Below are positions 1 to 64,000 of a stretch of DNA of 64,000 nucleotides, piece after piece. The notes under the pieces are model-generated. The model made no database searches and was not told the DNA's origin. It worked only from the letters and a program-made list of their open reading frames with translations. Both the position numbers and the translations under genes were made by a program. Origin of the DNA: Aliiroseovarius sediminilitoris (GTDB lineage Bacteria; Pseudomonadota; Alphaproteobacteria; Rhodobacterales; Rhodobacteraceae); assembly GCF_900109955.1 (NCBI RefSeq), contig NZ_FOJB01000001.1, forward strand, positions 1,054,001-1,118,000, read 5' to 3'. Numbering within the stretch: the stretch's first letter is position 1; each line of letters opens with the position of its first letter.

Positions 1-1165
1 TGCCATGCCCATTTCGTTGTCACTGCCTTTGCGCGAAGAGGCGCATCAGGGCGGCCCTGTCATCGCCTACCTGGAAAACCTGCTGCCGGACAATCAGGCG
101 ATACGTGAACGCGTTGCTGCACGGGTGCGTGCGGGCGGCACGGACGCGTGGCACATGCTGGAGAAGATCGGCCGCGATTGTGTGGGGGCCTTGCAGTTCG
201 TTTCGGGTGAGATCCCCGAGGTTGGCGCACTCGAGGGAGAGCCCGTTTCCGAGGCGCAGATTGCGGATATGTTACGCAACCTCGCAAGCGCCCCCCTTGG
301 CTTAGACGAGGAAGACGACTTCCGCATTTCTATCGCCGGGGCGCAGGAGAAAACGGCGCTGCTACGCCACGAGGGCGCGTGGATCCGTCCATCGGGGCTC
401 ACCCCAACAACCCATATCCTCAAGACGCAGCTTGGCGTTCTGCCCGCAGGGATCGATTTGTCCGATAGCGTCGAGAACGAGTTTTTCTGCATGAGCTTTT
501 GCCGCGCCATGGGCATGGATGTGGCCGAGGTTGAGATTGCCGACTTCGAAGACGTGCGAAGCCTTGTCGTAACGCGGTTCGATCGGCGCTGGACCAAGGA
601 TGGCCGATTGATCCGCCTCCCGCAGGAAGACTTTTGCCAAGCGCTCTCAGTCCCGCCCAGTCAGAAATACCAAATGGACGGCGGGCCGGGAATCACCGAA
701 GGGATCGGGTTGCTGAAGGGCAGTGATGACCCCGAGGCGGATCAGCGCGTGTTCTTCCGCGCGCAGGTGCTGTTTTGGCTTTTAGGGGCGACGGACGGGC
801 ACGCCAAGAACTTCAGCATCGCATTACGCCCTGGCGGCTTCCGCATGACCCCACTCTACGATGTGCTGAGTGCACAGAAAGCGGTGGATGATGGCCAAAT
901 CCGTCAGAACCGCATGCGCCTCGCGGTGGCGGTGGACGGGCACTATCGGGTAAACGAGGTGGTGCCTCGCCATTTCCCGCAGGCTGCAAAGGCGGCTGGT
1001 TTTGGTGTGGCGCTGGCGGAAGAGATCTTGTCGGACATTGCGACAGAGCTTGAACCCGCCTTGGACAAGACACTAGCAGACCTGCCAGATGGGTTTACAC
1101 AGCCTTTGGCGGAAGCCATTGCCGCTGGCATACGACGCCGGGCAATTGTCTTTCATGCCGTATGA
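1..1165 (+). CDS. hipA: HipA-type serine/threonine kinase toxin, 5' end cut by window edge
   Basis: HipA toxins are Ser/Thr protein kinases; the E. coli member phosphorylates glutamyl-tRNA synthetase and causes persistence. The frame is open to the first base. Compared with the complete copy at 32009-33301, about 44 N-terminal residues are missing, and the ATG at base 5 is internal. The Gly/Ser-loop motif SIAGAQEKTALL, the lysine motif HILK, the catalytic DGHAKNFS and the metal-binding LYDVLS are all present, so the kinase core looks intact. I count 17 amino-acid differences from the second copy over 386 residues. The HipB partner should lie just outside the window. Confidence 0.93.
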   Translation, partial: AMPISLSLPLREEAHQGGPVIAYLENLLPDNQAIRERVAARVRAGGTDAWHMLEKIGRDCVGALQFVSGEIPEVGALEGEPVSEAQIADMLRNLASAPLGLDEEDDFRISIAGAQEKTALLRHEGAWIRPSGLTPTTHILKTQLGVLPAGIDLSDSVENEFFCMSFCRAMGMDVAEVEIADFEDVRSLVVTRFDRRWTKDGRLIRLPQEDFCQALSVPPSQKYQMDGGPGITEGIGLLKGSDDPEADQRVFFRAQVLFWLLGATDGHAKNFSIALRPGGFRMTPLYDVLSAQKAVDDGQIRQNRMRLAVAVDGHYRVNEVVPRHFPQAAKAAGFGVALAEEILSDIATELEPALDKTLADLPDGFTQPLAEAIAAGIRRRAIVFHAV

Positions 1166-1205
1166 TCCGCAGATCATATTTCTGCTTTATGATCCGTGGG
1201 TCATA
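1161..1205. promoter_or_regulatory. Tandem 18-bp palindromes at the 3' end of hipA
   Basis: Two copies of TATGATC-N4-GATCATA lie at 1161-1178 and 1188-1205, exactly 27 bp apart start to start; the second has one arm mismatch. The first overlaps the hipA stop codon. The same arrangement recurs after the second hipA at 33297-33341. The size and spacing suggest a binding site for a dimeric regulator rather than a terminator, since no clear T-run follows. The binder is unknown. Confidence 0.6.
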
Positions 1206-1329
1206 TTGAGTGGCAGGTCGCCTTCATGCAGCAACACGTATTTAGGGCCAGAGTACACCGTGATTGTGAGGTCGCAGGGGCGTCACTCTATTCGATGCAT
1301 CGGATTTTCCATGTGGATGGACGCCAAAG

Positions 1330-1480
1330 CGGACATTAAGTTGAATTGCAGCGAATAACTGCCAAGAGCCCAACCTGTGAATTCAACTATCGCGCTGCGT
1401 GCGCTCGCAGCACAAAATTTGCCGCAGTTGCAACGAACATGACGCTGTCATGCAGCGGACAAACCGGCCGTTCGTATTCT
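1330..1480. repeat. Diverged intergenic repeat, copy A, in the gene-free stretch after hipA
   Basis: The stretch 1206-1588 has no convincing gene. Within it, a segment with AAAGCGGAC, GAGCCCA..CTGTGAATTC and a GCTGCG/CGCAGC hairpin at about 1394 resembles the segment at about 6553-6700 in order and spacing. Such mosaics of short palindromic pieces are common in intergenic DNA of this bacterial group. It may be a relic rather than a functional element. Confidence 0.4.
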
Positions 1481-1588
1481 ACTCAGCGGGAAATTCTGAC
1501 CCAAATCATAAGTTGTGAAACATCCTCGCCATTCCACTGAACTCTGTTGATGTCCGGATAGACTTATGAACGCCTACCTTATGAGCAG

Positions 1589-2125
1589 CTACGAGTATCC
1601 ACTAGTTTCCGCGATGATCTCTTTCGCAATGGAAAACGGAGTCGGCCAACTGGGGTGCAGCACTGCTTTAACGGTCTCTACGTCAACGAAAAGCCGCGCA
1701 CTATGCTTCGCTGCGAGATAGCGCATGTGGCTGTTTTCCTTCAAACACATCATTTCGATTGTTCTCACTCCTCTGTTCTGCGCCATTGCGAACATCTGTT
1801 CAAAGAGGGCATCGCCAATCCCGATGCTTTGCCACTCAGCCTCGACAGAGAAAGCGGCTTCGGTCCTTGATGGCCAGGAATGAAAGAGGCCGCGCAGCTC
1901 TACAATGCCCCTCAGGTGCCGAGAGACAAATGCGCCACACGCGATACTGTCGTACCGAAGAATGTTATGTGCGTATCTCAGGACCGACTCGTCGCTCGCG
2001 CCGCCGCAAAACCTTGCCCGCCGGGTCTGACCATCCAGCCGAAGAAAGTGTTCACAAATATCATCTTGGTCTGCGGAACGGAGACGACGGACGACCAGGT
2101 CCTGTGGGGTTCTTTTATCGCACAT
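1589..2125 (-). CDS. GNAT family N-acetyltransferase
   Basis: This is a 178-residue acetyltransferase-like protein of the GNAT fold, which moves an acetyl group from acetyl-CoA to an amine; the substrate cannot be told. The N-terminal half reads DLVVRRLRSADQDDICEHF, a typical GNAT beta1-alpha1 start. The acetyl-CoA loop region is WQSIGIGDALFEQMFAMA, where Q-x-x-G-I-G matches the family's Q/RxxGxG/A motif. The frame stays open further upstream, but the ATG at 2125 is preceded by AGGAG about ten bases away, so that start was chosen. It stands alone, converging on nothing obvious. Confidence 0.75.
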   Translation of the reverse strand: MCDKRTPQDLVVRRLRSADQDDICEHFLRLDGQTRRARFCGGASDESVLRYAHNILRYDSIACGAFVSRHLRGIVELRGLFHSWPSRTEAAFSVEAEWQSIGIGDALFEQMFAMAQNRGVRTIEMMCLKENSHMRYLAAKHSARLFVDVETVKAVLHPSWPTPFSIAKEIIAETSGYS

Positions 2126-2307
2126 TCTTCGGGGCTCCTGCTTGGCAGGTTGGTTCGAGCCAGCACCTTCGGGAGGAGGTGAAGATGCTGGCCCGTTTGC
2201 GTTGGCGCTCCCTGTTGATGTGTTCGCCGCCGCCCATGCTGGCCTACTCTGGGAGGAGCGAGAACCAGCACGTTTCTTGTATGCTTCTGACCTAAAAGCG
2301 TGCGCCC

Positions 2308-2535
2308 TTATTCGTCGGCCATCAATTTCTCCGCGTATTCCGGGATTTCGGATCGCGAGATACCGATCTGAGCGAGCTGGTAGTCGGTCATATTCGCAAG
2401 CGTGGAGAGCATTCGAGCCATTTGAAGCGCCTTCAAGGCCGCCTTCGCTCTGGTTCCAACCCACGCCAACAACGCGATTGATGTACCGACGACGTTACCG
2501 CGTTCAGGTCCGGCTGTATGGGTGCTAAAGGCCAT
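2308..2535 (-). CDS. DUF1127 small protein, second of a tandem pair
   Basis: This is a 75-residue protein. Its C-terminal half (LSTLANMTDYQLAQIGISRS) carries the DUF1127 pattern of an L-x-x-L-x-D-x-x-L-x-D-I-G-I-x-R-x type, in which an arginine-rich or basic short helix is followed by a conserved Gly-Ile. Small DUF1127 proteins of alphaproteobacteria bind RNA or act in phosphate and carbon adaptation in some species; the role here is unknown. The ATG at 2535 follows a GGAGG and overlaps the end of the upstream DUF1127 gene by 11 bases, so the two are very likely translated from one mRNA. Confidence 0.7.
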   Translation of the reverse strand: MAFSTHTAGPERGNVVGTSIALLAWVGTRAKAALKALQMARMLSTLANMTDYQLAQIGISRSEIPEYAEKLMADE

Positions 2536-2749
2536 AGGCCGCCTCCATCGCCAGTCTTTTGATGTTGCTGCGCGGAATGCCCAGATCCCCCAGCTCACGG
2601 TCGGACAGGACCGAGAGTTCGTGAAAGGTTGTGCGATAGACCCGCCGCTTGGCCTGTGCCTTGCGAAAGTGATCCAGTTTCTGATGAAAGAACGTGCGGC
2701 CAGCATCGAAAACGACATCCAGCCCAACGTTTGATCGTGTGATTGCCAT
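2525..2749 (-). CDS. DUF1127 small protein, first of a tandem pair
   Basis: This is a 74-residue protein ending in FHELSVLSDRELGDLGIPRS, a textbook DUF1127 C-terminal motif. The N-terminal part is basic and helical (FFHQKLDHFRKAQAKRR). A GAGG lies seven bases before the ATG at 2749. It is the upstream member of a two-gene unit with the DUF1127 gene at 2308-2535. It is divergently placed from the LysR gene at 2881, with a 131-base shared upstream region, so LysR control is possible but unproven. Confidence 0.8.
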   Translation of the reverse strand: MAITRSNVGLDVVFDAGRTFFHQKLDHFRKAQAKRRVYRTTFHELSVLSDRELGDLGIPRSNIKRLAMEAAYGL

Positions 2750-2880
2750 GATAGTGCCTCGTCTATTGCCGCAGCGCAGTATTTATGCTGCACTGCAGCA
2801 GTACGTGTATTTGGTAGCGCTCACAATTGGTCGATTTGGCAATGGACCCATGCCAGATTGGAACAGGCAGGTGACATAAG

Positions 2881-3792
2881 ATGGATATCTCAGCACAAAT
2901 GCTGATATTTGCGACCGTGGTGGAACAGGGTAGTATTTCTGCGGCTGCAAGATCGATGGGGCAAACGCCCTCGGCCGTCAGCAAACAAATCGGACTCCTT
3001 GAAGATCATGTGCATTACCGCTTGCTCAATCGCACGAGAACTGGTGTGTCGCCAACGCGAGAGGGGCAGGACTTCTACGAGAAATGCAAAGCCATGGCTG
3101 AAAAGTTCAAAGAGGCGGAAGCGATGATCCACAATCTTGATGGTGTACCGCGCGGAGAACTCAAAATCGCATCCACGGTTGCGTTTGGTAAGTCCCAACT
3201 GATCCCAGCGCTGCCAGAGTTCATGGAAGAGAATCCGGAGGTTCAGGTTTCATTGGACCTGACAGATAGGGAAATCGATCTTCCAACTGAAGGATTCGAC
3301 GCGGCCATTTGCTTTGCTGAGCAACGCAAGAACCCCGATATGGTTGTGAGGCGCATCATGCAAAGCCGCAGGGTGTTATGCGCCTCGCCCGATTATCTTG
3401 AGCGGTCAGGGGTGCCGACGAACTTTGCTGAGTTGGCCGAACACAACTGCCTTAGGGTAGCGGGTAAAAGTCAACGGAACGCCTGGAATAGTATTGAACC
3501 GACGAACGGTGAAAGATTTGAAGCAACGGGAAATTTTGAGGGGAACAGCACTGATGTTGTATTTCGGGCCGCGCTCGCAGGGATGGGGATCGCGCGACTA
3601 CCCTGCTATATGGCAAACAGGAAGTTTAAGTCCGGTGAACTCGTCCATGTCATGCCAGAGTATGCGCCGCCCAGCACCGATATCGTGGTAATGTTTGCCG
3701 ACAGGCGCAATCTAGCGCCGAAAACGCGTGCTTTCGTGGACTATCTGGTGCGGCGGTTTATGGACGTTCAAAGCTATCAAATGACTGGTTAG
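2881..3792 (+). CDS. LysR family transcriptional regulator
   Basis: This is a 303-residue LysR-type regulator. The N-terminal winged helix (residues about 1-60) includes VVEQGSISAAARSMGQTPSA and VSKQIGLLED, the recognition helix region. The C-terminal half is the periplasmic-binding-protein-like effector domain, with FDAAICFAEQ and a typical GIARLPCYMA segment. The length is standard. It ends 37 bases before the carboxymuconolactone-decarboxylase-like gene, which is a likely target or co-transcribed partner. It is divergent from the DUF1127 pair. The effector molecule cannot be predicted. Confidence 0.9.
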   Translation: MDISAQMLIFATVVEQGSISAAARSMGQTPSAVSKQIGLLEDHVHYRLLNRTRTGVSPTREGQDFYEKCKAMAEKFKEAEAMIHNLDGVPRGELKIASTVAFGKSQLIPALPEFMEENPEVQVSLDLTDREIDLPTEGFDAAICFAEQRKNPDMVVRRIMQSRRVLCASPDYLERSGVPTNFAELAEHNCLRVAGKSQRNAWNSIEPTNGERFEATGNFEGNSTDVVFRAALAGMGIARLPCYMANRKFKSGELVHVMPEYAPPSTDIVVMFADRRNLAPKTRAFVDYLVRRFMDVQSYQMTG

Positions 3793-3829
3793 ATGGCACA
3801 TAGCTGATCAGATGCAATGAGGTGACAAT

Positions 3830-4210
3830 TTGGCTGAGAACACCACTGACATAGGGCGAGAGCTGTCCGAGCAGCTGAACCCGGGGATGGAAGACGCATT
3901 GAACGCGCGCTATGGGCACTTGCTGCCCGGAATGGCTGAAGGCGTGGTCGATTTCGCCTATGGCCGCCAGTACGCGCGGCCGGGCCTTGGTCTTCGCGAC
4001 AGGTATTTGGCGACCATCGCTGCTTTGGCGGCCTTGGGAGGACAGACCAAGCCTCAACTCAAAGTGAACATCGCGGGCGGGCGCAAGGCTGGCTTGACGC
4101 AAGAAGAGATTGCAGAAGTGATCTGGCAAATGGCGCTATACGGTGGGTTTCCGTCGGCGATCAATGCGTTGAACGCCGCGCTGGAGGTTTTCGAGGAAGA
4201 AGAGGCGTGA
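3830..4210 (+). CDS. Carboxymuconolactone decarboxylase family protein
   Basis: This is a 126-residue all-helical protein of the CMD/AhpD-like family. Diagnostic stretches are [16 protein letters not shown] and [20 protein letters not shown], which match PcaC-like decarboxylases. It lacks the CxxC pair of AhpD peroxidase-like members, so a redox role is less likely. The start is TTG at 3830, chosen because GAGGTGA lies a few bases upstream and because no ATG fits the family's N-terminus. It directly follows the LysR gene and was probably acquired or regulated with it. Confidence 0.82.
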
Positions 4211-4300
4211 CCAGTCGATCTCCCGATGCTCGACGCCACCCGATTTCGACCCCCTCGCAACGATCAAAGTGAGTTCGCTCATAGCTGCGTCAGGGCCTTC

Positions 4301-5059
4301 CTAAGCTACCCATCCCGTTGCTAATCTTGCTTCCCAGTTTGGATGGTTGGCGGCCTTCGCCAGCTGTATCATTCGGCTCGGGTCATAGGGGACGTGTCGG
4401 AACATGGTCACCCATCCGTTGGTTGTTTTCTCAGCGACGGCATAGCAAGCTGCACTCGTGCCTGTTTGAACGACATGATGAACGGGCGTCTTATCGATGT
4501 AGCCCGGGCACCCGACACTGCCGGGGTTCAGGACCACGCGACCATCAGGTAGGTCCATTCGGCGTGGGAGATGGGTGTGGCCACACAGCAGAAGGCTCGC
4601 GTCGATGCTAGATGCCTCATCAGCAACTTCGTCACGCGATCTGAGGATAATATCTCCTTGTGGCGAAACCTTTTCCATCCAGTAAGTCGTGTCGCTCTTC
4701 GGTGTCCCGTGACAGGCGAAAACGTCTTCTGACAACCAGAGCGTCGTAGGCAGCTCCCGAAGCCAGTTCAAATGATGTTCGTCAAGCTGGTCGAAGGCGA
4801 CACCATCAATTGAGATCATGTCCTCACGCTTGTTCTCGACAAGCCACCGGTCATGATTGCCACGAATAGCAGGCATTTCGTTAGATAGAAGCAGTTCGGC
4901 AGTTTCACTCGCTGCCATCGGGCCACTCAGATGATCCCCAAGATTAACGACGCTTTCTATACCCTGATCCGAGATGTCCTGAAAGACTGCTTCCAAAGCG
5001 TCAGAGTTGCTATGAATATCGGCAATGACCGCGAAACGGTTGGGATCAAAGTCTTGCAT
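4301..5059 (-). CDS. Calcineurin-like metallophosphoesterase
   Basis: This is a 252-residue metallophosphoesterase with the metal-binding motifs in order: ADIHSN (about residue 13), VVNLGDHL (about 39), RGNHD (about 66), and CGHTHLPRR (about 161). This is the YfcE/DUF2437-type single-domain layout that hydrolyses phosphomono- or diesters with two divalent metals. There is no signal peptide, so it is cytoplasmic. It stands between the CMD gene (plus strand, convergent) and the LysE gene (divergent). The natural substrate is unknown. Confidence 0.88.
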   Translation of the reverse strand: MQDFDPNRFAVIADIHSNSDALEAVFQDISDQGIESVVNLGDHLSGPMAASETAELLLSNEMPAIRGNHDRWLVENKREDMISIDGVAFDQLDEHHLNWLRELPTTLWLSEDVFACHGTPKSDTTYWMEKVSPQGDIILRSRDEVADEASSIDASLLLCGHTHLPRRMDLPDGRVVLNPGSVGCPGYIDKTPVHHVVQTGTSAACYAVAEKTTNGWVTMFRHVPYDPSRMIQLAKAANHPNWEARLATGWVA

Positions 5060-5146
5060 TTAAGCATCTTAGCAAGGCTCGGGCATCAGAGCAGCCAAAT
5101 TCACGATATTTCTTGGCATTTTTGGCTCTCTGCCTAATTTGACAGC

Positions 5147-5779
5147 ATGTCACCTGAGATCATCCTGACAACCTTTCTCGCCGGTATGCTCTATGTGCTC
5201 ATCCCAGGTCCGGCGACGCTTGCTGCGCTGAGCTTATCGGCGACCGATGGGCGTGCGGCCTGCGTTCGGTTTCTGGGGTGTCACCTTGTCGGCGACCTCA
5301 TGTGGTCAGCGGCAGCGATCCTTGCAATCGTAGGTGTGTCGCAACTTGGGCCTGCGCTCTTCGATACCCTCGGGCTGATCTGCGGCCTCTATCTTATTTA
5401 CCTCGGCATCAATGCACTGCGCAGTCCGAGTGCGGGAAACACTCGCTCTATCAAGAACCCGTGGCGATCCGGGTTGCTATTTGGGTTGACCAACCCGAAA
5501 GCCTATCCCTTCGCCTTGACGATGTTTACTGCTGTGTTTTCACGCTTCGATGAAGCTATGTCGCTCTCGCATGTGTTTCCTCTGGTGGCCGCCGCGTTCA
5601 GCGGCTTTCTGGTTGCTACGGGCTTCGTTGTCCTTTGGACCGGACTGCCGATTACGCGAAAACTTTTCCTGCGATACGGACGCTGGATTACGAGAGCGAC
5701 GGGGCTGGTCTTCATCGCTTTTGGAGCGAAGTCGATCGTTGATGCCGTCAACGGCTTCCGCGCTAGAGCAACTATCTAG
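5147..5779 (+). CDS. LysE/RhtB family amino-acid exporter
   Basis: This is a 210-residue membrane protein of the LysE/RhtB superfamily, exporters of amino acids and related compounds. The conserved N-terminal PGPATLAALSLS motif (about residues 20-31) and the central NPKAYPFAL motif are both present. About five to six hydrophobic segments are visible, and the C-terminus ends in the usual short basic loop. It is transcribed divergently from the phosphoesterase, with 87 bases between them. The substrate cannot be deduced. Confidence 0.88.
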   Translation: MSPEIILTTFLAGMLYVLIPGPATLAALSLSATDGRAACVRFLGCHLVGDLMWSAAAILAIVGVSQLGPALFDTLGLICGLYLIYLGINALRSPSAGNTRSIKNPWRSGLLFGLTNPKAYPFALTMFTAVFSRFDEAMSLSHVFPLVAAAFSGFLVATGFVVLWTGLPITRKLFLRYGRWITRATGLVFIAFGAKSIVDAVNGFRARATI

Positions 5780-5883
5780 GAATCGCTTCGCCCGAAGAAA
5801 GCTAACCTTGCCATAGACGATACAATCTCATTGCCAGCGTGGTGCTGGTGATTGGGTTTGGAGGGTGGATCGGAGGGCAAATC

Positions 5884-6516
5884 ATGCCAAGAGTCCAACT
5901 TCCTGCAACAACCCCGAAACGCAACGCCTGGAACAAGGGGCGGATCATCGGTCAGAAGAGGCCGCTGTTGCCGAAACAGGTCTGGGCAATCCGGGCAAGG
6001 CTCGAACTTGCGGGCAATTTGCGTGACCTGGCCTTGTTCAACGTCGCCATCGACAGCAAACTGCGCGGCTGTGATCTTGTCAAATTGGCAGTGTCTGATC
6101 TGGTCAAAGATGACCGGGTACGCGAACGTGTTTCAGTGATCCAGAGCAAGACCAAGCGACCTGTTCAGTTCGAACTAACGGAAAACACGCGTGAAACTGT
6201 CTTGGCCTGGGTCAAATCGCCAGAGATGTATGCATGTCGGTTCATGTTCCCCAGTAGGTTCCACGACAGGCCACACATCTCCACCCGCCAGTACGGACGG
6301 TTGGTTCGTGATTGGGTGACCGCAATTGATCTAGAGCCAAGCGGATATGGCACCCATTCGCTCCGCCGGACAAAGGCAGCAGAGATATACCGAAAAACTG
6401 GCAACCTCCGCGCAGTCCAATTGCTGCTCGGCCATACTAAGGTTGACAGCACTGTTCGTTACCTCGGCGTCGAACTAGAAGATGCACTGAGCATAGCTGA
6501 GCGCATCGACATCTGA
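5884..6516 (+). CDS. Tyrosine recombinase, catalytic-domain type
   Basis: This is a 210-residue tyrosine recombinase consisting mainly of the catalytic domain. The catalytic set is visible: Arg in DSKLRGCDLVKL, the Lys-bearing beta strand QSKTKRPVQFEL, HSLRRTKAAEIY (HxxR), LLGHTKVDSTVRY with the second His, and the nucleophile Tyr at the end of that motif. The start at 5884 follows GGAGGG by six bases; the frame is open 45 bases further upstream. Such short recombinases are frequent stand-alone genes in Rhodobacteraceae. No att site was found beside it, so its element is unclear. Confidence 0.85.
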   Translation: MPRVQLPATTPKRNAWNKGRIIGQKRPLLPKQVWAIRARLELAGNLRDLALFNVAIDSKLRGCDLVKLAVSDLVKDDRVRERVSVIQSKTKRPVQFELTENTRETVLAWVKSPEMYACRFMFPSRFHDRPHISTRQYGRLVRDWVTAIDLEPSGYGTHSLRRTKAAEIYRKTGNLRAVQLLLGHTKVDSTVRYLGVELEDALSIAERIDI

Positions 6517-6524
6517 GCCATATT

Positions 6525-6547
6525 GGCGAACGGTCCTGCCGTTCGCC
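6525..6547. terminator. Perfect hairpin after the recombinase gene
   Basis: GGCGAACGG and CCGTTCGCC form a perfect 9-bp stem around the five-base loop TCCTG, eight bases after the recombinase stop. There is no T-run, so intrinsic termination is uncertain; it may be part of the mosaic intergenic repeat that follows. Confidence 0.45.
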
Positions 6548-6552
6548 ATTCC

Positions 6553-6700
6553 AAAGCGGATGTCTGTCCGTTGCGCGGCGGGGGTCGGTGCTGAGCCCAT
6601 TCTGTGAGTTCGAATTTCTCGCTGCGCGTGCTCGCAGCGTAGAGAAAACTGCGGGTGCATAATTGATTCTGATGCTATGCGGCGAAGATATCGGCCATTC
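6553..6700. repeat. Diverged intergenic repeat, copy B
   Basis: This segment shares ordered blocks with 1330-1480: AAAGCGGA, GAGCCCA..CTGTGA.TTC, and a GCTGCG-N6-CGCAGC hairpin at about 6622. The rest has drifted. A weaker, inverted relative may lie near 12730-12830. No gene is seen in 6517-6771. Confidence 0.4.
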
Positions 6701-6771
6701 ATGCCGGTCGCAGCGAGAAAGTTATCCGAATGGCTGCACCAAATCGGGTTCTTTGGCGCAGCCTCTCGTCG

Positions 6772-7098
6772 TTAGCCCGCCTTTAGGTAGGGAATTGCAC
6801 CTGCAATATCTGTGTCGTCAATGACGTGGAAATTGCTGACGCTTCCTGCCTGGCGCGCTTTCCCATACGGAGCGTAGTTAGGATCCGAGGCAAAGCGGTC
6901 TAACGCGGCCCGTGTCGGAAATTCAAGAATAGCGATCAGGGTACTGTCTTTGTCCCGACCTTCAAGCGTTTCAATATTTCCACTGCGGGACAGGTACTTA
7001 CCGCCATGTTTCTTGACCAGATCGTGGACATTGGCGGCGTAGTCTGGGACCCAGCTGTCGTCTGTAACTTTGATATCTGCTATTAAAAATACACTCAT
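6772..7098 (-). CDS. DUF1330 family protein
   Basis: This is a 108-residue small protein of the DUF1330 family, which has a ferredoxin-like (dimeric alpha-beta barrel) fold. The family pattern is visible in FLIADIKVTDDSWVPDY, GGKYLSRSG and AILEFPTRAALDRFASDPNY. The start at 7098 (MSVFLIADI) has GGAG upstream and fits the family's length; the frame is open 33 bases more. It is divergent from the HxlR gene at 7271 and shares with it a regulatory region holding an inverted repeat, so it is a plausible target of that regulator. Confidence 0.8.
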   Translation of the reverse strand: MSVFLIADIKVTDDSWVPDYAANVHDLVKKHGGKYLSRSGNIETLEGRDKDSTLIAILEFPTRAALDRFASDPNYAPYGKARQAGSVSNFHVIDDTDIAGAIPYLKAG

Positions 7099-7212
7099 CG
7101 GTTTCTCCAATTGAACTTCAGCATCGACCATCGAGGCTTATGGATTGAACCTATGAGACGCCGCCCCAACCGATCCAGTCACCGATCTGAACCATCAGAT
7201 TCAGTTTCTGAA

Positions 7213-7239
7213 CTAGGCCAATAAAATATTCGGGCCTAG
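7213..7239. promoter_or_regulatory. Inverted repeat in the DUF1330/HxlR divergent region
   Basis: CTAGGCC (7213-7219) and GGCCTAG (7233-7239) form a perfect 7-bp inverted repeat around an AT-rich centre. It lies 32 bases upstream of the HxlR start. TCTGAAC also occurs twice nearby. These are candidate operators for the adjacent HxlR protein. Confidence 0.45.
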
Positions 7240-7270
7240 GGTGATCCTTAACGAGAAAAGGAAACGCGAT

Positions 7271-7963
7271 ATGACCCAAGCTGGATACAAACAATTCTGC
7301 CCCGTCGCCATGGCATCAGAAGTACTCTGCACACGCTGGACCATGGTCTTAATGCGTGAACTTGTGGCTGGAACCACCAGATTCAATGACTTGCGACGCG
7401 GCGTGCCGAAAATGTCGCCAGCTCTTTTGTCCACTCGACTGAAGGAATTGGAACTGGCGGGCGTGGTTGAACGCAAGCCTTCGAAAACCGACAAGGGAAT
7501 TTTCGAATATCACCTGACCGAAGCCGGGAAAGATCTGCGCCCGGTCGTCGAGGCTATCGGCATGTGGGGCCAGAAATGGGTGGAATCTTCGCTGTCATTG
7601 AAGAACCTCGACCCATCGTTGTTGATGTGGGACATGCGTCGCAACTTAAATCCATCCCCGCTACCGCCCATTCGGACGGCCGTTCAGTTTCTGTACTCAG
7701 ATTTGCCTTCCACGAAAAACCTGTGGTGGTTGGTCATTGAACCTAGCGGCGAGGTCGATCTTTGCTGGTCTGATCCGGGGTTTGAAATCAATCTCTATGT
7801 GACGACCGATTTGCGAACGATGACCGCGATATGGATGGGACTGGGCACCCTCGAAAGCGAGCGGGACAAAATCGAACTGCTGGGCGAACGACAAGTCGCA
7901 GAAACCATGCAAGTTTGGCTGGGACTTAGCCCCTTCGCAAAACAAAAGAAACTTGTGGCCTAG
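7271..7963 (+). CDS. HxlR family regulator with C-terminal ligand-like domain (paralog 1)
   Basis: This is a 230-residue protein. Residues about 1-100 are an HxlR winged helix: FCPVAMASEVLCTRWTMVLM, then RFNDLRRGVPKMSPALLSTR and LKELELAGVVERKPS. The extra C-terminal 120 residues resemble the SCP2-like extension seen in a subgroup of HxlR proteins. Most family members stop at about 110-150 residues, so this is the long type. The start at 7271 follows AAAAGGAAA. It has two relatives nearby, at 7986-8699 and 11892-12602. Confidence 0.87.
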   Translation: MTQAGYKQFCPVAMASEVLCTRWTMVLMRELVAGTTRFNDLRRGVPKMSPALLSTRLKELELAGVVERKPSKTDKGIFEYHLTEAGKDLRPVVEAIGMWGQKWVESSLSLKNLDPSLLMWDMRRNLNPSPLPPIRTAVQFLYSDLPSTKNLWWLVIEPSGEVDLCWSDPGFEINLYVTTDLRTMTAIWMGLGTLESERDKIELLGERQVAETMQVWLGLSPFAKQKKLVA

Positions 7964-7985
7964 TAGAGAGATGGGCAGACCGGTG

Positions 7986-8699
7986 CTATCGTCTGTCTGC
8001 ATTTCTTTCCAATTCGGCTTGCGCAAAATGACTGAGGACAAACCACTCTGAAAACGCCTCTATCTCTGGACGCGGGCCATCCAGTTGAAGAGCGCCTTCG
8101 TCGTACGCCTGACTTAACGGGACATGTCCAAGCCAGATTTCGACCAATGTTTTGATACTGCTGGTGATCCACAAATCAACTTCGTGACCTGGGTCTTTGA
8201 TACAGATTTCGATGTTGTCAGGTTCAAATATCAACCAATACCGCTGTTTTGGGGCAGGTACACCGCTGACGTTGAACTCTGTCACCCTGCGGCGCTCAAC
8301 ATCTATGCCACGAGAGATGTTCAGTTGCCGGAGCTCCCAAAACAAAACGTCGGGGTCCATGTTTTCTTCCAAAGTAATCTCACGCCGCAGCCAATTTTGA
8401 GCCCAAATGCCCATCTGATCGACAATTGGGAACAGGGCCTTCCCCGCAGCGGTCAGTTGGTATCGCTTGCGGGCGTTCTCCTTTGCAGGAACGACTTCAA
8501 TGATGTTGGCAAATTCCAACTCCCTGAGACGGCGAGACAAAATGGCCGAAGACATCAAGGGAGCGCTGCCTTGAATATCGCTGTAACTTGTCGCCCCGCA
8601 GAAGAACGCGCGCAAAATAAGCGTCGTCCAGCGGTTGCAGATCAGCTCTGAAGTGAGCGCAACGGGGCAGAACTGATTGTATCCATGTTTGTTTTCCAT
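7986..8699 (-). CDS. HxlR family regulator with C-terminal ligand-like domain (paralog 2)
   Basis: This is a 237-residue long-type HxlR regulator. Its N-terminus (NQFCPVALTSELICNRWTTL) aligns directly with paralog 1 (KQFCPVAMASEVLCTRWTMV), and the C-terminal half again holds an SCP2-like extension. The ATG at 8699 was chosen from this alignment; no strong ribosome binding site is seen, and the frame extends 42 bases further. It converges with paralog 1 and is divergent from the acyl-CoA dehydrogenase gene, which it probably regulates. Confidence 0.85.
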   Translation of the reverse strand: MENKHGYNQFCPVALTSELICNRWTTLILRAFFCGATSYSDIQGSAPLMSSAILSRRLRELEFANIIEVVPAKENARKRYQLTAAGKALFPIVDQMGIWAQNWLRREITLEENMDPDVLFWELRQLNISRGIDVERRRVTEFNVSGVPAPKQRYWLIFEPDNIEICIKDPGHEVDLWITSSIKTLVEIWLGHVPLSQAYDEGALQLDGPRPEIEAFSEWFVLSHFAQAELERNADRR

Positions 8700-8735
8700 G
8701 TGGAAAAGCATCTGCGAATTGCGGCAAAAGTTCAA

Positions 8736-8752
8736 CTTCACTTATTGAAGTG
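8736..8752. promoter_or_regulatory. Palindrome upstream of the HxlR/acyl-CoA dehydrogenase pair
   Basis: CACTT-ATTG-AAGTG (8739-8752) is a perfect palindrome that overlaps CTTCA-N5-TGAAG (8736-8750). It lies 37 bases before the HxlR start at 8699 and 56 bases before the dehydrogenase start. It is the best operator candidate in this divergent region. Confidence 0.45.
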
Positions 8753-8807
8753 GAGCGTTGGGTTGAAATCATTGTAGGTCTTGGTCGAACCTAGAGGGAA
8801 ATTTTTG

Positions 8808-9926
8808 ATGCGAAGAATTGATTTGGAAACTCTTGCTGACACCGTTTCTCAAGAATTGGCCACAAGCAGCGTCAAACGTGACAAGGCCGGTGAATTTGCG
8901 GCGGACAACCACCATTGCTTGCGGACTCACAAACTGTTCTCAGCCTTGATCCCGCTCGAACTGGATGGCGGTGGCTGTAAACACAAGGAAATGGCAGCGT
9001 TCCTGCGCAAGATCGCCAAGTCGAACGCATCTACGGCACTCGCCCTTGCGATGCACCAACATTTAGTTGCCGCTGCTGTCTATAATCACGGCAAAGGGCG
9101 ACCCGGCCGCAAACTGCTAGACAAAGTTGCTGCGGCAGAAGCGGTGTTGATCAGCACCGGAGCAAACGACTGGATGGAATCGAACGGCCACGCAACCCGC
9201 ACAGACGGGGGGTATATCGTCACGGCGCACAAACCCTTTGCCAGTGGCTCACCAGCGGCCGTGGCCGTTGTGACGTCTGCGCGATACGACGATCCGGTGA
9301 ATGGCGCCCAAGTTTTGCATTTCTCGATTCCACTTCAAACCGAAGGCCTGTCCTTTGCCGATGACTGGGACACGATGGGAATGCGCGAGTCTGGTTCGCA
9401 AACAATGCTTTTAGAAAAGGTATTTGTGCCGGACGAAGCCATTATTCTTTCGCGCCCTCGTGACGGTTACGGTGCAATCTTTGACGTCGTGCTTCCCTGC
9501 GCTTTGCCATTGATAATGTCCGTCTATTTAGGGATTGCGGAAGAGGCAGTGAAGGTCGCGATAACGCAGGCAAGTAAGCGAATGAGCGACGAAGTTGCTC
9601 CATACCTCGTCGGCGAAATGCTGAACCTACTGACCACCGCCCAAGTAACCGTCGATGATATGCTGGCAATCGCAAATGACCTCGACTTTGTCGCTTCGAT
9701 TGAGACGACCAACGCGATATTGATGCGCAAAACAATCACTGTGAACGCGGTGATGAATACTGTCGAAATGGCAATGGAAACAGCAGGCGGTTCGAGCTAT
9801 TTTAGAAAGCTGGGCATAGAGAGAATGCTGCGCGATATTCACGCAGCGCAGTTCCATCCGATGCAAGAAAAACGACAACACAGATTTAGCGGTCGCTTTG
9901 CTTTGGGTTTGGATCCTATCCGGTAG
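8808..9926 (+). CDS. Acyl-CoA dehydrogenase family protein
   Basis: This is a 372-residue flavoprotein of the acyl-CoA dehydrogenase fold. Helical N-terminal domain, middle beta domain (LISTGANDWMESNGHATRT, then GGYIVTAHKPFASGSPAAV) and C-terminal helical domain are all present. The HPMQEKRQHRFSGRFALGL ending matches the group of dehydrogenases related to DszC/DibenzothiophenemonoOx-like and nitroalkane-oxidase-like enzymes. FAD-dependent oxidation or monooxygenation of an unknown substrate is likely. A weak AGAGGG precedes the ATG at 8808. It is divergent from HxlR paralog 2, a likely regulator. Confidence 0.83.
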   Translation: MRRIDLETLADTVSQELATSSVKRDKAGEFAADNHHCLRTHKLFSALIPLELDGGGCKHKEMAAFLRKIAKSNASTALALAMHQHLVAAAVYNHGKGRPGRKLLDKVAAAEAVLISTGANDWMESNGHATRTDGGYIVTAHKPFASGSPAAVAVVTSARYDDPVNGAQVLHFSIPLQTEGLSFADDWDTMGMRESGSQTMLLEKVFVPDEAIILSRPRDGYGAIFDVVLPCALPLIMSVYLGIAEEAVKVAITQASKRMSDEVAPYLVGEMLNLLTTAQVTVDDMLAIANDLDFVASIETTNAILMRKTITVNAVMNTVEMAMETAGGSSYFRKLGIERMLRDIHAAQFHPMQEKRQHRFSGRFALGLDPIR

Positions 9927-10189
9927 AATTAGATGACCAGCAGACAGGGTGTGTTCTCGGCAATTCAAGATCAACAGCGAACTTAACGCCTTGATTGTTT
10001 GCGCAGTTAGGAAAATTGGGCAATAAACGTGACCATCAGCGCGGTTACAATGAACGATCGTAAAGCCCTGCACTAAGGCCGCTCAAGCTGATATTACCTC
10101 TAAATTTCTTGACGATGTTCACCGGAATCCCGCTGTGAGCCCGAGTGGACAGATGTCAAAAAACGGGCAAATGTCAGATTCTGCCTAAC

Positions 10190-10861
10190 TCAATATAGGC
10201 GAGATTTTTCGTCGGAACTGTGGTCGGCTTGCACCTCATCAAGCGTCTCCCGAGTGTCGACAGTTGCTTTGACCCATTCCGCGAGCGTCGGTGCCGTCTT
10301 TCGTTTTGGCCAATGGTCTGCATGCCATAGACGCGAGCGAATAAATGATTTTGAACAATGCATGAATGCTTCCTCAACGTCGATCACGAGAGCGAGCAGC
10401 GGCTCTTTCCCATTGACTGCATGGCGCTTGTTGATTGCCGCATCCCGAACGATACGTGCTTTGCCCGCAATTCGCAGAGTGTCACCATGACCGGGCACAA
10501 TGAACAAAAGCGCCACATTGGGATCTTCTAAGAGATTATGAAAACCATCGACGCGATGATTGCCAAGCCTATCCGGTATGATCAGCGTCTTGTCATCATA
10601 GACCTCGACAAACCCGGCCGGATCTCCTTTGGGTGAGATGTCGATCAAGCCATCCGACGCTTTGGTCGCCACTATAACAAAAGGAGCATGAGCAATAAAC
10701 GCTCGCGCTACATCGTTCAAACGATTGGTGACCTTAAGAAAAGTATTTGTGAACCCCTCAGTGGGCAAGAGTTCCCTAAGGCGTTCAATGCTTTGAATTT
10801 CTTCATCAATTTCTAACAATCGGCAATCCCTTCTATGCAATGAAGTCTTTGTCAACTCCAA
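10190..10861 (-). CDS. PPOX-class FMN-binding flavoprotein (MSMEG_1061-like)
   Basis: This is a 223-residue protein of the pyridoxamine-5'-phosphate-oxidase-like split-barrel fold. The pattern PFVIVATKASDGLIDISPKG, then GDPAGFVEVYDDKTLIIPDR and GNHRVDGFHNLLEDPNVALL, is that of the MSMEG_1061 subfamily of FMN- or F420-binding proteins. The start is TTG at 10861; another TTG at 10819 is possible. The upstream 9927-10189 stretch shows no gene. The reaction is unknown, but reduction of a small organic compound fits both the family and the neighbouring HxlR and dehydrogenase genes. Confidence 0.8.
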   Translation of the reverse strand: MELTKTSLHRRDCRLLEIDEEIQSIERLRELLPTEGFTNTFLKVTNRLNDVARAFIAHAPFVIVATKASDGLIDISPKGDPAGFVEVYDDKTLIIPDRLGNHRVDGFHNLLEDPNVALLFIVPGHGDTLRIAGKARIVRDAAINKRHAVNGKEPLLALVIDVEEAFMHCSKSFIRSRLWHADHWPKRKTAPTLAEWVKATVDTRETLDEVQADHSSDEKSRLY

Positions 10862-10894
10862 CCAGTGTGCTGGTCAAGTGCCGCGCTCTAGATC

Positions 10895-11749
10895 TTAGGG
10901 TTTCCTCCCGCTAGCGGCAATCATGGTGCAAGGTCCCGCAAAACCCTGATCCGTCTCAAACGCCTCCAAGGCCTTTTCCACAGCTTCCCATGCCTTCTGT
11001 TTGGCTACATCATCAAGGCCACCCAGCATTTGGTGGAGCGCGCCAAAGCTTTCTTGTTCGAAACGCAGACAATCCTTCGCGCTTGGGAGTGTGACTGGAG
11101 CATCTATCTTCTGGATTTGGATGTCAGTTAGCCCCGTTCGTTCGAATAGGGATTCGATGACACCTGGCGCACCCAGACTGAATGGACCCGGCATACCCGG
11201 TTCTGGTGGCGGAAGGTTAGCGTGTTTGCGAATGATACCGACAGGATCAGAGAAAAACCGGCACTCCTGAGGCGTTGCATAGACCAGCGCACCAACAGTT
11301 CCACCCGATTTTAGGGCGTCGATCTGGCTGTTCATCGACCGTTCCTGATCTGGAAAGAAAATCAACCCTACCCGCGAAATCACAGCATCAAATAGAGGAC
11401 CATCGACACTGATATTCTCGCCGTCCATTGTGACCGCGTGCGCCTGAGATACCCCTGCGTCGGCGAATTGGATGTTCGCCAGCCGTGTCAGTTCCTCAGA
11501 GAAGTCCGTTGATAATACGTGGCCAGTATTTCCAACACGGCGCGCACTTTGCATCGCATCTTGTCCCGATCCTCCAGCGACATGCAAAACGCGAGATCCA
11601 GTTTGAACATCGCACATATCAAGCAGCGCTTCAGTTGATGGACCAAGCCACCGATCCAGAAGTGAGCCCCAAGCGTTCCAGTGTTCGGCAACCGTATCCC
11701 ATTGGACCTGCGTAGATAACTTGTATGCCTCGGCGTCAAAATCCTTCAT
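10895..11749 (-). CDS. Class I SAM-dependent methyltransferase
   Basis: This is a 284-residue methyltransferase of the UbiE/COQ5-like type. Motif I is VLHVAGGSGQDAMQSARRVG, where the usual DxGxGxG is changed to V-A-G-G-S-G-Q-D. Motif II/post-I is VLSTDFSEEL and motif IV is FDAVISRVGLIFFPDQERS. The ATG at 11749 follows GGAGGG by six bases and gives the family length, although the frame is open another 300 bases. It is divergent from the third HxlR gene. The substrate is unknown. Confidence 0.85.
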   Translation of the reverse strand: MKDFDAEAYKLSTQVQWDTVAEHWNAWGSLLDRWLGPSTEALLDMCDVQTGSRVLHVAGGSGQDAMQSARRVGNTGHVLSTDFSEELTRLANIQFADAGVSQAHAVTMDGENISVDGPLFDAVISRVGLIFFPDQERSMNSQIDALKSGGTVGALVYATPQECRFFSDPVGIIRKHANLPPPEPGMPGPFSLGAPGVIESLFERTGLTDIQIQKIDAPVTLPSAKDCLRFEQESFGALHQMLGGLDDVAKQKAWEAVEKALEAFETDQGFAGPCTMIAASGRKP

Positions 11750-11891
11750 TTTACCCTCCATTAAAATCAAATTCAGCGTCGGGCCGTGCGGCGTTTTCCT
11801 CAAGTCTCTGATCTGAAGCGGATCTGGTACAAAAACAGGACTAGACTGATTTCGGATACCGCCCCATTCTGAGAACCGGAGACCAAGCCAC

Positions 11892-12602
11892 ATGAACACC
11901 CGCAAGAACATGCTTTTCTGTCCTGTCACGATGGCCTGCGAGGTGTTGCAGCCACGTTGGACAATCCAAATTCTCGCTGAAATGTGGTGGGGCTCGACCC
12001 GGTTCAATGAAATTCGTCGGGGCATTCCGGGTATTTCCCCGACGCTCCTGACCAAAAGGTTAAAAGAACTGCAGGCCCATGGCTTGATCGAAAGGGTCGA
12101 GAATAGTGCGACCGGAATGATCGAATATTTGCGTACTGCCGCAGCGGTCGAACTTGAGCCGGTTATTCAAGCGCTGGGTAATTGGGCCTATCGGAACACA
12201 AACACCATGAACGGAATTTGCGACGCGGATGCCAAAGGGTTTGTCTGGAACTTGCGCCGCAGCATCGACGTTTCTGAGTTGCCCGCCCGACGTGTGGCCA
12301 TCCAGATATCATTTCCAGAACAAGAAACAGGCGAAAAGAACTTCTGGATTGTCTGTAAACCTGGAGCGCCAGTCGATATTTGCTATCTCGACCCCGGCCA
12401 CAATGTCGATCTGTTCATTACCGCCGAGCTTGCAGCAATGATATCGGTCTATTTTGGGCATACTTCCCTGAGCACCGAAATCGACGGCGGCCGGATTATC
12501 CTATTGGGCCAAGCCTCTCTAGCTCGCAGCATCGACCGTTGGTTGATCGTCAGTTCCTATGGCGAGGGCATTTTAGCAGAAATGCACAGTAGTGGTGTTT
12601 AA
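11892..12602 (+). CDS. HxlR family regulator with C-terminal ligand-like domain (paralog 3)
   Basis: This is a 236-residue long-type HxlR protein. The HTH part reads MLFCPVTMACEVLQPRWTIQ, then RFNEIRRGIPGISPTLLTKR and LKELQAHGLIERVENS, aligning closely with the other two paralogs. The C-terminal extension (VDICYLDPGHNVDLFITAE) matches VDLCWSDPGFEINLYVTTD in paralog 1. It is transcribed divergently from the methyltransferase, 142 bases apart, and probably controls it. A role in sensing an aromatic or reactive compound is a guess only. Confidence 0.86.
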   Translation: MNTRKNMLFCPVTMACEVLQPRWTIQILAEMWWGSTRFNEIRRGIPGISPTLLTKRLKELQAHGLIERVENSATGMIEYLRTAAAVELEPVIQALGNWAYRNTNTMNGICDADAKGFVWNLRRSIDVSELPARRVAIQISFPEQETGEKNFWIVCKPGAPVDICYLDPGHNVDLFITAELAAMISVYFGHTSLSTEIDGGRIILLGQASLARSIDRWLIVSSYGEGILAEMHSSGV

Positions 12603-13182
12603 TGTCTGCAGCCGAAGCAGCTCAGATTTTTCGTTGGCCGTTTAAACCAGTCATTGAGTTAGAACCGTTCAAGGTCCGCGACTTGATTGTTGGAGCAGAT
12701 CGCAGCGAAAGGTCATTCCAGTATCCACCAAGATCGGCCCGTGTGAACGACCGCTTCGGTGAAATGTGCTGCATATGCAAATGAGCGACGCTGCAATTGC
12801 GAAAGTTTTCTGCGTCAGCAATAGCTGCACCTGCATCAGGTCCGGTTTGTCTAAGATTTTTCGATGCGGGCCAGTTGGTTAGGTTGGTCTTGGCGGAATG
12901 GCCCGCGTTGACAAATCTGACAAGGTGGAAGCCGCGGGATGCGTGCGCTGCGTTATGGGGAAAGTACAGGCGTCTGCCTCTGATATCGGTTTGAGTTTCG
13001 CCGGGTTTGCCAAATTTGACCGGGCGGCTGGACGGCCTTTGGCGTTCCGTTGGGGGCTTTTGCGGGTCTTGCGGCGGTGCTTTGCATGGTCTTTTTCATC
13101 GAGAACGGCGTTGAACCAAAGCCCAGCTCTGACCGGCACCCTGAGCGTCGGATCGGAGGATGGGCAGCAGATGGGCGTTTCA
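12603..13182. other. Intergenic stretch between HxlR gene and IS91-like transposase
   Basis: No convincing gene is seen in these 580 bases. The left part (about 12690-12830) contains fragments resembling, in inverted orientation, the intergenic repeats at 1330 and 6553. The right part, from about 12880, is GC-rich and probably belongs to the 3' end of the IS91-like element, where the origin end of such rolling-circle elements lies. I could not fix the exact terminus. Confidence 0.4.
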
Positions 13183-14379
13183 TCATGCGGCCTGCTTTCG
13201 TGGTGGTGCCCGGGTGCGGGGTTTCTGCCCGCGCCGGAATGCTTCGATGATGCGCATCGTGCCGCCGCAGTTGGGACATGGTTCGCGCAGTTTCAGTGAG
13301 ACTTGGGGGTCATCTTTCAGCTGGTCTGGTTCGTCAGATCTCGCTGTTCCGAGAAGCGAGCGGATCTGGGCGACTTTCTCTTTGCGACCGCTGCCCGCAA
13401 GGTAGCCGTAGTGGCGAATGCGATGGAAGCGATCGGGCAGGACATGCATCAGAAAGCGGCGGATGAACTCGAAAGTCGGTAGCCGCATCACCTTCATGCG
13501 ATCCCCGCGCTTAGTCCTGTAGTCCTTCCACCGGAACGCCACGGTGTCGGCATCAGCGCTGACAAGGCGGTGGTTTGAGATTGCCACTCGGTGGGTATAC
13601 CGGCTCAAATAGGCGAGCACCGCTTCCGGGCCACCGAAGGGCGGTTTGGCATAAACAACCCAGTCGATCTTGCGCAGCGGGGCCAACCATCTGGCGAAAG
13701 CGCTGGCGTCTGCCAATCCGGCAAGATCGCCGAAGAACCTCAGTTGCCCGACACGGTGCAGGGCCATCAGCCCCTCAAGAAAGAGACGGCGCAACAGCCG
13801 CGACAGCACGCGCACATGCAGAAAGAACCCGGGCTTGCAGGCATTCCATCGATTGCCGTCCGAGGTCAGGCCGCCCCCCGGAACGATCATGTGAATGTGG
13901 GGATGATGGGTGAGCGCTGAGCCCCAGGTGTGTAATACGCTGGTCATGCCGACACGGGCGCCAAGGCGCTTGGGATCAGCGGCGATGGTGGTTACCGTTT
14001 GAGCAGACGCCTTGAACAGCAGACCATAAACAGCGCGCTTGTTCCAAAGGGCAATCTGGGCGATCTCAGCTGGCAGCGTGAAGACGAGGTGAAAATACTC
14101 GACCGGCAGCAAATCTTCGGCGCGCGCCTGCATCCAGTCACGGGCCGCTGGTGCCTGACACTTGGGACAATGCCGGTTCTTGCAGCTGTTATAGGCGATG
14201 TGCTGATGGTTGCACTTCGTGCAGGCCGCCACATGCCCACCGAGCGCTTCTGTACGACAGGATTCAATCGCTGACATGACGCGGAGTTGGCTCAGGTTCA
14301 GACGCCCCGCTTTGGCTCCCCGATAGGCAGGACCGTAGGTTCGAAAGATATCAGCGACCTCCAGCTTCGGGCGCGGCAA
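13183..14379 (-). CDS. IS91 family HUH transposase
   Basis: This is a 398-residue rolling-circle transposase. It has an N-terminal zinc-binding region with cysteines at about 53, 56, 66, 71 and 74 (CTKCNHQH, CKNRHCPKC). The HUH metal motif is HHPHIHMIVPGGG at about 158-170. Two tyrosines sit in AYLSRYTHR at about 257 and 261, matching the two-tyrosine IS91 type. A C-terminal CPNCGGTM zinc knuckle follows. It nicks and strand-transfers single-stranded DNA. It lies 12 bases after the recombinase gene, in the same direction. Confidence 0.93.
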   Translation of the reverse strand: MPRPKLEVADIFRTYGPAYRGAKAGRLNLSQLRVMSAIESCRTEALGGHVAACTKCNHQHIAYNSCKNRHCPKCQAPAARDWMQARAEDLLPVEYFHLVFTLPAEIAQIALWNKRAVYGLLFKASAQTVTTIAADPKRLGARVGMTSVLHTWGSALTHHPHIHMIVPGGGLTSDGNRWNACKPGFFLHVRVLSRLLRRLFLEGLMALHRVGQLRFFGDLAGLADASAFARWLAPLRKIDWVVYAKPPFGGPEAVLAYLSRYTHRVAISNHRLVSADADTVAFRWKDYRTKRGDRMKVMRLPTFEFIRRFLMHVLPDRFHRIRHYGYLAGSGRKEKVAQIRSLLGTARSDEPDQLKDDPQVSLKLREPCPNCGGTMRIIEAFRRGQKPRTRAPPRKQAA

Positions 14380-14391
14380 CGCCCGTGCCCA

Positions 14392-15270
14392 TCACTCTGA
14401 CCTTCGGTCCTGAAGCTGCGCCAGCAGCTCATAGGGGCTGTCGGTGTCCCGGATCAGCTTGGTCGCGACATGGGTATATTGTGCGGTCGTGCTCAGCTTG
14501 GCATGGCCCAACAAAACCTGAATGACACGCACATCCGTCCCGGCCTCAAGAAGGTGGGTGGCAAAGCTATGACGCAACGTATGCAACGTGCTTCTCGGCG
14601 TCTTGATACCGGCCAGATGCTTGGCAGCGCTGAAGGCACGATGCAATTGACGCGGTGAAAGTGGGTTGATCCGAGGTTTGCCGGGAAACAGCCAGCCCTC
14701 CGGGCGCGCCTCGCGCCAATAGTCACGCAAAAGCTCCAATAGGCCCGGCGACAACATCACCTTGCGATCCTTGCCGCCCTTGCCCTTCTCGACGTGGATC
14801 AGCATCCGGTCGCTGTCGATATCCGTAACTTTCAGATTGCAGACCTCCGATGCCCTCAAACCGGTGCCATAGGAGATACTGAGCGCCGCGCGATACTTCA
14901 GCCCCGGTCCGGGTGCAACCTTTAGCAACTCGAATACCTCTTCGGCGCTGAACACAACGGGCAGTTTCCGGGGCTCGGTGCGGAAATGCAGGCACTGCTT
15001 CATCTCGGGGCGCTTGCAGGTCGTTTCAAAGAAGAACCGCAGCCCGACAAGCCGTACATTGTAGGTCGATGGGGTGACGTTCGTGTTCACCATCTGCAAC
15101 TGATAGGCACGCAAGTCTTCGGCGGTCGCTGTGTCCGGAGACCGACCAAGGTACTCGGCAAAATATCGAACCGCTCGGATATGCGCTTTTTGTGAGCTCT
15201 CGCCCAGCCCTTTGATCCGCATATCTTCGATCATCCGCTCACGCAGCGGTGTGGTCTTCGTGTCCGCCAT
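14392..15270 (-). CDS. Tyrosine recombinase associated with IS91-like element
   Basis: This is a 292-residue tyrosine recombinase of the XerC/D-like type. A SAM-like N-terminal core-binding domain (about 1-90) precedes the catalytic domain. That domain contains GTGLRASEVCNLK (Arg), KGKGGKDRKV (Lys), HTLRHSFATHLLEAG (HxxR) and LLGHAKLSTTAQYTHV (His and Tyr). Its place directly before the HUH transposase is the usual one for this IS91 subgroup; its role in transposition is not established. The ATG at 15270 is preceded by GGAGGGTCCC. Confidence 0.92.
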   Translation of the reverse strand: MADTKTTPLRERMIEDMRIKGLGESSQKAHIRAVRYFAEYLGRSPDTATAEDLRAYQLQMVNTNVTPSTYNVRLVGLRFFFETTCKRPEMKQCLHFRTEPRKLPVVFSAEEVFELLKVAPGPGLKYRAALSISYGTGLRASEVCNLKVTDIDSDRMLIHVEKGKGGKDRKVMLSPGLLELLRDYWREARPEGWLFPGKPRINPLSPRQLHRAFSAAKHLAGIKTPRSTLHTLRHSFATHLLEAGTDVRVIQVLLGHAKLSTTAQYTHVATKLIRDTDSPYELLAQLQDRRSE

Positions 15271-15638
15271 GGGACCCTCCTGTCTGTTGATTGAGAGACC
15301 CCAATCGTCAGACAGACACGCCCATTCCCAAAGTCTCGACCGTCAGATCATCGCAACGCGCCGGCCACAAGCGCCCCCGCCGCGCGAGCGGCTTCGTCCT
15401 CGTCCCGCATACCGGACCTTAATTGGTTTTCGATGAACGGCAGTGATGTGGAGATAGTGCTGAAGAAGTTTGTGTTTTGGTCTTTTGATTGCCCGCGATG
15501 GTCGGGCAGCCACCTCAATGTCTCGCACATGCGCTTTCGCTGGGAGCTGGAGCCGTAAGGATGGCTCAGGACTACAATTTCAAAAATCCGTGTTTGAAAT
15601 TCGCGTATAACTGCGAAAATCCGGCTAAGTGATTGAAA
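15271..15638. other. Intergenic stretch between IS91-like element and attachment repeat
   Basis: The left part, to about 15420, is GC-rich and probably the remaining terminal DNA of the IS91-like element. No convincing gene follows. A 41-codon plus-strand frame at 15433-15558 is unsupported. There is no integrase gene here, unlike the corresponding place beside the repeat at 30501. Confidence 0.5.
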
Positions 15639-15692
15639 TTTATTGGAGGCGAGTACCGGAATCGAACCGGTGTACACGGATTTGCAATCCAG
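15639..15692 (-). repeat. Attachment-site repeat containing tRNA-Cys 3' fragment (left copy)
   Basis: This 54-bp sequence is identical to 30501-30554. Read on the minus strand, it is a tRNA-Cys 3' part: an anticodon loop TTGCAAA (anticodon GCA), the T arm ACCGG-TTCGATT-CCGGT, the acceptor strand ACTCGCC, the discriminator T typical of tRNA-Cys, and an encoded CCA. The 5' half of the tRNA does not follow at higher coordinates, so this is a fragment. It marks an integration junction of the island to its right. Confidence 0.85.
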
Positions 15693-15731
15693 TGTATTTC
15701 GCTCCGAAAACAAGCCCTTAGGTCCCAAAAA

Positions 15732-15772
15732 GTATCAGGACATTTGTCGAACAAGTTGTGAACCTGATACCA
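15732..15772. promoter_or_regulatory. Inverted repeat and arm-type-like site inside the island's left end
   Basis: GTATCAGG (15732-15739) and CCTGATAC (15763-15770) are perfect inverted repeats. The 15-base GTGAACCTGATACCA (15758-15772) recurs with one change (GTGAAACTGATACCA) at 30444-30458, at the island's other inner end. Such paired sites next to an attachment core suggest arm-type binding sites of the island integrase. The same IR also lies just before the Rep-like gene and could regulate it. Confidence 0.5.
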
Positions 15773-15794
15773 CCCTTTTAGCAGGCTCAAAACC

Positions 15795-16667
15795 ATGAGC
15801 GGCATGGCGTTGATCTGGGCCGCGAACGTCAAAGGCCTGAAGCCCGCCGCCAAGATTGTGCTGATTCAACTGGCAGACTTTCACAACAAAGAAACGGGCC
15901 AATGCAACCCAAGCGCTCAGCGGTTAGCAGACGAATGTGAGATGGCCCGTGCAACGCTGTTCCGGCATATGGCCACCTTGGAGGAATGTGGCCTTGTCAC
16001 GCGGCATGCCCGTGGTGATGGCGACGGCGGGCGTGGGGCCAACCAGTATGAGTTGCACCTCGACATTACCCTCGGTCCGAGCGCGCGCCCCAAGGGTGGG
16101 GGCAGCGGTCCTGATAGGGTTGTGTCTCAAAATGAGACGGGGGGAAACGTCTCAAAAAAGCGGGGGAAAAGTCCCAAGGGTGAGACGGGGGTAGTCTCAA
16201 ATCGAGACAGGAACCTTACCATTGAACCTAGGAAAGAACCGCCTTCGCGCGGGCGCGAGGCGGCGGAGGCTGAGAAGATTTTGGCGGCGTATCCACCGGA
16301 CCGGCTACGCGGCAAAACAGCCTGTCTTGCCCAGATCGAAGAGGCCATGAAGGAAGGGATTGCACCGGAAGACTTTCTGCAAGCGGTCCAGGCCTACGCG
16401 ACCGACAGTGCAGGTTTCACCCGTTCCAAGGTCTGCTTTTCTGACAATTGGTTTCAGTCGCGTCGGTGGCTTGCCTATGTTGAGAAGCAAGCGGAAGACC
16501 GGGAGAAGGCGGCAGCGTTGCAGGCTGCTCACCAAGCGCGGCTTGCTAGCTGGATCAGTGATCGCAGCCCGATGTGCAAACACATAACGGCCAAGCAGAT
16601 CGACGGATTGCTCGCCTCAAAGCTGGTGACAGAGGCCCAAATCCAAGCCGCAGGCCTCAGATCATGA
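15795..16667 (+). CDS. Helix-turn-helix replication-initiator-like protein (paralog 1)
   Basis: This is a 290-residue protein. The N-terminal 95 residues are a winged helix-turn-helix (HTH_36 type): KIVLIQLADFHNKETGQCNP, then SAQRLADECEMARATLFRHM and ATLEECGLVTRHARG. A low-complexity linker (about 100-155) is encoded by 23-bp DNA repeats. The C-terminal part, from EAEKILAAYPPDRLRGK, matches the gene at 30803, including YTRSKVCFSDNWF-like FTRSKVCFSDNWF. Proteins of this layout occur beside mobilisation genes on plasmids of this group, so a replication or maintenance role is inferred. Its stop overlaps the mobC start. Confidence 0.7.
   Translation: MSGMALIWAANVKGLKPAAKIVLIQLADFHNKETGQCNPSAQRLADECEMARATLFRHMATLEECGLVTRHARGDGDGGRGANQYELHLDITLGPSARPKGGGSGPDRVVSQNETGGNVSKKRGKSPKGETGVVSNRDRNLTIEPRKEPPSRGREAAEAEKILAAYPPDRLRGKTACLAQIEEAMKEGIAPEDFLQAVQAYATDSAGFTRSKVCFSDNWFQSRRWLAYVEKQAEDREKAAALQAAHQARLASWISDRSPMCKHITAKQIDGLLASKLVTEAQIQAAGLRS
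16124..16208 (+). repeat. Iteron-like repeats inside the Rep-like gene
   Basis: Four units start at 16124, 16149, 16171 and 16194, that is 25, 22 and 23 bases apart. The ideal unit is a small palindrome, GTCTC-N5-GAGAC, followed by a G-run. Units 1 and 4 have both arms, unit 2 has the left arm, and unit 3 has a changed left arm (GTCCC) and a perfect right arm. Helical-turn spacing of this sort is typical of replication iterons, and some plasmids carry the origin inside the initiator gene. Confidence 0.55.
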
Positions 16668-17137
16668 CCGCTACCGACCCCACCGAAGAGCAAACAGCAA
16701 GGCGACCCATGTCATACGCTGGCGCTGCTGACACGGGACCTTGCGAGGGGCGGCAAGCCTCCCCTTCGAACCCCACCGGTGCGGGAAAAACCCGCACCAA
16801 AGAGCCGCTGACCGAGACCTTTGTCTTCCGCTGTACCGCGTCCGAGAAGGCCGAGCTGCGCGCCAAAGCCGAGGCCGCTGGCTTGCCCGCCGCGACCCTG
16901 CTGCGCGAAGCGCTTGGCCTGACCGAGGCCCGCCGCCGCAAGCCTGTGCCGCATGTCGATCCGGCGCTCGTGCTGGCCGTCGGGCGCATCGGCGGCAACC
17001 TCAACCAGATCGCCCGGTGGCTGAACCGCGCGATGCTGGCGGGCCGCGTTGACCTCGATGCCCTCACCGTTGCCCGCCGCCTGCTGACCATCGAGCGCCA
17101 GCTTGCCCAGATCGTGGAGGCCGCACGCCGATGCTGA
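16664..17137 (+). CDS. mobC: MobC-like relaxosome accessory protein
   Basis: This is a 157-residue protein of the MobC/MbeC family, which helps the relaxase open oriT. The C-terminal half holds the family signature: FRCTASEKAELRAKAEAAGL, then ALVLAVGRIGGNLNQIARWL with the conserved G-N-N/L-N-Q-I-A-R motif. The start at 16664 overlaps the stop of the preceding gene (ATGA), so translation is coupled. Its stop overlaps the relaxase start by seven bases. The order mobC-relaxase is the ColE1 order mbeC-mbeA. Confidence 0.85.
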   Translation: MTATDPTEEQTARRPMSYAGAADTGPCEGRQASPSNPTGAGKTRTKEPLTETFVFRCTASEKAELRAKAEAAGLPAATLLREALGLTEARRRKPVPHVDPALVLAVGRIGGNLNQIARWLNRAMLAGRVDLDALTVARRLLTIERQLAQIVEAARRC

Positions 17138-18654
17138 TCAAGTTCTTCCGCAACGGCAAAGGCGCGGGCGCAGGTCCGGTCGGCTATCTCGTCGCGGGCA
17201 AGGTGCTGGCCTACGACGACAACCGCGACCTGATCCGTGATGCGGACGGTCAACCGATGACGGTCACACGGGAGCCTTTGCCGGAGGTCCTGCGCGGCAA
17301 TCCCGACCGTACAGAAGCACTGATCGACGCCAGCCGCCACCAGTGGACCTACCGCGCGGGCGTGATCAGCTTTGCCGCAGAAGATGCCCCAACCGAAGAA
17401 CAGCAGGCCGAGGTCATGGACGGGTTCGAGCGTCTGGCCTTCGCGGGGCTGGACCCTGAGCAATATGAGGTGCTCTGGGTCCGACATACCCACGAAGACC
17501 GTGTCGAGCTTCACTTCTGCACGCCGCGCCTGGAGCTGACCTCGGGCCGGAGCCTGAACATCGCGCCGCCAGGTTATGAGAACGCCTTCGACAGCCTGCG
17601 CGATGTGATGAATCAGCGGCACGGCTGGGCCGATCCGATGGAGTTGGAGCGGGTCCAAGAGGTCCGCGACACCATTGAAACCCCGACCCGCGCTCAGGGC
17701 CGTGACGAGCTGCATGCGTGGATTCTGGATCAGGTCAGCGTCGGCCTGATCACCGACCGCGCCAGTATGCTCGACGCCCTCACCGATGCGGGCTTTGGCA
17801 TCCCGCGCGCGGGCAAAGCCTACCTGACCGCCCAAGACCCAGACACCGGCGAGCGCTGGCGTTTGAAAGGAGAGATTTTCCATGAAGACTGGCAAGCCGA
17901 CACGGCTGAGCGAGAAGTTGAACGCGGAACTGGACACGATACGGCAGGACTACGCCGCCTCGATGGCATCCCAATTGGAGAACTTCAGGACAGATTTGAA
18001 CAGCATTGCGACCAACGCGCAGCGTACAATCGAGACCGATACCCGCACCTTTCTGCGACAGAACAAGAGTTGGCTGACGATCTCGCCCTGGCTGATCACA
18101 GGGACGTTCTTGGTGGGGATCGTCTCGATGATGGCCGCGAGCTTGCTCTGGACGCTGATGCTGACCAGCTCGGAACTGACGGACTTGGGCCTGACACGGA
18201 TCGACAGGGAGGACGGGACATGGCTGGTGCTGGACCCGACCAAGACACGCCTGAGGACCTGCACGCTAGGCGGCAGGTCAGTGACGTGCATCAAGATCGA
18301 GGAGGATTAGATGACGACACCCCTGACAGCCTTAGAACGCGACTTGCTCGCCTGCGTCGAGCGGTTGGTGACGGCCTGCGAGGTCTCAGCCGCGGAATTG
18401 AGCGGGTTAGAGGCACGCTCGACGACCAAGATGCAGAGCCAGATGGATGGATTGGCCGCCTGCGTGTCAGTGCTCATTCAATCGCAAACGGCGTCCGTGG
18501 CTGCGTTGCACGGCTTGTTGAGCGAGGGCTCGAACTACGGGAAGCTGCGCACGCAACTCGAGACCAGCTTGAAATTAGTGAAAGCCGCCGAAGAGAGGTT
18601 GAGACAGAGCTAGAAGAGCGGGAGGTGGAGATGGACCGGGGGATGACGCATTGA
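17131..18654 (+). CDS. mobA: Relaxase of the ColE1 MbeA (MOB-HEN-like) type
   Basis: This is a 507-residue relaxase. It opens conjugative transfer by nicking oriT and binding covalently to the 5' end. The N-terminal 250 residues carry the catalytic region. VLWVRHTHEDRVELHFCTPR aligns with the ColE1 MbeA motif HxxxxRxELNF, with His in place of the usual Asn. The C-terminal half is Asp/Arg-rich and low in complexity, which is explained by two further genes read in another frame of the same DNA (17882-18613). It starts inside the mobC stop region. Confidence 0.85.
   Translation: MLIKFFRNGKGAGAGPVGYLVAGKVLAYDDNRDLIRDADGQPMTVTREPLPEVLRGNPDRTEALIDASRHQWTYRAGVISFAAEDAPTEEQQAEVMDGFERLAFAGLDPEQYEVLWVRHTHEDRVELHFCTPRLELTSGRSLNIAPPGYENAFDSLRDVMNQRHGWADPMELERVQEVRDTIETPTRAQGRDELHAWILDQVSVGLITDRASMLDALTDAGFGIPRAGKAYLTAQDPDTGERWRLKGEIFHEDWQADTAEREVERGTGHDTAGLRRLDGIPIGELQDRFEQHCDQRAAYNRDRYPHLSATEQELADDLALADHRDVLGGDRLDDGRELALDADADQLGTDGLGPDTDRQGGRDMAGAGPDQDTPEDLHARRQVSDVHQDRGGLDDDTPDSLRTRLARLRRAVGDGLRGLSRGIERVRGTLDDQDAEPDGWIGRLRVSAHSIANGVRGCVARLVERGLELREAAHATRDQLEISESRRREVETELEEREVEMDRGMTH
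17882..18310 (+). CDS. MbeB-like mobilisation protein nested in the relaxase gene
   Basis: This 142-residue protein is read in the +1 frame relative to the relaxase. A strong AAGGAG lies about eleven bases before its ATG. Residues 10-60 look like a charged coiled coil (SEKLNAELDTIRQDYAASMA), and residues 66-94 are a transmembrane segment (TISPWLITGTFLVGIVSMMA). Nesting of mbeB and mbeD within mbeA is known from ColE1 and related plasmids, where MbeB stabilises the relaxosome. The layout match makes a real gene likely; sequence homology to MbeB is inferred. Confidence 0.72.
   Translation: MKTGKPTRLSEKLNAELDTIRQDYAASMASQLENFRTDLNSIATNAQRTIETDTRTFLRQNKSWLTISPWLITGTFLVGIVSMMAASLLWTLMLTSSELTDLGLTRIDREDGTWLVLDPTKTRLRTCTLGGRSVTCIKIEED
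18311..18613 (+). CDS. MbeD-like protein nested in the relaxase gene
   Basis: This is a 100-residue protein that starts directly after the stop of the nested gene before it (TAG then ATG, no gap), in the same frame and also inside the relaxase coding region. It is helical and rich in Leu, Ser and Ala: LTALERDLLACVERLVTACE and YGKLRTQLETSLKLVKAAEE suggest coiled coils. ColE1 MbeD is a small nested coiled-coil protein linked to entry exclusion and mobilisation, so position and build fit. Its end lies 41 bases before the relaxase stop. Confidence 0.65.
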   Translation: MTTPLTALERDLLACVERLVTACEVSAAELSGLEARSTTKMQSQMDGLAACVSVLIQSQTASVAALHGLLSEGSNYGKLRTQLETSLKLVKAAEERLRQS

Positions 18655-18674
18655 TGTGCCAAAACCGATTGACA

Positions 18675-18698
18675 ATTGGTAACGTATATGTCACCAAT
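18675..18698. promoter_or_regulatory. Operator-like inverted repeat before the toxin-antitoxin genes
   Basis: A 24-bp imperfect palindrome has arms ATTGGTAACGTA and TATGTCACCAAT, matching at 10 of 12 positions. It begins right after a TTGACA (18669-18674) that could be a -35 element, and it ends seven bases before the chosen toxin start. This fits autoregulation by the antitoxin or toxin-antitoxin complex. Confidence 0.6.
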
Positions 18699-18705
18699 GG
18701 CTGTA

Positions 18706-19035
18706 ATGAATAAGCTTGTTGTCTATGTCACCGAGGCGGGGAAAACACCGTTCGACGATTGGTTCAATGGTCTGGATACGGCGGCGGCACTGAAGGTGCG
18801 AACGGCGCTTGCACGGATCGAGACCGGAAACCTTGGCGACGTGAAGCCAGTGGGCCAAGGCGTGTCAGAGCGGCGCATCACCTTCGGCGCCGGCTACCGC
18901 GTCTATTTTGGCAAAGACGGCGATACGCTTGTGATTCTGCTCTGTGGCGGCACGAAAAAGCGCCAGTCAAAGGACATAGAACAGGCCAAAGCATATTGGG
19001 ACGACTACAAGGCCCGCAAAGAGAAAGACGAATGA
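18706..19035 (+). CDS. RelE/HigB-superfamily toxin (addiction-module killer protein)
   Basis: This is a 109-residue toxin of the RelE/ParE fold, in the group annotated as addiction-module killer proteins. It starts NKLVVYVTEAGKTPFDDWFN and ends with ILLCGGTKKRQSKDIEQAKA, where the basic C-terminal KxQxxDIxxA motif is diagnostic. These proteins are usually ribosome-dependent mRNA interferases. The ATG at 18706 fits the family start; earlier in-frame ATGs at 18688 and 18697 lie inside the operator palindrome. The toxin-first order matches HigBA systems. Confidence 0.85.
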   Translation: MNKLVVYVTEAGKTPFDDWFNGLDTAAALKVRTALARIETGNLGDVKPVGQGVSERRITFGAGYRVYFGKDGDTLVILLCGGTKKRQSKDIEQAKAYWDDYKARKEKDE

Positions 19036-19036
19036 C

Positions 19037-19366
19037 ATGCCCCTGACGAAAGACTTCAAAGACACGATCAAAGCCCGAGCTGAGCGCGATCCTGAGTTTC
19101 GTTCGGGGTTGTTCCGCGAAGCCATCGAAGCGATGCTCAGCGACGATCTGGAGACCGGCAAGGTGTTGCTGCGCGACTATGTCAACGCCACGGTGGGATT
19201 CGAGGCCTTGGCGCAAGACATGGACAAAGACCCCAAGAGCCTGATGCGAATGCTCAGCGCCAAGGGCAACCCGCGCGCGGATAATCTGCTGGCCATGGTT
19301 GCCCGCTTGAAGCAGCGTGAAGGCGTGTCTTTTTCCATCACCTCAAACGACAGACTACACGCGTAG
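19037..19366 (+). CDS. HigA-like antitoxin of the addiction module
   Basis: This is a 109-residue antitoxin with a C-terminal helix-turn-helix (GFEALAQDMDKDPKSLMRML, then SAKGNPRADNLLAMVARLKQ), typical of the antidote paired with this toxin type. The N-terminal part (about 1-45) is helical and charged, suited to toxin binding. It begins one base after the toxin stop and is therefore co-translated. It probably represses the pair through the palindrome at 18675. A 160-base stretch without genes follows. Confidence 0.85.
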   Translation: MPLTKDFKDTIKARAERDPEFRSGLFREAIEAMLSDDLETGKVLLRDYVNATVGFEALAQDMDKDPKSLMRMLSAKGNPRADNLLAMVARLKQREGVSFSITSNDRLHA

Positions 19367-19527
19367 CTTTTCGGTCAACCAAGCTAAGCTGGACAAGTCC
19401 CTTGTGATGTCATTGACCGCGAGGTCTCAATGCTGTGATCCGGGGGCGGGGCGCGCGCATCATTATTCAGCCAAAACGTTGATCAGTAAAACAAAGCTTG
19501 GGTAGTCAAGTCGATCATTCTAATGGG

Positions 19528-19761
19528 TTAGGCTCTTGATAGATTTGACTTCTTTCGAACTACGAGCTCAAGTTCGTTTGCTTCAAGCAAAGATAGTACT
19601 GTTTCTAACCTTACACCTTGATCACCATTTTCTACTTTTGAAACCGTTGCCTGCCGAAGGTCAGCACGTTCCGCAATTTCAGCCTGAGTTGAGGCGGAAG
19701 CCTTTCTAGCTTCGGCGAGCAGAGCACCCAAGCGTTGCGGGCTAGAAATCAGACTATTCAT
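19528..19761 (-). CDS. HipB-like XRE regulator without a HipA partner
   Basis: This is a 77-residue single-domain helix-turn-helix protein. RLGALLAEARKASASTQAEI, then AERADLRQATVSKVENGDQG, aligns well with the HipB at 31764-32009 (QIGEALRRTRKARGWTQSDI, then SARTNLRVATISSLENGDAG). No hipA is adjacent. It is divergent from the type I restriction operon, and a perfect inverted repeat lies between them. It may work like a controller protein that delays restriction gene expression; that is inference. Confidence 0.8.
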   Translation of the reverse strand: MNSLISSPQRLGALLAEARKASASTQAEIAERADLRQATVSKVENGDQGVRLETVLSLLEANELELVVRKKSNLSRA

Positions 19762-19796
19762 CGCGCGTCCATTGCAAGAAAGATCACACTAGTCAG

Positions 19797-19814
19797 TATA
19801 CGCTTTTGCGTATA
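19797..19814. promoter_or_regulatory. Perfect inverted repeat between the HipB-like gene and hsdR
   Basis: TATACGC-TTTT-GCGTATA is a perfect 7-bp inverted repeat. It lies 36 bases before the HipB-like start and 67 bases before the hsdR start, and it overlaps AT-rich promoter-like DNA (GTATAATTGTATAG). The half-site core ACGC/GCGT resembles the TTACG/CGTAA half-site of the hipBA operators at 31681. Confidence 0.65.
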
Positions 19815-19881
19815 ATTGTATAGCCTAAGAACCTTCGCTCTGTACAGCTTAGCAAAGGGATTTTTGGAGTATTAAAAGCAA

Positions 19882-22236
19882 ATGTCGCTGCCCCCTGGAG
19901 AGAAGAAGAAGCTCAGTGAGTCCGATATCTGCGACCTTTATATTACCCCGGCACTGAAGCGCGCTGGCTGGGATCAGTTTACCCAGATAAGGCGAGAAGT
20001 GACTTTGACGCCGGGGCCAATCATCGTCCGCGGTAACATGTCTTCCCGCAACAAGAAGAAAAAGAAATTTGCCGATTACGTCCTATCCTGGGAGCCATCA
20101 CTTCCCGTGGCTGTATTGGAGGCCAAAGACAACAACCATTCTATAGGACACGGGATGCAGCAGGCGCTTGGCTACGCCGAGATCATGCAGATTCCAACGG
20201 CTTTCAGTTCAAATGGCGATGGTTTCGAACAACACAACAAGCACCCAAGCTCCGGCGAAGACATTGAAACATCTCTTTCTTTGACTGCGTTTCCAGACCC
20301 CCAAACCCTTTGGGCACGTTACAAATCGTTTCGTGGCATTGAAGATGGTGAGCAAACCTTGCTCATGGAGCCTTACCATGATGACGGGTCGGGCAAAGAG
20401 CCGAGGTATTATCAGGCCGAAGCGATCAACCGCACAATTGAAGCTGTCGCCAAAGGCAAGAATCGAGTGCTATTGGTCATGGCGACCGGAACCGGCAAGA
20501 CCTACACGACTTTTCAGATCATTTGGCGGCTTTGGAAGGCTGGTGCTGCAAAGCGCATTTTGTTTTTGGCTGATCGTAACATTCTTGTTGATCAGACTCT
20601 TGTGAACGACTTTAAGCCCTTTGGTTCAGTGATGACCAAAATTGGAAGTCGGAGAATTGATCCGTCTTATGAAATACACTTGGGTCTATATCAGTCACTC
20701 ACGGGCCGTGAAGAAAGTGATAAGACGTTCAAGACCGTTTCCCCAGACTTCTTTGATTTGATCGTCGTAGATGAGTGTCATCGCGGGAGCGCGTCCGAAA
20801 ACTCGGAGTGGCGTGAGATCCTCGAGTATTTCAAGGGTGCCATACAGATTGGTTTGACGGCGACGCCGAAGGAAACCAAAGACGTTTCGAGCAGCACCTA
20901 TTTTGGCGAACCAGCCTACACATACAGCCTGAAACAAGGGATCGAAGACGGGTTTCTAGCGCCTTACAAAGTAGTGAAAATCGATATCGACAAGGATGTC
21001 GAGGGTTGGACCCCGCCACCCGGCGCCATCGATGATCTCGGCAACCCGCTTGAAGACCGACAGTACAACCAGAAAGACATGGATCGACTTCTGGTGCTTA
21101 ACCAACGCACCAAGCTGGTTGCCGCGAGGGTTATGCAGCTTCTCAACGCGACTGACCCTTTCAGCAAGACCATCATCTTTTGCGAAGACATTGACCACGC
21201 GGAGCGGATGCGCAAGGCAATCGTAAACGCTGCAGGCCAGATCGCGATCGATAATCCACAATATGTCCGGCGTATCACCGGTGATACTAAGGAGGATGGC
21301 AAAGCCGATCTGGACAATTTCATCGACCCGGAAAGCAAGTTTCCCGTCATTGCGACAACATCGGAAATGCTTACCACTGGCGTAGATGCGAAGACCTGCA
21401 AGCTGATAGTCCTCGATAAAACGATCACATCCATGACCACCTTCAAGCAAATCATTGGGCGGGGAACCCGCGTCGATGAGGAGCATGGCAAGTGGTACTT
21501 CACCATCATGGACTTCAAAAAGGCTACAGAGCTTTTTAACGACCCAGACTTTGACGGGGAAGCGGTCGTTATCTACGAGCCAGGCAATGATGATCCGCCC
21601 GAACCTCCTGATCCCCCAATTGATCCGGAGGACGATCATTTGGAACTGCCAGATAGTACTGGAATAACCAAACTAGTCGTCAGCGGCGTTGAAGTGGAGA
21701 TCATTGCGGAACGCGTCAGCTTCATCGGTCCCGACGGTGCTTTGATCACAGAATCTTACAGGGAATTCGCGCGGAAACAGATTTTGACCGAGTTTTCGTC
21801 CTTGGACGACTTCATCCGCAAGTGGAACGACGCAGACAAGAAGGCCGCTATCATCCAGGAGCTGGAGGAGCATGGCATCTTGTTGGAGAACTTGGCCGAA
21901 GAGGTCGGCAAGGATTTCGGCGATTTCGACCTGCTCTGCCACATCGCATACGACCAGCCGCCCCTCACGCGCGCGGAGCGGGCCAACAACGTCAAGAAGC
22001 GCAACTACTTCACAAAATACGGAGACGAGGCCCGCAAGGTCTTGTCGGCGCTTCTGGACAAGTATGCGGACGAAGGTGTGCGCACGATCGAAGACGCCCG
22101 CGTCTTGCGTCTTGACCCCTTCGATGAAATTGGAACACCGGTCGAGATCATCCGCGATGTGTTCGGCGGCAAAGAACAATACGAACAAGCCGTAAGAGAG
22201 CTTGAGCAACAGATATACAGACAGGCGGACGGATAA
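19882..22236 (+). CDS. hsdR: Type I restriction enzyme R subunit
   Basis: This is a 784-residue restriction and translocase subunit. The N-terminal PD-(D/E)xK nuclease region shows ADYVLSW...LPVAVLEAKDNNHS, then an RMI-like QALGYAEIM. Helicase motifs follow: ATGTGKTYTTF at about 200 (Walker A), VVDECHRGS at about 295 (DECH), GLTATPKE, and IIGRGTRVDEEHGKW (motif VI). The C-terminal part is of the EcoEI type, and its length suits that smaller class. ATP-driven translocation leads to cleavage of unmodified DNA. GGAGT precedes the ATG. hsdM starts directly after its stop. Confidence 0.92.
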   Translation: MSLPPGEKKKLSESDICDLYITPALKRAGWDQFTQIRREVTLTPGPIIVRGNMSSRNKKKKKFADYVLSWEPSLPVAVLEAKDNNHSIGHGMQQALGYAEIMQIPTAFSSNGDGFEQHNKHPSSGEDIETSLSLTAFPDPQTLWARYKSFRGIEDGEQTLLMEPYHDDGSGKEPRYYQAEAINRTIEAVAKGKNRVLLVMATGTGKTYTTFQIIWRLWKAGAAKRILFLADRNILVDQTLVNDFKPFGSVMTKIGSRRIDPSYEIHLGLYQSLTGREESDKTFKTVSPDFFDLIVVDECHRGSASENSEWREILEYFKGAIQIGLTATPKETKDVSSSTYFGEPAYTYSLKQGIEDGFLAPYKVVKIDIDKDVEGWTPPPGAIDDLGNPLEDRQYNQKDMDRLLVLNQRTKLVAARVMQLLNATDPFSKTIIFCEDIDHAERMRKAIVNAAGQIAIDNPQYVRRITGDTKEDGKADLDNFIDPESKFPVIATTSEMLTTGVDAKTCKLIVLDKTITSMTTFKQIIGRGTRVDEEHGKWYFTIMDFKKATELFNDPDFDGEAVVIYEPGNDDPPEPPDPPIDPEDDHLELPDSTGITKLVVSGVEVEIIAERVSFIGPDGALITESYREFARKQILTEFSSLDDFIRKWNDADKKAAIIQELEEHGILLENLAEEVGKDFGDFDLLCHIAYDQPPLTRAERANNVKKRNYFTKYGDEARKVLSALLDKYADEGVRTIEDARVLRLDPFDEIGTPVEIIRDVFGGKEQYEQAVRELEQQIYRQADG

Positions 22237-23715
22237 ATGGGTGATCTTACCAGCATCATCAAGGCAATTCAGGACATCATGCGCAAAGACGTGGGTGTCG
22301 ATGGTGATGCGCAGCGCATCGGCCAGATGGTATGGATGTTCTTCCTAAAGATTCTCGATGACCGCGAACAGGAACTTGAACTCATCGATGATGATTTCGT
22401 GTCGGCGCTTCCCGATCACCTAAGGTGGCGCAATTGGGCGGGCGAGCGTGAAGGCCTGACCGGCGAAGGTCTGTTTGACTTTGTGCAAGATACGCTCTTC
22501 CCAAAGCTGAAGGCTCCTGTGAAGACGCAAGGCCCGCAGCGAGAACAGGCGCTGATTATCCAGCGCGTCTTTGAGAACGCATACAACTACATGAAGTCCG
22601 GCACTTTGCTGCGCCAGGTCATCAACAAGATCAACGAAGTCGATTTCAATAACCGCGAAGACTGGCACACATTTGGCGGCATCTATGAGCAAATCCTGCG
22701 CGACCTGCAAAGTGCGGGCAACGCTGGCGAATTCTACACGCCTCGCGCCGTCACTCGCTTCATCGTGAACCGCGTTGATCCAAAGCTGGACGAGGTCGTG
22801 TTTGACCCGGCCTGCGGCACCGGCGGCTTCCTGACCTGCGCGATCGACCATAAGAAAGAGCATTACGCCAAGACCAGCAAGGACCGCCAGCAGCTCGCCA
22901 AAACCATCAAGGGGGTCGAGAAAAAGCCGCTGCCCTATATGCTCTGCATGACCAACATGATCCTGCATGGGATCGACAGCCCTTCAAACATCCGCCTCGA
23001 TAACACGTTGGCCAAACCCTACCGCGACTATGGCGATAAGGATCGCGTGCACTGCATCATCACCAACCCGCCCTTTGGTGGGATCGAGGAAGACGGGATC
23101 GAGCAGAACTTCCCGGCAGGCCTGCGCACCCGTGAAACCGCTGATCTTTTCATTGCGGTGATCATCAAGCTGCTCAAGAAACACGGCCGCGCTGCGGTCG
23201 TTCTGCCGGATGGTTTTCTGTTTGGCGAAGGCACAAAGACACGGCTGAAAGAGTCTCTTTTGACCGAGTGTAACCTTCACACCATCGTTCGCCTGCCTAA
23301 CGGTGTCTTCAACCCTTACACGGGCATCAAGACCAACATCCTGTTCTTCACCAAGGGCGAGCCGACGACGGATGTCTGGTTCTACGAACACCCCTATCCA
23401 GAGGGCGTGAAGAACTACAACAAATCCAAGCCCATGCAGTTCGCGGAGTTCCAGCCCGAGATCGACTGGTGGGGGGATGAGGCCGATGGTTTCAAAGCAC
23501 GCAAGGAAACCAATCAGGCGTGGAAACGCAGCGTTGAATACTTCGAGCAGCGCGGTTTCAACTTCGACGACAAAAACCCTTTTGAGGCGGCCAAGGCGGA
23601 CCATGACCCCGACAAGCTGTTGAAAGACTATCAGGAAGCGCAGGATGACATTCAGAAGCTGCGTGATCAGCTGAAATCGATCTTGTCGGATGCGCTGAAT
23701 GGGGCTCGCCCGTGA
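22237..23715 (+). CDS. hsdM: Type I restriction-modification N6-adenine methyltransferase subunit
   Basis: This is a 492-residue modification subunit. An N-terminal helical HsdM_N domain (GDLTSIIKAIQDIMRKDVGV) precedes the SAM-binding motif DPACGTGGF at about residue 191 and the catalytic NPPFGG at about 278, the (N/D)PPF motif of N6-adenine methyltransferases. GVFNPYTGIKTNILFFTKG is the conserved C-terminal segment. It begins with no gap after hsdR and overlaps hsdS by four bases (GTGA), so one operon is certain. It methylates the host's own target sites. Confidence 0.95.
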   Translation: MGDLTSIIKAIQDIMRKDVGVDGDAQRIGQMVWMFFLKILDDREQELELIDDDFVSALPDHLRWRNWAGEREGLTGEGLFDFVQDTLFPKLKAPVKTQGPQREQALIIQRVFENAYNYMKSGTLLRQVINKINEVDFNNREDWHTFGGIYEQILRDLQSAGNAGEFYTPRAVTRFIVNRVDPKLDEVVFDPACGTGGFLTCAIDHKKEHYAKTSKDRQQLAKTIKGVEKKPLPYMLCMTNMILHGIDSPSNIRLDNTLAKPYRDYGDKDRVHCIITNPPFGGIEEDGIEQNFPAGLRTRETADLFIAVIIKLLKKHGRAAVVLPDGFLFGEGTKTRLKESLLTECNLHTIVRLPNGVFNPYTGIKTNILFFTKGEPTTDVWFYEHPYPEGVKNYNKSKPMQFAEFQPEIDWWGDEADGFKARKETNQAWKRSVEYFEQRGFNFDDKNPFEAAKADHDPDKLLKDYQEAQDDIQKLRDQLKSILSDALNGARP

Positions 23716-25487
23716 CGGATGTGAACCAACTCATCACTGACCATCTGGATGTCTGGACGGCAGCAATCGAGAAGAAATCCAGCGCGGGCCGTGGAAATAG
23801 CGGCGCGATCACGCTCTACGGCATCAAGAAACTGCGCGCTTTGATACTTGAGCTAGCAGTTCGAGGAAAACTGGTCCCTCAGGATGAAAATGATGGCGGT
23901 GTTGCTTTCTATCTTGATGAGATCTTGCGACTACGCAACGAGCTCGTAAGGCACGGCAAATCGAAGAAAACAAAGGCGCTACCTGAAGTTGCTAAAGGTG
24001 AGGTTCCCTTTGATGTGCCAGAAAGCTGGGTATGGACGAGGCTACAGGACGTCACCGGATATATTCAAAGAGGAAAGAGCCCTAAGTATGCCGAGGACGG
24101 TCAGGTTCAGGTTGTCTCGCAAAAGTGCGTGCAGTGGGGGCAGTTCGACTTAGAGAAAGCCAGGTTCATCAACGACGCGAGCGTTGATACCTACGGCCCT
24201 GAGCGTTTCTTAAGGAGCGGCGACATTCTCTGGAATTCAACGGGCACTGGTACCGTAGGGCGAGTATTGGCCATTGAAGTTGAAAACGATCAGACACTAG
24301 TGGCGGACTCGCATGTTACGGTTGTTCGGTCAATTTCTGGATGCCCAAGGTTCCTTGAGGTGTTCCTTTCCTCTGCGGGTATTCAGGATCGTATTGACCC
24401 AACACATGAACGCTCCTTGGTGTCAGGTTCGACGAAGCAAGTCGAATTGAACGTGAGTACAGTTACCGCACTTCCGGTTCCGCTTCCGCCGCTCGAAGAA
24501 CAAAACCGCATCGTGGCCAAAGTGGATGAGCTGATGGGGCTGTGTGATGCGTTGGAGCGGCAGGCCGAGGACAGCCTCAAGGCGCACCAAACCCTCGTCG
24601 AAACCTGCCTCGCCACCCTCACCAACAGCCAAACCCCCGAAGACCTCACCCAAAACTGGACCCGCATCGAAGCCCACTTTGACACGCTGTTCACGACCGA
24701 GGAGAGTGTGGCAAGGCTTGAAACAACCGTGCTCGAGCTGGCCATAAGAGGTTTGTTGGTTTCCCAAGACCCGAGCGACGAACCAGCGGCCACATGGTTA
24801 GAGCGTGCTATCCGCACCAGAGACAAACTCGTCAAAGCAAAGACAATCCGAAAGCCAAAGGCCACAAAGGATGTGGACGGATTGCCAAAGCCGTATGCTC
24901 TGCCAGAATCGTGGACTTGGGCCAGATTGCCAGAGGTCGGCGAGCTTGCTAGAGGAAAATCAAAACATCGGCCTCGGAATGATCGGCGTCTGTTCGACGG
25001 CGGCGAATACCCTCTTGTTCAAACGGGGGACGTCGCCCGCGCAAATCCGTTCATTGTCGAGTCTGAAAGCTTTTATAACGACTTTGGCCTCCAGCAGAGC
25101 CGACTCTGGCCGAGAGGGACACTCTGCATCACCATCGCCGCGAATATCGCCGATACTGGCATCCTCGCAATAGACGCTTGTTTTCCAGACAGTGTGGTTG
25201 GCTACATCCCGTTTGAAGATGACGTTGACGTCACCTACTTTGATTATTTCATTCGCACCGCCAAGAACGATCTTGAACACTACGCTCCATCTACGGCGCA
25301 AAAGAACATCAATTTAGAAATCCTCGGCGAGGTTCTTGTGCCTTTGCCACCGAAGGCGGAGTTAAGCCGAATTTGCGATCGAGTGTCCGACTTGTTGAAA
25401 ATTTGTAAAATGCTGCGCCAGCGAATTCGAGACTTAGAATCTTCCAGCGTCAAGCTGGCCGACACCCTCACCTCAAAAATTCATTGA
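23712..25487 (+). CDS. hsdS: Type I restriction-modification specificity subunit
   Basis: This is a 591-residue specificity subunit with the usual two-fold internal repeat. The first target-recognition domain opens VPFDVPESWVWTRLQDVTGY and the second opens PYALPESWTWARLPEVGELA. The conserved spacers LELAVRGKLVPQDEND and LELAIRGLLVSQDPSDE, with LPPLEEQNRIVAKVDELMGL, form the helical separators that set target spacing. The start is GTG at 23712, overlapping the hsdM stop. The recognised sequence cannot be read from the protein. Confidence 0.93.
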   Translation: MTDVNQLITDHLDVWTAAIEKKSSAGRGNSGAITLYGIKKLRALILELAVRGKLVPQDENDGGVAFYLDEILRLRNELVRHGKSKKTKALPEVAKGEVPFDVPESWVWTRLQDVTGYIQRGKSPKYAEDGQVQVVSQKCVQWGQFDLEKARFINDASVDTYGPERFLRSGDILWNSTGTGTVGRVLAIEVENDQTLVADSHVTVVRSISGCPRFLEVFLSSAGIQDRIDPTHERSLVSGSTKQVELNVSTVTALPVPLPPLEEQNRIVAKVDELMGLCDALERQAEDSLKAHQTLVETCLATLTNSQTPEDLTQNWTRIEAHFDTLFTTEESVARLETTVLELAIRGLLVSQDPSDEPAATWLERAIRTRDKLVKAKTIRKPKATKDVDGLPKPYALPESWTWARLPEVGELARGKSKHRPRNDRRLFDGGEYPLVQTGDVARANPFIVESESFYNDFGLQQSRLWPRGTLCITIAANIADTGILAIDACFPDSVVGYIPFEDDVDVTYFDYFIRTAKNDLEHYAPSTAQKNINLEILGEVLVPLPPKAELSRICDRVSDLLKICKMLRQRIRDLESSSVKLADTLTSKIH

Positions 25488-25578
25488 GAAAACATGTATT
25501 TAAAATCTGTCCGGTGCTACGAGCACAGAAGCCTTAGCCAACTTACCTCAACCTCTCTGATTTGCGAGAGGTTTGCCC

Positions 25579-26340
25579 ATGCCCTGGCCTGACTTCACTG
25601 AGTTGACCTTCGGCTTCGCTTTCCTGCGCGAGCTGGAACAAAATTACGTGCTTGGCGGCAAGTTTCCGAAGGCCCCCGACTTCATCAGCCAGGGTGCCGA
25701 GGCGACGAAAGGCTATGATGTAGAAGTCACTCTTGACGGTTCGACGCCTGTCTTTATCCAGCTGAAACGCTCCTACGTCCTGGTGCAGCACAACGCGAGA
25801 GAGATACAGCAAGGGCTTTATGCCGCCCCGAAGGTTTATCGCATGAACCTGCACAAGAACGGTAAGTACCGCCAACACAAGGCCCTGCAAGGGCTCGAAG
25901 CGCTCGGCAATGCCGTTTTCTACGTGACCAGCCAGATACACACACCCAAGGAATTCTCAGACGCCTACAGCGGCGGAACGGTTGTGTCGCAGGCCTCAGC
26001 AATGTTTGCGCCCAATGAGATCATTTTGCCGGACGACACGAAGGATCATCACGTCAGCTTCAAGCCGAATGATAGTTTTGGCTACGTGTATTCCAAAGAA
26101 CCGCACCAGTTCGAACGAAAGTTCCAGAGCTTTGATAGCTGGCTTCCGGCTGTTGGGCAGCGCGCGCAAGGTGCGAAAGAGAACCGGCAACTGCTTGAAA
26201 AGACGGTTGAGTTCTTGAAGAAGAAGCGTGGCCCCCGCGATCCTGTCCGCCAAATGATCCGCGACCAACCGCTCGAAGCCCAAGCCGCGATCCTCGCCTA
26301 TTTTATCCTCGACGCCCAACTGACCTTCGTGAAGACATAG
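25579..26340 (+). CDS. Putative PD-(D/E)xK nuclease-like protein
   Basis: I do not recognise this 253-residue protein as a named family. Near the N-terminus, an acidic helix (FTELTFGFAFLRELE), then GYDVEV and PVFIQLKRSYVL, are spaced like the restriction-endonuclease fold of Mrr-type enzymes, with D47, Q61 and K63 as candidate catalytic residues. The rest is mostly helical. GAGAGG lies seven bases before the ATG. It follows hsdS by 91 bases and precedes the OLD-like ATPase by nine, so it forms a two-gene unit with the latter. A DNA-cleaving partner of that ATPase is the best guess. Confidence 0.5.
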   Translation: MPWPDFTELTFGFAFLRELEQNYVLGGKFPKAPDFISQGAEATKGYDVEVTLDGSTPVFIQLKRSYVLVQHNAREIQQGLYAAPKVYRMNLHKNGKYRQHKALQGLEALGNAVFYVTSQIHTPKEFSDAYSGGTVVSQASAMFAPNEIILPDDTKDHHVSFKPNDSFGYVYSKEPHQFERKFQSFDSWLPAVGQRAQGAKENRQLLEKTVEFLKKKRGPRDPVRQMIRDQPLEAQAAILAYFILDAQLTFVKT

Positions 26341-26349
26341 GGGAAATCT

Positions 26350-28197
26350 ATGCGCCTAAAATCTGTCTGGATCAGCGAATATAAGAACCTTCGCGACTTC
26401 ACGCTCACCTTTGACGGCGACAGCTTCCTCGACATCTTCGTCGGCAAGAACGGCACGGGTAAGTCCAACTTTTTCGAGGCCCTGGTGGAGATCTTCAACT
26501 TCGTCTTTGCCTCGACGAAGCGGCGCAGCGAGATCAGTTTCGACTTCGATCTGTTCTACGAGATCGATGGTGATGACGTGCGCGTATGTTGTGAGGGTGG
26601 CCAGTTGCAGGTCAACGGAGCGAACCGTTCGAAAATCGCCGACGCGCTGACACCCGACAACGTTATCATCTACTATTCCGGTCACAGCGACAAAATCACG
26701 TCTACCGTAGATCAGTACTCCCGGGCCTACGCCCGCCGGAACCGCAAGTGGACCGGCGAGGAGGCGCGGGAGTTCATCAGCATCGGCGCGGAGTACAAGG
26801 AGATGCTGCTTTCGATCCTGTTAATGCAGCCTGACGATTGTGCGGCCCGTCGCTACATCTGCCAGAAGCTGGGGATCGAGGTCACGTCTGAAACAGTCAC
26901 GCTTCGGCTTTCGCCGCCCAGGTTTAAGCACAGCGATGTCGAAGTTGGCGATGTGGCTTCGTTCCTATGGGGGGCGAAGGGCCAATCACTCGTTTTCGTT
27001 GAACGGTTGCTCAACTGTGTTAGGGGCGAGTTCACACGAGACTCGATTTATGACCGTGGGCAAGATCGATATACTATCCGCATTAATCTTGAGCTCTTCC
27101 GTGAAGAGTTTGCCGAAGCGTCGTCGTCTGATCTTTTTCGCCAATTCGACAACCTTAAAACACTTGGCATGTTTGAGGGCTTGTCCATTCCGATCGGCTT
27201 GGGCGACGGAAGGCCGATCCTTGTCGGAGATTTTAGCGACGGTCAGTTCCAATCCATTTACATTTTTGCCATCACGGAATTCTTCAAGGACCGTAATTGC
27301 ATCACGCTCCTCGATGAACCAGACTCCTTTCTGCACCCGGAGTGGCAGTTTAGCTTTCTCAAGCAGGTAGAAGACATTGCGGCCACCGAAGCCGCCCAGA
27401 CCAATCACGTTCTACTCAGCAGTCACAGTGCTTCGACGATCGTCGAGGCCAATGAACCGCAGATACGGCTTTTTGAGATTGCGGATGGCAACGTCTCGGC
27501 GGTGCAGCGTGATAAAGCGGCAGTAGTTCAGTCACTCTCGGCTGGGCTAATTACGTTTAGTGAGCGTGAGGCGCGCCTCAACATTTACCACAATCTCAAG
27601 AACACCAATGGGCCAGTACTCATGGTTGAGGGAGTAACGGACGAAATCATCTTCGAAACAGCTTGGCGCAAGTTGTATGGAGCAGAGGTGAACAGGCCCT
27701 TTGAGATATTGAGCGCATTTTCTTGCACAACACTTGGCCGTTTGATGCGAAGCAACGAATTCTACCATGATAATCAGGGGCGCACAATTTTTGCGTTGTA
27801 TGATTGGGATGAAGCTTACAACGAATGGAACATGAACCACAGTCAAGTTGTTCAAAACGATGTTTCGCGTTGTTTGGTAAAAAAGCGGAATGGAGTGGAC
27901 GGCTACAACCTGATGTTGCCAGTTTCCGAGGAACATAGCTGCTACGGACAAGTTGTGAACGCAGCCACCGGGGAGCATTATAAAAGCAAGTCAAGTTTTC
28001 CCATGGAGCTGCTTTTTCGTGATGCGCCTGGAGTAGGCGCACATTTTGAAATCGACCCGACGCGCCCCGGCGATTGTCAGCGCTTCAAGGGAGACAAGGC
28101 AACCTTTGCTAAGGAAATAGTTCCCGGTCTACCGCCTGTGGCGTTTGAACCCGCCAGGCCCGTTTTTGACTTTATCCTGCATACTATCGGCCAATAA
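26350..28197 (+). CDS. OLD-family-like AAA ATPase with TOPRIM domain
   Basis: This is a 615-residue protein of the OLD type. The N-terminal ABC/SMC-like ATPase has Walker A GKNGTGKSN (33-40), signature SDGQ (296-299), Walker B TLLDEPDSFLHP (about 319-330) and LLSSHSAS (H-loop, about 356-362). The C-terminal TOPRIM nuclease domain has VEGVTDE (E427, D431) and the ALYDWDE acidic pair at about 485-487. OLD proteins act in phage defence, for example in Gabija, PARIS and retron systems. Here the partner is the nuclease-like protein before it, which is not the helicase seen in Gabija. Confidence 0.82.
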   Translation: MRLKSVWISEYKNLRDFTLTFDGDSFLDIFVGKNGTGKSNFFEALVEIFNFVFASTKRRSEISFDFDLFYEIDGDDVRVCCEGGQLQVNGANRSKIADALTPDNVIIYYSGHSDKITSTVDQYSRAYARRNRKWTGEEAREFISIGAEYKEMLLSILLMQPDDCAARRYICQKLGIEVTSETVTLRLSPPRFKHSDVEVGDVASFLWGAKGQSLVFVERLLNCVRGEFTRDSIYDRGQDRYTIRINLELFREEFAEASSSDLFRQFDNLKTLGMFEGLSIPIGLGDGRPILVGDFSDGQFQSIYIFAITEFFKDRNCITLLDEPDSFLHPEWQFSFLKQVEDIAATEAAQTNHVLLSSHSASTIVEANEPQIRLFEIADGNVSAVQRDKAAVVQSLSAGLITFSEREARLNIYHNLKNTNGPVLMVEGVTDEIIFETAWRKLYGAEVNRPFEILSAFSCTTLGRLMRSNEFYHDNQGRTIFALYDWDEAYNEWNMNHSQVVQNDVSRCLVKKRNGVDGYNLMLPVSEEHSCYGQVVNAATGEHYKSKSSFPMELLFRDAPGVGAHFEIDPTRPGDCQRFKGDKATFAKEIVPGLPPVAFEPARPVFDFILHTIGQ

Positions 28198-28206
28198 GAG
28201 CCAAAA

Positions 28207-28476
28207 CTACTCTTCGCCATAGAAATAGAACTTACGGCGCGAGACGTCGCTGTTTGTCAGTAGTATTTTCCATAGCGCTTCGCCAATAAATGCGAGGATA
28301 GCCCCGGCAACGCCAAGGTGAAGCAGGAACAGGGTGTAGACGTCCCAAAAGTGGCCGGTTTCAGAGCGATAGGAGATGAAGCCAACGCTGGTGACGACCA
28401 GTAGGACAATCCCCATCACGCGCAAAGAATTGGCGAATTTGTTGATTGGCGTCTTAGGGTCTTTCAAATGTTTCAT
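28207..28476 (-). CDS. Small two-helix membrane protein
   Basis: This is an 89-residue protein with two transmembrane segments: about 17-36 (MGIVLLVVTSVGFISYR) and about 46-66 (FLLHLGVAGAILAFIGEALW). The N- and C-termini are charged and probably cytoplasmic. It begins 14 bases after the XRE gene's stop in the same direction, so both are likely one operon. It converges with the OLD-like gene, ending ten bases from it. The function is unknown; a membrane partner of the repressor or an accessory defence protein are both possible. Confidence 0.6.
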   Translation of the reverse strand: MKHLKDPKTPINKFANSLRVMGIVLLVVTSVGFISYRSETGHFWDVYTLFLLHLGVAGAILAFIGEALWKILLTNSDVSRRKFYFYGEE

Positions 28477-28489
28477 CGGGTTGTCCGCC

Positions 28490-28897
28490 TTAGCCAATGG
28501 CCGAAAAGAACAGCTTTGCCTCGCTTTGCGGCGAGGTGCCCTTCGAAAGGGCTTGCTCAAAGATGTAGTGTGTGAACTTTTGTATTTCCGCGCTGGAAAA
28601 CGTCCTCTTGTTCGTTTGCGCGTGATCAAACACAGCCTGCGCGGTTTCCCCGGCTAAACGAGCGGACTGCTCACTGTCAGGCACGGAGCTTCCATAAACC
28701 AGCCACATGAGGCTCTTGTCGAACTCTTCGCAAAACTTGACTGCGATCGAGAGCGGCAGCTCCCGTTTTTCAAGCTCGTAATTCTTATAAGATTTGTCAG
28801 CGATCCCCAGGATCGCTGCGACTTTGTTTTGAGGATAGCCAAGCTGACTGCGTACGCTCAGCATCCTTTGGCCAATTCCAATCAATACAGTTGACAT
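28490..28897 (-). CDS. XRE-family phage-repressor-like regulator
   Basis: This is a 135-residue protein with an N-terminal helix-turn-helix: RMLSVRSQLGYPQNKVAAIL, then GIADKSYKNYELEKRELPLS. The C-terminal half is helical without a peptidase domain, so it is not a LexA/CI-type self-cleaving repressor. The start at 28897 (MSTVLIGIGQRM) is chosen over upstream options. It is divergent from the excisionase-like genes and integrase at 28988-30419 and is thus the likely repressor of island excision. Confidence 0.8.
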   Translation of the reverse strand: MSTVLIGIGQRMLSVRSQLGYPQNKVAAILGIADKSYKNYELEKRELPLSIAVKFCEEFDKSLMWLVYGSSVPDSEQSARLAGETAQAVFDHAQTNKRTFSSAEIQKFTHYIFEQALSKGTSPQSEAKLFFSAIG

Positions 28898-28901
28898 TCG
28901 G

Positions 28902-28944
28902 ACAAATGTTCCCATATTTGGACTTACGTAACCTTTTGTTGCGT
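28902..28944. promoter_or_regulatory. Operator-like repeats between the repressor and excisionase genes
   Basis: Two inverted repeats lie in the 90-base divergent region. CAAAT and ATTTG arms bracket GTTCCCAT at about 28902-28919. ACGTAAC (28926-28932) and GTTGCGT (28938-28944) pair at six of seven positions around CTTTT. Their placement fits a repressor switch of integrative elements. Confidence 0.4.
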
Positions 28945-28987
28945 ATTCTTTCTATTGATATCACTAAATGCCAAAGAGGAAAGAACT

Positions 28988-29194
28988 ATGGACGATTGTT
29001 CCCTGCTTACCCCGAGAGAATTGGCAGCTCATAGCGGCTGGCCTGAGAAGCGGATCAGGAAGTTGATAGCCACCAGAAGCATTCGATTCCTCAAGAACGG
29101 GACTAATTTCCTACTGCCGCAGGACGCGGTTCAGGACTACATCGCGCGGAATATGGTGGAACCTGACGAGCGTTCGGGCGCGAGCAAGCCATGA
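28988..29194 (+). CDS. Excisionase-like helix-turn-helix protein
   Basis: This is a 68-residue protein with a MerR/excisionase-type motif: LLTPRELAAHSGWPEKRIRK, then LIATRSIRFLKNGTNFLLPQ and DAVQDYI. This is the HTH_17 layout used by recombination directionality factors and AlpA-like proteins. The ATG at 28988 is preceded by AGAGGAAAG. It overlaps the next small gene by four bases and lies 190 bases before the integrase gene, so it probably steers excision. Confidence 0.72.
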   Translation: MDDCSLLTPRELAAHSGWPEKRIRKLIATRSIRFLKNGTNFLLPQDAVQDYIARNMVEPDERSGASKP

Positions 29195-29406
29195 GCCGGG
29201 CAGGGCAAACACCCATCATGGCCAGCGAGACGACCGCCGCGCGGTTGCTCGATTTGCGCACGAACGAGTTCAAGGCTTTGGTCGATGAAGGTCACCTACC
29301 GCCGGGGCATGAAATTGCGCCCGGCGTTGTTCGTTGGGATACTGAGACGCTCAAGCGAATTTCAGGTGGGGATGTGACAGGATTATGGGATCAAATTCAG
29401 TGGTAG
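29191..29406 (+). CDS. Small DNA-binding-like protein before the integrase
   Basis: This is a 71-residue protein. TTAARLLDLRTNEFKALVDE, then GHLPPGHEIAPGVVRWDTET, looks like a second HTH_17/excisionase-like fold with a beta-wing. It overlaps the gene before by four bases and the integrase gene by 22, so all three form one operon. It may assist the other excisionase-like protein or set the integrase level. I could not match it to a named family. Confidence 0.6.
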   Translation: MSRAGQTPIMASETTAARLLDLRTNEFKALVDEGHLPPGHEIAPGVVRWDTETLKRISGGDVTGLWDQIQW

Positions 29407-30419
29407 GCCGACGCAAGAAATACCTTTGGCAGCATCCGTCTGGCCGTTGGTATGTGCGCAAGAGCGTCAACGGCAAGATGTTCTATCTGGGGCGGATCAC
29501 GGCGGAGGAAGGCACGGCAGAGTTCGACCAGCAGTACTGGGAGATCGTCAGCGGGAAGAAAGCGGTCTCCAAGACATCATGGGGCGCTTTGATTGATGCG
29601 CTGCGCGAGACGGACAAATGGAAAGATTTTTCGCCGCGCTATCGGCGCGACCTTGAGCAAGTTTTTGAGTATTTGACCGAAAAGATAGGGCGCGCTGACG
29701 TGGCACGCCTGACCCAAGCCGACATTTATGACGCCATGGAAAAGAACCGGCATCGGGTCAGGTTCGCCAATTACATCCCGACCGCGATCAGCATGTTATC
29801 CAAAATGGCGATGCGCAAGCGCTGGCGCAAAGACAATCCCGCGATTGATATTGAGCCGTTGAGGGTTCCGAAGGACCGCAAGAAACCGCATTTGCCGTGG
29901 ACGGATTGGGCGGTCGAAAAGATGCGGGAAGAGGGTGAGCCATTGCCCCGCCTGATTTTTGAGATTGGTGTGGGCAGTGTACAGCGTCCTGGTGACTGGG
30001 TGGACTTCCAGTGGGGCGACTATGACGGCGATACCCTCAAGCTACGTCAGAACAAGACAGATACCGTCCTTTCACTGCCCTGTACGATTAAACTCAAGGC
30101 GGCACTGGACGGTGCGAAGGCTGATCTGGGGTTCACGCCTCATCCATCGCGCCACATCCTGACGCGCGCTAATGGTTCGAGGATGGATTATCACGCGATG
30201 GCGCGTGTCATGGTGCGCGAGCGTAAGCGGTTGGACCTTATGGCCCATGACCAGCACGCTTTGCGGTATCGCGGCGTGATGGAATTGGCGTGGGCGGGCT
30301 GCACTGACGATGAAATCGCCAGCTACAGCGGCCACACATCCAAAGAGATGATCATCAAATATGCGGGCGAGGCTCGGCAAATCATGCGGGCGAGGCAGGC
30401 GGTAGCAAAGCGCAAATGA
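29385..30419 (+). CDS. int: Site-specific tyrosine integrase of the island
   Basis: This is a 344-residue tyrosine recombinase. An N-terminal arm and core-binding region (KKYLWQHPSGRWYVRKSVNG, then FEYLTEKIGRADVARLTQAD) leads to the catalytic domain. Catalytic residues include Arg in VGSVQRPGDWVDFQW, HALRYRGVMELAWAG (HxxR) and SGHTSKEMIIKY (His and the nucleophile Tyr). It ends 82 bases before the tRNA-Cys-derived repeat at 30501, the classic location of an island integrase beside its attachment site. It probably recombines the two 54-bp repeats. Confidence 0.9.
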   Translation: MGSNSVVGRRKKYLWQHPSGRWYVRKSVNGKMFYLGRITAEEGTAEFDQQYWEIVSGKKAVSKTSWGALIDALRETDKWKDFSPRYRRDLEQVFEYLTEKIGRADVARLTQADIYDAMEKNRHRVRFANYIPTAISMLSKMAMRKRWRKDNPAIDIEPLRVPKDRKKPHLPWTDWAVEKMREEGEPLPRLIFEIGVGSVQRPGDWVDFQWGDYDGDTLKLRQNKTDTVLSLPCTIKLKAALDGAKADLGFTPHPSRHILTRANGSRMDYHAMARVMVRERKRLDLMAHDQHALRYRGVMELAWAGCTDDEIASYSGHTSKEMIIKYAGEARQIMRARQAVAKRK

Positions 30420-30443
30420 CCCCGAACAGAACAGGCACAGAAC

Positions 30444-30469
30444 GTGAAACTGATACCAGAGGTGATACC
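30444..30469. promoter_or_regulatory. Arm-type-like sites beside the right attachment repeat
   Basis: GTGAAACTGATACCA (30444-30458) matches GTGAACCTGATACCA at 15758-15772 at 14 of 15 bases. A second, shorter GTGATACC follows at 30462-30469. Both lie between the integrase stop and the attachment repeat. Confidence 0.5.
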
Positions 30470-30500
30470 CAATGAGCAGAGAAATTCGTAACCCATTGAT

Positions 30501-30554
30501 TTTATTGGAGGCGAGTACCGGAATCGAACCGGTGTACACGGATTTGCAATCCAG
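30501..30554 (-). repeat. Attachment-site repeat containing tRNA-Cys 3' fragment (right copy)
   Basis: This 54-bp sequence is identical to 15639-15692 and contains the tRNA-Cys 3' part from the anticodon stem to CCA on the minus strand. As on the left, the DNA beyond it does not restore the 5' half of a tRNA. The flanking bases after both copies also resemble each other (AAAACAA.., then CTTA..GG), as expected if related elements inserted at the same site. Confidence 0.87.
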
Positions 30555-30662
30555 AAAGACAAGAAGCAAAAACAACGGCTTAAGGGTGCAAAACACCCCC
30601 TGACAAAAGGTGAACAAAAAGCGAAAGTTTCAAAGCCAAATTCGCCGGTTCAAAACGAAAAA

Positions 30663-30696
30663 GGCCCCGTCACAGCGGCAACTGTGAACCGGGGCC
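30663..30696 (-). terminator. Strong hairpin before the second Rep-like gene
   Basis: GGCCCCG and CGGGGCC, extended by CACAG and CTGTG, form a long stem around CGGCAA. Read on the minus strand it is followed by CTTTTTCG, so it could terminate minus-strand transcription. Its arm ACTGTGAACC also resembles the repeats inside the gene downstream, so it may instead be a binding site or control element of that gene. Confidence 0.45.
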
Positions 30697-30802
30697 AAAT
30701 AGAAAAAGCCTGTCAGCTTTCACTGAACATTAGCATGGGCCAGTGTCTCTTCGCAAACGCTCAGTCGGCTTTTTCGTGGCCTCTAACCGGCGAGGTGGTC
30801 CA

Positions 30803-31666
30803 ATGAGCTGGCGCATCGCAAACGAATGCGCAGAGCGTCGCTTTGGCAGTGCCGCGCGCAAACAGATCATCATGTTCCTGGCGGACAAGGCGAGCGACGA
30901 CGGCTCGGGTATCTGGTGCTCCAAGGGGACGATCCAGCGCCACACAGAGCTCAGCGAAAGCACGGTCAAGCGCACCATCATCGACTTTCTGCGCGAAGGC
31001 ATTCTGATCGAGACAGGGCGGCGGCACTGCAAGAATGGCTACACCGTCATTTACCGCATCGTTCTGGAGCGCGTGGCCGCGCTCGAACCCACGGCTGAGC
31101 CCGATATTGAGACGGGGGTCACTGTGAACCCCGTCCAGCCTGAACCCGGTACGGGGTCCACGGTGAACGGGGTACGGGGTTCACGGTGGACCCCAAACCA
31201 TCCTAAAACCATCCATAAACCACCTACGCGCAGGCGCGAGGCGGCGGAGGAGGTTGAAGATCTTGAATCTGAGAAAATCTTGGCGGCCTATCCCGAGGAC
31301 AGGATCCGAGACCGGCGAACCAGTCTGCGCCTGATCGCAGCCGCCGTGAAAGCCGGGGTAAAGCCCGATGACTTGCAGCAGGCGGTCAAAGCCTATGCGA
31401 AGGAAAGCGAGGGCTATACACGCAGCAAGGTCTGTTTCTCGGACAATTGGTTCAAGATGCGCCGGTGGGAGAAGGGGCTTGCGCAGATACAGTCGGACCG
31501 GGAGAAGGCGCAAGAGGCCGAAGCCAAAGGTCGCGCTAGCCTCGCCGAGTGGATCCGTGAACGCCACCCTCTTTGCCGCCACATTACAAACCGGCAGATT
31601 GAGGGCTTGATCTCGTCAAAGCTGGTGACGCCCGAGCAGGTGCGCGCTGCGGGGCTGCAGGCATAA
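30803..31666 (+). CDS. Helix-turn-helix replication-initiator-like protein (paralog 2)
   Basis: This is a 287-residue relative of the gene at 15795-16667. The N-terminal winged helix (FGSAARKQIIMFLADKASDD, then CSKGTIQRHTELSESTVKRT and IIDFLREGILIETGRR) is followed by a linker encoded by short DNA repeats. The shared C-terminal part includes YTRSKVCFSDNWFKMRRWEK, then HITNRQIEGLISSKLVTPEQ. The ATG at 30803 follows GAGGTGG. It is the first gene after the attachment repeat, as paralog 1 is after the left one, and it precedes hipBA. Replication initiation is inferred. Confidence 0.68.
   Translation: MSWRIANECAERRFGSAARKQIIMFLADKASDDGSGIWCSKGTIQRHTELSESTVKRTIIDFLREGILIETGRRHCKNGYTVIYRIVLERVAALEPTAEPDIETGVTVNPVQPEPGTGSTVNGVRGSRWTPNHPKTIHKPPTRRREAAEEVEDLESEKILAAYPEDRIRDRRTSLRLIAAAVKAGVKPDDLQQAVKAYAKESEGYTRSKVCFSDNWFKMRRWEKGLAQIQSDREKAQEAEAKGRASLAEWIRERHPLCRHITNRQIEGLISSKLVTPEQVRAAGLQA
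31115..31194 (+). repeat. Iteron-like repeats inside the second Rep-like gene
   Basis: Three units start at 31115, 31153 and 31176: GGGGTCACTGTGAAC, GGGGTCCACGGTGAAC and GGGGTTCACGGTGGAC. The first and last continue into CCCC, making near-palindromes. The same GTGAACC core occurs in the hairpin at 30663-30696. They sit at the same place in the protein linker as the different repeats of paralog 1. Confidence 0.5.
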
Positions 31667-31680
31667 GTGCGGCTCGATTG

Positions 31681-31750
31681 TTACGCCATGGCGTAAAAAG
31701 TAGATATTTACGTTGCGGCGTAATTTGTTTTAATTTACGCTGTGCCGTAA
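31681..31750. promoter_or_regulatory. Three HipB operators at 27-bp steps
   Basis: TTACG-N6-CGTAA occurs at 31681-31696, 31708-31723 and 31735-31750, exactly 27 bases apart. The first is a perfect 16-bp palindrome, TTACGCCATGGCGTAA. They fill the region between the Rep-like stop and the hipB ribosome binding site (AAAGGAG). E. coli HipB binds several spaced palindromes before hipBA, so these are very probably the autoregulatory operators. Confidence 0.82.
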
Positions 31751-31763
31751 AAGGAGCCACATC

Positions 31764-32009
31764 ATGGACCTCACAGCACGAACGGCCGAGCAGATCGGCG
31801 AGGCACTTCGCCGGACGCGCAAAGCGCGCGGCTGGACCCAAAGCGACATCAGCGCGCGTACGAATTTGCGCGTCGCGACGATTTCGTCGCTCGAGAATGG
31901 CGACGCGGGATCCAAGCTTGCCACAGTGCTCGCTGTTATGGCGGCACTTGGGCTTGAGTTCCGATTGGTGGAACGCGGTGGCTCGCTTGAGATTGAGGAT
32001 ATCTTCTGA
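31764..32009 (+). CDS. hipB: HipB-type XRE antitoxin and repressor
   Basis: This is an 81-residue antitoxin. The helix-turn-helix is EALRRTRKARGWTQSDISAR followed by TNLRVATISSLENGDAGSKL, and the C-terminal strand and tail read LGLEFRLVERGGSLEIEDIF. HipB dimers bind DNA and hold HipA inactive. AAAGGAG lies about ten bases before the ATG. The stop codon shares a base with the hipA start (TGATG), so translation is coupled. Three palindromic operators lie directly upstream. Confidence 0.93.
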   Translation: MDLTARTAEQIGEALRRTRKARGWTQSDISARTNLRVATISSLENGDAGSKLATVLAVMAALGLEFRLVERGGSLEIEDIF

Positions 32010-33301
32010 TGGCCAAACACGGGCGTAGCGGCACGATGCAAGTGCTTCTGAACGGACGGTTGGTGGGGGCTTTGCGTCTCGCTGGTTCAGGCGCGATCAG
32101 CTTTATCTATGATCCGGAATGGTTGGCATGGGAACATGCCATGCCCATCTCGCTTTCGCTGCCTTTGCGTGAAGAGGGACACCAGGGCGGCCCCGTAATC
32201 GCCTACTTGGAAAACCTGCTGCCGGACAATCAGGCGATACGTGAACGTGTTGCGGCTCGGGTGCGCGCAGGCGGCACGGACGCATGGCACATGCTGGAGA
32301 AGATCGGGCGCGATTGCGTGGGGGCTTTGCAGTTTGTTTCGGGTGAGATCCCCGAGGTTGGTGCACTCGAGGGGGAGCCCGTATCCGAGGCGCAGATTGC
32401 TGAAATGCTGCGCAACCTCGCGAGCGCTCCGCTCGGCCTGGATGAGGAAGACGACTTTCGCATTTCCATCGCAGGGGCGCAGGAGAAAACGGCGCTGCTA
32501 CGCCACGAGGGCGCGTGGATCCGTCCATCGGGGCTCACCCCAACAACCCATATCCTCAAGACGCAGCTTGGCGTTCTGCCCGCAGGGATCGATTTGTCTG
32601 ACAGTGTTGAGAACGAATTTTTCTGCATGTACCTCTGTCGGGCCATGGGCATGGATGTGGCTGAAGTCGAGATTGCCGACTTCGAGGACGTGCGGAGCCT
32701 TGTTGTGACCCGGTTCGATCGGCGCTGGACCAAAGATGGCCGGTTGATCCGCCTCCCGCAGGAAGACTTTTGCCAGGCGCTCACAGTTCCACCCAGCCAG
32801 AAATATCAAATGGATGGCGGGCCGGGGATCACTGAAGGGATCGGGTTGTTGACTGGTAGTGATGACCCTGAAGCAGACCAGCGTGCCTTCTTCCGCGCGC
32901 AGGTGCTGTTTTGGCTTTTGGGAGCGACGGACGGGCACGCCAAGAACTTCAGCATCGCATTGCGCCCCGGAGGTTTTCGCATGACCCCGCTCTACGATGT
33001 GCTAAGCGCCCAGAAAGCCGTGGATGACGGTCAAATTCGCCAGAACCGGATGCGCCTCGCGATGGCGGTGGACGGGCACTATCGGATCAACGAGGTGGTG
33101 CCCCGCCATTTCCTGCAAGCTGCGAAGGCGGCAGGTTTTGGTGTAGCGCTGGCGGAAGAAGTCTTGCCGGACATCGCGGCAGAACTTGAACCCGCCTTGG
33201 ACAAGACACTCGCAGACCTGCCGGATGGGTTTCCACAGCCATTGGCAGATGCCATCGCTGCTGGCATACGACGTCGGGCGGCTGCCTTTCATGCCGTATG
33301 A
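32009..33301 (+). CDS. hipA: HipA-type serine/threonine kinase toxin
   Basis: This is a complete 430-residue HipA. An N-terminal subdomain (MQVLLNGRLVGALRLAGSGA) comes first; the loop SIAGAQEKTALL is at 153-164, the ATP lysine K184 lies in HILK, the catalytic D308 and N313 in DGHAKNFS, and the metal-binding D330 in LYDVLS. All kinase residues are present, so it is probably active when free of HipB. It is translationally coupled to hipB. It is nearly the same protein as the truncated copy at the left edge of the window and has the same palindromes at its 3' end. Confidence 0.95.
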   Translation: MAKHGRSGTMQVLLNGRLVGALRLAGSGAISFIYDPEWLAWEHAMPISLSLPLREEGHQGGPVIAYLENLLPDNQAIRERVAARVRAGGTDAWHMLEKIGRDCVGALQFVSGEIPEVGALEGEPVSEAQIAEMLRNLASAPLGLDEEDDFRISIAGAQEKTALLRHEGAWIRPSGLTPTTHILKTQLGVLPAGIDLSDSVENEFFCMYLCRAMGMDVAEVEIADFEDVRSLVVTRFDRRWTKDGRLIRLPQEDFCQALTVPPSQKYQMDGGPGITEGIGLLTGSDDPEADQRAFFRAQVLFWLLGATDGHAKNFSIALRPGGFRMTPLYDVLSAQKAVDDGQIRQNRMRLAMAVDGHYRINEVVPRHFLQAAKAAGFGVALAEEVLPDIAAELEPALDKTLADLPDGFPQPLADAIAAGIRRRAAAFHAV

Positions 33302-33341
33302 TCCGCAGATCATATTTCCGCTTTATGATCGGTAGATCATA
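33297..33341. promoter_or_regulatory. Tandem 18-bp palindromes at the 3' end of the second hipA
   Basis: TATGATC-N4-GATCATA lies at 33297-33314 and 33324-33341, both with perfect arms and again 27 bases apart. The first overlaps the stop codon. The spacer bases differ from those at 1161-1205 in the second unit, while the arms are kept or improved, which suggests selection on the arms. Confidence 0.6.
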
Positions 33342-33622
33342 TTGGCTTCGAGCAATCTGCAGTCCCGATGCGGATCTTGAAACTTCCTATGCCAGTCTTG
33401 ATCGGCTAGCTCAGAGACGGATAGCCAAGCTCAGATCCTCTACGCCGCGTTTCTGATTGCTGAACATAAGCGGGCAGCCGTGTCCGACGCGGGGCAAGCC
33501 CCGCTTCAACAAGAAAATTCCCCTGCGCCTGCGCATTCCTCGCGAAGCAAGTTTCTCGCTGACAGCCCCTTGCTGCCAGCTTTGGTCATGTTCATCGAAA
33601 CACTCAAAGTGAGGATCAAAAA
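33342..33622. other. Gene-free stretch with a GC-rich hairpin
   Basis: No gene is seen. GCGGGGC (33489-33495) and GCCCCGC (33498-33504) form a perfect stem with a two-base loop. The segment from there to the small gene at 33623 is otherwise plain. Confidence 0.4.
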
Positions 33623-33820
33623 ATGGCTACTCAAACTCTGAAACTGAACGTCAAATCCGGCGAAAAAGACGGCAAGAACTTCTGGGACCGCTGCGGCGTC
33701 CTCTTCGTCAATACTGATGACAACGGCAACATCACGTCGATAAACGTCAAACACAGCATGTTCCCCGATGTCGAAATGGTCGCCTTCCCGCGCCGCGACG
33801 AAGATCCGGTCACCGAATGA
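33623..33820 (+). CDS. Small conserved hypothetical protein
   Basis: This is a 65-residue protein, MATQTLKLNVKSGEKDGKNF onward, predicted as a mostly beta, soluble protein with an acidic C-terminus. GTGAGGATC lies about eight bases before the ATG, and an intrinsic terminator follows, so it is a single-gene unit. Similar short proteins occur near mobilisation genes in this bacterial group, as far as I can recall; no function can be given. Confidence 0.6.
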   Translation: MATQTLKLNVKSGEKDGKNFWDRCGVLFVNTDDNGNITSINVKHSMFPDVEMVAFPRRDEDPVTE

Positions 33821-33827
33821 CCTCAGC

Positions 33828-33857
33828 GCCAGGGTGGGTTTCCTGCTCTGGCTTTTT
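33828..33857 (+). terminator. Intrinsic terminator after the small protein gene
   Basis: GCCAGGG (33828-33834) pairs with CTCTGGC (33846-33852), with one wobble, and is followed by TTTTT. It lies eight bases after the stop codon. The rest of the stretch to 34131 holds nothing recognisable. Confidence 0.7.
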
Positions 33858-34131
33858 GCAAGAACGATAGAGCTAAGCATTAAATCGGATTTCCCTCGAA
33901 ATTTCATGGGCATACCGACCAAAGCTAAGGTACCAGAATGTGAAGATTTCAACATCATTCAAGGCGTGTGTGGTGATCTGAATTAAAGAGCAGAGCCTTA
34001 ACCCGATGGCGATGAGCGCTCTACCGTTTTTGTATTTGGGATCAAAGCACTACAGTGCTTCTAGTGAGCCAAGACCCATACGAAAGATCAGGGGCCGGAA
34101 TCGATGACGCGTCATGACAGGTGATGCAAAC

Positions 34132-35499
34132 TCATGTGTCTATTTCCGAAATTCTTGCGCGATAGAAGTCTTGAAGTGCGCAAATCCGACCACGGTCTAA
34201 CACCTCAGCACTGATAATCTCGTGGAGTTGTTCTTCTACCGTTGCCTTGGTCGTCCACGGAGTGGATGGCTCGTTGGTCAGCCAGCGGTCTCGGATCGCA
34301 GCGTTTGCTGCTGATCGGTAGTTCGCGGGTGCAAACTCTGGGGCGTTGGAAAAGATAAGCCGCATACCCAGTTGCTTGAGCCGGATGTCGTCCAATTGTG
34401 CGACAATTCGAGCGCGGTCACGCCAGTCGGCTGCAGTGAAATCTTCAAGGATCCGCTTGTCATCGGCGCTGTAGAAGCCGTCATAGATCAACTGTTCAAC
34501 GTGATGAGCTGGCTCTTTATCTGCATAGCGATCGGCCAAAGCCTGCCCCACTCGTTTATGAAATTCAGGGTGCGCAGAAACTAATTCAGCGAGCGAACTA
34601 TGCGCAGCGCTTGGGTTGGCTACCGGAAAAACACTTGGGACTTTGTTTATCGCAATAGTCCGTATCAGCTTGGGTGATGCAGCAACCGCTTTGGCAAGAT
34701 CGCAATCGGTGGTGTCGATGATAGACGCATCGCAGAGGTCCAAATCGAGAAATGCTACAGAGTTGCGGTTCTGCGGGTTTGTGCCTGCGTATGCACCGAA
34801 ATAGGATCGCGGTGGTGCCGCACCAAATCGTTCGATCAGGCACACGGGATGCCCGCTTCGCAGCAACCGATCAACTTGGTGTTTGTCGCGGTTCAACAAG
34901 CATTGATCCCAAACCTCAGGGGCACGCTTGCGAATGAGTGACGCGATATGGATCGTTGCCTCTACGTCGCCGAGGGCATCGTGGGCGTCATGATTGGCAA
35001 AGCCGTTTGCCGGGGCGAGGCGATCCAGTTTGAAACTTTCGCGTCCAAGATCATCTATTGGCCATTCGAGGGCGTCGGGCTGGCGATCCCGAACTGCGTA
35101 GACCACCTTCATGAGATCCAGGCGGTCATTGTTGTCAAACTGGGTTTGATACAAGTTGGGATGAAGATTTTGATAGAATGACTGCCTGAGGAACTCTTCG
35201 TCAAAGGCAAGTGTGTTGTATCCGGCCCATGTCGCTGGAGCCCAGCGGTTGATTAGACCACTTATCTGATATGAAAACTCAAACCAGGATGGCAGGCTAG
35301 GGTCCATCAGCCGATCTGGTGAGATCCCCGTAACAGCGAGCGCCCATGGTGCTGGAAGTATGTGAGGCGCGAGCCTGCAGCGAATATCTACGCGCTCAAC
35401 TTGGTTGAAGTCGTCATCCGTCAGGATCGCCGCAAACTGTAGGGGCTGGTCGAAAGCGGGTGATGTCCCCGTGGTTTCAAGGTCGTAAAATGCAAACAT
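34132..35499 (-). CDS. sbcB: Exodeoxyribonuclease I-like 3'-5' exonuclease
   Basis: This is a 455-residue DEDD-family exonuclease resembling ExoI, which degrades single-stranded DNA from the 3' end. FYDLETTGTSPAFDQ carries the first DE pair, AGYNTLAFDEEFLRQ the second region, and HDALGDVEATIHIA the HxxxxxD motif III. A C-terminal SH3-like and helical part follows, as in ExoI. It is the last gene of the minus-strand arm of the phosphorothioation locus, 77 bases after the methyltransferase-like gene. It probably degrades nicked or invading DNA with this system; that is inference. Confidence 0.85.
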   Translation of the reverse strand: MFAFYDLETTGTSPAFDQPLQFAAILTDDDFNQVERVDIRCRLAPHILPAPWALAVTGISPDRLMDPSLPSWFEFSYQISGLINRWAPATWAGYNTLAFDEEFLRQSFYQNLHPNLYQTQFDNNDRLDLMKVVYAVRDRQPDALEWPIDDLGRESFKLDRLAPANGFANHDAHDALGDVEATIHIASLIRKRAPEVWDQCLLNRDKHQVDRLLRSGHPVCLIERFGAAPPRSYFGAYAGTNPQNRNSVAFLDLDLCDASIIDTTDCDLAKAVAASPKLIRTIAINKVPSVFPVANPSAAHSSLAELVSAHPEFHKRVGQALADRYADKEPAHHVEQLIYDGFYSADDKRILEDFTAADWRDRARIVAQLDDIRLKQLGMRLIFSNAPEFAPANYRSAANAAIRDRWLTNEPSTPWTTKATVEEQLHEIISAEVLDRGRICALQDFYRARISEIDT

Positions 35500-35576
35500 A
35501 CGTGACTACTACCTGCCTTATTCCGCCAAAGTCCAATTCCTACCGGCCTTGGCGACGAAGCCTAAGGATGCTTAAC

Positions 35577-37604
35577 CTAGCTTGGAATTCTCACGCCAGC
35601 CTTGAGGAGGGTCTGAGCAAACTCCCGAAAACTTGGTCCCTCATTGCAGAAATTGAGAGTATTCAAGTCTAAGACTTCCTGATCAAATGCTTTCTGCGCC
35701 GCTTGCCGAGGATCAGTCTCTTTCATGTAGCGGGATTTTAGATACAGAAGTCGGACGTCATTGTCTGCAGAATGGTCGATGATGGAAACGTCGAAGGTGT
35801 CGAACTCGACTTTCACCCGGGTCATCAAGCGAGGCAAGAAGGACGTCTCAAAATCGGCATAGGTTAGCGCAGTCAGCTTACGGCTGGTAATGTGAATTCT
35901 CAGCAGAGTTGTTTCGGACAGATCACCCGCTAGCCTTTCAGCGAGAGCTACGAACCCTCGAAGCCTGACGGACAGTTCTTGGAGCCTATCAGTGGGAAAT
36001 TGAAATCTGCCCTGTTCTAAATGACCGATTCCAGCAGCGGCTGCCGTTTCAGCATCTTCTAGGAGAAGGTCCTGGTTGCCGATCGAATAGAGGAGCGCTT
36101 GTCCGGAGTCCTGCGCTCTTTTGTGGCTGCCAAAGAAAGCGCGAATGTCGCGCCTTAGTTCAGGAGGAAATGAGCCATATGATCTTCTTTGTGAGAATGC
36201 ATGCATTGCGAAGTGAAGGCTTAGATCTTCAGTCCTCGTGGCGACGATTTCTTCAAGTTCTTTGTGACCTATTTCAGCAATTGCTTGATTTGCGGCATAC
36301 TGAAGGCCTTGTTTTGCGCGCGAAAGCTTTGTCACAAGACTCTTGGGAAGTTCTGAGATGTCGGGCTGACGGCCAAAGGCCCTGATCTCAGCAGCAAGGT
36401 CTCGGATGGTTGTTTTGTTGAGCTTGTCGTTGGGGTTGTTTGGGGTGCCTTTTTTCGGTGCACTTGGTTTTGGAACGGAGCGGTACTCACGGCCTTTGAA
36501 GCCTATTTGACGCCTTAGCAGATATCTTTGCTCTTCCAACTCGTCCCGAAAGACCAAAAATATACCTTGGCCTACGGCCAAGGGTTCGACATTCAAAATG
36601 CTTACGATGAAGTCTCTGAGTTCTGCTTGGGTATAGTACTTTTGGAATGTCTGTCGGGACGTCAAGTATCCGTCGCGGTAGGGCCGCGCGCCACTCAGGT
36701 CAGCCTTGCCGTACAGCATGACGGATACTGCCAAGCAGAGCTCCGTTAGGCTGAATGCGCGCTTAAGTGCCTCTGCCCGCTCTTCAGGATCTTCGATTAC
36801 GTTGAGGACAAATCCAAGATTGGTGACTTGGCTCTTTTTCAGAGTACTGGGATCTGGTCGATAGTGGGGATCCCAACCTTCGACGGTAAAGCCATCAGAC
36901 TGTAGAGCTCGGATGTCATCACCTTGACCGCATCCATAGTCCAAAACGGTTCGATCGTGACGGATCAGACCACTTGTAAACAATAGGTACATTGGCGCTG
37001 AGAGCGTAGCTCGCGTGATCGCCGTTTTGTGGCGCTCAACAATGTTCTTCTCTAGGCCATTCATGTCATCGGCTGAAGTCTTGGCGGACTCCTCTGAGAT
37101 TAAACCGCTCTGCACGATGTGTGGACCTTCGACGGTCAATCCGGCTTCAGCCAGTGTCTCCATCCAAATCCGCCGCGTTCCCTTGTTGGCCATGTTCTTA
37201 AAAAGCCCCTTGCTCTCTAAGGACTGCGTCAGCTTTGCGAAGTCATCTCTTAGTGGATGATCCGGGGCTAGGAGTAGCTCCTTTCTGTGGAGAATAGGTG
37301 GGTTTGCGTCAGAATATTTTCTCAGTTTTGCGCTTTCTTCCGTGAGGTTGACGAGTAGGCTAGCCCGCAGCTCTGGAAAAGCCACGGCGCTGAAGTCTTG
37401 ATAGTCCAAAAACGAGAAGGTCTGGTCGTTTTGCCCCGAGATCTTCAATACTGACCATTGGAAATCTTCCGGAACCCTTTGCAGTGCAAGGCTCAGCTTA
37501 TCCTTTGCGCTCGTCTGAAGGTGATCAACCGCGCTACGGTGCACGTAGATCGCCTGGCCTACCTTTTTTCCAACCGCATTTTTGAGAGATTTTTTGTTTT
37601 GCAA
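35577..37604 (-). CDS. DNA phosphorothioation-associated putative methyltransferase
   Basis: This is a 675-residue protein of the family described as a phosphorothioation-associated methyltransferase. The family start is GKKVGQAIYVHRSAVDHL, and the SAM motif is VLDYGCGQGDDIRAL at about residue 238. YLTSRQTFQKYYTQAELRDF is a further conserved stretch. The start is TTG at 37604, chosen because GAGGGGGC is a few bases upstream and the N-terminus fits. It lies in the sspA operon. Its chemistry in phosphorothioation is not known. Confidence 0.82.
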   Translation of the reverse strand: MQNKKSLKNAVGKKVGQAIYVHRSAVDHLQTSAKDKLSLALQRVPEDFQWSVLKISGQNDQTFSFLDYQDFSAVAFPELRASLLVNLTEESAKLRKYSDANPPILHRKELLLAPDHPLRDDFAKLTQSLESKGLFKNMANKGTRRIWMETLAEAGLTVEGPHIVQSGLISEESAKTSADDMNGLEKNIVERHKTAITRATLSAPMYLLFTSGLIRHDRTVLDYGCGQGDDIRALQSDGFTVEGWDPHYRPDPSTLKKSQVTNLGFVLNVIEDPEERAEALKRAFSLTELCLAVSVMLYGKADLSGARPYRDGYLTSRQTFQKYYTQAELRDFIVSILNVEPLAVGQGIFLVFRDELEEQRYLLRRQIGFKGREYRSVPKPSAPKKGTPNNPNDKLNKTTIRDLAAEIRAFGRQPDISELPKSLVTKLSRAKQGLQYAANQAIAEIGHKELEEIVATRTEDLSLHFAMHAFSQRRSYGSFPPELRRDIRAFFGSHKRAQDSGQALLYSIGNQDLLLEDAETAAAAGIGHLEQGRFQFPTDRLQELSVRLRGFVALAERLAGDLSETTLLRIHITSRKLTALTYADFETSFLPRLMTRVKVEFDTFDVSIIDHSADNDVRLLYLKSRYMKETDPRQAAQKAFDQEVLDLNTLNFCNEGPSFREFAQTLLKAGVRIPS

Positions 37605-37676
37605 GTTTGCCCCCTCGGGTTTGGATCTTTCTAAAGGCTCTTTTGAAACATCCTACCTGACCGAGGGGCGATCGAT

Positions 37677-38819
37677 CTAGAGTACTGCTATAATGGCCTC
37701 GGCGGCTTCTAGAACTTCATCCGATGTATTGGTGTGCCCAAAACTAAAGCGTATGGAGGCTTGCGCTTCATCCGATGTGAGTCCGATTGCACGGAGGACG
37801 TAGCTTGGTTCCGAAATTCCCGAAGAGCAGGCCGAACCTGTAGAAGCTGACACGATGGGTTGTAATCGTTGGAGCATTTCTCCCGCATCGCGTCCTTCGA
37901 ACCTTAGATTCGCATTGCCAGGATGGCGGGAGCAAAGCTTATCTCCATTTAATCCAATATGGTCGCGGTTCGATTGCAGTTTGTGTACGAAGAGATCTCG
38001 TAGACCTGCGACCCGCGCTCTCAAAGCAGTTCCAGCTTCAGAGGCATGGAACTCCGCCGCTGAGCCAAGACCAACACACAAGGGAAGGGGTAGTGTGCCG
38101 GACCGAAGCCCACCTTCTTGCCCACCTCCGTGAAACAGAGGTTCAATCCGGTCCTTCAGCTCACGGCTCACATAGAGCGCGCCAACACCCATTGGCCCAC
38201 CAAATTTATGCCCCGACAGACTAACCATGTCAGCCAAATCTGCATATTCTTGGAGGCTGACTGCGCTTGGTGCCTGCGCGAAGTCGGAGTGGAGGATTGC
38301 GCCCATATCGCGGCAAAGTACTGATATTGAAGCAAGATCTTGGATGGTCCCGATCTCATTGTTGACCAATGCCACGCTTACCAAAAAAACATCCTCGCTT
38401 AGCATGTCTCGCAGTTTGTCGAGGTCGACGTGGCCTTTTCCGTTGACCGGAATCTCTCGAACCGCACATCCTTTCGTCTGAGCTACATAGGCGGCACTTT
38501 CCAATACGCACTTATGCTCCGTCGCTGAAACAAGGATTGTCGTGCGCTGACCTTGCCGTTGCTCCGGAGTTCTCAGACCCTTGATGGCAAGATTGTTCGC
38601 CTCTGTAGCTCCGGATGTGAAAATGATCTCATCCGGATCGGCTCCAATGCAGTTGGCCACTTTGGTCCTCGATGATTCAGTAGCCTTGTTTGCGGACCAC
38701 CCTGTCGAATGCTCTGAGGAGTGCGGGTTACCATGGCAGTCCGTCCAAAACGGCTGCATTGCGGCCCGAACTGTTGGCAGGATCGGGGTGCTTGCTTGAT
38801 GATCAAGGTAAATGGTCAA
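37677..38819 (-). CDS. sspA: Cysteine desulfurase of the phosphorothioation system
   Basis: This is a 380-residue PLP-dependent cysteine desulfurase that supplies sulfur for DNA backbone modification. YLDHQASTPILP is the N-terminal motif, SLSGHKFGGPMGVGA holds the PLP lysine, and STGSACSSGISEPSYVL holds the catalytic cysteine. The DndA/SspA role rather than NifS/IscS follows from the divergent sspBCD genes 127 bases away. The start codon is TTG at 38819, with AGGAAAAG upstream. It leads the minus-strand operon with the methyltransferase and exonuclease I genes. Confidence 0.88.
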   Translation of the reverse strand: MTIYLDHQASTPILPTVRAAMQPFWTDCHGNPHSSEHSTGWSANKATESSRTKVANCIGADPDEIIFTSGATEANNLAIKGLRTPEQRQGQRTTILVSATEHKCVLESAAYVAQTKGCAVREIPVNGKGHVDLDKLRDMLSEDVFLVSVALVNNEIGTIQDLASISVLCRDMGAILHSDFAQAPSAVSLQEYADLADMVSLSGHKFGGPMGVGALYVSRELKDRIEPLFHGGGQEGGLRSGTLPLPLCVGLGSAAEFHASEAGTALRARVAGLRDLFVHKLQSNRDHIGLNGDKLCSRHPGNANLRFEGRDAGEMLQRLQPIVSASTGSACSSGISEPSYVLRAIGLTSDEAQASIRFSFGHTNTSDEVLEAAEAIIAVL

Positions 38820-38891
38820 GGGGCTTTTCCTACCAAATAGGAGCTCATCTGTAGACCAGTCTTGATCCTGGGGTCAAGCACCAGGACGTCG

Positions 38892-38921
38892 TTGACCATC
38901 CCCTTGGAAGGTCGCTATAAC
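38892..38921 (+). promoter_or_regulatory. Predicted promoter of the sspBCD arm
   Basis: TTGACC (38892-38897) and TATAAC (38916-38921) are separated by 18 bases and lie 25 bases before the sspB start. A CTTGA/TCAAG inverted repeat at about 38863-38880 lies between the two divergent arms and may bind a regulator. Confidence 0.55.
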
Positions 38922-38945
38922 GGCCCGAAACGGGGTAGCAGTTAC

Positions 38946-39887
38946 ATGAAAAAGCAAACGACATTTGCGCAGGATTACAAGCCGCAGTTCTCCGGCCACG
39001 AAACCTTTCCTTTGCGTTATGGGTGGCTGGAAAAGGCTTTTGAAGCAGTTGATGATAGTGGATTGAATAACAAAAAGATTTTTTCAGAGAGTGCGGCAAT
39101 TGCGCATTTTGGCGTCGGCAAAAATATGGTGGCGGCAATTCGATTTTGGGCGCAGGTGGCAGGTATTCTCACAACAGATGGAAAGGATGTAAGGACGACC
39201 GAGTTTGGTCAGCAGTTGCTTGGGCCAAATGGTTGCGATCCATACCTTGAAAGCGCTTCGTCGCTTTGGAAAATCCACTGGGATATTGCCTCTAATCCTA
39301 AGCATACAGCCACCTATTGGTTGTTCAATGTTTTCAATGAGTCAAACTTTGACCGCGATACGGTTTTGCGAAGGTTGATGGAATTTATTGATCAGCGTGG
39401 TTGGAAGCTGCCAACCGAGAAGACGTTGTCAAACGATATAAGTGTCTTGTTGGCTAACTATGTTCCTAGTGTACCAAAACGCGGCCCAAGCGAAGAGGCA
39501 TTCAATTCTCCGCTTACCGAGCTGGGTTTGATCCGGCGGCGCTCCAGTGGAAAGTTTGGTATGAATTTGGGCCGTAAGCCGAGCCTGTCTAACGGCGTTT
39601 TCCTCTATGCGGTATGCGATTTTTGGGAGCGAACATCTTCCGCGAATACGCTTAGCGTTCAGTCAATGTTACTAGAGCCCGGGTCTCCTGGAAGGGTTTT
39701 CGTTCTTGAGGAGGGTGAGCTGATTGATCGGTTGGCCGATGTCGCTGACATGACCGACGGTTTGATTTCTTGGTCTGAGACAGCTGGATTGAAACAGCTT
39801 CTTAGACAAGGGGAGTTTCCCCAAGATTTTGCAGAGAGTCTGTGGTCCTCCGACATTTCTGCGTTGAGAGGTTCATATGCCGCTTAA
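38946..39887 (+). CDS. sspB: SspB-like DUF4007 family protein
   Basis: This is a 313-residue DUF4007 protein. KPQFSGHETFPLRYGWLEKA is the family's N-terminal signature, followed by FGVGKNMVAAIRFWAQVAGI. In characterised SspABCD systems the DUF4007 protein SspB is the DNA-nicking component of single-strand phosphorothioation. The ATG at 38946 fits this alignment; the frame extends 84 bases upstream. Its end overlaps sspC by 11 bases. Confidence 0.85.
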   Translation: MKKQTTFAQDYKPQFSGHETFPLRYGWLEKAFEAVDDSGLNNKKIFSESAAIAHFGVGKNMVAAIRFWAQVAGILTTDGKDVRTTEFGQQLLGPNGCDPYLESASSLWKIHWDIASNPKHTATYWLFNVFNESNFDRDTVLRRLMEFIDQRGWKLPTEKTLSNDISVLLANYVPSVPKRGPSEEAFNSPLTELGLIRRRSSGKFGMNLGRKPSLSNGVFLYAVCDFWERTSSANTLSVQSMLLEPGSPGRVFVLEEGELIDRLADVADMTDGLISWSETAGLKQLLRQGEFPQDFAESLWSSDISALRGSYAA

Positions 39888-42800
39888 CGAAATTGTCTCG
39901 GTGAATGGACGCTTTCTGCGATCTGTTCGAATTGATCAAGATGACCGCAATGAAGCCCTAGAGGGGTTTGTCTTTTCATCATCAGTAAGGGAGATCCTGA
40001 GTAATTTCTCACACCAACAATTTGAGAGCGGGCAAGGTGCCTTCACTTGGACTGGTCCGTATGGAAGCGGGAAGTCGAGCCTCGCACTCGCTCTCTCCGC
40101 GTTGTTGAGTGGTAGTAAGCAAGAACGCGCGGCGGCTGCGAGCAAGACTGATCCGGTGTTTGCAAAGGAACTATGGAAGTTACTCCCTCCGAAGCGAGAT
40201 GGCTGGAAATGTGTGTCGGTCGTAGGACGCAGCATGGAACCCTTCCAGCTGATCGGTGATGGTATCAAGGATGCAGGACTTGCGGCACGCCAAAGGAAGT
40301 TTGATACGCCTGAAAAAGTCATTGAATACTTGCAGTATTTGGCCGCCGACGACCGTGAGCATTCTGGAGGTTTAGTCCTCTTTTTGGATGAAATGGGGAA
40401 ACTACTTGAGCACGCGGCATCCTCAACGGGAGATGCATATTTCTTCCAACTGCTTGGTGAAGCGGCGTCGAGAAGCGGTGGCCGCCTTATCGTTGTGGGT
40501 ATCCTTCATCAATCCTTCCAAGAATATGCGAGCCGCTTGGCACGCGACATCAAAGATGAGTGGGGAAAAATCCAGGGTCGCTTCATCGACATTCCCGTCA
40601 ATGTATCTGGCGATGAGCAGATTGAATTGGTGAGCAAGGCGATTATCGCTTCAGAGCAGCCGGATAGCGCTAGACAGAACGCAGAGGCAGCCGCGGAACT
40701 ACTTGCCGATGTTCGACGTGGCGCGTCCGTAGTTTCGAAAGAGTTGCTTACGAGCGCTTGGCCACTCAACCCGCTTGTTACACTGGTGCTAGGGCCTGCA
40801 TCGCGACGGAGTTATGGGCAAAACCAGCGTAGCATCTTCAGTTTTCTAGGCTCGTCCGAGCTGTTTGGCTTTCAGGACTACCTTGAGAAGGCGAGCAAAG
40901 AAGATCCGAAAGACTACGGATTGGCTGATTTTTGGGATTATCTCGATTTCAATCTGCAAGCTGCAATTGCCGTGTCTTTGGACAGCCATCACTTTGCGAA
41001 TGCGAGGGATGCAATTGCGCGGTGGGAAGCGAAAGATGGCGGAGAGATCGGTGTGCAGCTGCTAAAGTCGCTAGCCATTTTGGAACTCACGCAAAAGCAG
41101 ACCGGAGTAGGTGCGACGCTAGGCGCACTTTGCCTGGCAATAAATCAAACAAGTGCTGCGGTAGAGGGGCTTTTGTCAGAACTTGAGGCGGCGTCAATTG
41201 TTGTTTTCCGAAAGTTCAGGGGCACTTACGCTCTCTTTGACGGGAGCGACTTTGACATTGAAGTGGCGTTGGATGAGGCATTGAGAGAAAGATCAGACTT
41301 CGATCTCAGCTCAATCTCAAACGCTTTATCTTCACCCAATATCGTCGCGAAACGGCACTACCGTGAAACTGGTGCTCTGCGCTGGTGCGAACTCAAGGTA
41401 ATGCTCGAAAGTCAGGTAGAGAACTATGTGACCAGCTTTGCCTCTACAAATGGATGCTTTGGCGCATTCATCATTTCACTGGACGATGCGACGCCAAGCA
41501 TTGTTGAGGATTTTGGTGAGTATGGGTGGGGGGGCGACTTTGCGGTTGTGAGGTCTGAAAAATCGAAGAACCTTGTGGCACTCGCACGAGAGCACTCCGC
41601 TTTGAAGGATGTATTGGCATCGAACCCCGAGATTCATCGAGACAAAATCGCGCGCAGAGAGCTTACCGATCGTATCGAGGCGATTGGAGGCCGGATTGAG
41701 CATGAGGTCTGGCAATTGATCGCAAGCGCAGAATGGGAAACTGGAATTGATGATCTCCCGGTTTCCGCGCGCCGGAACCTCACAGTTTTAGCGTCAGAAA
41801 TGGCAGACCGTCGGTTTTCGCAGTCGCCCAAATTAAACAACGAACTGCTGAACCGCGCCAAGCCATCGGCATCGGCCAATTCAGCGCTCAAGCTGCTACT
41901 GCATGCTGCCGTCCTTAAAGAAGGTAATCCAGGGCTTGGGTTTAAGAAGTTCCCAGCGGAGAAAGCTCTGTTCGTATCGCTTGTTGAGGCTAATGGATTG
42001 TACCGAGAAGAGGGCAATGAATGGAAGTTTGTGCCACCATCCGGAGAAGACGTCGCAAATCTGTTGCCCATTTGGAAAGCAACGAAAGACTTCTTGAAGA
42101 AACGGGGAAACCGCAACGTACAACTTACCGATGTTTATGACCTATGGCGGGCACCTCCCTTTGGGTTGAAGGACGGTTTGATGCCATTCCTTGCTGTGCT
42201 GTTCATGCTAGCTGAACGCCGGAACCTGTCACACTATCGGGAAGGTATTTTTCTATCTACCATTTCGGATGTTGACGTGGATTATGTTCTGAGAGCGCCG
42301 CAAATGGTCCAGCTACGCTGGATCGAAATGAACCGAACGACCAAAAGGCTGCTTACTGAGCTGGCAAACGCGGTCGGTGAAGTTGTGGACAAACCAATCT
42401 CAACTTTAAGTCCGCTAGAAGTTGGACGCGCGCTCATCGCGGCTTACGAAACTTCAGCACCTTGGGTTCAACGAACCGCACGTCTTCCTGAGCACGCAAA
42501 AAAAGTCAGAGCGCTCTTCAAGCGATCTAATGACCCACAAAAATTCGCATTTGATGACATTCCTGGCCTCTACGGACAGGACATCGACATTCTCACAGAT
42601 CAAGGAATCGCTGAGATCGCTCAAAACATCAAAGAAGGGCTCATCGAAATACGTGCGGCTTACCCTGCGATGCTCACAAGAATGCGCGAACACATTCTGA
42701 ATGAGTTACAAGTTCACGGGCGCACTGCGAAAGCGTACCGAGAGCTGAATGAGCGCGCGAAGAATATCCGAGATGTTGCAGGTGACTTGCGGCTTCGATC

Positions 42801-43227
42801 TTTCATCACCCAACTCACGAACTTCGGAGATGACCTACAGTCGATGGAAGCACTCGCGGGGTTGGGCATCAACAAGCCTGCTAAAGCTTGGATCGATAGC
42901 GACATAGACCGGGCAATTGTTCAACTGACCTTGCTTGCTCAACAGTTCAACCAGCACGAGTCTGTCGCGCGCGTGGCCGGGCGGAAGGACAAGCGCTCTG
43001 CAATGGCGTTGATCGTCAGCGTTGATGATCGGCCCACGCCTGTGATGGAAGAATTTGATGTCTTGGACACCGAAGATGAGGAAGTGAACAACCTTAGTAG
43101 AAAAATTGAAGAGGTATTGCAGCAGGCTGCGGAAGGCACCGGTAGAAACGTGATCCTGGCTGCTTTGGCAAAAGTCGGTGCTGCGAGGATCAAACAATCA
43201 GACGCAAGTGAGGAAGTAGATGGCTGA
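39877..43227 (+). CDS. sspC: SspC-like large P-loop ATPase
   Basis: This is an 1116-residue protein. The P-loop GPYGSGKSS lies at 60-68 and the Walker B LVLFLDEMGK at about 166-175, followed by RLIVVGILHQSFQEYASRLA. The remaining 900 residues are mostly helical without a known domain that I can name. It corresponds in size and place to SspC, the ATPase of the phosphorothioation complex. It overlaps sspB and sspD at its two ends, showing tight translational coupling. Confidence 0.85.
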   Translation: MPLNEIVSVNGRFLRSVRIDQDDRNEALEGFVFSSSVREILSNFSHQQFESGQGAFTWTGPYGSGKSSLALALSALLSGSKQERAAAASKTDPVFAKELWKLLPPKRDGWKCVSVVGRSMEPFQLIGDGIKDAGLAARQRKFDTPEKVIEYLQYLAADDREHSGGLVLFLDEMGKLLEHAASSTGDAYFFQLLGEAASRSGGRLIVVGILHQSFQEYASRLARDIKDEWGKIQGRFIDIPVNVSGDEQIELVSKAIIASEQPDSARQNAEAAAELLADVRRGASVVSKELLTSAWPLNPLVTLVLGPASRRSYGQNQRSIFSFLGSSELFGFQDYLEKASKEDPKDYGLADFWDYLDFNLQAAIAVSLDSHHFANARDAIARWEAKDGGEIGVQLLKSLAILELTQKQTGVGATLGALCLAINQTSAAVEGLLSELEAASIVVFRKFRGTYALFDGSDFDIEVALDEALRERSDFDLSSISNALSSPNIVAKRHYRETGALRWCELKVMLESQVENYVTSFASTNGCFGAFIISLDDATPSIVEDFGEYGWGGDFAVVRSEKSKNLVALAREHSALKDVLASNPEIHRDKIARRELTDRIEAIGGRIEHEVWQLIASAEWETGIDDLPVSARRNLTVLASEMADRRFSQSPKLNNELLNRAKPSASANSALKLLLHAAVLKEGNPGLGFKKFPAEKALFVSLVEANGLYREEGNEWKFVPPSGEDVANLLPIWKATKDFLKKRGNRNVQLTDVYDLWRAPPFGLKDGLMPFLAVLFMLAERRNLSHYREGIFLSTISDVDVDYVLRAPQMVQLRWIEMNRTTKRLLTELANAVGEVVDKPISTLSPLEVGRALIAAYETSAPWVQRTARLPEHAKKVRALFKRSNDPQKFAFDDIPGLYGQDIDILTDQGIAEIAQNIKEGLIEIRAAYPAMLTRMREHILNELQVHGRTAKAYRELNERAKNIRDVAGDLRLRSFITQLTNFGDDLQSMEALAGLGINKPAKAWIDSDIDRAIVQLTLLAQQFNQHESVARVAGRKDKRSAMALIVSVDDRPTPVMEEFDVLDTEDEEVNNLSRKIEEVLQQAAEGTGRNVILAALAKVGAARIKQSDASEEVDG

Positions 43228-44059
43228 CAAAGTTAAACATGTTCTAGGCTTGTCTGGGGGCAAAGATAGTTCAGCCCTCGCGATCTACATGAGCCAGGCT
43301 CACCCCGAACTTGATATTGAGTATTTCTTTACCGACACGGGCGAAGAGCTGGATGAGGTTTATGAGTACTTAGCGATGCTCGAGGGCTTTCTTGGCAGGA
43401 AGATCCGGTACTTGGATCCGGGGAGAGATTTTAAGTTTTACCTTGCCCAGTATAATCAATTCCTCCCGTCTGCACAGACGCGTTGGTGTACGAAAGACCT
43501 CAAGATCAAGCCCTTTGAGAAGTGGGTGAAATCTGAATTTACCGAGCAGGGATATACAGTCTACAGTTATGTGGCGATCCGGGCTGACGAAGATTTCCGC
43601 CAAGGTCTGAACTCGAAAAATGGAAGTTTGATTACCAAGCTGCCTTTCAAAGATGATGGGATCGACAAGGCAGGCGTTTTCGAAATTCTTGAGAACTCGG
43701 GACTTGGCCTTCCAGCATACTATGATTGGCGTTCCAGGAGTGGCTGCACGTTTTGTTTCTTTCAGCAAAAAATTGAGTGGGTTGGACTAAAGGAGCGTCA
43801 CCCTGAAGCCTTCGAGAGGGCTAAGCAAATGGAGAAAACTTCTCTCGACCACGGGTCGCCGTTTTCATGGAGCGAAGGGGAGACACTGCTTGAACTGGAA
43901 AAGCCGGAACGCATTGCTCAGATCCGCGCAGATCATGAAAAACGTGTCGAAAGAGCTAAGGCAAAGCGGAAGGTTGATCCTCTACGGCCGGAACAAGGCG
44001 CAGTTGACATAGATGAGATCTATGGCCAGCAAAAGGTGTGTTTGGCCTGCCATAAATGA
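43220..44059 (+). CDS. sspD: SspD/DndC-like PAPS-reductase-family sulfurtransferase
   Basis: This is a 279-residue ATP-pyrophosphatase. The PP-loop SGGKDSS lies at 12-18. Five cysteines, C90 in TRWCTKDLK, C176 and C179 in SGCTFC, and C274 and C277 in CLAC, could form an iron-sulfur cluster as in DndC. It activates the DNA backbone for sulfur insertion with SspA's sulfur. It overlaps sspC by eight bases and ends the modification gene set. Confidence 0.9.
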   Translation: MADKVKHVLGLSGGKDSSALAIYMSQAHPELDIEYFFTDTGEELDEVYEYLAMLEGFLGRKIRYLDPGRDFKFYLAQYNQFLPSAQTRWCTKDLKIKPFEKWVKSEFTEQGYTVYSYVAIRADEDFRQGLNSKNGSLITKLPFKDDGIDKAGVFEILENSGLGLPAYYDWRSRSGCTFCFFQQKIEWVGLKERHPEAFERAKQMEKTSLDHGSPFSWSEGETLLELEKPERIAQIRADHEKRVERAKAKRKVDPLRPEQGAVDIDEIYGQQKVCLACHK

Positions 44060-44144
44060 TCTGATGTAGGAATTTTTGGGGTGCAACGTTGAAGAGACTT
44101 GAAGCGGGGGCACGCGGATACCTACCGTCAGATGGTTTCGTCTG

Positions 44145-44160
44145 AACCCAAATTTGGGTT
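44145..44160. promoter_or_regulatory. Perfect 16-bp palindrome between sspD and the restriction-like genes
   Basis: AACCCAAATTTGGGTT is a perfect palindrome followed by TTGTACC. Another short pair, TCAGA and TCTGA, lies just before at 44129-44144. It may terminate the sspBCD mRNA or bind a regulator that separates modification from restriction gene expression. The 267-base gap around it has no gene. Confidence 0.45.
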
Positions 44161-44326
44161 TTGTACCCTCACAGGATCGCCGGGCACGCATTTAGGGCCA
44201 ATTGACAAAAAGGCATTGCCGTTCAAAGGCTTTACCCAGCAGCTGAATCTGTCAAAGTGTGTCGGAAGCGTACGACCCTGGTCTCTGCTGCTGGGCGAGT
44301 AGAAAATTGAGAGAGTGGAAAACAGC

Positions 44327-45988
44327 ATGAGTTCCAGCACCGTAGTTGACGCCCTCGCAAGCATTGGTATCGCGCGACTAGCAGCTTTTTGGGGTGAGAA
44401 CCGACTAGAGGGGCTTTCAGAACTTGGGGTGAGTACTCGACCTCGAGCGGTAGCTGAGGCTATGCTGTCTGAGAGTGGGCTGGCTATCTTCAAGAAGAAA
44501 GATCTCAGAAACGCTGTTCTAGAAGTGTTTTCGCCGCAAGTTATCCGCGACAAACTTGGCTTAGGACAGGATGGTTGCCCTGTAACTATTCCTCCGAATT
44601 TTACCTGGGGAAGAAATGAGTCAACGACCCAGTTTCTCAAGCTGATGGATCTGAACATCGACGAAGCTTTCCCAAACGATTTGTTGTCTGGCCCAGAGCC
44701 ACATCTGCAAACGGACATTGAAAAGCCTCTCTTTGATTATCAAAACAGCATAAGGAAACAGCTTGTTAGTTTTTCCTTCTTGGAGGCTGGTGCCCACAGA
44801 GATGCTGAAAACAGCAGAATCGTTGCGCATATGCCGACAGGTTCGGGAAAAACAAGAACAGCTATGGAATTCATTTCAGATTTCCTTCGGTTTAGCTGTT
44901 CACGCGAAAATCCCGTTGTTGTTTGGCTTGCTCATAGCGAAGAGCTCTGCGATCAGGCTGTTCAAACGTTTCTTAGCATCTGGACAAAACTAGGAACTGA
45001 GAATGCAAATGTTTACTCAATGTGGGGGGGCAGGAAGCCAGATCACATTGACCTGAGCAAGCCCTGTTTCATTGTTACGAGCTTTCAGAGTTGCTACTCT
45101 AGCATTCACTCAAACAAAAACGCTGATTTTGATCGATTTGCGGAAATTAGGCGCGAATGTAGTCTGCTGATTGTCGATGAGGCGCACATGTCGATGGCGC
45201 CAACTTACAAAAAAGCAATAGAGTTTCTCTGTAACTCGAGCACTACTTTGATAGGCTTGACGGCTACGCCTGGTAGGCATCACGTTGGGGGCGATGTGGC
45301 TCAAACCAAGGCTCTATCGGATTTTTATGGCAATAAAAAACTCACGATCGACCAGCGATTGACCGGCGAGAGAAACTCAATTGAGTATCTGCAGGATCGT
45401 GGGATCTTGTCTTCTGTTGAACGAATGCGTCTCAACACCAGCGCAACTGTTAATCTTGACGCCGAGGCAGTCAGGCTAATTTCCGATCTTTTAGACATCT
45501 CACCCAAAGTGCTGGCGGAGTTAGGCAACAATGCCCAGAGGACACTGGAAGTGGTCGCTGCGGTCGAAAAGCTTGCGCTTGTTGATAAGAAACAGACCAT
45601 CGTCTTTTGCCCATCGAAGCAGAATGCATCTGATATGGCATTAGTCTTAAGGGAAAGAGGGTGCGCGGCAAGAGCAGTAACCGGCGAAACGCCACCGAGT
45701 GATCGGCGTGAGGCAATTGAAGATTTCAAAAACGGAAGTGTCAGGGTTCTCACAAATTTTGGTGTTTTGACAACGGGATTTGACGCGCCAAAGACAGAGG
45801 CCGTTGTGATTGCGCGTCCGACAACGTCGGTTGTGCTTTATTCACAAATGGTAGGACGGGGCCTTAGAGGCAGTTCAGTTGGTGGGACGCCTAGCTGCAC
45901 AGTGGTGGATGTGGTGGATAATATTGTAAATTTACCCAACGTGCCGCAGGCTTTTACATATTTTGACGAACATTTTGGGAAAACATGA
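44327..45988 (+). CDS. sspF: SspF-like DEAD/DEAH-box helicase
   Basis: This is a 553-residue superfamily 2 helicase. MPTGSGKTRTAM is motif I, LIVDEAHMS motif II, GLTATPGRH motif III, TTGFDAPKTEAVVIARPT and YSQMVGRGLRG motifs V-VI. The N-terminal 120 residues have no family I recognise. The ATG at 44327 was chosen; a GTG 12 bases earlier is also possible. Order and content with the next two genes match the described SspFGH restriction module, which damages DNA lacking phosphorothioate. The assignment by letter is from gene order. Confidence 0.72.
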   Translation: MSSSTVVDALASIGIARLAAFWGENRLEGLSELGVSTRPRAVAEAMLSESGLAIFKKKDLRNAVLEVFSPQVIRDKLGLGQDGCPVTIPPNFTWGRNESTTQFLKLMDLNIDEAFPNDLLSGPEPHLQTDIEKPLFDYQNSIRKQLVSFSFLEAGAHRDAENSRIVAHMPTGSGKTRTAMEFISDFLRFSCSRENPVVVWLAHSEELCDQAVQTFLSIWTKLGTENANVYSMWGGRKPDHIDLSKPCFIVTSFQSCYSSIHSNKNADFDRFAEIRRECSLLIVDEAHMSMAPTYKKAIEFLCNSSTTLIGLTATPGRHHVGGDVAQTKALSDFYGNKKLTIDQRLTGERNSIEYLQDRGILSSVERMRLNTSATVNLDAEAVRLISDLLDISPKVLAELGNNAQRTLEVVAAVEKLALVDKKQTIVFCPSKQNASDMALVLRERGCAARAVTGETPPSDRREAIEDFKNGSVRVLTNFGVLTTGFDAPKTEAVVIARPTTSVVLYSQMVGRGLRGSSVGGTPSCTVVDVVDNIVNLPNVPQAFTYFDEHFGKT

Positions 45989-47754
45989 TGAGTAAACAAG
46001 ACGAACAAGTGCAAATCGTTGATGCGTACTTGGCGCTCAATGCACTGCGCCAAGTTGGGTATCGGAACACAGCTACTGCTGTAGCTGAATTGGTTGATAA
46101 CTCGATCGAGGCCGAGGCAAAAAAGATAACCATTGTTACGCTGTCAGCCAGAGAACCTGTAGCAAAGCGCACGGTCTACCGAGTTCAAAAAATAGCGGTT
46201 TTGGATGACGGGCAGGGGATGACACCGGATGAGTTGGGACGCTGTCTATCACTAGGTTGGGGCACTCGACTAGATACCCGTGAAGGTCTCGGACGTTTTG
46301 GTTTTGGACTTAAAGGCTCGTCTCTTTCACAGGCTGAGCTTGTTGAGGTATATTCTTGGCAAAATGGGGCGGTCTACAAGACGTATCTTGATCTACCAGA
46401 AGTCAAAGAAGGCAGACAGCAGTATCTTAAAAGCGTTGAAGAGACGAGCCTTCCCAAGGAGATAGTTGAAGCGGTTGGAGGAAAGATCGGTAGCAGTGGC
46501 ACGCTGGTCTTGTGGTCCAAGCTAGATGGAGTGGATTTCAAACGCCCGTCGACGCTCTTTTCTCGGATGCAAGAAGAGCTCTGCCGAATTTATCGGCACT
46601 TCCTGGATGACAATGATGACTATGGCAAAAAACGTGATGTGAGCTTGGTCGACTTCGATCTAGACAATAACAAAGTCGAAGCGTCGCATGAGTTGAAGCC
46701 GAATGATCCTTTGTACCTTTTGGAGCCATCAAGCTGCCCAGACAGCGATGGGAAAGCTACGAATGTCGAGTTTGAGAAACCATATACCATACCAGTTGAG
46801 TATGAGCAGGGGAAATTTTCGGACATTGAAATTCGCCTTAGTATAGCCAAGCCAGAGACCCAAAAAATGGGTGGTAACTCAAATCTTGGCAAGCACTACG
46901 CACGCAATACTGGTATCTCGTTTGTTCGAGCTGGCCGTGAGATAGACTTTGGTTCCTTTGGTTTTCTAGACAGTGATACAAGGCAGAGGTGGTGGGGCGT
47001 AGAAGTTCGTTTCAAGCCGGTTTTGGATGAGTTGTTTGGTGTTACTAACAACAAGCAGCATATTCGAGGCTTCAAGAAGCTAGACCCGAAACATGACGCC
47101 GAGCAGATTGAAGCCTTGAACGAAGCTGCCGAGGACCCGGAGAATTCCGGCCACTACAAATCTTCACTGCATCTTGAGCTCAATCGAAATCTCACAGTCA
47201 AGATCAATGCAATGTTGGACGTTATTAAAACACGCAAGGAAGGGAGTTCTGCGGACCCATCTAAAGCCAAACCGGACCCCGTTTCTGAGAAGGTCAATAA
47301 AGATGTGGCGGAGGATCACACTGAAACATCCTCAGACAAAGAGGCTGAGACCAAGTCGGAGCAGGAGAAGCTGGCAGAACGTACAAAATATGTTCTGGAA
47401 ACTCGCCCGGAGCTTTCTGAAGAGGATGCCCAAGCGTTCGCCAAAGCAACGATTGACTACAAGGTTGACCTGAATAAGGGTAGTTGGCCCGGGACTATGT
47501 TCTTGGATCTGCAGTTCGTAGCAAATGCAGCGGTTGGAGTTATCAACACGCGTTCGCCATATTACGAAAAACTATGGCAACATGTCGAAGACTCTGGCGA
47601 TGATCGAGCGCTCAGTGCTCTTGAAGTTTACACGATGGCTTATGTGCGTACTGAAGATGAGTTCAGGAAAACCCTAGATGGCGAAACTTTTGAGAAATTC
47701 CGTGATCGGTGGGGGTACTGGGTCTCAAAACTCTTAGAGAATATTGACGAGTAG
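45985..47754 (+). CDS. sspG: SspG-like GHKL ATPase
   Basis: This is a 589-residue protein with an N-terminal GHKL (HATPase_c) fold. The N box is AVAELVDNSIEAEAKKI, the G1 box VLDDGQGMTPDEL, and the G2 region GLGRFGFGLKGSSLSQ. This resembles the MORC/MutL/Hsp90 group, in which ATP binding drives dimer clamping. The middle part has an S5-like fold and the C-terminal part a Glu/Lys-rich coiled stretch (about 415-470). It overlaps sspF by four bases and sspH starts one base after its stop. Confidence 0.75.
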   Translation: MMSKQDEQVQIVDAYLALNALRQVGYRNTATAVAELVDNSIEAEAKKITIVTLSAREPVAKRTVYRVQKIAVLDDGQGMTPDELGRCLSLGWGTRLDTREGLGRFGFGLKGSSLSQAELVEVYSWQNGAVYKTYLDLPEVKEGRQQYLKSVEETSLPKEIVEAVGGKIGSSGTLVLWSKLDGVDFKRPSTLFSRMQEELCRIYRHFLDDNDDYGKKRDVSLVDFDLDNNKVEASHELKPNDPLYLLEPSSCPDSDGKATNVEFEKPYTIPVEYEQGKFSDIEIRLSIAKPETQKMGGNSNLGKHYARNTGISFVRAGREIDFGSFGFLDSDTRQRWWGVEVRFKPVLDELFGVTNNKQHIRGFKKLDPKHDAEQIEALNEAAEDPENSGHYKSSLHLELNRNLTVKINAMLDVIKTRKEGSSADPSKAKPDPVSEKVNKDVAEDHTETSSDKEAETKSEQEKLAERTKYVLETRPELSEEDAQAFAKATIDYKVDLNKGSWPGTMFLDLQFVANAAVGVINTRSPYYEKLWQHVEDSGDDRALSALEVYTMAYVRTEDEFRKTLDGETFEKFRDRWGYWVSKLLENIDE

Positions 47755-47755
47755 A

Positions 47756-48667
47756 ATGCTTCTCTTAGAAACGGGTGCTTTTAGACGAGAACTTGCGGAT
47801 GCTTTGTCCTCAGCGGAGCAAGAAGTAATAGTTCTCAGCGCATTTGTTAAGCTCGATGCGCTCAAGTGGCTTATTGAAACAAGTAGAACTAGCAACCTTA
47901 AGATCGTATCTCGTTGGCAGCCGGCAGATCTGGTGGCTGGAGCTTCAGACCTGGAGTGCTTCTACCTCTGTGAGGAGGCTGATATTCCATTCGGAATTTC
48001 TCAGAACCTGCATGGAAAAGTCTATATCGTAGACTCTAAGATCTTCATTGGTAGTGCCAATCTAACATCAAAGGGGATGTCACTTTCGCATTACGAGAAC
48101 GACGAGTTCGGAACTGGATTCGAATACGGTCAGACTGAAAAGATCAAAGTCCGGGACTATCTCGCTTCCGTAAACTGGCTTGATGTCAAAACTGTCGAAT
48201 TGATGGCTGACTTCTTGAGAAACTTTGTTGGCAACACGGATGCGCAGTCGAATGAGTGGCCCCAAGAAATTTCTGAAAAACTTCGTTCTCAACCCCTCGG
48301 TGTCTGGTTTCACGATCTGCCAATGTGCAACCCAAATCAGTTGCTAGCACAGACGGCTGTAGCGACGGCAATAGAGCACGATCTAGATTGCTTTCGAAGC
48401 AAGAAAGGCGCGACCGAAGACGAGCTGTTGAAAGGCTTCAAGTCGTCGCAAATTTGCTTTTGGCTTGAAGTGCAATTGCAGGAATATGGTGAGCTATCAT
48501 TTGGGAAGGTCACATCTTTGTTCCACAACCAACTCCTTGACGATCCTATGCCATATCGGAAGAGCATCAAGGAGGGCGTGGCAAACCTGTTCGATTGGGC
48601 TAGCAGATGCAACTCAAAGTTTGAAGTAATCAGGCCGCAGTACAGTCAGGTAATCCGCGCGGTGTAG
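47756..48667 (+). CDS. sspH: SspH-like phospholipase-D-fold nuclease
   Basis: This is a 303-residue protein with a PLD catalytic motif, LHGKVYIVDSKIFIGSANLT (HxK(x)4D...GSxN). A single HKD motif implies a dimeric active site, as in Nuc and BfiI. The C-terminal half is helical and may bind the partners. It ends the helicase/GHKL/PLD operon. A nuclease cutting unmodified DNA in the SspFGH-type module is the likely role. Confidence 0.75.
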   Translation: MLLLETGAFRRELADALSSAEQEVIVLSAFVKLDALKWLIETSRTSNLKIVSRWQPADLVAGASDLECFYLCEEADIPFGISQNLHGKVYIVDSKIFIGSANLTSKGMSLSHYENDEFGTGFEYGQTEKIKVRDYLASVNWLDVKTVELMADFLRNFVGNTDAQSNEWPQEISEKLRSQPLGVWFHDLPMCNPNQLLAQTAVATAIEHDLDCFRSKKGATEDELLKGFKSSQICFWLEVQLQEYGELSFGKVTSLFHNQLLDDPMPYRKSIKEGVANLFDWASRCNSKFEVIRPQYSQVIRAV

Positions 48668-48742
48668 TCCTGCGGAGTTCACTATCGACCTGGATCGTGG
48701 GCACTTACAGTCTGGTTGACTTACTATAGGTATGATCCGATT

Positions 48743-49783
48743 TTATTGCTGGATGCTGAGTTCATACATCTTCCAGCTTATTTGATCGCGCCCGAGAAGG
48801 TCATCGAAATCACCGTGACTAAAGAGTTCGAAACCGGCTTGCTCTGCGGTGTGTTCAAACTCAGAGGCGTTGACTTCGTACATCCCACGATCTTCATCTT
48901 GCGGCCCAATTCTGAGTGAAACAAACGCTCTGCCACCGTCGGAAAGCAGTTCTCCTATGCGTAACAAAGAGGCCTTGCGTTGTTCCGGGGGGATGTGCAT
49001 CCAAACAGCACTAGCTAAGATTATGTCAAAGCTGTTGGGCTTTAAACGCGTGTTTTCGAGTTCTGGAAGTCGTGCGTCGATCCATTCGATAGCATCATCG
49101 GGGTGAATGGCTTCAGCAATTCTGCGCATAGATGCAGACGGCTCTGCAGCCACAACTTTGTGGCCATGGCGAACTAGCCAAGACGCATCTCGGCCGGTTC
49201 CAGAGCCAATATCAAGTATCGAAAGGGAAGCATCACTCAAAGTCGTAACAAGAAACGGGTACGCTTCCTCAAAAGATATGGCTTCGTAACCGTCTGCCAA
49301 AGCAGCGGCATGGCTGTCGTAGAATTCAATGCCTGCGTCGCGATTCATTTTTGTGCTTTCGCTTTTCCATTGGTATAGCTCTACCGACAGCAGCACGAAA
49401 CTTGCACCTGCCGCCCAATAAAGCAAGATTGAGAATGTTTGGCGAACACGCTGCTCTCCGGCGAAGAAACTAGCTATCCGCCCCATTCCGTCGTTTGGTG
49501 AACTAGCGTCTACGAACCCCACTGGGTATGCGCGCTTGAGCTCATCTAGATAGCAGCGCATGACAAAGCGGAACCGGTAAAGTACCGCAGAAAATGCTAG
49601 ATTTCCGACGACAGCGGTGCAGAGTAGGATGCTCGCCAAAAAGGGGTTGCCTTCAATTTTGGAAACGCCGAACCAAAGCCCCCCGGTCAACGTCATCGCC
49701 AAGACTGGAATCTGCCACATTATTTGGTTTAGAGAGCGAAACTGTTGATAGTTTTGCTCATATGCTTCCTTTTCGAGCGACAT
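48743..49783 (-). CDS. Membrane-anchored SAM-dependent methyltransferase
   Basis: This is a 346-residue fusion. Three transmembrane segments lie at about 23-41 (WQIPVLAMTLTGGLWFGV), 48-68 and 116-136 (TFSILLYWAAGASFVLLSVE). The C-terminal class I methyltransferase has motif I LDIGSGTGRDA (about 190-200), followed by VVAAEPSASM and DIILASAVWMHI. Such a membrane part in front of a soluble enzyme is unusual. AGGTGA precedes the ATG at 49783. It converges with the ssp operon, ending 75 bases from it. I do not know a named family for the fusion. Confidence 0.72.
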   Translation of the reverse strand: MSLEKEAYEQNYQQFRSLNQIMWQIPVLAMTLTGGLWFGVSKIEGNPFLASILLCTAVVGNLAFSAVLYRFRFVMRCYLDELKRAYPVGFVDASSPNDGMGRIASFFAGEQRVRQTFSILLYWAAGASFVLLSVELYQWKSESTKMNRDAGIEFYDSHAAALADGYEAISFEEAYPFLVTTLSDASLSILDIGSGTGRDASWLVRHGHKVVAAEPSASMRRIAEAIHPDDAIEWIDARLPELENTRLKPNSFDIILASAVWMHIPPEQRKASLLRIGELLSDGGRAFVSLRIGPQDEDRGMYEVNASEFEHTAEQAGFELFSHGDFDDLLGRDQISWKMYELSIQQ

Positions 49784-50335
49784 CCCAGTCACCTTTCTTT
49801 TGTCAGCAGAATTGTTGTCTCATCAATTCAGAAGTCTTGATTTTGACAAGGCGAAACGGATGCGCGCGTTGTGATCTGAGCTTTGCAGCTTTCGTATCAA
49901 ACGCGAATGTTGATTTCAATGCGCCCGCGCTTTCTTGCGCGGGCAACATTACCCAATAGACTGCACCGGGGTTCAACGGGCCGCAGGCCCGCTCACCCCG
50001 ATCCAGGCATCCTTCTTTTTGTTTGGTCCGCCCAACATCCCTGACCGTGGCGGTCAACCTTGGGCCATCCCCAAAATCAGCCACCAATTTCCCCTGTCTC
50101 GCGGGCGAGCCATTCCTCGCGGGTCAAATTGGCGTCTGATTTTGGCGCAGACATTTTCTTCGCAAATGTGGCCGATTGACAGCCCCGTTCAGGGCCATGG
50201 GTCGGGCTTTGCCCTCTCCCACTCTGTTCCGCCGAATACATGTGTATTCGGTCAGATCAGGTGGCCGAGGCGCAGCCCATCGGCGGAAGGGGGCACGAAG
50301 CCTCACCCGCGTCACTTTGATTGAGGAGGCCACAA
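49784..50335. other. Non-coding stretch with hairpins before ardC
   Basis: No gene is seen. Notable structures are GCCCGCGC/GCGCGGGC (49923-49944), CGGGCC/GGCCCG at about 49979, and a palindrome at 50232. It may hold the regulatory leader of the ardC operon and a border between cargo and transfer genes. Confidence 0.45.
50232..50251. promoter_or_regulatory. Perfect inverted repeat upstream of ardC
   Basis: CCGAATACA and TGTATTCGG are perfect 9-bp arms around TG. The repeat lies 84 bases before the ardC start. It is a candidate operator for zygotic induction control of the antirestriction operon or a protein site near the transfer origin. Confidence 0.5.
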
Positions 50336-51214
50336 ATGGCACCGAAGTTTGATGTTTATGCCCATGTCACCGACACCATTATTGCAGAGATCGAGGCGGG
50401 CACGCCGCCTTGGCGCAAGCCGTGGACCGGAAGCGCGTCCGGCGTTGCCTTGCCGACCCGACACAATGGCGAGGAGTATCGCGGGATTAATATCCTGATG
50501 CTCTGGGTCATGGCGGCCAAGAATGGCTATGTTTCGAGCCGCTGGATGACCTACAAACAGGCGCAGGAGCTGGGCGGCCAAGTCCGCAAAGGCGAAACGT
50601 CGTCGACCGTGGTCAAATACGGGACGTTCACCCGAGAGACCGAATTGGGCATTGAGGAAGAACTGCCCTATGCGCGCGCCTATCGCGTGTTCAATGCCGA
50701 TCAAATCGAGGGTTTGCCGAAGGATTACTACATCCGGCCCGAGGCCCCGCGCGACCTTGGGACGGTGGAAGATCCGGAGCTCGAGGCGTTTTTTGGCCGG
50801 ACAGGGGCGGAGATCCTCACCAGCGACGACCCGCGCGCCTATTACAGCCCCGCGAGAGATCATATCCACATGCCGCCGATTGCCACGTTTCATAATGCGG
50901 AAGGCTACTATGGGACTTTGGCCCATGAGGTGATCCATTGGACCGGCAGCGAAAAGCGGCTGGAGCGCATCAAGAAGTTTGCGAACCGTGAGGCCTATGC
51001 CTTTGAAGAGCTGGTTGCTGAAATTGGAGCCTGTTTCCTCGGCGCTCAGATCGGGGTTGCGCCGGAGTTTGGCCAAAGCGCGGCATATGTCGAAGGATGG
51101 TTGAAGGCATTGAAAGACGACAAGAGGGCTATTTTTCGCGCGGCGTCTGATGCGCAAAAGGCTGCCGATTTTGTCCTAGCAGCTGCAGGTCAGAGCAAGG
51201 AGGTGGCAGCATGA
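50336..51214 (+). CDS. ardC: ArdC-like antirestriction protein
   Basis: This is a 292-residue protein with an N-terminal ssDNA-binding domain (KFDVYAHVTDTIIAEIEAGT, then PPWRKPW) and a C-terminal metalloprotease-like domain with HEVIHWTGSEKRL as zinc motif. ArdC protects incoming plasmid DNA from host restriction in the recipient. GAGGAGG is eight bases before the ATG. It starts a four-gene unit with three small overlapping genes and lies upstream of the transfer genes, as expected for a leading-region gene. Confidence 0.9.
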   Translation: MAPKFDVYAHVTDTIIAEIEAGTPPWRKPWTGSASGVALPTRHNGEEYRGINILMLWVMAAKNGYVSSRWMTYKQAQELGGQVRKGETSSTVVKYGTFTRETELGIEEELPYARAYRVFNADQIEGLPKDYYIRPEAPRDLGTVEDPELEAFFGRTGAEILTSDDPRAYYSPARDHIHMPPIATFHNAEGYYGTLAHEVIHWTGSEKRLERIKKFANREAYAFEELVAEIGACFLGAQIGVAPEFGQSAAYVEGWLKALKDDKRAIFRAASDAQKAADFVLAAAGQSKEVAA

Positions 51215-51414
51215 TCCCTGATTATCACAGCAATGATTTTGCGACCGCGCGTCCGGAAGACACAGTGAGCTTGCGAAGCGCCGCCCGCGAAGCACGCGCC
51301 ACGCTCTACGCCGTTTTGAACCGGTTGGAGCTCAATGATCTGGACGGCGAAGAGCAGCCCTATATCGACGATTGTCTTGGGGCTCTCGCAATCCTCGAAG
51401 AGGCGTTGCGATGA
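51211..51414 (+). CDS. Small hypothetical protein of the ardC operon (67 aa)
   Basis: This is a 67-residue acidic, helical protein (SLRSAAREARATLYAVLNRL, then ELNDLDGEEQ). Its start overlaps the ardC stop by four bases (ATGA), and its stop overlaps the next start in the same way. It is therefore co-translated with ardC. No family is recognised. Confidence 0.65.
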   Translation: MIPDYHSNDFATARPEDTVSLRSAAREARATLYAVLNRLELNDLDGEEQPYIDDCLGALAILEEALR

Positions 51415-51635
51415 CTTTGGAAGAGATCAAAGCAGCAGTGGACGCGGGCAACCGCGTTCACTGGGTCAACAGCGGGTATGTGGTGACGTGTGATTGCCTC
51501 GGGCAATACCTCATCACCTTCACACGGAACGGCTCAGCCATTGGTTTGACCAGTCATGATGGCACCTGCCTGAACGGCAAGCCTGGCAAATTTTTCATCA
51601 GTGAAAGCACCGAGGTTTGCCATGAAGTATTCTAA
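51411..51635 (+). CDS. Small hypothetical protein of the ardC operon (74 aa)
   Basis: This is a 74-residue protein starting MTLEEIKAAVDAGNRVHWVN, with a beta-rich rest (YLITFTRNGSAIGLTSHDGT). This kind of short protein, built like an immunity or plasmid-leading-region factor, is common beside ardC in alphaproteobacteria. It overlaps both neighbours, so it belongs to the operon. The function is unknown. Confidence 0.65.
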   Translation: MTLEEIKAAVDAGNRVHWVNSGYVVTCDCLGQYLITFTRNGSAIGLTSHDGTCLNGKPGKFFISESTEVCHEVF

Positions 51636-51903
51636 AGTTGAGCAGGCGGCCCGAGAGGGGCGCGCCAGCGTGCATCTGCATGGGTTTTGCATTCTGCCCG
51701 ATGGCGGGGAGGAGTATTGTGACGATCCGGCACTGATCGATGGCTGGGCGATCTATGTCCGAGTTGAGACCCCGGACGACCCGCAACAGCCCTTTGATCT
51801 GCACGAGCTGCCCGATCATCAAACCTATGCCAGCGCCGAAGGCGCGGCCCGCGCAATAGCGCTGCAATTGCTTGGCGATGCTGAGGCGTGGAACCACGAT
51901 TAG
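51622..51903 (+). CDS. Small hypothetical protein of the ardC operon (93 aa)
   Basis: This is a 93-residue acidic protein (FCILPDGGEEYCDDPALIDG, then WAIYVRVETPDDPQQPFDLH). It starts 14 bases inside the preceding gene, with GAGG upstream. It closes the operon; a GCCGGGC-TTT-GCCCGGC hairpin at about 51927-51943 follows and may act as a terminator. No family is recognised. Confidence 0.62.
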   Translation: MKYSKVEQAAREGRASVHLHGFCILPDGGEEYCDDPALIDGWAIYVRVETPDDPQQPFDLHELPDHQTYASAEGAARAIALQLLGDAEAWNHD

Positions 51904-51982
51904 TGGTGCCATGCCTTGCGCATGCGGCCGGGCTTTGCCCGGCGGTTGCAGCCGATGGCTGCTCCAAACGGAATACAAGCAG

Positions 51983-52029
51983 TTGACACAATATTATAAT
52001 ATTGAATCAATTATGGCGAAGTGCCATAA
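51983..52029. other. Candidate oriT or promoter region before the relaxase genes
   Basis: A TTGACA (51983) is followed by the perfect palindrome AATATTATAATATT (51990-52003), then TTATGGC (52011-52017) and GCCATAA (52023-52029), a perfect 7-bp inverted repeat with a five-base loop. An AT-rich core beside an inverted repeat, directly before mobC-virD2, is the usual picture of oriT. The nick site is not identified, and a promoter for the transfer genes is also possible. Confidence 0.45.
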
Positions 52030-52077
52030 CAGGGCTGCCTGTATGATGCTGGCAAGAAATAGGGGTGATTACTTCAC

Positions 52078-52668
52078 ATGGGCCGACCGCGCGCACCACG
52101 GCACAAGCGACTGACGCAAAACCAGCGTTTTGCCATCGCGCGCAAGCGTGCCGAAGGGGTGCCAATCGAGGATCTGGCCCGCGAATTCGGCGTCACGACC
52201 CGCAGCATCTTCTACACATTGAAGGCCGATCAAAGCCGCAAGCTTGATGCGCGCGTGCGCTCCGAACTGGTGAATGTCCGCCTCACGCCAAAGGAGCTTG
52301 CGAACTTTGATGCGGTGCTTGCGCGGCATGATATCACCAGCCGCGCGGAGGGGCTTCGGCGCTTGATCCATGCCTCAAACGATCTCTTCGTTCCCGACGA
52401 TGAACTGGCGAACCAGATGCAGGGGTTATCGGCTTCGCTCAATCGCACCGGCAACAACATCAACCAAATTGCGCAGCGCCTGAACGAGGCAAAGCGCCAG
52501 GGCAAGACGCCGCCTTATGGGAATTCCGCCCATGCTCAGGTCCGCGCTTTGGCCGGGCTGATCTTCGATATCGCCGACCAGGTTCAGGACATGGCGCAGC
52601 GTCGCCGAAGCGCGCTGTCCGGCGAGGTTGCCCGCGTGCTGGGAGGCTTTGCCGATGGCTCGGAATAG
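52078..52668 (+). CDS. mobC: MobC-like relaxosome DNA-binding protein
   Basis: This is a 196-residue protein. The N-terminal half has a homeodomain-like HTH (LTQNQRFAIARKRAEGVPIE, then DLAREFGVTTRSIFYTLKAD), followed by a ribbon-helix-helix-like segment and the MobC/VirC2-type motif SASLNRTGNNINQIAQRLNE. It should bind oriT and help the VirD2-like relaxase whose start it overlaps by 14 bases. The candidate oriT lies just before it. Confidence 0.83.
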   Translation: MGRPRAPRHKRLTQNQRFAIARKRAEGVPIEDLAREFGVTTRSIFYTLKADQSRKLDARVRSELVNVRLTPKELANFDAVLARHDITSRAEGLRRLIHASNDLFVPDDELANQMQGLSASLNRTGNNINQIAQRLNEAKRQGKTPPYGNSAHAQVRALAGLIFDIADQVQDMAQRRRSALSGEVARVLGGFADGSE

Positions 52669-54463
52669 CGCCGTTGCCGCCGCGCAGGAGGCCTTTTTCG
52701 ATCGCGACTGGAGCCGCATTCGCGGCAGCGTTCCGCGCGCCCGTGCCAAGCAAATGGCGCGTGCTGCCATGGGGCATTCCCCCGCGATCTTCAAAGCCAT
52801 TCGCGACGGCGGCACACACAACAAAACGCAACTCCGCAACCAGCTGGAGTACCTGACCACCAAGTCGAGCTTCATCATCGACAGCCGTGGCACCTATGAC
52901 GGCCAAAGCGTCTTGTCCGCGAAAGAGATCGAGCAGGTCACACGCCGGCTTTCAGCGCAGTGGAATGAGGGATTCCATCCCAAACTGGGGCATACCTCGC
53001 ATCTCTTGATGGCCTTGCCAATTGGCACGCGCGGCGAGGATGTTGCCGAGATCACGCGCGAGATCTGTGAGCGGTTCTTTCAAGGCGAAGGCAGCCACTT
53101 CGACTATATCGCGGCCGTGCATGAGGACCGGGATCACCCGCACGCGCATATCGTTCTGAACCGGCGCAGCAAGGACGGCGAGTTCTTCTTCCTAAAGGAA
53201 GGGCACCACTTCAACTACGACAGTTTTCGCGAGGCGATGGTGGAGGTGTCTGACCGCTATGGGCTGCGGCTTGAGGCGACGCGAAAGCTCGAGCGTGGGA
53301 TCACGACGAAGAGGCCAAGCGATGTTGACCAGCGTCGCGCAGAAGCCACCGGCCAGAAACTGACCGAGCGTGAGCGCGTCGGACCAGAGCTCGATCGTGC
53401 CTTGGCTGAAGTCGCCCAGAACTCGTGGCTCTATCGCGGCCTGGCGGCCGAGGCCTCGCGCGAGAACCAGCATGACATTGCAGCGGCCTTGGAAAAAGCC
53501 GCGACGCTTTTGGCGCAGGGCAAACCGATTGAAGCAGATGGAAAGGTATATGGCATGGCCGAAGAACAGCATTCCTTTGATGAGGTCGTGGATGCCTTTC
53601 ACGACAAGATCAACCAGGCCGAACGCATTGTGGCGGACGCGCCGGTAGAGCGGCGCGCGGCGCTCGAGCATGAGCTGAACGACATCTATCGCTCTCTGTC
53701 GCATCTGAGCCCAATGGGAACGCAGTCCCACACCTTGCTCGAAGACGCGTCCGAAAGTGGGATCTATTCGGCCGCGAACATTCAGGCCGACGCCCAAGGC
53801 TTTTTGCAGGATCCAGCTCTTTCCGAACGTCTTCAGCAGGCATTGAAAGGCACTGGAATTGACGCGCAAGAGGTGACGCGCCGCGTTGAAATCGGCGCGG
53901 GCAATGCCGCGCTCGAGCGGCAATGGCTTGGACAGGATTTGAATGCGATTGCCGAGAAGGTCGGCTTTGATCTGTCACGCGCCGATGAGCTCGAGAAAGC
54001 GATCGACCGCCTTGACCAGGTGCACAGTGATCTGGGCCATGTGTTGGCAGATGCTGAGGTTCTAAAAGACAGTGGGGCGGTGGAGGTCGACCGGCAGGAA
54101 GCCATCATCGACCGGCTGCCGCCGACCATCGCTTATATCCTGAGCCGTTTGAGGGACGACCCGACCGCAGATCCTTTCCGCAGCGATCTGGAGCGCGAAA
54201 CCTTGCGTGCTGAGCTGGAGGAACTGGTCGGTGAAGTTAGCACCCCGGACTTAGCAATTGGCGACGAGACCACGCTGGAGGAACATATCGAAGACCGCCT
54301 GGACCGGCTCTATGCGGCCAAGGCCTATCTGCAGAGCGATGCCGCTTTGGCGAACAGTATGGCAATGGAGCATGTCCTTGATGAGATCGCCAATGAAGAA
54401 ATTGATGTTCAACGCGAGCGGCATGTCGATGCCGACGGCGAAAAGGGCGTGACGCATGGGTAA
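52655..54463 (+). CDS. virD2: VirD2-like relaxase
   Basis: This is a 602-residue relaxase of the MOBP type. RNQLEYLTTKSSFIIDSRG holds the probable nicking tyrosine region, SHLLMALPIGTRGEDVAEIT motif II, and AVHEDRDHPHAHIVLNRRS the three-histidine motif III. The C-terminal 350 residues are helical and acidic, probably used for coupling and transport signals. GGGAGG lies before the ATG at 52655. It is followed, with an overlap of eight bases, by the VirD4 coupling protein gene. Confidence 0.92.
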   Translation: MARNSAVAAAQEAFFDRDWSRIRGSVPRARAKQMARAAMGHSPAIFKAIRDGGTHNKTQLRNQLEYLTTKSSFIIDSRGTYDGQSVLSAKEIEQVTRRLSAQWNEGFHPKLGHTSHLLMALPIGTRGEDVAEITREICERFFQGEGSHFDYIAAVHEDRDHPHAHIVLNRRSKDGEFFFLKEGHHFNYDSFREAMVEVSDRYGLRLEATRKLERGITTKRPSDVDQRRAEATGQKLTERERVGPELDRALAEVAQNSWLYRGLAAEASRENQHDIAAALEKAATLLAQGKPIEADGKVYGMAEEQHSFDEVVDAFHDKINQAERIVADAPVERRAALEHELNDIYRSLSHLSPMGTQSHTLLEDASESGIYSAANIQADAQGFLQDPALSERLQQALKGTGIDAQEVTRRVEIGAGNAALERQWLGQDLNAIAEKVGFDLSRADELEKAIDRLDQVHSDLGHVLADAEVLKDSGAVEVDRQEAIIDRLPPTIAYILSRLRDDPTADPFRSDLERETLRAELEELVGEVSTPDLAIGDETTLEEHIEDRLDRLYAAKAYLQSDAALANSMAMEHVLDEIANEEIDVQRERHVDADGEKGVTHG

Positions 54464-56348
54464 GGCGCGGATCGCACTCGGCGTCATGAGCTTTGCCCTT
54501 TTGGGAGCGGTGTTGGGCTATGTTCTAGCGTCGGCCTTTCTGACATTCCGCTGGTTCGGGGTCGGGGCCGATATCGATTTCCTGATGCTGGCGCGCAGCT
54601 ATGGGGTTCTCCAAACGACCCATCCAGGCGATATGCAGATCGTTCACTTGCTTGTCGGGATCTGCACCGGGGGAGGTGTTTTGCTTAGCGCAGTTTTGAT
54701 GAACGATGCGCTGACCAAATTCGGGGAAACCCATTGGCAACACATGTCCGAGATGAAGAGGAACGGCTTTTTCGGCAAGCCTGGCCACGGGTTTGTCCTC
54801 GGCAAAATGGGCAAGCCGCGGAGCCGCAGACCCTTTGTCATGTCTAAAGTCTTTCCCCACGCCCTGATTGTGGCTCCGACCGGGCGCGGCAAGACCACGG
54901 GTTTCGTCATCCCGAACCTACTGACCTATAAGGGCAGTGCTGTGGTTCTCGACGTGAAGGGTGAAAACTTCGAGGCGACGGCGCGTCACAGAGCATTGCA
55001 GGGCGACAAGGTTTTTCGGTTCGCACCCACTGACTGGAAGGATGGCCGATCACACCGCTACAATCCTTTGCTGCGCATATCGGCGCTGGAAAATGTCGAC
55101 CGCCAGCAGATGGAGCTGCAGCTGCTGGCCTCATTGTTCCTGCAAGCGGATAACGACCGGGTCCAAGGGCTCCTTGATGGCGGCATTGACCTATTTGTGG
55201 CGGCAGGGCTTTTGGCGTTTGAACGAAAGCGGCCGACCTTGGGCGAGATCTACCGCATCACGGCGTCAGGCGGCGACAAGCAGAAAGAATACCGTCGCCG
55301 CGCCGATGAAGCGGTCAACCCAGCCGCCAAGCTGATCTTCATGCGCATGGCCTCGACCAATAACGACACGCTGACCTCTTACCTGTCGCTCTTGATGACA
55401 TCTGGACTCAAGCAGTGGTCGAACCCTGCGATCGATAGGGCAACCGCAACGTCTGACTTCGATTTCCGCGATATCCGCAAGACACCGTTTTCGGTCTACC
55501 TGGTGGTCGAGCCGCTGATGGTGAAACCCCTCGCGCCGCTTATCCGCCTTTTCTTTTCGGACCTGCTGGCATCGCTTCAGGATCATGAACCCGGCAAGGA
55601 CGAGCCCTGGCCGGTGATGCTCATGCTCGATGAGTTCAATCGCCTTGGCAAAATGCCGATCGTGCTCGACAGCATCGAAACACTGAGGTCCTACCGCGCC
55701 AATCTCGCGATCGTCACCCAAACGATCCCGGCGTTGGACGAGATCTATGGCGAAAATGCCCGCCGCGCCTTGCAGGGCAACGCAGGCATCAAGCTCTACC
55801 TAACCCCCTCGGATGAAAAGACTATCGAAGAGCTCAGCAAAGCCGTCGGCAAAACCACCAAGCGCGTCGTGACCCGCTCGCGGTCGGTCGGCCGCAACCC
55901 TTTCGCCGGGCGCAGTATGTCTGAACGGACCGAAGAAACCGCCTTGCTGCCAGAGGATGAGGCGCGGCGCATGGATCTGGATGACATCGTTCTAGTGGTA
56001 GACGCGCAAATGCCCGTGCGGGCCAAGCGGATCAAATACTATGAGGATCGGTTTTTTAAGCAGATCTTCGACAAGCAGACCGGCGATCTGCCGTATCCGT
56101 CCGCCGGTGACCAAATGCGCGGGCTGCAAGGCCAGATAAAGGCGCTCGAGGCGAAGATTGGGGCGCTTGAGGTGCCGAGAGCAGTTTCAAATGAGGGCTC
56201 TGACGGCGGCGGGAAGCGGCGCGAAGAGATCGACGGTTTGGCTAACGAAGAACGGGGGGCTGTGTCAGGCGAAAAGGCAAGTTTGGATGAGTATCAGACT
56301 GGAACTGAAAGGGTGAAACGATTTATGGAAGAGGCTGCTAGAGGATGA
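54456..56348 (+). CDS. virD4: VirD4/TraG-family type IV coupling protein
   Basis: This is a 630-residue coupling ATPase that links the relaxosome to the secretion channel. Two N-terminal membrane segments lie at about 6-25 and 66-84. Walker A is VAPTGRGKTTGF at about 139-150 and Walker B VMLMLDEFNRLGKM at about 385-398. TQTIPALDEIYGENARRALQ is the conserved TraG/VirD4 motif. It overlaps virD2. The VirB-type channel genes appear, in the opposite direction, from 62230 to the window end. Confidence 0.94.
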   Translation: MGKARIALGVMSFALLGAVLGYVLASAFLTFRWFGVGADIDFLMLARSYGVLQTTHPGDMQIVHLLVGICTGGGVLLSAVLMNDALTKFGETHWQHMSEMKRNGFFGKPGHGFVLGKMGKPRSRRPFVMSKVFPHALIVAPTGRGKTTGFVIPNLLTYKGSAVVLDVKGENFEATARHRALQGDKVFRFAPTDWKDGRSHRYNPLLRISALENVDRQQMELQLLASLFLQADNDRVQGLLDGGIDLFVAAGLLAFERKRPTLGEIYRITASGGDKQKEYRRRADEAVNPAAKLIFMRMASTNNDTLTSYLSLLMTSGLKQWSNPAIDRATATSDFDFRDIRKTPFSVYLVVEPLMVKPLAPLIRLFFSDLLASLQDHEPGKDEPWPVMLMLDEFNRLGKMPIVLDSIETLRSYRANLAIVTQTIPALDEIYGENARRALQGNAGIKLYLTPSDEKTIEELSKAVGKTTKRVVTRSRSVGRNPFAGRSMSERTEETALLPEDEARRMDLDDIVLVVDAQMPVRAKRIKYYEDRFFKQIFDKQTGDLPYPSAGDQMRGLQGQIKALEAKIGALEVPRAVSNEGSDGGGKRREEIDGLANEERGAVSGEKASLDEYQTGTERVKRFMEEAARG

Positions 56349-56530
56349 CGGGCGGATTCGGACATTTGCTGCGAGCATAGTTTGCAGCCTTAGGGTAAAC
56401 GAAAGCGGACCTTTATTCAGCTCACACCCCACCAAAATTGCACGACAAAGCGAATTCTCAATCACGATTTCTTCCCAATAGATCAGCAATCTTATAGCGT
56501 TTAGAAGCCATCAGTTGGAGCTTTGTCCCT

Positions 56531-57811
56531 ATGAAAATTGAAAATACCAGATTTCAAATGCCTGTGGGTCAGGGTTTTTTCCACGCGGGTTGGGTTGGTT
56601 TCCCAGAGGCCGAAGAGAGGTTCTTCTACGTCTACGATTGCGGCGCCATGAACAAGTTCGCGTTCGAGCGAGACCGGGAAATCAAAAAGCTGAACGCGCT
56701 TGTTGGTGACGGAGCGCGGCTCGATCTTTTGGTAATCTCACATATGCATGCAGATCATGTGAACGGCATAGAAGCACTCGTGACTGACGGAAAACTCAAA
56801 GTCGACACGATCATGATGCCAATGATTGAGATGAAGGAAAGATTGCTCTCTTTCGCGACAACTGCCTATGAAGATCCAGCGTCAGCCGAGTCTAATTTTT
56901 TCAAGGATTTCATCGTAGATCCAGTTGCTGCTGTTTCGCGCTTTGGACCCAGGAACATTCTGCTCGTCGGGCGTGGGGATGGAGGGGCACCGGGCAGTGG
57001 ATCGCCTGACGACAGCCCATTGGATGGCGGTCCCTATCTATCTGGTGAGGGCCGCGGGTACACATGGAAACTGGTTGGGCAGGGCTCCGCAGACGTCCGG
57101 TCACTAGATGCTGACCGCCCTCAAATCGTAGCTATACCCGACACCTCAGCCATAAAGGTCTTTGAGTTTGGGAACTGGCAAGACGCATGGCTAATCGCGC
57201 CTTATGTTGATGAAGAAATCACAGCCAAGAATGATTTATTCTTAACTAACCTGGCCAACGAATTGCATATTACTGTGGCCGAACTTGAGGGCCGTCTTTC
57301 AGACAGCTCTTTCAGTCTAGATCTTATTACCAATCACGCGGACAAACTCCAGTCTGCCTTCAAATCTTGCCACGGAAATCTCAACCGCACTTCCCTTTGC
57401 CTCTACTCAGGTCCCGCTGCTTCGGTCGCGGTCGAGCATGGTTGTCAAGTGCAGCATGGCCCATGGGTTTCCAACTTGGGTCACCAACGGATCGCATGGT
57501 TAGCAACTGGGGATGCCAAGCTGTCAAAGGATGCCAAGTGTGACGCCCTCCTGGCGCATTTCAAGGACCATTTGGACAAGGTGTCGACACTCACCTTGCC
57601 GCATCACGGCGCTGCGGGAGATTTCAATCAAAAGCTATTGACGTCAACGAAACCGAGCTTTTGCCCGGTCGCTGCGGATGAAGTGAACGATTGGCAACAT
57701 CCAGCCGCAAGCGTAACGCGATCTGTTGCGTCAGAAGGAGCTATGTTGCTCGTGGTCAATGCCAACGAAACCACTTCGGTTCGAGAATACGTGTGGACAG
57801 GCACGCCTTAG
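56531..57811 (+). CDS. Metallo-beta-lactamase-fold protein of a defence cluster
   Basis: This is a 426-residue protein with the metal motif HMHADH at 71-76, and LATGDAKLS and LPHHGAAGDFN in the C-terminal half as further metal ligands. The fold matches ComEC/Rec2-like or nuclease-like hydrolases. There is a central insert of about 150 residues. It lies 173 bases before the SIR2 gene, in the same direction, and 182 bases after virD4. Membership in the SIR2-HerA system is inferred from position only. Confidence 0.72.
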   Translation: MKIENTRFQMPVGQGFFHAGWVGFPEAEERFFYVYDCGAMNKFAFERDREIKKLNALVGDGARLDLLVISHMHADHVNGIEALVTDGKLKVDTIMMPMIEMKERLLSFATTAYEDPASAESNFFKDFIVDPVAAVSRFGPRNILLVGRGDGGAPGSGSPDDSPLDGGPYLSGEGRGYTWKLVGQGSADVRSLDADRPQIVAIPDTSAIKVFEFGNWQDAWLIAPYVDEEITAKNDLFLTNLANELHITVAELEGRLSDSSFSLDLITNHADKLQSAFKSCHGNLNRTSLCLYSGPAASVAVEHGCQVQHGPWVSNLGHQRIAWLATGDAKLSKDAKCDALLAHFKDHLDKVSTLTLPHHGAAGDFNQKLLTSTKPSFCPVAADEVNDWQHPAASVTRSVASEGAMLLVVNANETTSVREYVWTGTP

Positions 57812-57984
57812 TCAAGCCTGAAGCTAGGATTACGACAATTGCGTATGGACGACTGCGGTAGCCCGCCAATCGTGACAACTCCCTGTGATTAAGGCACGCA
57901 ACCGAAAGCAGCCTTACAACATTTGAGCTCCTGCGCTACCGTAAGTTGGTAAAGAGAAGAGCGAGATTCACTTGGAGTGGTTTT

Positions 57985-59274
57985 TTGATCAATTTTAGAA
58001 AAGGGAGCAAAGACGAGTTCGCGAAACTTACCCCTGAAGCAGGGTTTGATGATCGCGCCGATATTATCCGGCGGCATCTGGCAGAGGTTTTTGGCTCCAA
58101 GAACCTGTCTTTTCTCATTGGGTCCGGTTGCTCATCCTACATGCAAGAAGGAAATGAGCTTGGCATTCCGACTATGGGGCCGCTCGCGGCAGAGTTTCAG
58201 GCAACGCTTCAGGGTATGCCTGGTCTCCCTGGGTTTGGTGCCTTTGTGACTCCTGAACAAGGAGATGCGCTCAGAGACAGGCTTGGTATCGACCTCACGC
58301 ACGAAGACTTCCAAAAGAACCTAGAGCGGCTGATGGAAGTTCTGATGATGGCGCAGCAATTTTGCAAGACGAGCGCCAAGGGGGAGCTTCAGGAAGCACT
58401 AGCAACCGTCGAGACCGTCATTGCTGGCGTCAAAAAGTTCATCCTTCAGAAATGCACCGAAGGACAGTTTGCAAAAGGCGACGAAACAATAGTGACGCTG
58501 TACCGGCGTTTTTATCAGTCGCTGGCCACTCGATCCCGTGGTCTTGCGCCTCCTTGGGTTTTCACCACCAATTACGACCTCTTCAACGAGCGGGCAATGG
58601 ACCGTTCCGGCATCCCTTACTCCAACGGGTTCGCGGGTACGGTCGAGCGCCGCTTCAACCCTTCCACATATCGCCGTGCCTTGGCTGAGCAGCTCGATAT
58701 TTCTTCAAAGAGGTGGGCAGCGGTCGATGGATATGTGCATTTCTGCAAGCTCCACGGCTCCGTAAACTGGACGGAAGAGAACGCTGGCCTTTTCCCTATC
58801 AGAGAGTCTGCCGACAAGCTCGACCCTATTCAAGACCGTGTTATGATCTATCCGACGCCCTCGAAACAGACGGCGAGTTTTGGCTCGCCATACTCAGACA
58901 TGTTCCGTGAGTTTCAGCGGCAGGTCGTTCAAGACCAGAGCGTCCTCTTCGTCATTGGATTCAGCTTTGGGGACGAGCACATCAACAACATCATTTTTCA
59001 AGGTCTAACCCTCCCGGGCTTTCGCCTGATCGCGTTCCTCAATCCTGAAGACGCCAGCAATCCTGTGACGCAAGAGCTGGTGGCACTAGGAGACCCGAGG
59101 ATTTGGTTCATCTGGGGCAGCGACGAAGAGACGGGCAAAAAGGCGCACTATTTCGACAGCATCGTGCAGGATTTAATGCCGACGAGTGCGGATCAGAAAG
59201 AAGAGCAAGCCATCGAGAAAGTTTTCAAGAAGCTGCTTACCAAGCAGCAAGGTGGCGAAAATGGCGAGGGATGA
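57985..59274 (+). CDS. SIR2-domain NADase-like defence protein
   Basis: This is a 429-residue protein of the SIR2-like type. LSFLIGSGCSS (NAD-binding loop), WVFTTNYDLFNE, YVHFCKLHGSVNW (catalytic His) and FVIGFSFGDEHINN are all family motifs of defence SIR2 proteins, which deplete NAD+. The start TTG at 57985 follows GGAG by nine bases and is likely; another TTG at 57946 is possible. It overlaps the HerA gene by 14 bases. SIR2-HerA pairs (Nezha type) form large complexes that abort phage infection. Confidence 0.85.
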   Translation: MINFRKGSKDEFAKLTPEAGFDDRADIIRRHLAEVFGSKNLSFLIGSGCSSYMQEGNELGIPTMGPLAAEFQATLQGMPGLPGFGAFVTPEQGDALRDRLGIDLTHEDFQKNLERLMEVLMMAQQFCKTSAKGELQEALATVETVIAGVKKFILQKCTEGQFAKGDETIVTLYRRFYQSLATRSRGLAPPWVFTTNYDLFNERAMDRSGIPYSNGFAGTVERRFNPSTYRRALAEQLDISSKRWAAVDGYVHFCKLHGSVNWTEENAGLFPIRESADKLDPIQDRVMIYPTPSKQTASFGSPYSDMFREFQRQVVQDQSVLFVIGFSFGDEHINNIIFQGLTLPGFRLIAFLNPEDASNPVTQELVALGDPRIWFIWGSDEETGKKAHYFDSIVQDLMPTSADQKEEQAIEKVFKKLLTKQQGGENGEG

Positions 59275-61273
59275 GGCGAGTCGTGCCATAGGTAAGATCG
59301 TCAGCGTTTCGGCGGATCGTTTGGTCGTCGAGCTGCATAGGGGCAGCGATAATTTCACAGTCGTTGGTTTTGATGATGTCCATTACGTCGCGACATTGGG
59401 ATCGTATCTGATGGTGCCTACCCAATCCGAGTATGCCGTCTTGGAGGTTATCGGCCTCCGAGAGAAAGATTTTTCACCAGCCTACGGCAACGCAGCAGAG
59501 ATGGACAAAGCCACAGCGGCAAAGTTCCTTGACGTGGTTCCAGTCGGCTCCATGCCTGTCCAAGGAGGCTCTTTCAAATTCGGCGTCTCAACCTTTCCCC
59601 CACTTTATGCAGATGCCCTTTATGCGCGTGATGAAGACCTAGACCGCATCTTCAACGTCGAGCAACCGGCAGATCGGGAGACAAAGACGGATGCTGAGGG
59701 GGCTGAAAAGGAGGGAACAGTTCCTCATACAATCGAGATAGGCACGTCAGCGGTTTTCAAGGATTATCCTGTGAAGGCGCAGCTTGACGCGCTTTTCGGT
59801 GGGCATGTCGCTGTTCTTGGAAATACCGGAAGCGGAAAATCTTGTACTGTAGCTTCGATTTTCCAGTCGGTTTTCATGAAGCCTGACGACTTTGGAGCGC
59901 TTGGCGCGGCCTTTGTGATATTCGATGTCAACGGCGAGTATCGGCAAGCACTCGACAACCTGCCATGGTCGATCAATTCGAGCTACCTCAAAGCCACCGA
60001 TCCAGGTGCAGAGATCGAGGCTTCAACGAGGAGCATTTTAGGGAACGAAGAAATAAGCCGCTTCCGGCTGCCGCATTGGTTCATGACAGTCGATGAATGG
60101 GCTCTCCTGTTGCGCGCCAGCGAGCGATCACAGCAGCCCGCGCTTAGGACTGCACTCGGCCTCACCACGCTATTCGCAGAGCAGGAAGACGGTGTCGTAG
60201 AAGACAACGATGGTATCGCGACAATCCAAAATCATGTTCTTGCCAAAATTGTCCTGGCGATCCTGCAAAGTGATGCCAGCAGCGCCAGTAAGTCGGACCG
60301 TGTTTTGTCGATTCTTGCGTCTTTCAATACGCAAGAAATCAGCATCGCAGCTATCAGGCATAGAGTTGGCGTGAACTATGGACAACTCGCTGACGCGGAG
60401 GGATTGGCAGAGTTTTTATCGGATTTTGTCCAGGAGGAACCTGTCCTACCAACGTATGCGAACAAGCCCTTCACATTCGATAGGCTTCAGGCAGCACTCG
60501 ATCTGGCGCTTCACTATGAGGAAGCAAACGGAAACAAACAGATACGAGATTATTGCTCGCAGATGGTAACGCGCTTAAAGTCAGTTTCCGATAACCCTGA
60601 CTTTGAGTTTTTGCGGGCGTCGGTCGAGAATTTAGAAGATCATGATAGGGAGCCAACCTATTTCGTGGACCGCCTCTTGGGCATTGCCAGAGATGGGGGG
60701 AGCTACCAGAAACAGCGGCAGCTTTGCATCATTGACCTGAACGACGCTTCCGACGAGATCGTGGAACTTGCCTCCGCCGTTGTTGCGAGGCTGATCTTCG
60801 ATCGGATGCGCCGAGCAACGCCCCGAAATAAGATGCCTGTTCATCTGATCCTTGAAGAAGCGCACCGTTACATCTCCGAGCGTCCAAGTCGCTTCGCCAT
60901 TGACGCAGGCATCACCTTTCAGCGGATTGCCAAAGAAGGCCGGAAATATGGGGCTTTCTTGATTGTGGCTTCACAACGGCCGAGTGAGCTCTCGAAGACG
61001 GTTCTCTCGCAGTGTAACAATTTCGTCATTCATCGCATCCAGAATCCCGATGACCTTTCGCAGATCAAGCAGATGACGCCATTCATCTCGGAAACCGTGT
61101 TGAAGCGTCTGCCGTCGCTACCAAAACAGCACGCGCTGATTTTCGGAAGTGCTGTAAAAATTCCGACCACCTTCCGCGTCAGAGATGCTGATCCCACGCC
61201 CAACAGTGATGACACTCAGGTTCGTGATCTTTGGTATGTCCCCCAGAATCCGAGTTTGCATTGGAAAGAGTAG
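59261..61273 (+). CDS. herA: HerA-family ATPase
   Basis: This is a 670-residue HerA/FtsK-like hexameric ATPase. An N-terminal HAS-barrel (IGKIVSVSADRLVVELHRGS) precedes Walker A VLGNTGSGKSCTV at about 185-197 and Walker B HLILEEAHRYI at about 530. IVASQRPSELSKTVLSQCNN and QALI-like terminal motifs close the core. The start overlaps the SIR2 gene, so the two are co-translated. The ATPase is the likely sensor or activator of the SIR2 effector, as described for SIR2-HerA defence systems. Confidence 0.9.
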   Translation: MARDEASRAIGKIVSVSADRLVVELHRGSDNFTVVGFDDVHYVATLGSYLMVPTQSEYAVLEVIGLREKDFSPAYGNAAEMDKATAAKFLDVVPVGSMPVQGGSFKFGVSTFPPLYADALYARDEDLDRIFNVEQPADRETKTDAEGAEKEGTVPHTIEIGTSAVFKDYPVKAQLDALFGGHVAVLGNTGSGKSCTVASIFQSVFMKPDDFGALGAAFVIFDVNGEYRQALDNLPWSINSSYLKATDPGAEIEASTRSILGNEEISRFRLPHWFMTVDEWALLLRASERSQQPALRTALGLTTLFAEQEDGVVEDNDGIATIQNHVLAKIVLAILQSDASSASKSDRVLSILASFNTQEISIAAIRHRVGVNYGQLADAEGLAEFLSDFVQEEPVLPTYANKPFTFDRLQAALDLALHYEEANGNKQIRDYCSQMVTRLKSVSDNPDFEFLRASVENLEDHDREPTYFVDRLLGIARDGGSYQKQRQLCIIDLNDASDEIVELASAVVARLIFDRMRRATPRNKMPVHLILEEAHRYISERPSRFAIDAGITFQRIAKEGRKYGAFLIVASQRPSELSKTVLSQCNNFVIHRIQNPDDLSQIKQMTPFISETVLKRLPSLPKQHALIFGSAVKIPTTFRVRDADPTPNSDDTQVRDLWYVPQNPSLHWKE

Positions 61274-61407
61274 GTTCTTCGACTCCCATTTCTGAAAAAA
61301 TGGTAACACGATAGTTCTATTATTGCTGCGCTATCGATCAAGGCCAGCTTTAGGAAAGCTGCACTCCGGCATTAGCCGCTCCGCTCATGCTCCGGTTGGG
61401 ACCGGTG

Positions 61408-62115
61408 TCAGTTTGGGGCATCAGCAAGTCCCAATATTTCACGGAACTGTGCTCTGAACTGAGCCGCACCGCCGTTGGCTGGGTGACGCAGAGCATTTGC
61501 CTGCACGCCTAGATCTTGGAGGTGATCTCTTGCAACATTACCAACGGCGACAAGGTGACAGTTGTGGGCAAACAGAGCTCTCAATTCCACAAGGAAATGA
61601 GCACTGGCCGCTATCTCCGCTCTGGTCGGCTTCCGATTTGATAATCGATTGGCCTCCTGATGGGGGTGGAAGGGAAAGGTATTCCAGAGAACCACATTGC
61701 GGGATTGCCTTGTCTCCATTAGCTCTTGCCAAACAACAGTTGCTGTTGGCTCGGCGAAGCCGCCCTGCCGAACTGCATCTTTAGCTGACGCATCGATATG
61801 GCTAGTTCGTTCAAATAGACCATCCTGACCAAGGATGTCATGTTCTGTGACGAAGTTCAGCCCTCCGGACAAAAGCCGTTCACTGGTCATTGCCAGACCA
61901 GAGAACCGCGCTCCTTGATACCCAGGCGCTTCTGCTACCATGATGATCCGTGCAGTTTCTTGTCGATGCCGCAGATATGCGGCCAACTGGAGGCATCTTT
62001 GACAGAATGCTTCCTGTGAGGTGTCGATACCCGGTTCGTAACAATTGTATGGATTTGCCACGTTTTCGGTGGCCGCTCGTCCTCGTAGTTGGGCTATAAA
62101 CTGATCAACACTCAT
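61408..62115 (-). CDS. Uracil-DNA-glycosylase-superfamily protein
   Basis: This is a 235-residue protein. IIMVAEAPGYQGARFSGLAM gives the (G/A)EAPG region of the family and LRHPANGGAAQF the C-terminal HP motif; LWNTFPFHPHQE lies where the second motif is expected. Two cysteines (FCQRCLQ) near residue 38 are too few to prove a cluster. These proteins remove uracil or similar bases from DNA. It converges with herA (134 bases) and lies between defence and T4SS genes. Activity on modified phage DNA is a possibility only. Confidence 0.72.
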   Translation of the reverse strand: MSVDQFIAQLRGRAATENVANPYNCYEPGIDTSQEAFCQRCLQLAAYLRHRQETARIIMVAEAPGYQGARFSGLAMTSERLLSGGLNFVTEHDILGQDGLFERTSHIDASAKDAVRQGGFAEPTATVVWQELMETRQSRNVVLWNTFPFHPHQEANRLSNRKPTRAEIAASAHFLVELRALFAHNCHLVAVGNVARDHLQDLGVQANALRHPANGGAAQFRAQFREILGLADAPN

Positions 62116-62229
62116 TGAGTTTGTTTGGCATGTGCCGGATCAGATTTAAAGAGGGATCGAACGGCAGCTTTGGCGAAGCTCCGCCACAGCATGCTTGCCT
62201 GTGACTAAGGTCTGGTTTGGCCGAAATAC

Positions 62230-63228
62230 CTATTCCAGCCGCTTTGTCCGTTCAGCCACCCTCTGAACCATCGAAACAGTCGCACCGCCTGCCTGCCGTA
62301 TCCCAGCTCCCGCAATTTCAGCGTTCGACCTGGTCCCAAACCGCGCCCTCGCTCGCGAGCCCTTGGTGCCGATCAACCCTTTTGCGAAACCGCCAGGGCC
62401 TGGAATGCTCGGCGGTCCGGCCATCATGAAGTTGCCTGAAATAGAACGCACGATCAGAGGGGTGGCGATGATCATGCCGCCCGCGAGGAACATCATCATG
62501 AAGAAGGGCACCAGCGCGCCGATATTGCTCGCTCCGGAGGGATCTCCGAGTTCGGTCATGAGCGAGCGCGACATGCCCACAACGGTGGAAAACACGCCCG
62601 CGATCACGAGGGGGTAGAGCGCGTAGGATACTGTGCTGGACAGCCAACGGTGGAAATAGTCCTTGCTGACATCGAACAGTGAAAGTGCGATCATGATTGG
62701 GGCGATGCCGATCATGAAGGCCAGCATGATCTTCGCGAAAACTAGGACAAGGCCGCAGAGCGCGCCGATGACGCCTAGGAGGAATGCACCGATTGCGCCG
62801 ATGAGGGCTCCGGCCATCCAATGCATGTTGTCACCGGCCGCGTTCAGGTAGTCGCCAAATTCTTCGATGAGGTCATCAAAGGCGCTAGCAAAATAGGCCG
62901 CGCCAGCCCCGCCACCACCAAGCCCCGCCACCATGCCGCCCGCGAGTTGGTCGAGCCCATCGATCAGCGCGCTAGCCACGGCGTTGAATTGGATCCAGTT
63001 CATGGCAAACAGCGAGATGAGCATGAGTTTGAGCGCGAACCAGAAGGCGGTCCGCCCGTCCATGGATTTGTACTGAAACACCATATTGATGAACACGCCG
63101 ATCACGGCGAGCGTCGAAGCGACAGCGATGACGCCGCCAAGCTGACTGGCGACGTTGCCAAAAGTGGTTTGGGCTGCGTCGTCCAGAAAGTTGTCGGTTG
63201 TCTCGACCATCCAGGTGACGACGCCCAT
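62230..63228 (-). CDS. trbL: TrbL/VirB6-family inner-membrane T4SS protein
   Basis: This is a 332-residue polytopic membrane protein with about six membrane segments, for example LGGVIAVASTLAVIGVFINM, LMLISLFAMNWIQF and IGAIGAFLLGVIGALCGLVL. The central GGG-rich loop and the C-terminal arginine-rich cytoplasmic tail match TrbL/VirB6, part of the inner-membrane platform of the DNA-transfer channel. GGAG precedes the start. It follows the DUF4177 and VirB11 genes in one minus-strand operon. Confidence 0.87.
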   Translation of the reverse strand: MGVVTWMVETTDNFLDDAAQTTFGNVASQLGGVIAVASTLAVIGVFINMVFQYKSMDGRTAFWFALKLMLISLFAMNWIQFNAVASALIDGLDQLAGGMVAGLGGGGAGAAYFASAFDDLIEEFGDYLNAAGDNMHWMAGALIGAIGAFLLGVIGALCGLVLVFAKIMLAFMIGIAPIMIALSLFDVSKDYFHRWLSSTVSYALYPLVIAGVFSTVVGMSRSLMTELGDPSGASNIGALVPFFMMMFLAGGMIIATPLIVRSISGNFMMAGPPSIPGPGGFAKGLIGTKGSRARARFGTRSNAEIAGAGIRQAGGATVSMVQRVAERTKRLE

Positions 63229-63237
63229 TGGGTGCTC

Positions 63238-63429
63238 CTATGCTTTTTCGGTTGGTTTGACACGCCAGATGTCACGCTTCAGGAAGGCCTTCAGGATGTG
63301 CTCGCCATCGAAATCCGGCACGACCGAGACGAGCTCCCAGCCATCCTGACCAAGAGCAGTCAGTTGCGCCTCGATCTTTGGAGACTTTGTCTTGGCGGTG
63401 TTGAGCTGTTCAATCTTGTATTCAAACAT
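63238..63429 (-). CDS. DUF4177 small protein in the T4SS operon
   Basis: This is a 63-residue protein of the DUF4177 type: MFEYKIEQLNTAKTKSPKIE, then ALGQDGWELVSVVPDFDG. The fold is a small ferredoxin-like unit, often found as a repeat or add-on. AAAGGAAAC precedes the ATG at 63429, which overlaps the VirB11 stop by eight bases, while the trbL start follows nine bases after its stop. It is probably a genuine operon member of unknown role. Confidence 0.72.
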   Translation of the reverse strand: MFEYKIEQLNTAKTKSPKIEAQLTALGQDGWELVSVVPDFDGEHILKAFLKRDIWRVKPTEKA

Positions 63430-64000
63430 GAGCTGTTTCCTTTGAATGGGCCGGATCAATCGGCAGGTAAAATTCGGTAATGCCGCGCGCACCTTCATGG
63501 CGACCGGCTTGAATGATCACATCGATGGACCGGGTGATGTAGTCGTTCATGTCTTGATAGGTCATGGGCACATCGGTTTTCAGGGCGGCGATGGCGAGGC
63601 GCTGGACCGCTAGTTGAGGCGTCTCGGCGTGTAGCGTGGTTAGTGAGCCACCATGGCCGGTGTTAATGGCCTCGAGGAAGGTCATGGCCTCCTTGCCACG
63701 TACTTCGCCCAAGACGATGCGGTCAGGTCGCATGCGCAGAGTCGAGGTCAGCAGGACATCAGCGCTGCGGGTAGCTTCATCGCGGTCAGACATCAGTGTG
63801 ACAACGTTGGGCTGCCTCGGACGCAGTTCAGCGGCTTCTTCGATGGTGATGATGCGCTCGTCAGCGGGCACGAATGAGAGGATCTTGCGCGCAGTAACGG
63901 TTTTGCCCGTCGAGGTGCCGCCGGACACGATCATGTTGAGCTTGTGTGTGACGCAGAACTTGATCGCGGCGTCGATCTGACCGGTGGCCACGACATCTCT
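63422..64000 (-). CDS. virB11: VirB11-family T4SS ATPase, 5' end beyond the window
   Basis: This is the C-terminal part (193 residues visible) of a traffic ATPase that powers T4SS assembly. Walker A is VSGGTSTGKTVTA, the Asp box IITIEEAAEL, Walker B LRMRPDRIVLGEVRG, and the His box NTGHGGSLTTLHAE. The frame is open at the last base of the window, so the N-terminal domain lies outside. It shares an operon with the DUF4177 and TrbL genes. Confidence 0.93.
   Translation of the reverse strand, partial: RDVVATGQIDAAIKFCVTHKLNMIVSGGTSTGKTVTARKILSFVPADERIITIEEAAELRPRQPNVVTLMSDRDEATRSADVLLTSTLRMRPDRIVLGEVRGKEAMTFLEAINTGHGGSLTTLHAETPQLAVQRLAIAALKTDVPMTYQDMNDYITRSIDVIIQAGRHEGARGITEFYLPIDPAHSKETAHV

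Follow-up and report, generated by a model that had tools for sequence, protein, structure and literature searches.

Element A, the 14.9-kb segment lying between two tRNA-Cys attachment sites, is very probably an integrative and mobilizable element (IME) that sits in a tandem array at tRNA-Cys together with an integrative conjugative element (ICE), element B, and a decayed island, element C; the left edge of that array is also one breakpoint of a very large chromosome inversion. The order from left to right is C, A, B, and then the tRNA-Cys gene. This reading draws on the sites, the gene content, the array itself, and relatives found both singly and in tandem elsewhere. The window (the whole stretch of 64,000 nucleotides that was analysed) contains C, A, and the first part of B. 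Features are listed below in window coordinates.

Table. Features of the tRNA-Cys array, with positions beyond 64000 lying outside the window
Feature	Position	Strand	Evidence or remark
Element C, decayed island	1-15638		truncated Rep and HipBA; metabolic and regulatory genes
IS91-type unit (Y2 transposase 13183-14379, integrase-like ORF 14392-15270)	13183-15270	-	beside copy 1
Attachment-site copy 1 (tRNA-Cys 3' half; C/A junction, best reading)	15639-15692	-	identical to copy 2
Element A, predicted IME, 14.9 kb	15639-30500		two bounding sites, Pfam and PADLOC content, homologous modules elsewhere
Rep-like HTH_36 protein, 290 aa	15795-16667	+	Pfam HTH_36 2.3e-13
NikA/MobC-like relaxosome protein	16574-17137	+	Pfam NikA-like 2.1e-12, MobC 3.6e-5
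MobA/VirD2-type relaxase, 507 aa	17131-18654	+	Pfam Relaxase 6.8e-6
Gp49/DUF891 protein, first of toxin-antitoxin-like pair (18676-19366)	18676-19035	+	Pfam Gp49 3.8e-5
109-aa protein, second of the pair	19037-19366	+	no Pfam family
hsdR, type I restriction-modification	19882-22236	+	Pfam, PADLOC
hsdM, type I restriction-modification	22237-23715	+	Pfam, PADLOC
hsdS, type I restriction-modification	23712-25487	+	Pfam, PADLOC
255-aa protein, no family	from 25573 (pair 25573-28197)	+	Pfam/PADLOC scan
PtuA/AriA-like AAA ATPase	26350-28197	+	Pfam, PADLOC
Tyrosine integrase IntA, 344 aa	29385-30419	+	Pfam Phage_integrase 2.3e-6 (modest); 35 relatives
Attachment-site copy 2 (tRNA-Cys 3' half; A/B junction)	30501-30554	-	identical to copy 1
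Element B, ICE, 53.8 kb	30501 to ~84312 (window part 30501-64000)		gene content, sites
Rep-like protein of B, paralogue of 15795-16667	30743-31666	+	C-terminal alignment
HipBA-type pair (81-aa ORF; HipA 32009-33301)	31764-33301	+	Pfam HipA_C 6.6e-51 for HipA
SspA-SspD DNA phosphorothioation genes	37677-44059	SspA -; SspB, SspC, SspD +	PADLOC, Pfam
Helicase, ATPase, PLD genes after Ssp genes	44315-48667		Pfam
Relaxase of B	52628-54463	+	Pfam Relaxase 2.4e-12
VirD4/TraG coupling protein	54456-56348	+	Pfam T4SS-DNA_transf 1.1e-85
VirB mating-pore cluster, start	62230-64000, runs on past window	-	Pfam
VirB6-like	62230-63228	-	Pfam
VirB11-like	63422-64417	-	Pfam
Integrase IntB	83213-84244		beside intact tRNA-Cys
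Intact tRNA-Cys	84313-84386 (genome 1138313-1138386)	-	ARAGORN

As the original prediction had it, element A is bounded by two identical 54-bp fragments of tRNA-Cys, which span the 3' half from the anticodon stem to the encoded CCA. Their identity ends exactly at the 54 bp on either side, and a chance origin of the pair is negligible (about 2e9 position pairs x 4^-54). ARAGORN finds no tRNA in the window, and none therefore overlaps either repeat, in line with the claim that neither is completed by a 5' half. The complete gene predicted to lie in the flanking genome is indeed there: it closes the array on the right, 53.8 kb beyond copy 2, and has a separate integrase next to it. The search for further copies of the repeat led to this gene only: the sequence occurs at three places in the genome, the two repeats and the one intact tRNA-Cys with this 3' half. 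Between copies and gene, 47 bases (TGG...TCC) match and the last two differ (AG versus GC). With three attachment-site copies in one direction and one intact target gene, the locus is a tandem accretion array.

Element A is predicted to be an IME from its gene content: an integrase and flanking attachment sites, mobilization genes, and no mating-pore gene among the 11 ORFs scanned (28490-28915 and smaller ORFs left out). The IntA ORF ends close to the right repeat, as claimed, although at 81 bases rather than 82. The Rep-like protein has an N-terminal match to RepC that falls under Pfam's cut-off, and the relaxase is 71% identical to a protein from a Ruegeria conchae plasmid whose annotation is also relaxase. 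The two small genes that follow look toxin-antitoxin-like, and beyond the restriction-modification genes the 255-aa protein and the PtuA/AriA-like ATPase possibly form a second defence pair.

Element B carries an integrase, a relaxase, a coupling protein, and a mating pore between attachment sites, and thus qualifies as an ICE. Its Pfam matches fit VirB2, 3, 4, 5, 6, 8, 9, 10, and 11 (VirB7 was outside the search), and it has two SLT proteins (VirB1-like). IntA and IntB are 32% identical, each ending beside a tRNA-Cys site. The Rep-like genes directly to the right of both repeats are paralogues, as claimed, with 54% identity over a 149-column C-terminal alignment; BLASTP gave no meaningful alignment of their N-terminal parts. 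The relaxases of A and B showed no meaningful similarity when compared, so the use of B's channel by A is an assumption.

Element C is a CIME-like relic only. Its right tRNA-Cys site is kept, but a left one of its own is absent, whereas a CIME keeps both. Among the 10 ORFs scanned there is no transfer gene and no IntA-family integrase. It holds a truncated Rep and HipBA block (window coordinate -881 to 1208), which is 91.2% identical to that of B and in the same orientation. The ORF at 14392-15270 was considered as C's own integrase and rejected: comparison with IntB gave no meaningful similarity, and the ORF and the IS91 transposase turn up together on plasmids, with coverage of at least 80% in 7 of 9 matching records. 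We therefore assign it to the IS91-type unit, of which the source genome has one copy. Between that unit and copy 1 (15271-15638) no integrase remnant was found, the sole match being 232 bp to the outer flank in the related genome G004. At about 8241-8260 of locus L057, a stretch resembles the tRNA-Cys 3' end; it could be the lost left site, but as it may be part of an insertion sequence it is set aside here.

IntA relatives elsewhere lie at the same kind of site. Thirty-one of the 35 loci could be scored, and all 31 have a tRNA-Cys site after the integrase, intact in 21 and a fragment in 10; segments without such repeats, which the original prediction named as evidence against itself, were unseen among them. 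The other four loci were unscorable: the sequence stops inside the site in L114, which has 45 of its bases, and within or at the integrase in L141 and L144, and in L139 a truncated IntA relative precedes a site broken after 17 tRNA bases. In the search across 40 relatives, only 12 first-look candidates were scored for most genomes, which makes its site counts lower bounds. Beyond the fragment, either another element or the intact tRNA can be seen in five of the ten cases (L112, L122, L124, L130, L137; the other five are L117, L120, L121, L126, and L134), and at many loci the second site lies beyond the 10-kb flank. Junctions of the A/B type recur in L112 and L124. L137 is a triple array whose IntA and Rep-like genes each match in two frames, so that the element there may be decaying. 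In L111 and L118, the left backbone (15644-19403) and the right end of A come with other cargo, and A's cargo stands beside an intact tRNA-Cys in L116; across several genera, the backbone is conserved at both ends with differing cassettes between (L111, L118 versus L114, L116). Element A belongs to a family of defence-carrying hitchhikers that often stacks in tandem. A literature search found no paper on tRNA-Cys elements of Rhodobacteraceae or on this family.

Might 15639-84312 instead be one composite that moves as a unit, with the repeat at 30501 a dead internal relic? Copy 1 and the tRNA gene would allow joint excision, and the A/B-type order does occur more than once. We hold this to be very unlikely, however, as in 21 of the 31 scored loci an intact tRNA-Cys directly adjoins the IntA relative, the neighbours stand in a different order in L137, and IntA has its full length and reaches 97% identity with its relatives. 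Copy 2 is the junction of A and B, internal to the array as had been claimed. The companion claim that the left junction is also internal is less certain: copy 1 is best read as internal because the sequence 'CTAAGTGATTGAAATTTATT' before it resembles, by eye, the integrase-end sequence that precedes other IntA-family sites, and because the B-like truncated Rep/HipBA lies further left. Were copy 1 the chromosomal outer end of the array, with ordinary chromosome to its left, this would agree with the 232 bases that recur next to the outer site of G004 and may be chromosomal there, and with the scan of C, whose sole integrase-like ORF is that of the IS91-type unit. Yet the element-like bases and the Rep-HipBA block speak against such an outer end, as does the flank bordering tRNA-Cys or its island in relatives, which is found about 1.35 Mb away, and we regard it as improbable.

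That displaced flank leads to the inversion. The ancestral left flank of tRNA-Cys is absent from the window and the 14 kb to its left, by nucleotide and protein comparison with relatives. The search was therefore extended, and found "flank Y" at 2.418 Mb, some 1.3-1.35 Mb away, beside an intact tRNA-Gly pair. In G011 flank Y adjoins the tRNA-Cys gene, and in G007 and G014 it adjoins the island at that gene; it is taken as ancestral, although of the 11 relatives with compared left flanks only 3 share it. The outer left edge of the array is itself a decayed tRNA-Gly relic, a 3' half cut at the anticodon that bears substitutions and keeps an ancestral-like 3' flank. Since this relic marks the array edge and flank Y lies beside tRNA-Gly, both breakpoints fall at tRNA integration sites, and with the relic at the breakpoint the expected chromosomal tRNA-Cys flank is missing there. 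The inversion spans about 1.36 Mb, with joins at 1052950-1053150 and 2417590-2418465 of the genome. Sampled blocks next to both breakpoints fit it when the source genome (G000) is compared with G011 by samples (33 stretches from G000, of which some overlap, and 41 from G011). The samples also show a nested segment, 1.25-1.86 Mb, in the other orientation, and a misfit block, which lies at 17-20 kb in G000 and, on the same strand, at 2900 kb in G011. A single inversion does not explain these two, so more than one rearrangement separates the genomes.

Mobile repeats are a common cause of misjoins, and the inversion could for that reason be suspected of being an assembly error. This is scarcely credible: the paralogous blocks are only 91% identical, the relic has gathered substitutions while keeping its flank, the 874 bases from tRNA-Gly to flank Y are nearly matchless among the compared loci (one 167-bp stretch of G011, at 73%), and the sampled blocks agree at both ends. 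As for mechanism, the inversion would have come from recombination between the islands at the two tRNAs. Whether an integrase acting on two inverted attachment sites did this, as opposed to homologous recombination between islands, is doubtful. The breakpoints, a tRNA-Gly 3' half cut at the anticodon and a tRNA-Cys array, are of the kind expected, and an integrase-driven chromosome inversion between tRNA sites is described for pTN3 of Thermococcus nautili (PMC5495485). The join at the array edge is nevertheless eroded, a scrap like an element's right end followed by a Rep cut in half, and not a clean att hybrid; the 3' halves of tRNA-Cys and tRNA-Gly differ widely; and tRNA-Leu and tRNA-Thr sites failed to recombine in an experiment given in that paper (PMC5495485).

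For the array itself, a history of accretion can be proposed. Element A would have been inserted by IntA into the tRNA-Cys 3' half, or into a neighbour's copy of it. With each arrival, tRNA-Cys would have been restored by the 3' half that the incoming element carried, and a surplus 3' fragment would have stayed behind, which would account for the one intact gene at the right end. To move on, A would rely on IntA for excision and on its MobA/MobC for nicking, and would then pass through a channel supplied by B or by some other conjugative element; alternatively, A and B may leave together.

Tandem accretion arrays of ICEs, IMEs, and CIMEs are described for streptococci in a review (PMC5704250), whose references include Pavlovic 2004 and Bellanger 2011. 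Three mobile islands in tandem at one tRNA gene are site-specific accretion, an already described process and a known arrangement; the inversion at tRNA sites is the less ordinary part. In the streptococcal arrays too (PMC5704250), elements are stacked at the 3' end of one target by integrases that are only distantly related yet share their site specificity, and a decayed member, an IME, and an ICE stand together with one target gene intact. They differ in that here the host is of Rhodobacteraceae type, the target is tRNA-Cys, the ICE is of VirB type, and the decayed member is without its outer site, lost at the chromosome inversion. The review also treats IMEs that bear genes for restriction-modification and toxin-antitoxin systems (PMC5704250); A resembles them in its integrase, its own mobilization genes, Rep-like gene, toxin-antitoxin-like pair, restriction-modification system, and lack of a detected mating pore, and differs by its conserved end backbones with differing cassettes in several genera. 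The pTN3 case (PMC5495485) is alike in that a large inversion has its breakpoints at two different tRNA genes, both targets of integrative elements, whereas here the host is a bacterium, the junction is eroded and holds element fragments, and the role of an integrase is putative.

We tentatively suggest, as a possibility, that tRNA hotspots of Rhodobacteraceae with stacked ICEs and IMEs may be hubs that shape chromosome architecture: recombination between elements at tRNA-Cys and at tRNA-Gly, by integrase or through shared element sequence, may have flipped about 1.36 Mb, and the IMEs may offer a shared chassis for exchangeable defence cassettes. The locus provides a bacterial example of a megabase inversion with a tRNA integration site at each breakpoint. 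It also defines a hotspot in a marine bacterial family where mobilizable defence islands lie next to likely conjugative helpers, and because the two stand side by side, it opens hitchhiking, joint excision, and the exchange of cassettes to testing.

Both copies of the tRNA-Cys 3' half are identical over 54 bases, with identity ending at both borders, and neither belongs to a complete gene, since ARAGORN calls zero tRNA genes in the window. A search of the genome for the complete gene and more copies, proposed in the original prediction and made with the region around copy 1, matched both copies and one further place; all coordinates refer to contig C1 of genome G000, of which the window covers 1054001-1118000. 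This third match overlaps an intact tRNA-Cys called by ARAGORN, which therefore lies 53.8 kb to the right of copy 2. Element B spans the DNA from copy 2 to this gene, and its integrase IntB ends 68 bases from the tRNA-Cys 3' end. IntB shares 32% identity (318 columns) with IntA, the integrase of element A. The Rep-like genes to the right of both repeats do prove paralogous (54% over a 149-column alignment).

Features of the tRNA-Cys array and its surroundings (window coordinates unless C1 is given; negative values lie left of the window)
Feature	Position	Strand	Remark
tRNA-Gly relic	-1002 to -950		12998-13050 of the DNA left of the window (L006); 53-base match
Rep-HipBA-like block	-881 to 1208		2,090 bp
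IS91-type unit	13183-15270		contains integrase-like ORF
Copy 1	15639-15692	minus	tRNA-Cys 3' half
Element A	15639-30500		14.9-kb segment
HsdS	23712-25487		
Central hsdS stretch	~24476-24707		
IntA	29385-30419		tyrosine integrase
Copy 2	30501-30554	minus	tRNA-Cys 3' half
RTasSbcB-like nuclease	34132-35499		near SspA to SspD genes
SspA to SspD region	37677-48667		
IntB	83213-84244		343 aa; second integrase
Third genome match	C1 1138297-1138359		
Intact tRNA-Cys	C1 1138313-1138386	minus	
tRNA-Gly pair	C1 2417396-2417590		intact
Start of flank Y	C1 2418465		after tRNA-Gly pair

The left part of element A has genes for a Rep-like HTH_36 protein, a NikA/MobC-like protein and a MobA/VirD2-like relaxase, then for a Gp49-type protein and its small partner, which are presumably toxin-antitoxin-like. 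On the right are hsdR, hsdM, hsdS, a 255-aa protein without family, a PtuA/AriA-like ATPase, and IntA. A Ruegeria conchae plasmid protein matches the relaxase at 71% identity, and the features annotated under this match comprise a relaxase and a MobC protein. With zero mating-pore genes among the 11 ORFs scanned, the gene set is that of an integrative and mobilizable element. In element B, Rep-like, HipA and SspA to SspD genes come first, followed by a helicase, an ATPase, a PLD protein, an ArdC-type gene, a relaxase and VirD4. Pfam matches then fit VirB2, B3, B4, B5, B6, B8, B9, B10 and B11 (numbers that we assigned from the Pfam names), along with two SLT transglycosylases, and transporter and oxidoreductase genes precede IntB. 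Its gene content is that of an integrative conjugative element. The ATPase beside the SspA to SspD matches is a HATPase with a weak MzaB match, and an RTasSbcB-like nuclease is encoded nearby; no SspE match was found among the proteins scanned.

The scan left of copy 1 took in 10 of the larger ORFs, which make up an IS91-type unit together with genes for regulation and metabolism. The IS91-type unit has one copy in the genome, ~370 bases from copy 1, and its pair of genes is found again on plasmids, at least 80% covered in seven of nine matching records. A comparison of its integrase-like ORF with IntB showed no meaningful similarity, and the ORF goes with the IS91 pair. Further left, the Rep-HipBA-like block has 91.2% identity to the Rep-HipBA end of B, the two HipA proteins being 96% identical and the Rep gene truncated on its left side. 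This block marks the left part of a third element, C, which we take to be a relative of B in decay. Having lost its left tRNA-Cys site, C does not qualify as a strict CIME.

A single genome_contigs scan brought up IntA relatives at 35 loci in 34 assemblies, two loci being contigs of a single Tateyamaria assembly. By their titles, the hosts are Rhodobacteraceae, Rhodobacterales or genera that we take to belong there, with one exception, a Rhizobiaceae-group bin. A tRNA-Cys site follows the integrase in all 31 scorable loci (30 scored through a pattern and L131 through its intact tRNA): at 21 it belongs to an intact tRNA-Cys and at 10 it is a fragment like copy 2. The four unscored loci stop within the site (L114) or at the integrase (L141, L144), or combine a truncated integrase with a site that is broken (L139). 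The DNA beyond the fragment was followed in five of the ten (L112, L122, L124, L130, L137). In L122, L130 and L137 the distance from the fragment on to the intact tRNA-Cys is 5.8-9.5 kb; in L112 and L124 the Rep genes past the fragment are 90-91% identical to that of B, in the same A|B order as in the window. In L137 an IntB relative (94%, cut where the locus stops) is succeeded by an A-type element, then by a third element whose integrase is 39% identical to IntB, and last by tRNA-Cys; the order of elements is therefore not fixed. At least 12 of the 20 same-genus relatives searched have one or more 3' fragments. A fragment in G008 is flanked by an IntB relative (97%) and, opposite, a Rep relative (94%), and one in G016 by an integrase on one side 39% identical to IntB and, on the opposite side, a relaxase 69% identical to that of A. 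In G021 (L076/L117), an A-type element (IntA 93%) lies between site copies with similar sequence after each, and zero tRNA genes were called within the locus. Certain tRNA-Cys 3' halves in L119, L137 and L120 are altered on both sides of the T stem. Because in L119 the intact gene has the altered version and the distal fragment the common one, the element there may have rewritten the T arm of the host tRNA-Cys.

The cargo of A and its relatives in L111 and L118 differs between shared ends. Element A aligns with L111 over 15644-19403 (91%) and from 28206 to the right end (94%), and with L118 over 15644-19368 (88%) and from 29201 (89%), with a gap between in each case. Compared with L114 and L116, HsdR is 99% and HsdM 96-98% identical, but HsdS only 37-38%; the central hsdS stretch is 90-91% identical at the DNA level and the outer parts do not align, which fits a replacement of both target-recognition regions. 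Ten cargo proteins were scanned, from L111, L113, L115, L118, L119, L137 and L133, the last of which is without the A backbone. Five have PADLOC matches at 1e-5 (an HNH nuclease, a type III-like methyltransferase, a type IIG enzyme, a HEC-01A-like ATPase, and an EcoRI-type methyltransferase), and five, including an HSP70-like protein, have none at this threshold. Related elements in L118, L124 and L135 carry consecutive ORFs of 513-622 aa, 125 aa and 838 aa. The 838-aa protein of L118 is HSP70-like, and the one of 622 aa in that locus has neither a Pfam nor a PADLOC family; this row is possibly a defence set undescribed so far.

At the left edge of the array lies a decayed tRNA-Gly 3' half whose match ends at the anticodon. 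By eye, its 3' flank resembles that of the second tRNA-Gly in G006, G007, G012, G014 and G016, and less so in G011, G017 and G005. The DNA to its left (flank X) adjoins the tRNA-Gly pair in eight of the nine relatives checked; the search of the ninth (G014) did not find it. Flank Y, which follows the tRNA-Gly pair here, is the neighbour of tRNA-Cys in G011, and in G007 and G014 it borders the tRNA-Cys island at its outer end. Left flanks were compared for 11 relatives: three share Y, the other eight having different ones. This puts flank Y at 1.28 Mb from the tRNA-Cys gene and, measured from the left edge of the array, at 1.37 Mb. In sampled stretches, 1030-1049 kb corresponds to G011 2381-2348 kb (reversed), 1138-1170 kb to 1001-1021 kb (forward), 2390-2407 kb to 2311-2326 kb (forward), and 2418-2455 kb to 1000-965 kb (reversed). 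This arrangement fits an inversion of ~1.36 Mb relative to G011, at about 1053 kb and 2418 kb of C1, the breakpoints, outside the window, being the tRNA-Gly relic and the tRNA-Cys array. Against one single inversion, 1.25-1.86 Mb is reversed again and a block at 17-20 kb corresponds to G011 2900 kb on the same strand. The scrap between the relic and the half Rep gene is 83% identical over 53 bp to the DNA immediately before tRNA-Cys in G022. Some element would first have integrated at tRNA-Gly and later have undergone recombination with the tRNA-Cys array; homologous recombination, illegitimate joining and an integrase are all candidate means. In Thermococcus, tRNA genes are breakpoints of inversions for which an integrase is held responsible (PMC5495485).

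At the level of search results, no publication on the IntA/tRNA-Cys element family was found. Integrative conjugative, integrative mobilizable and decayed elements stacked on one target 3' end have already been described as accretion (PMC5704250), and the tRNA-Cys array resembles this with its own three such elements at one 3' end. It belongs to an already known kind of arrangement.
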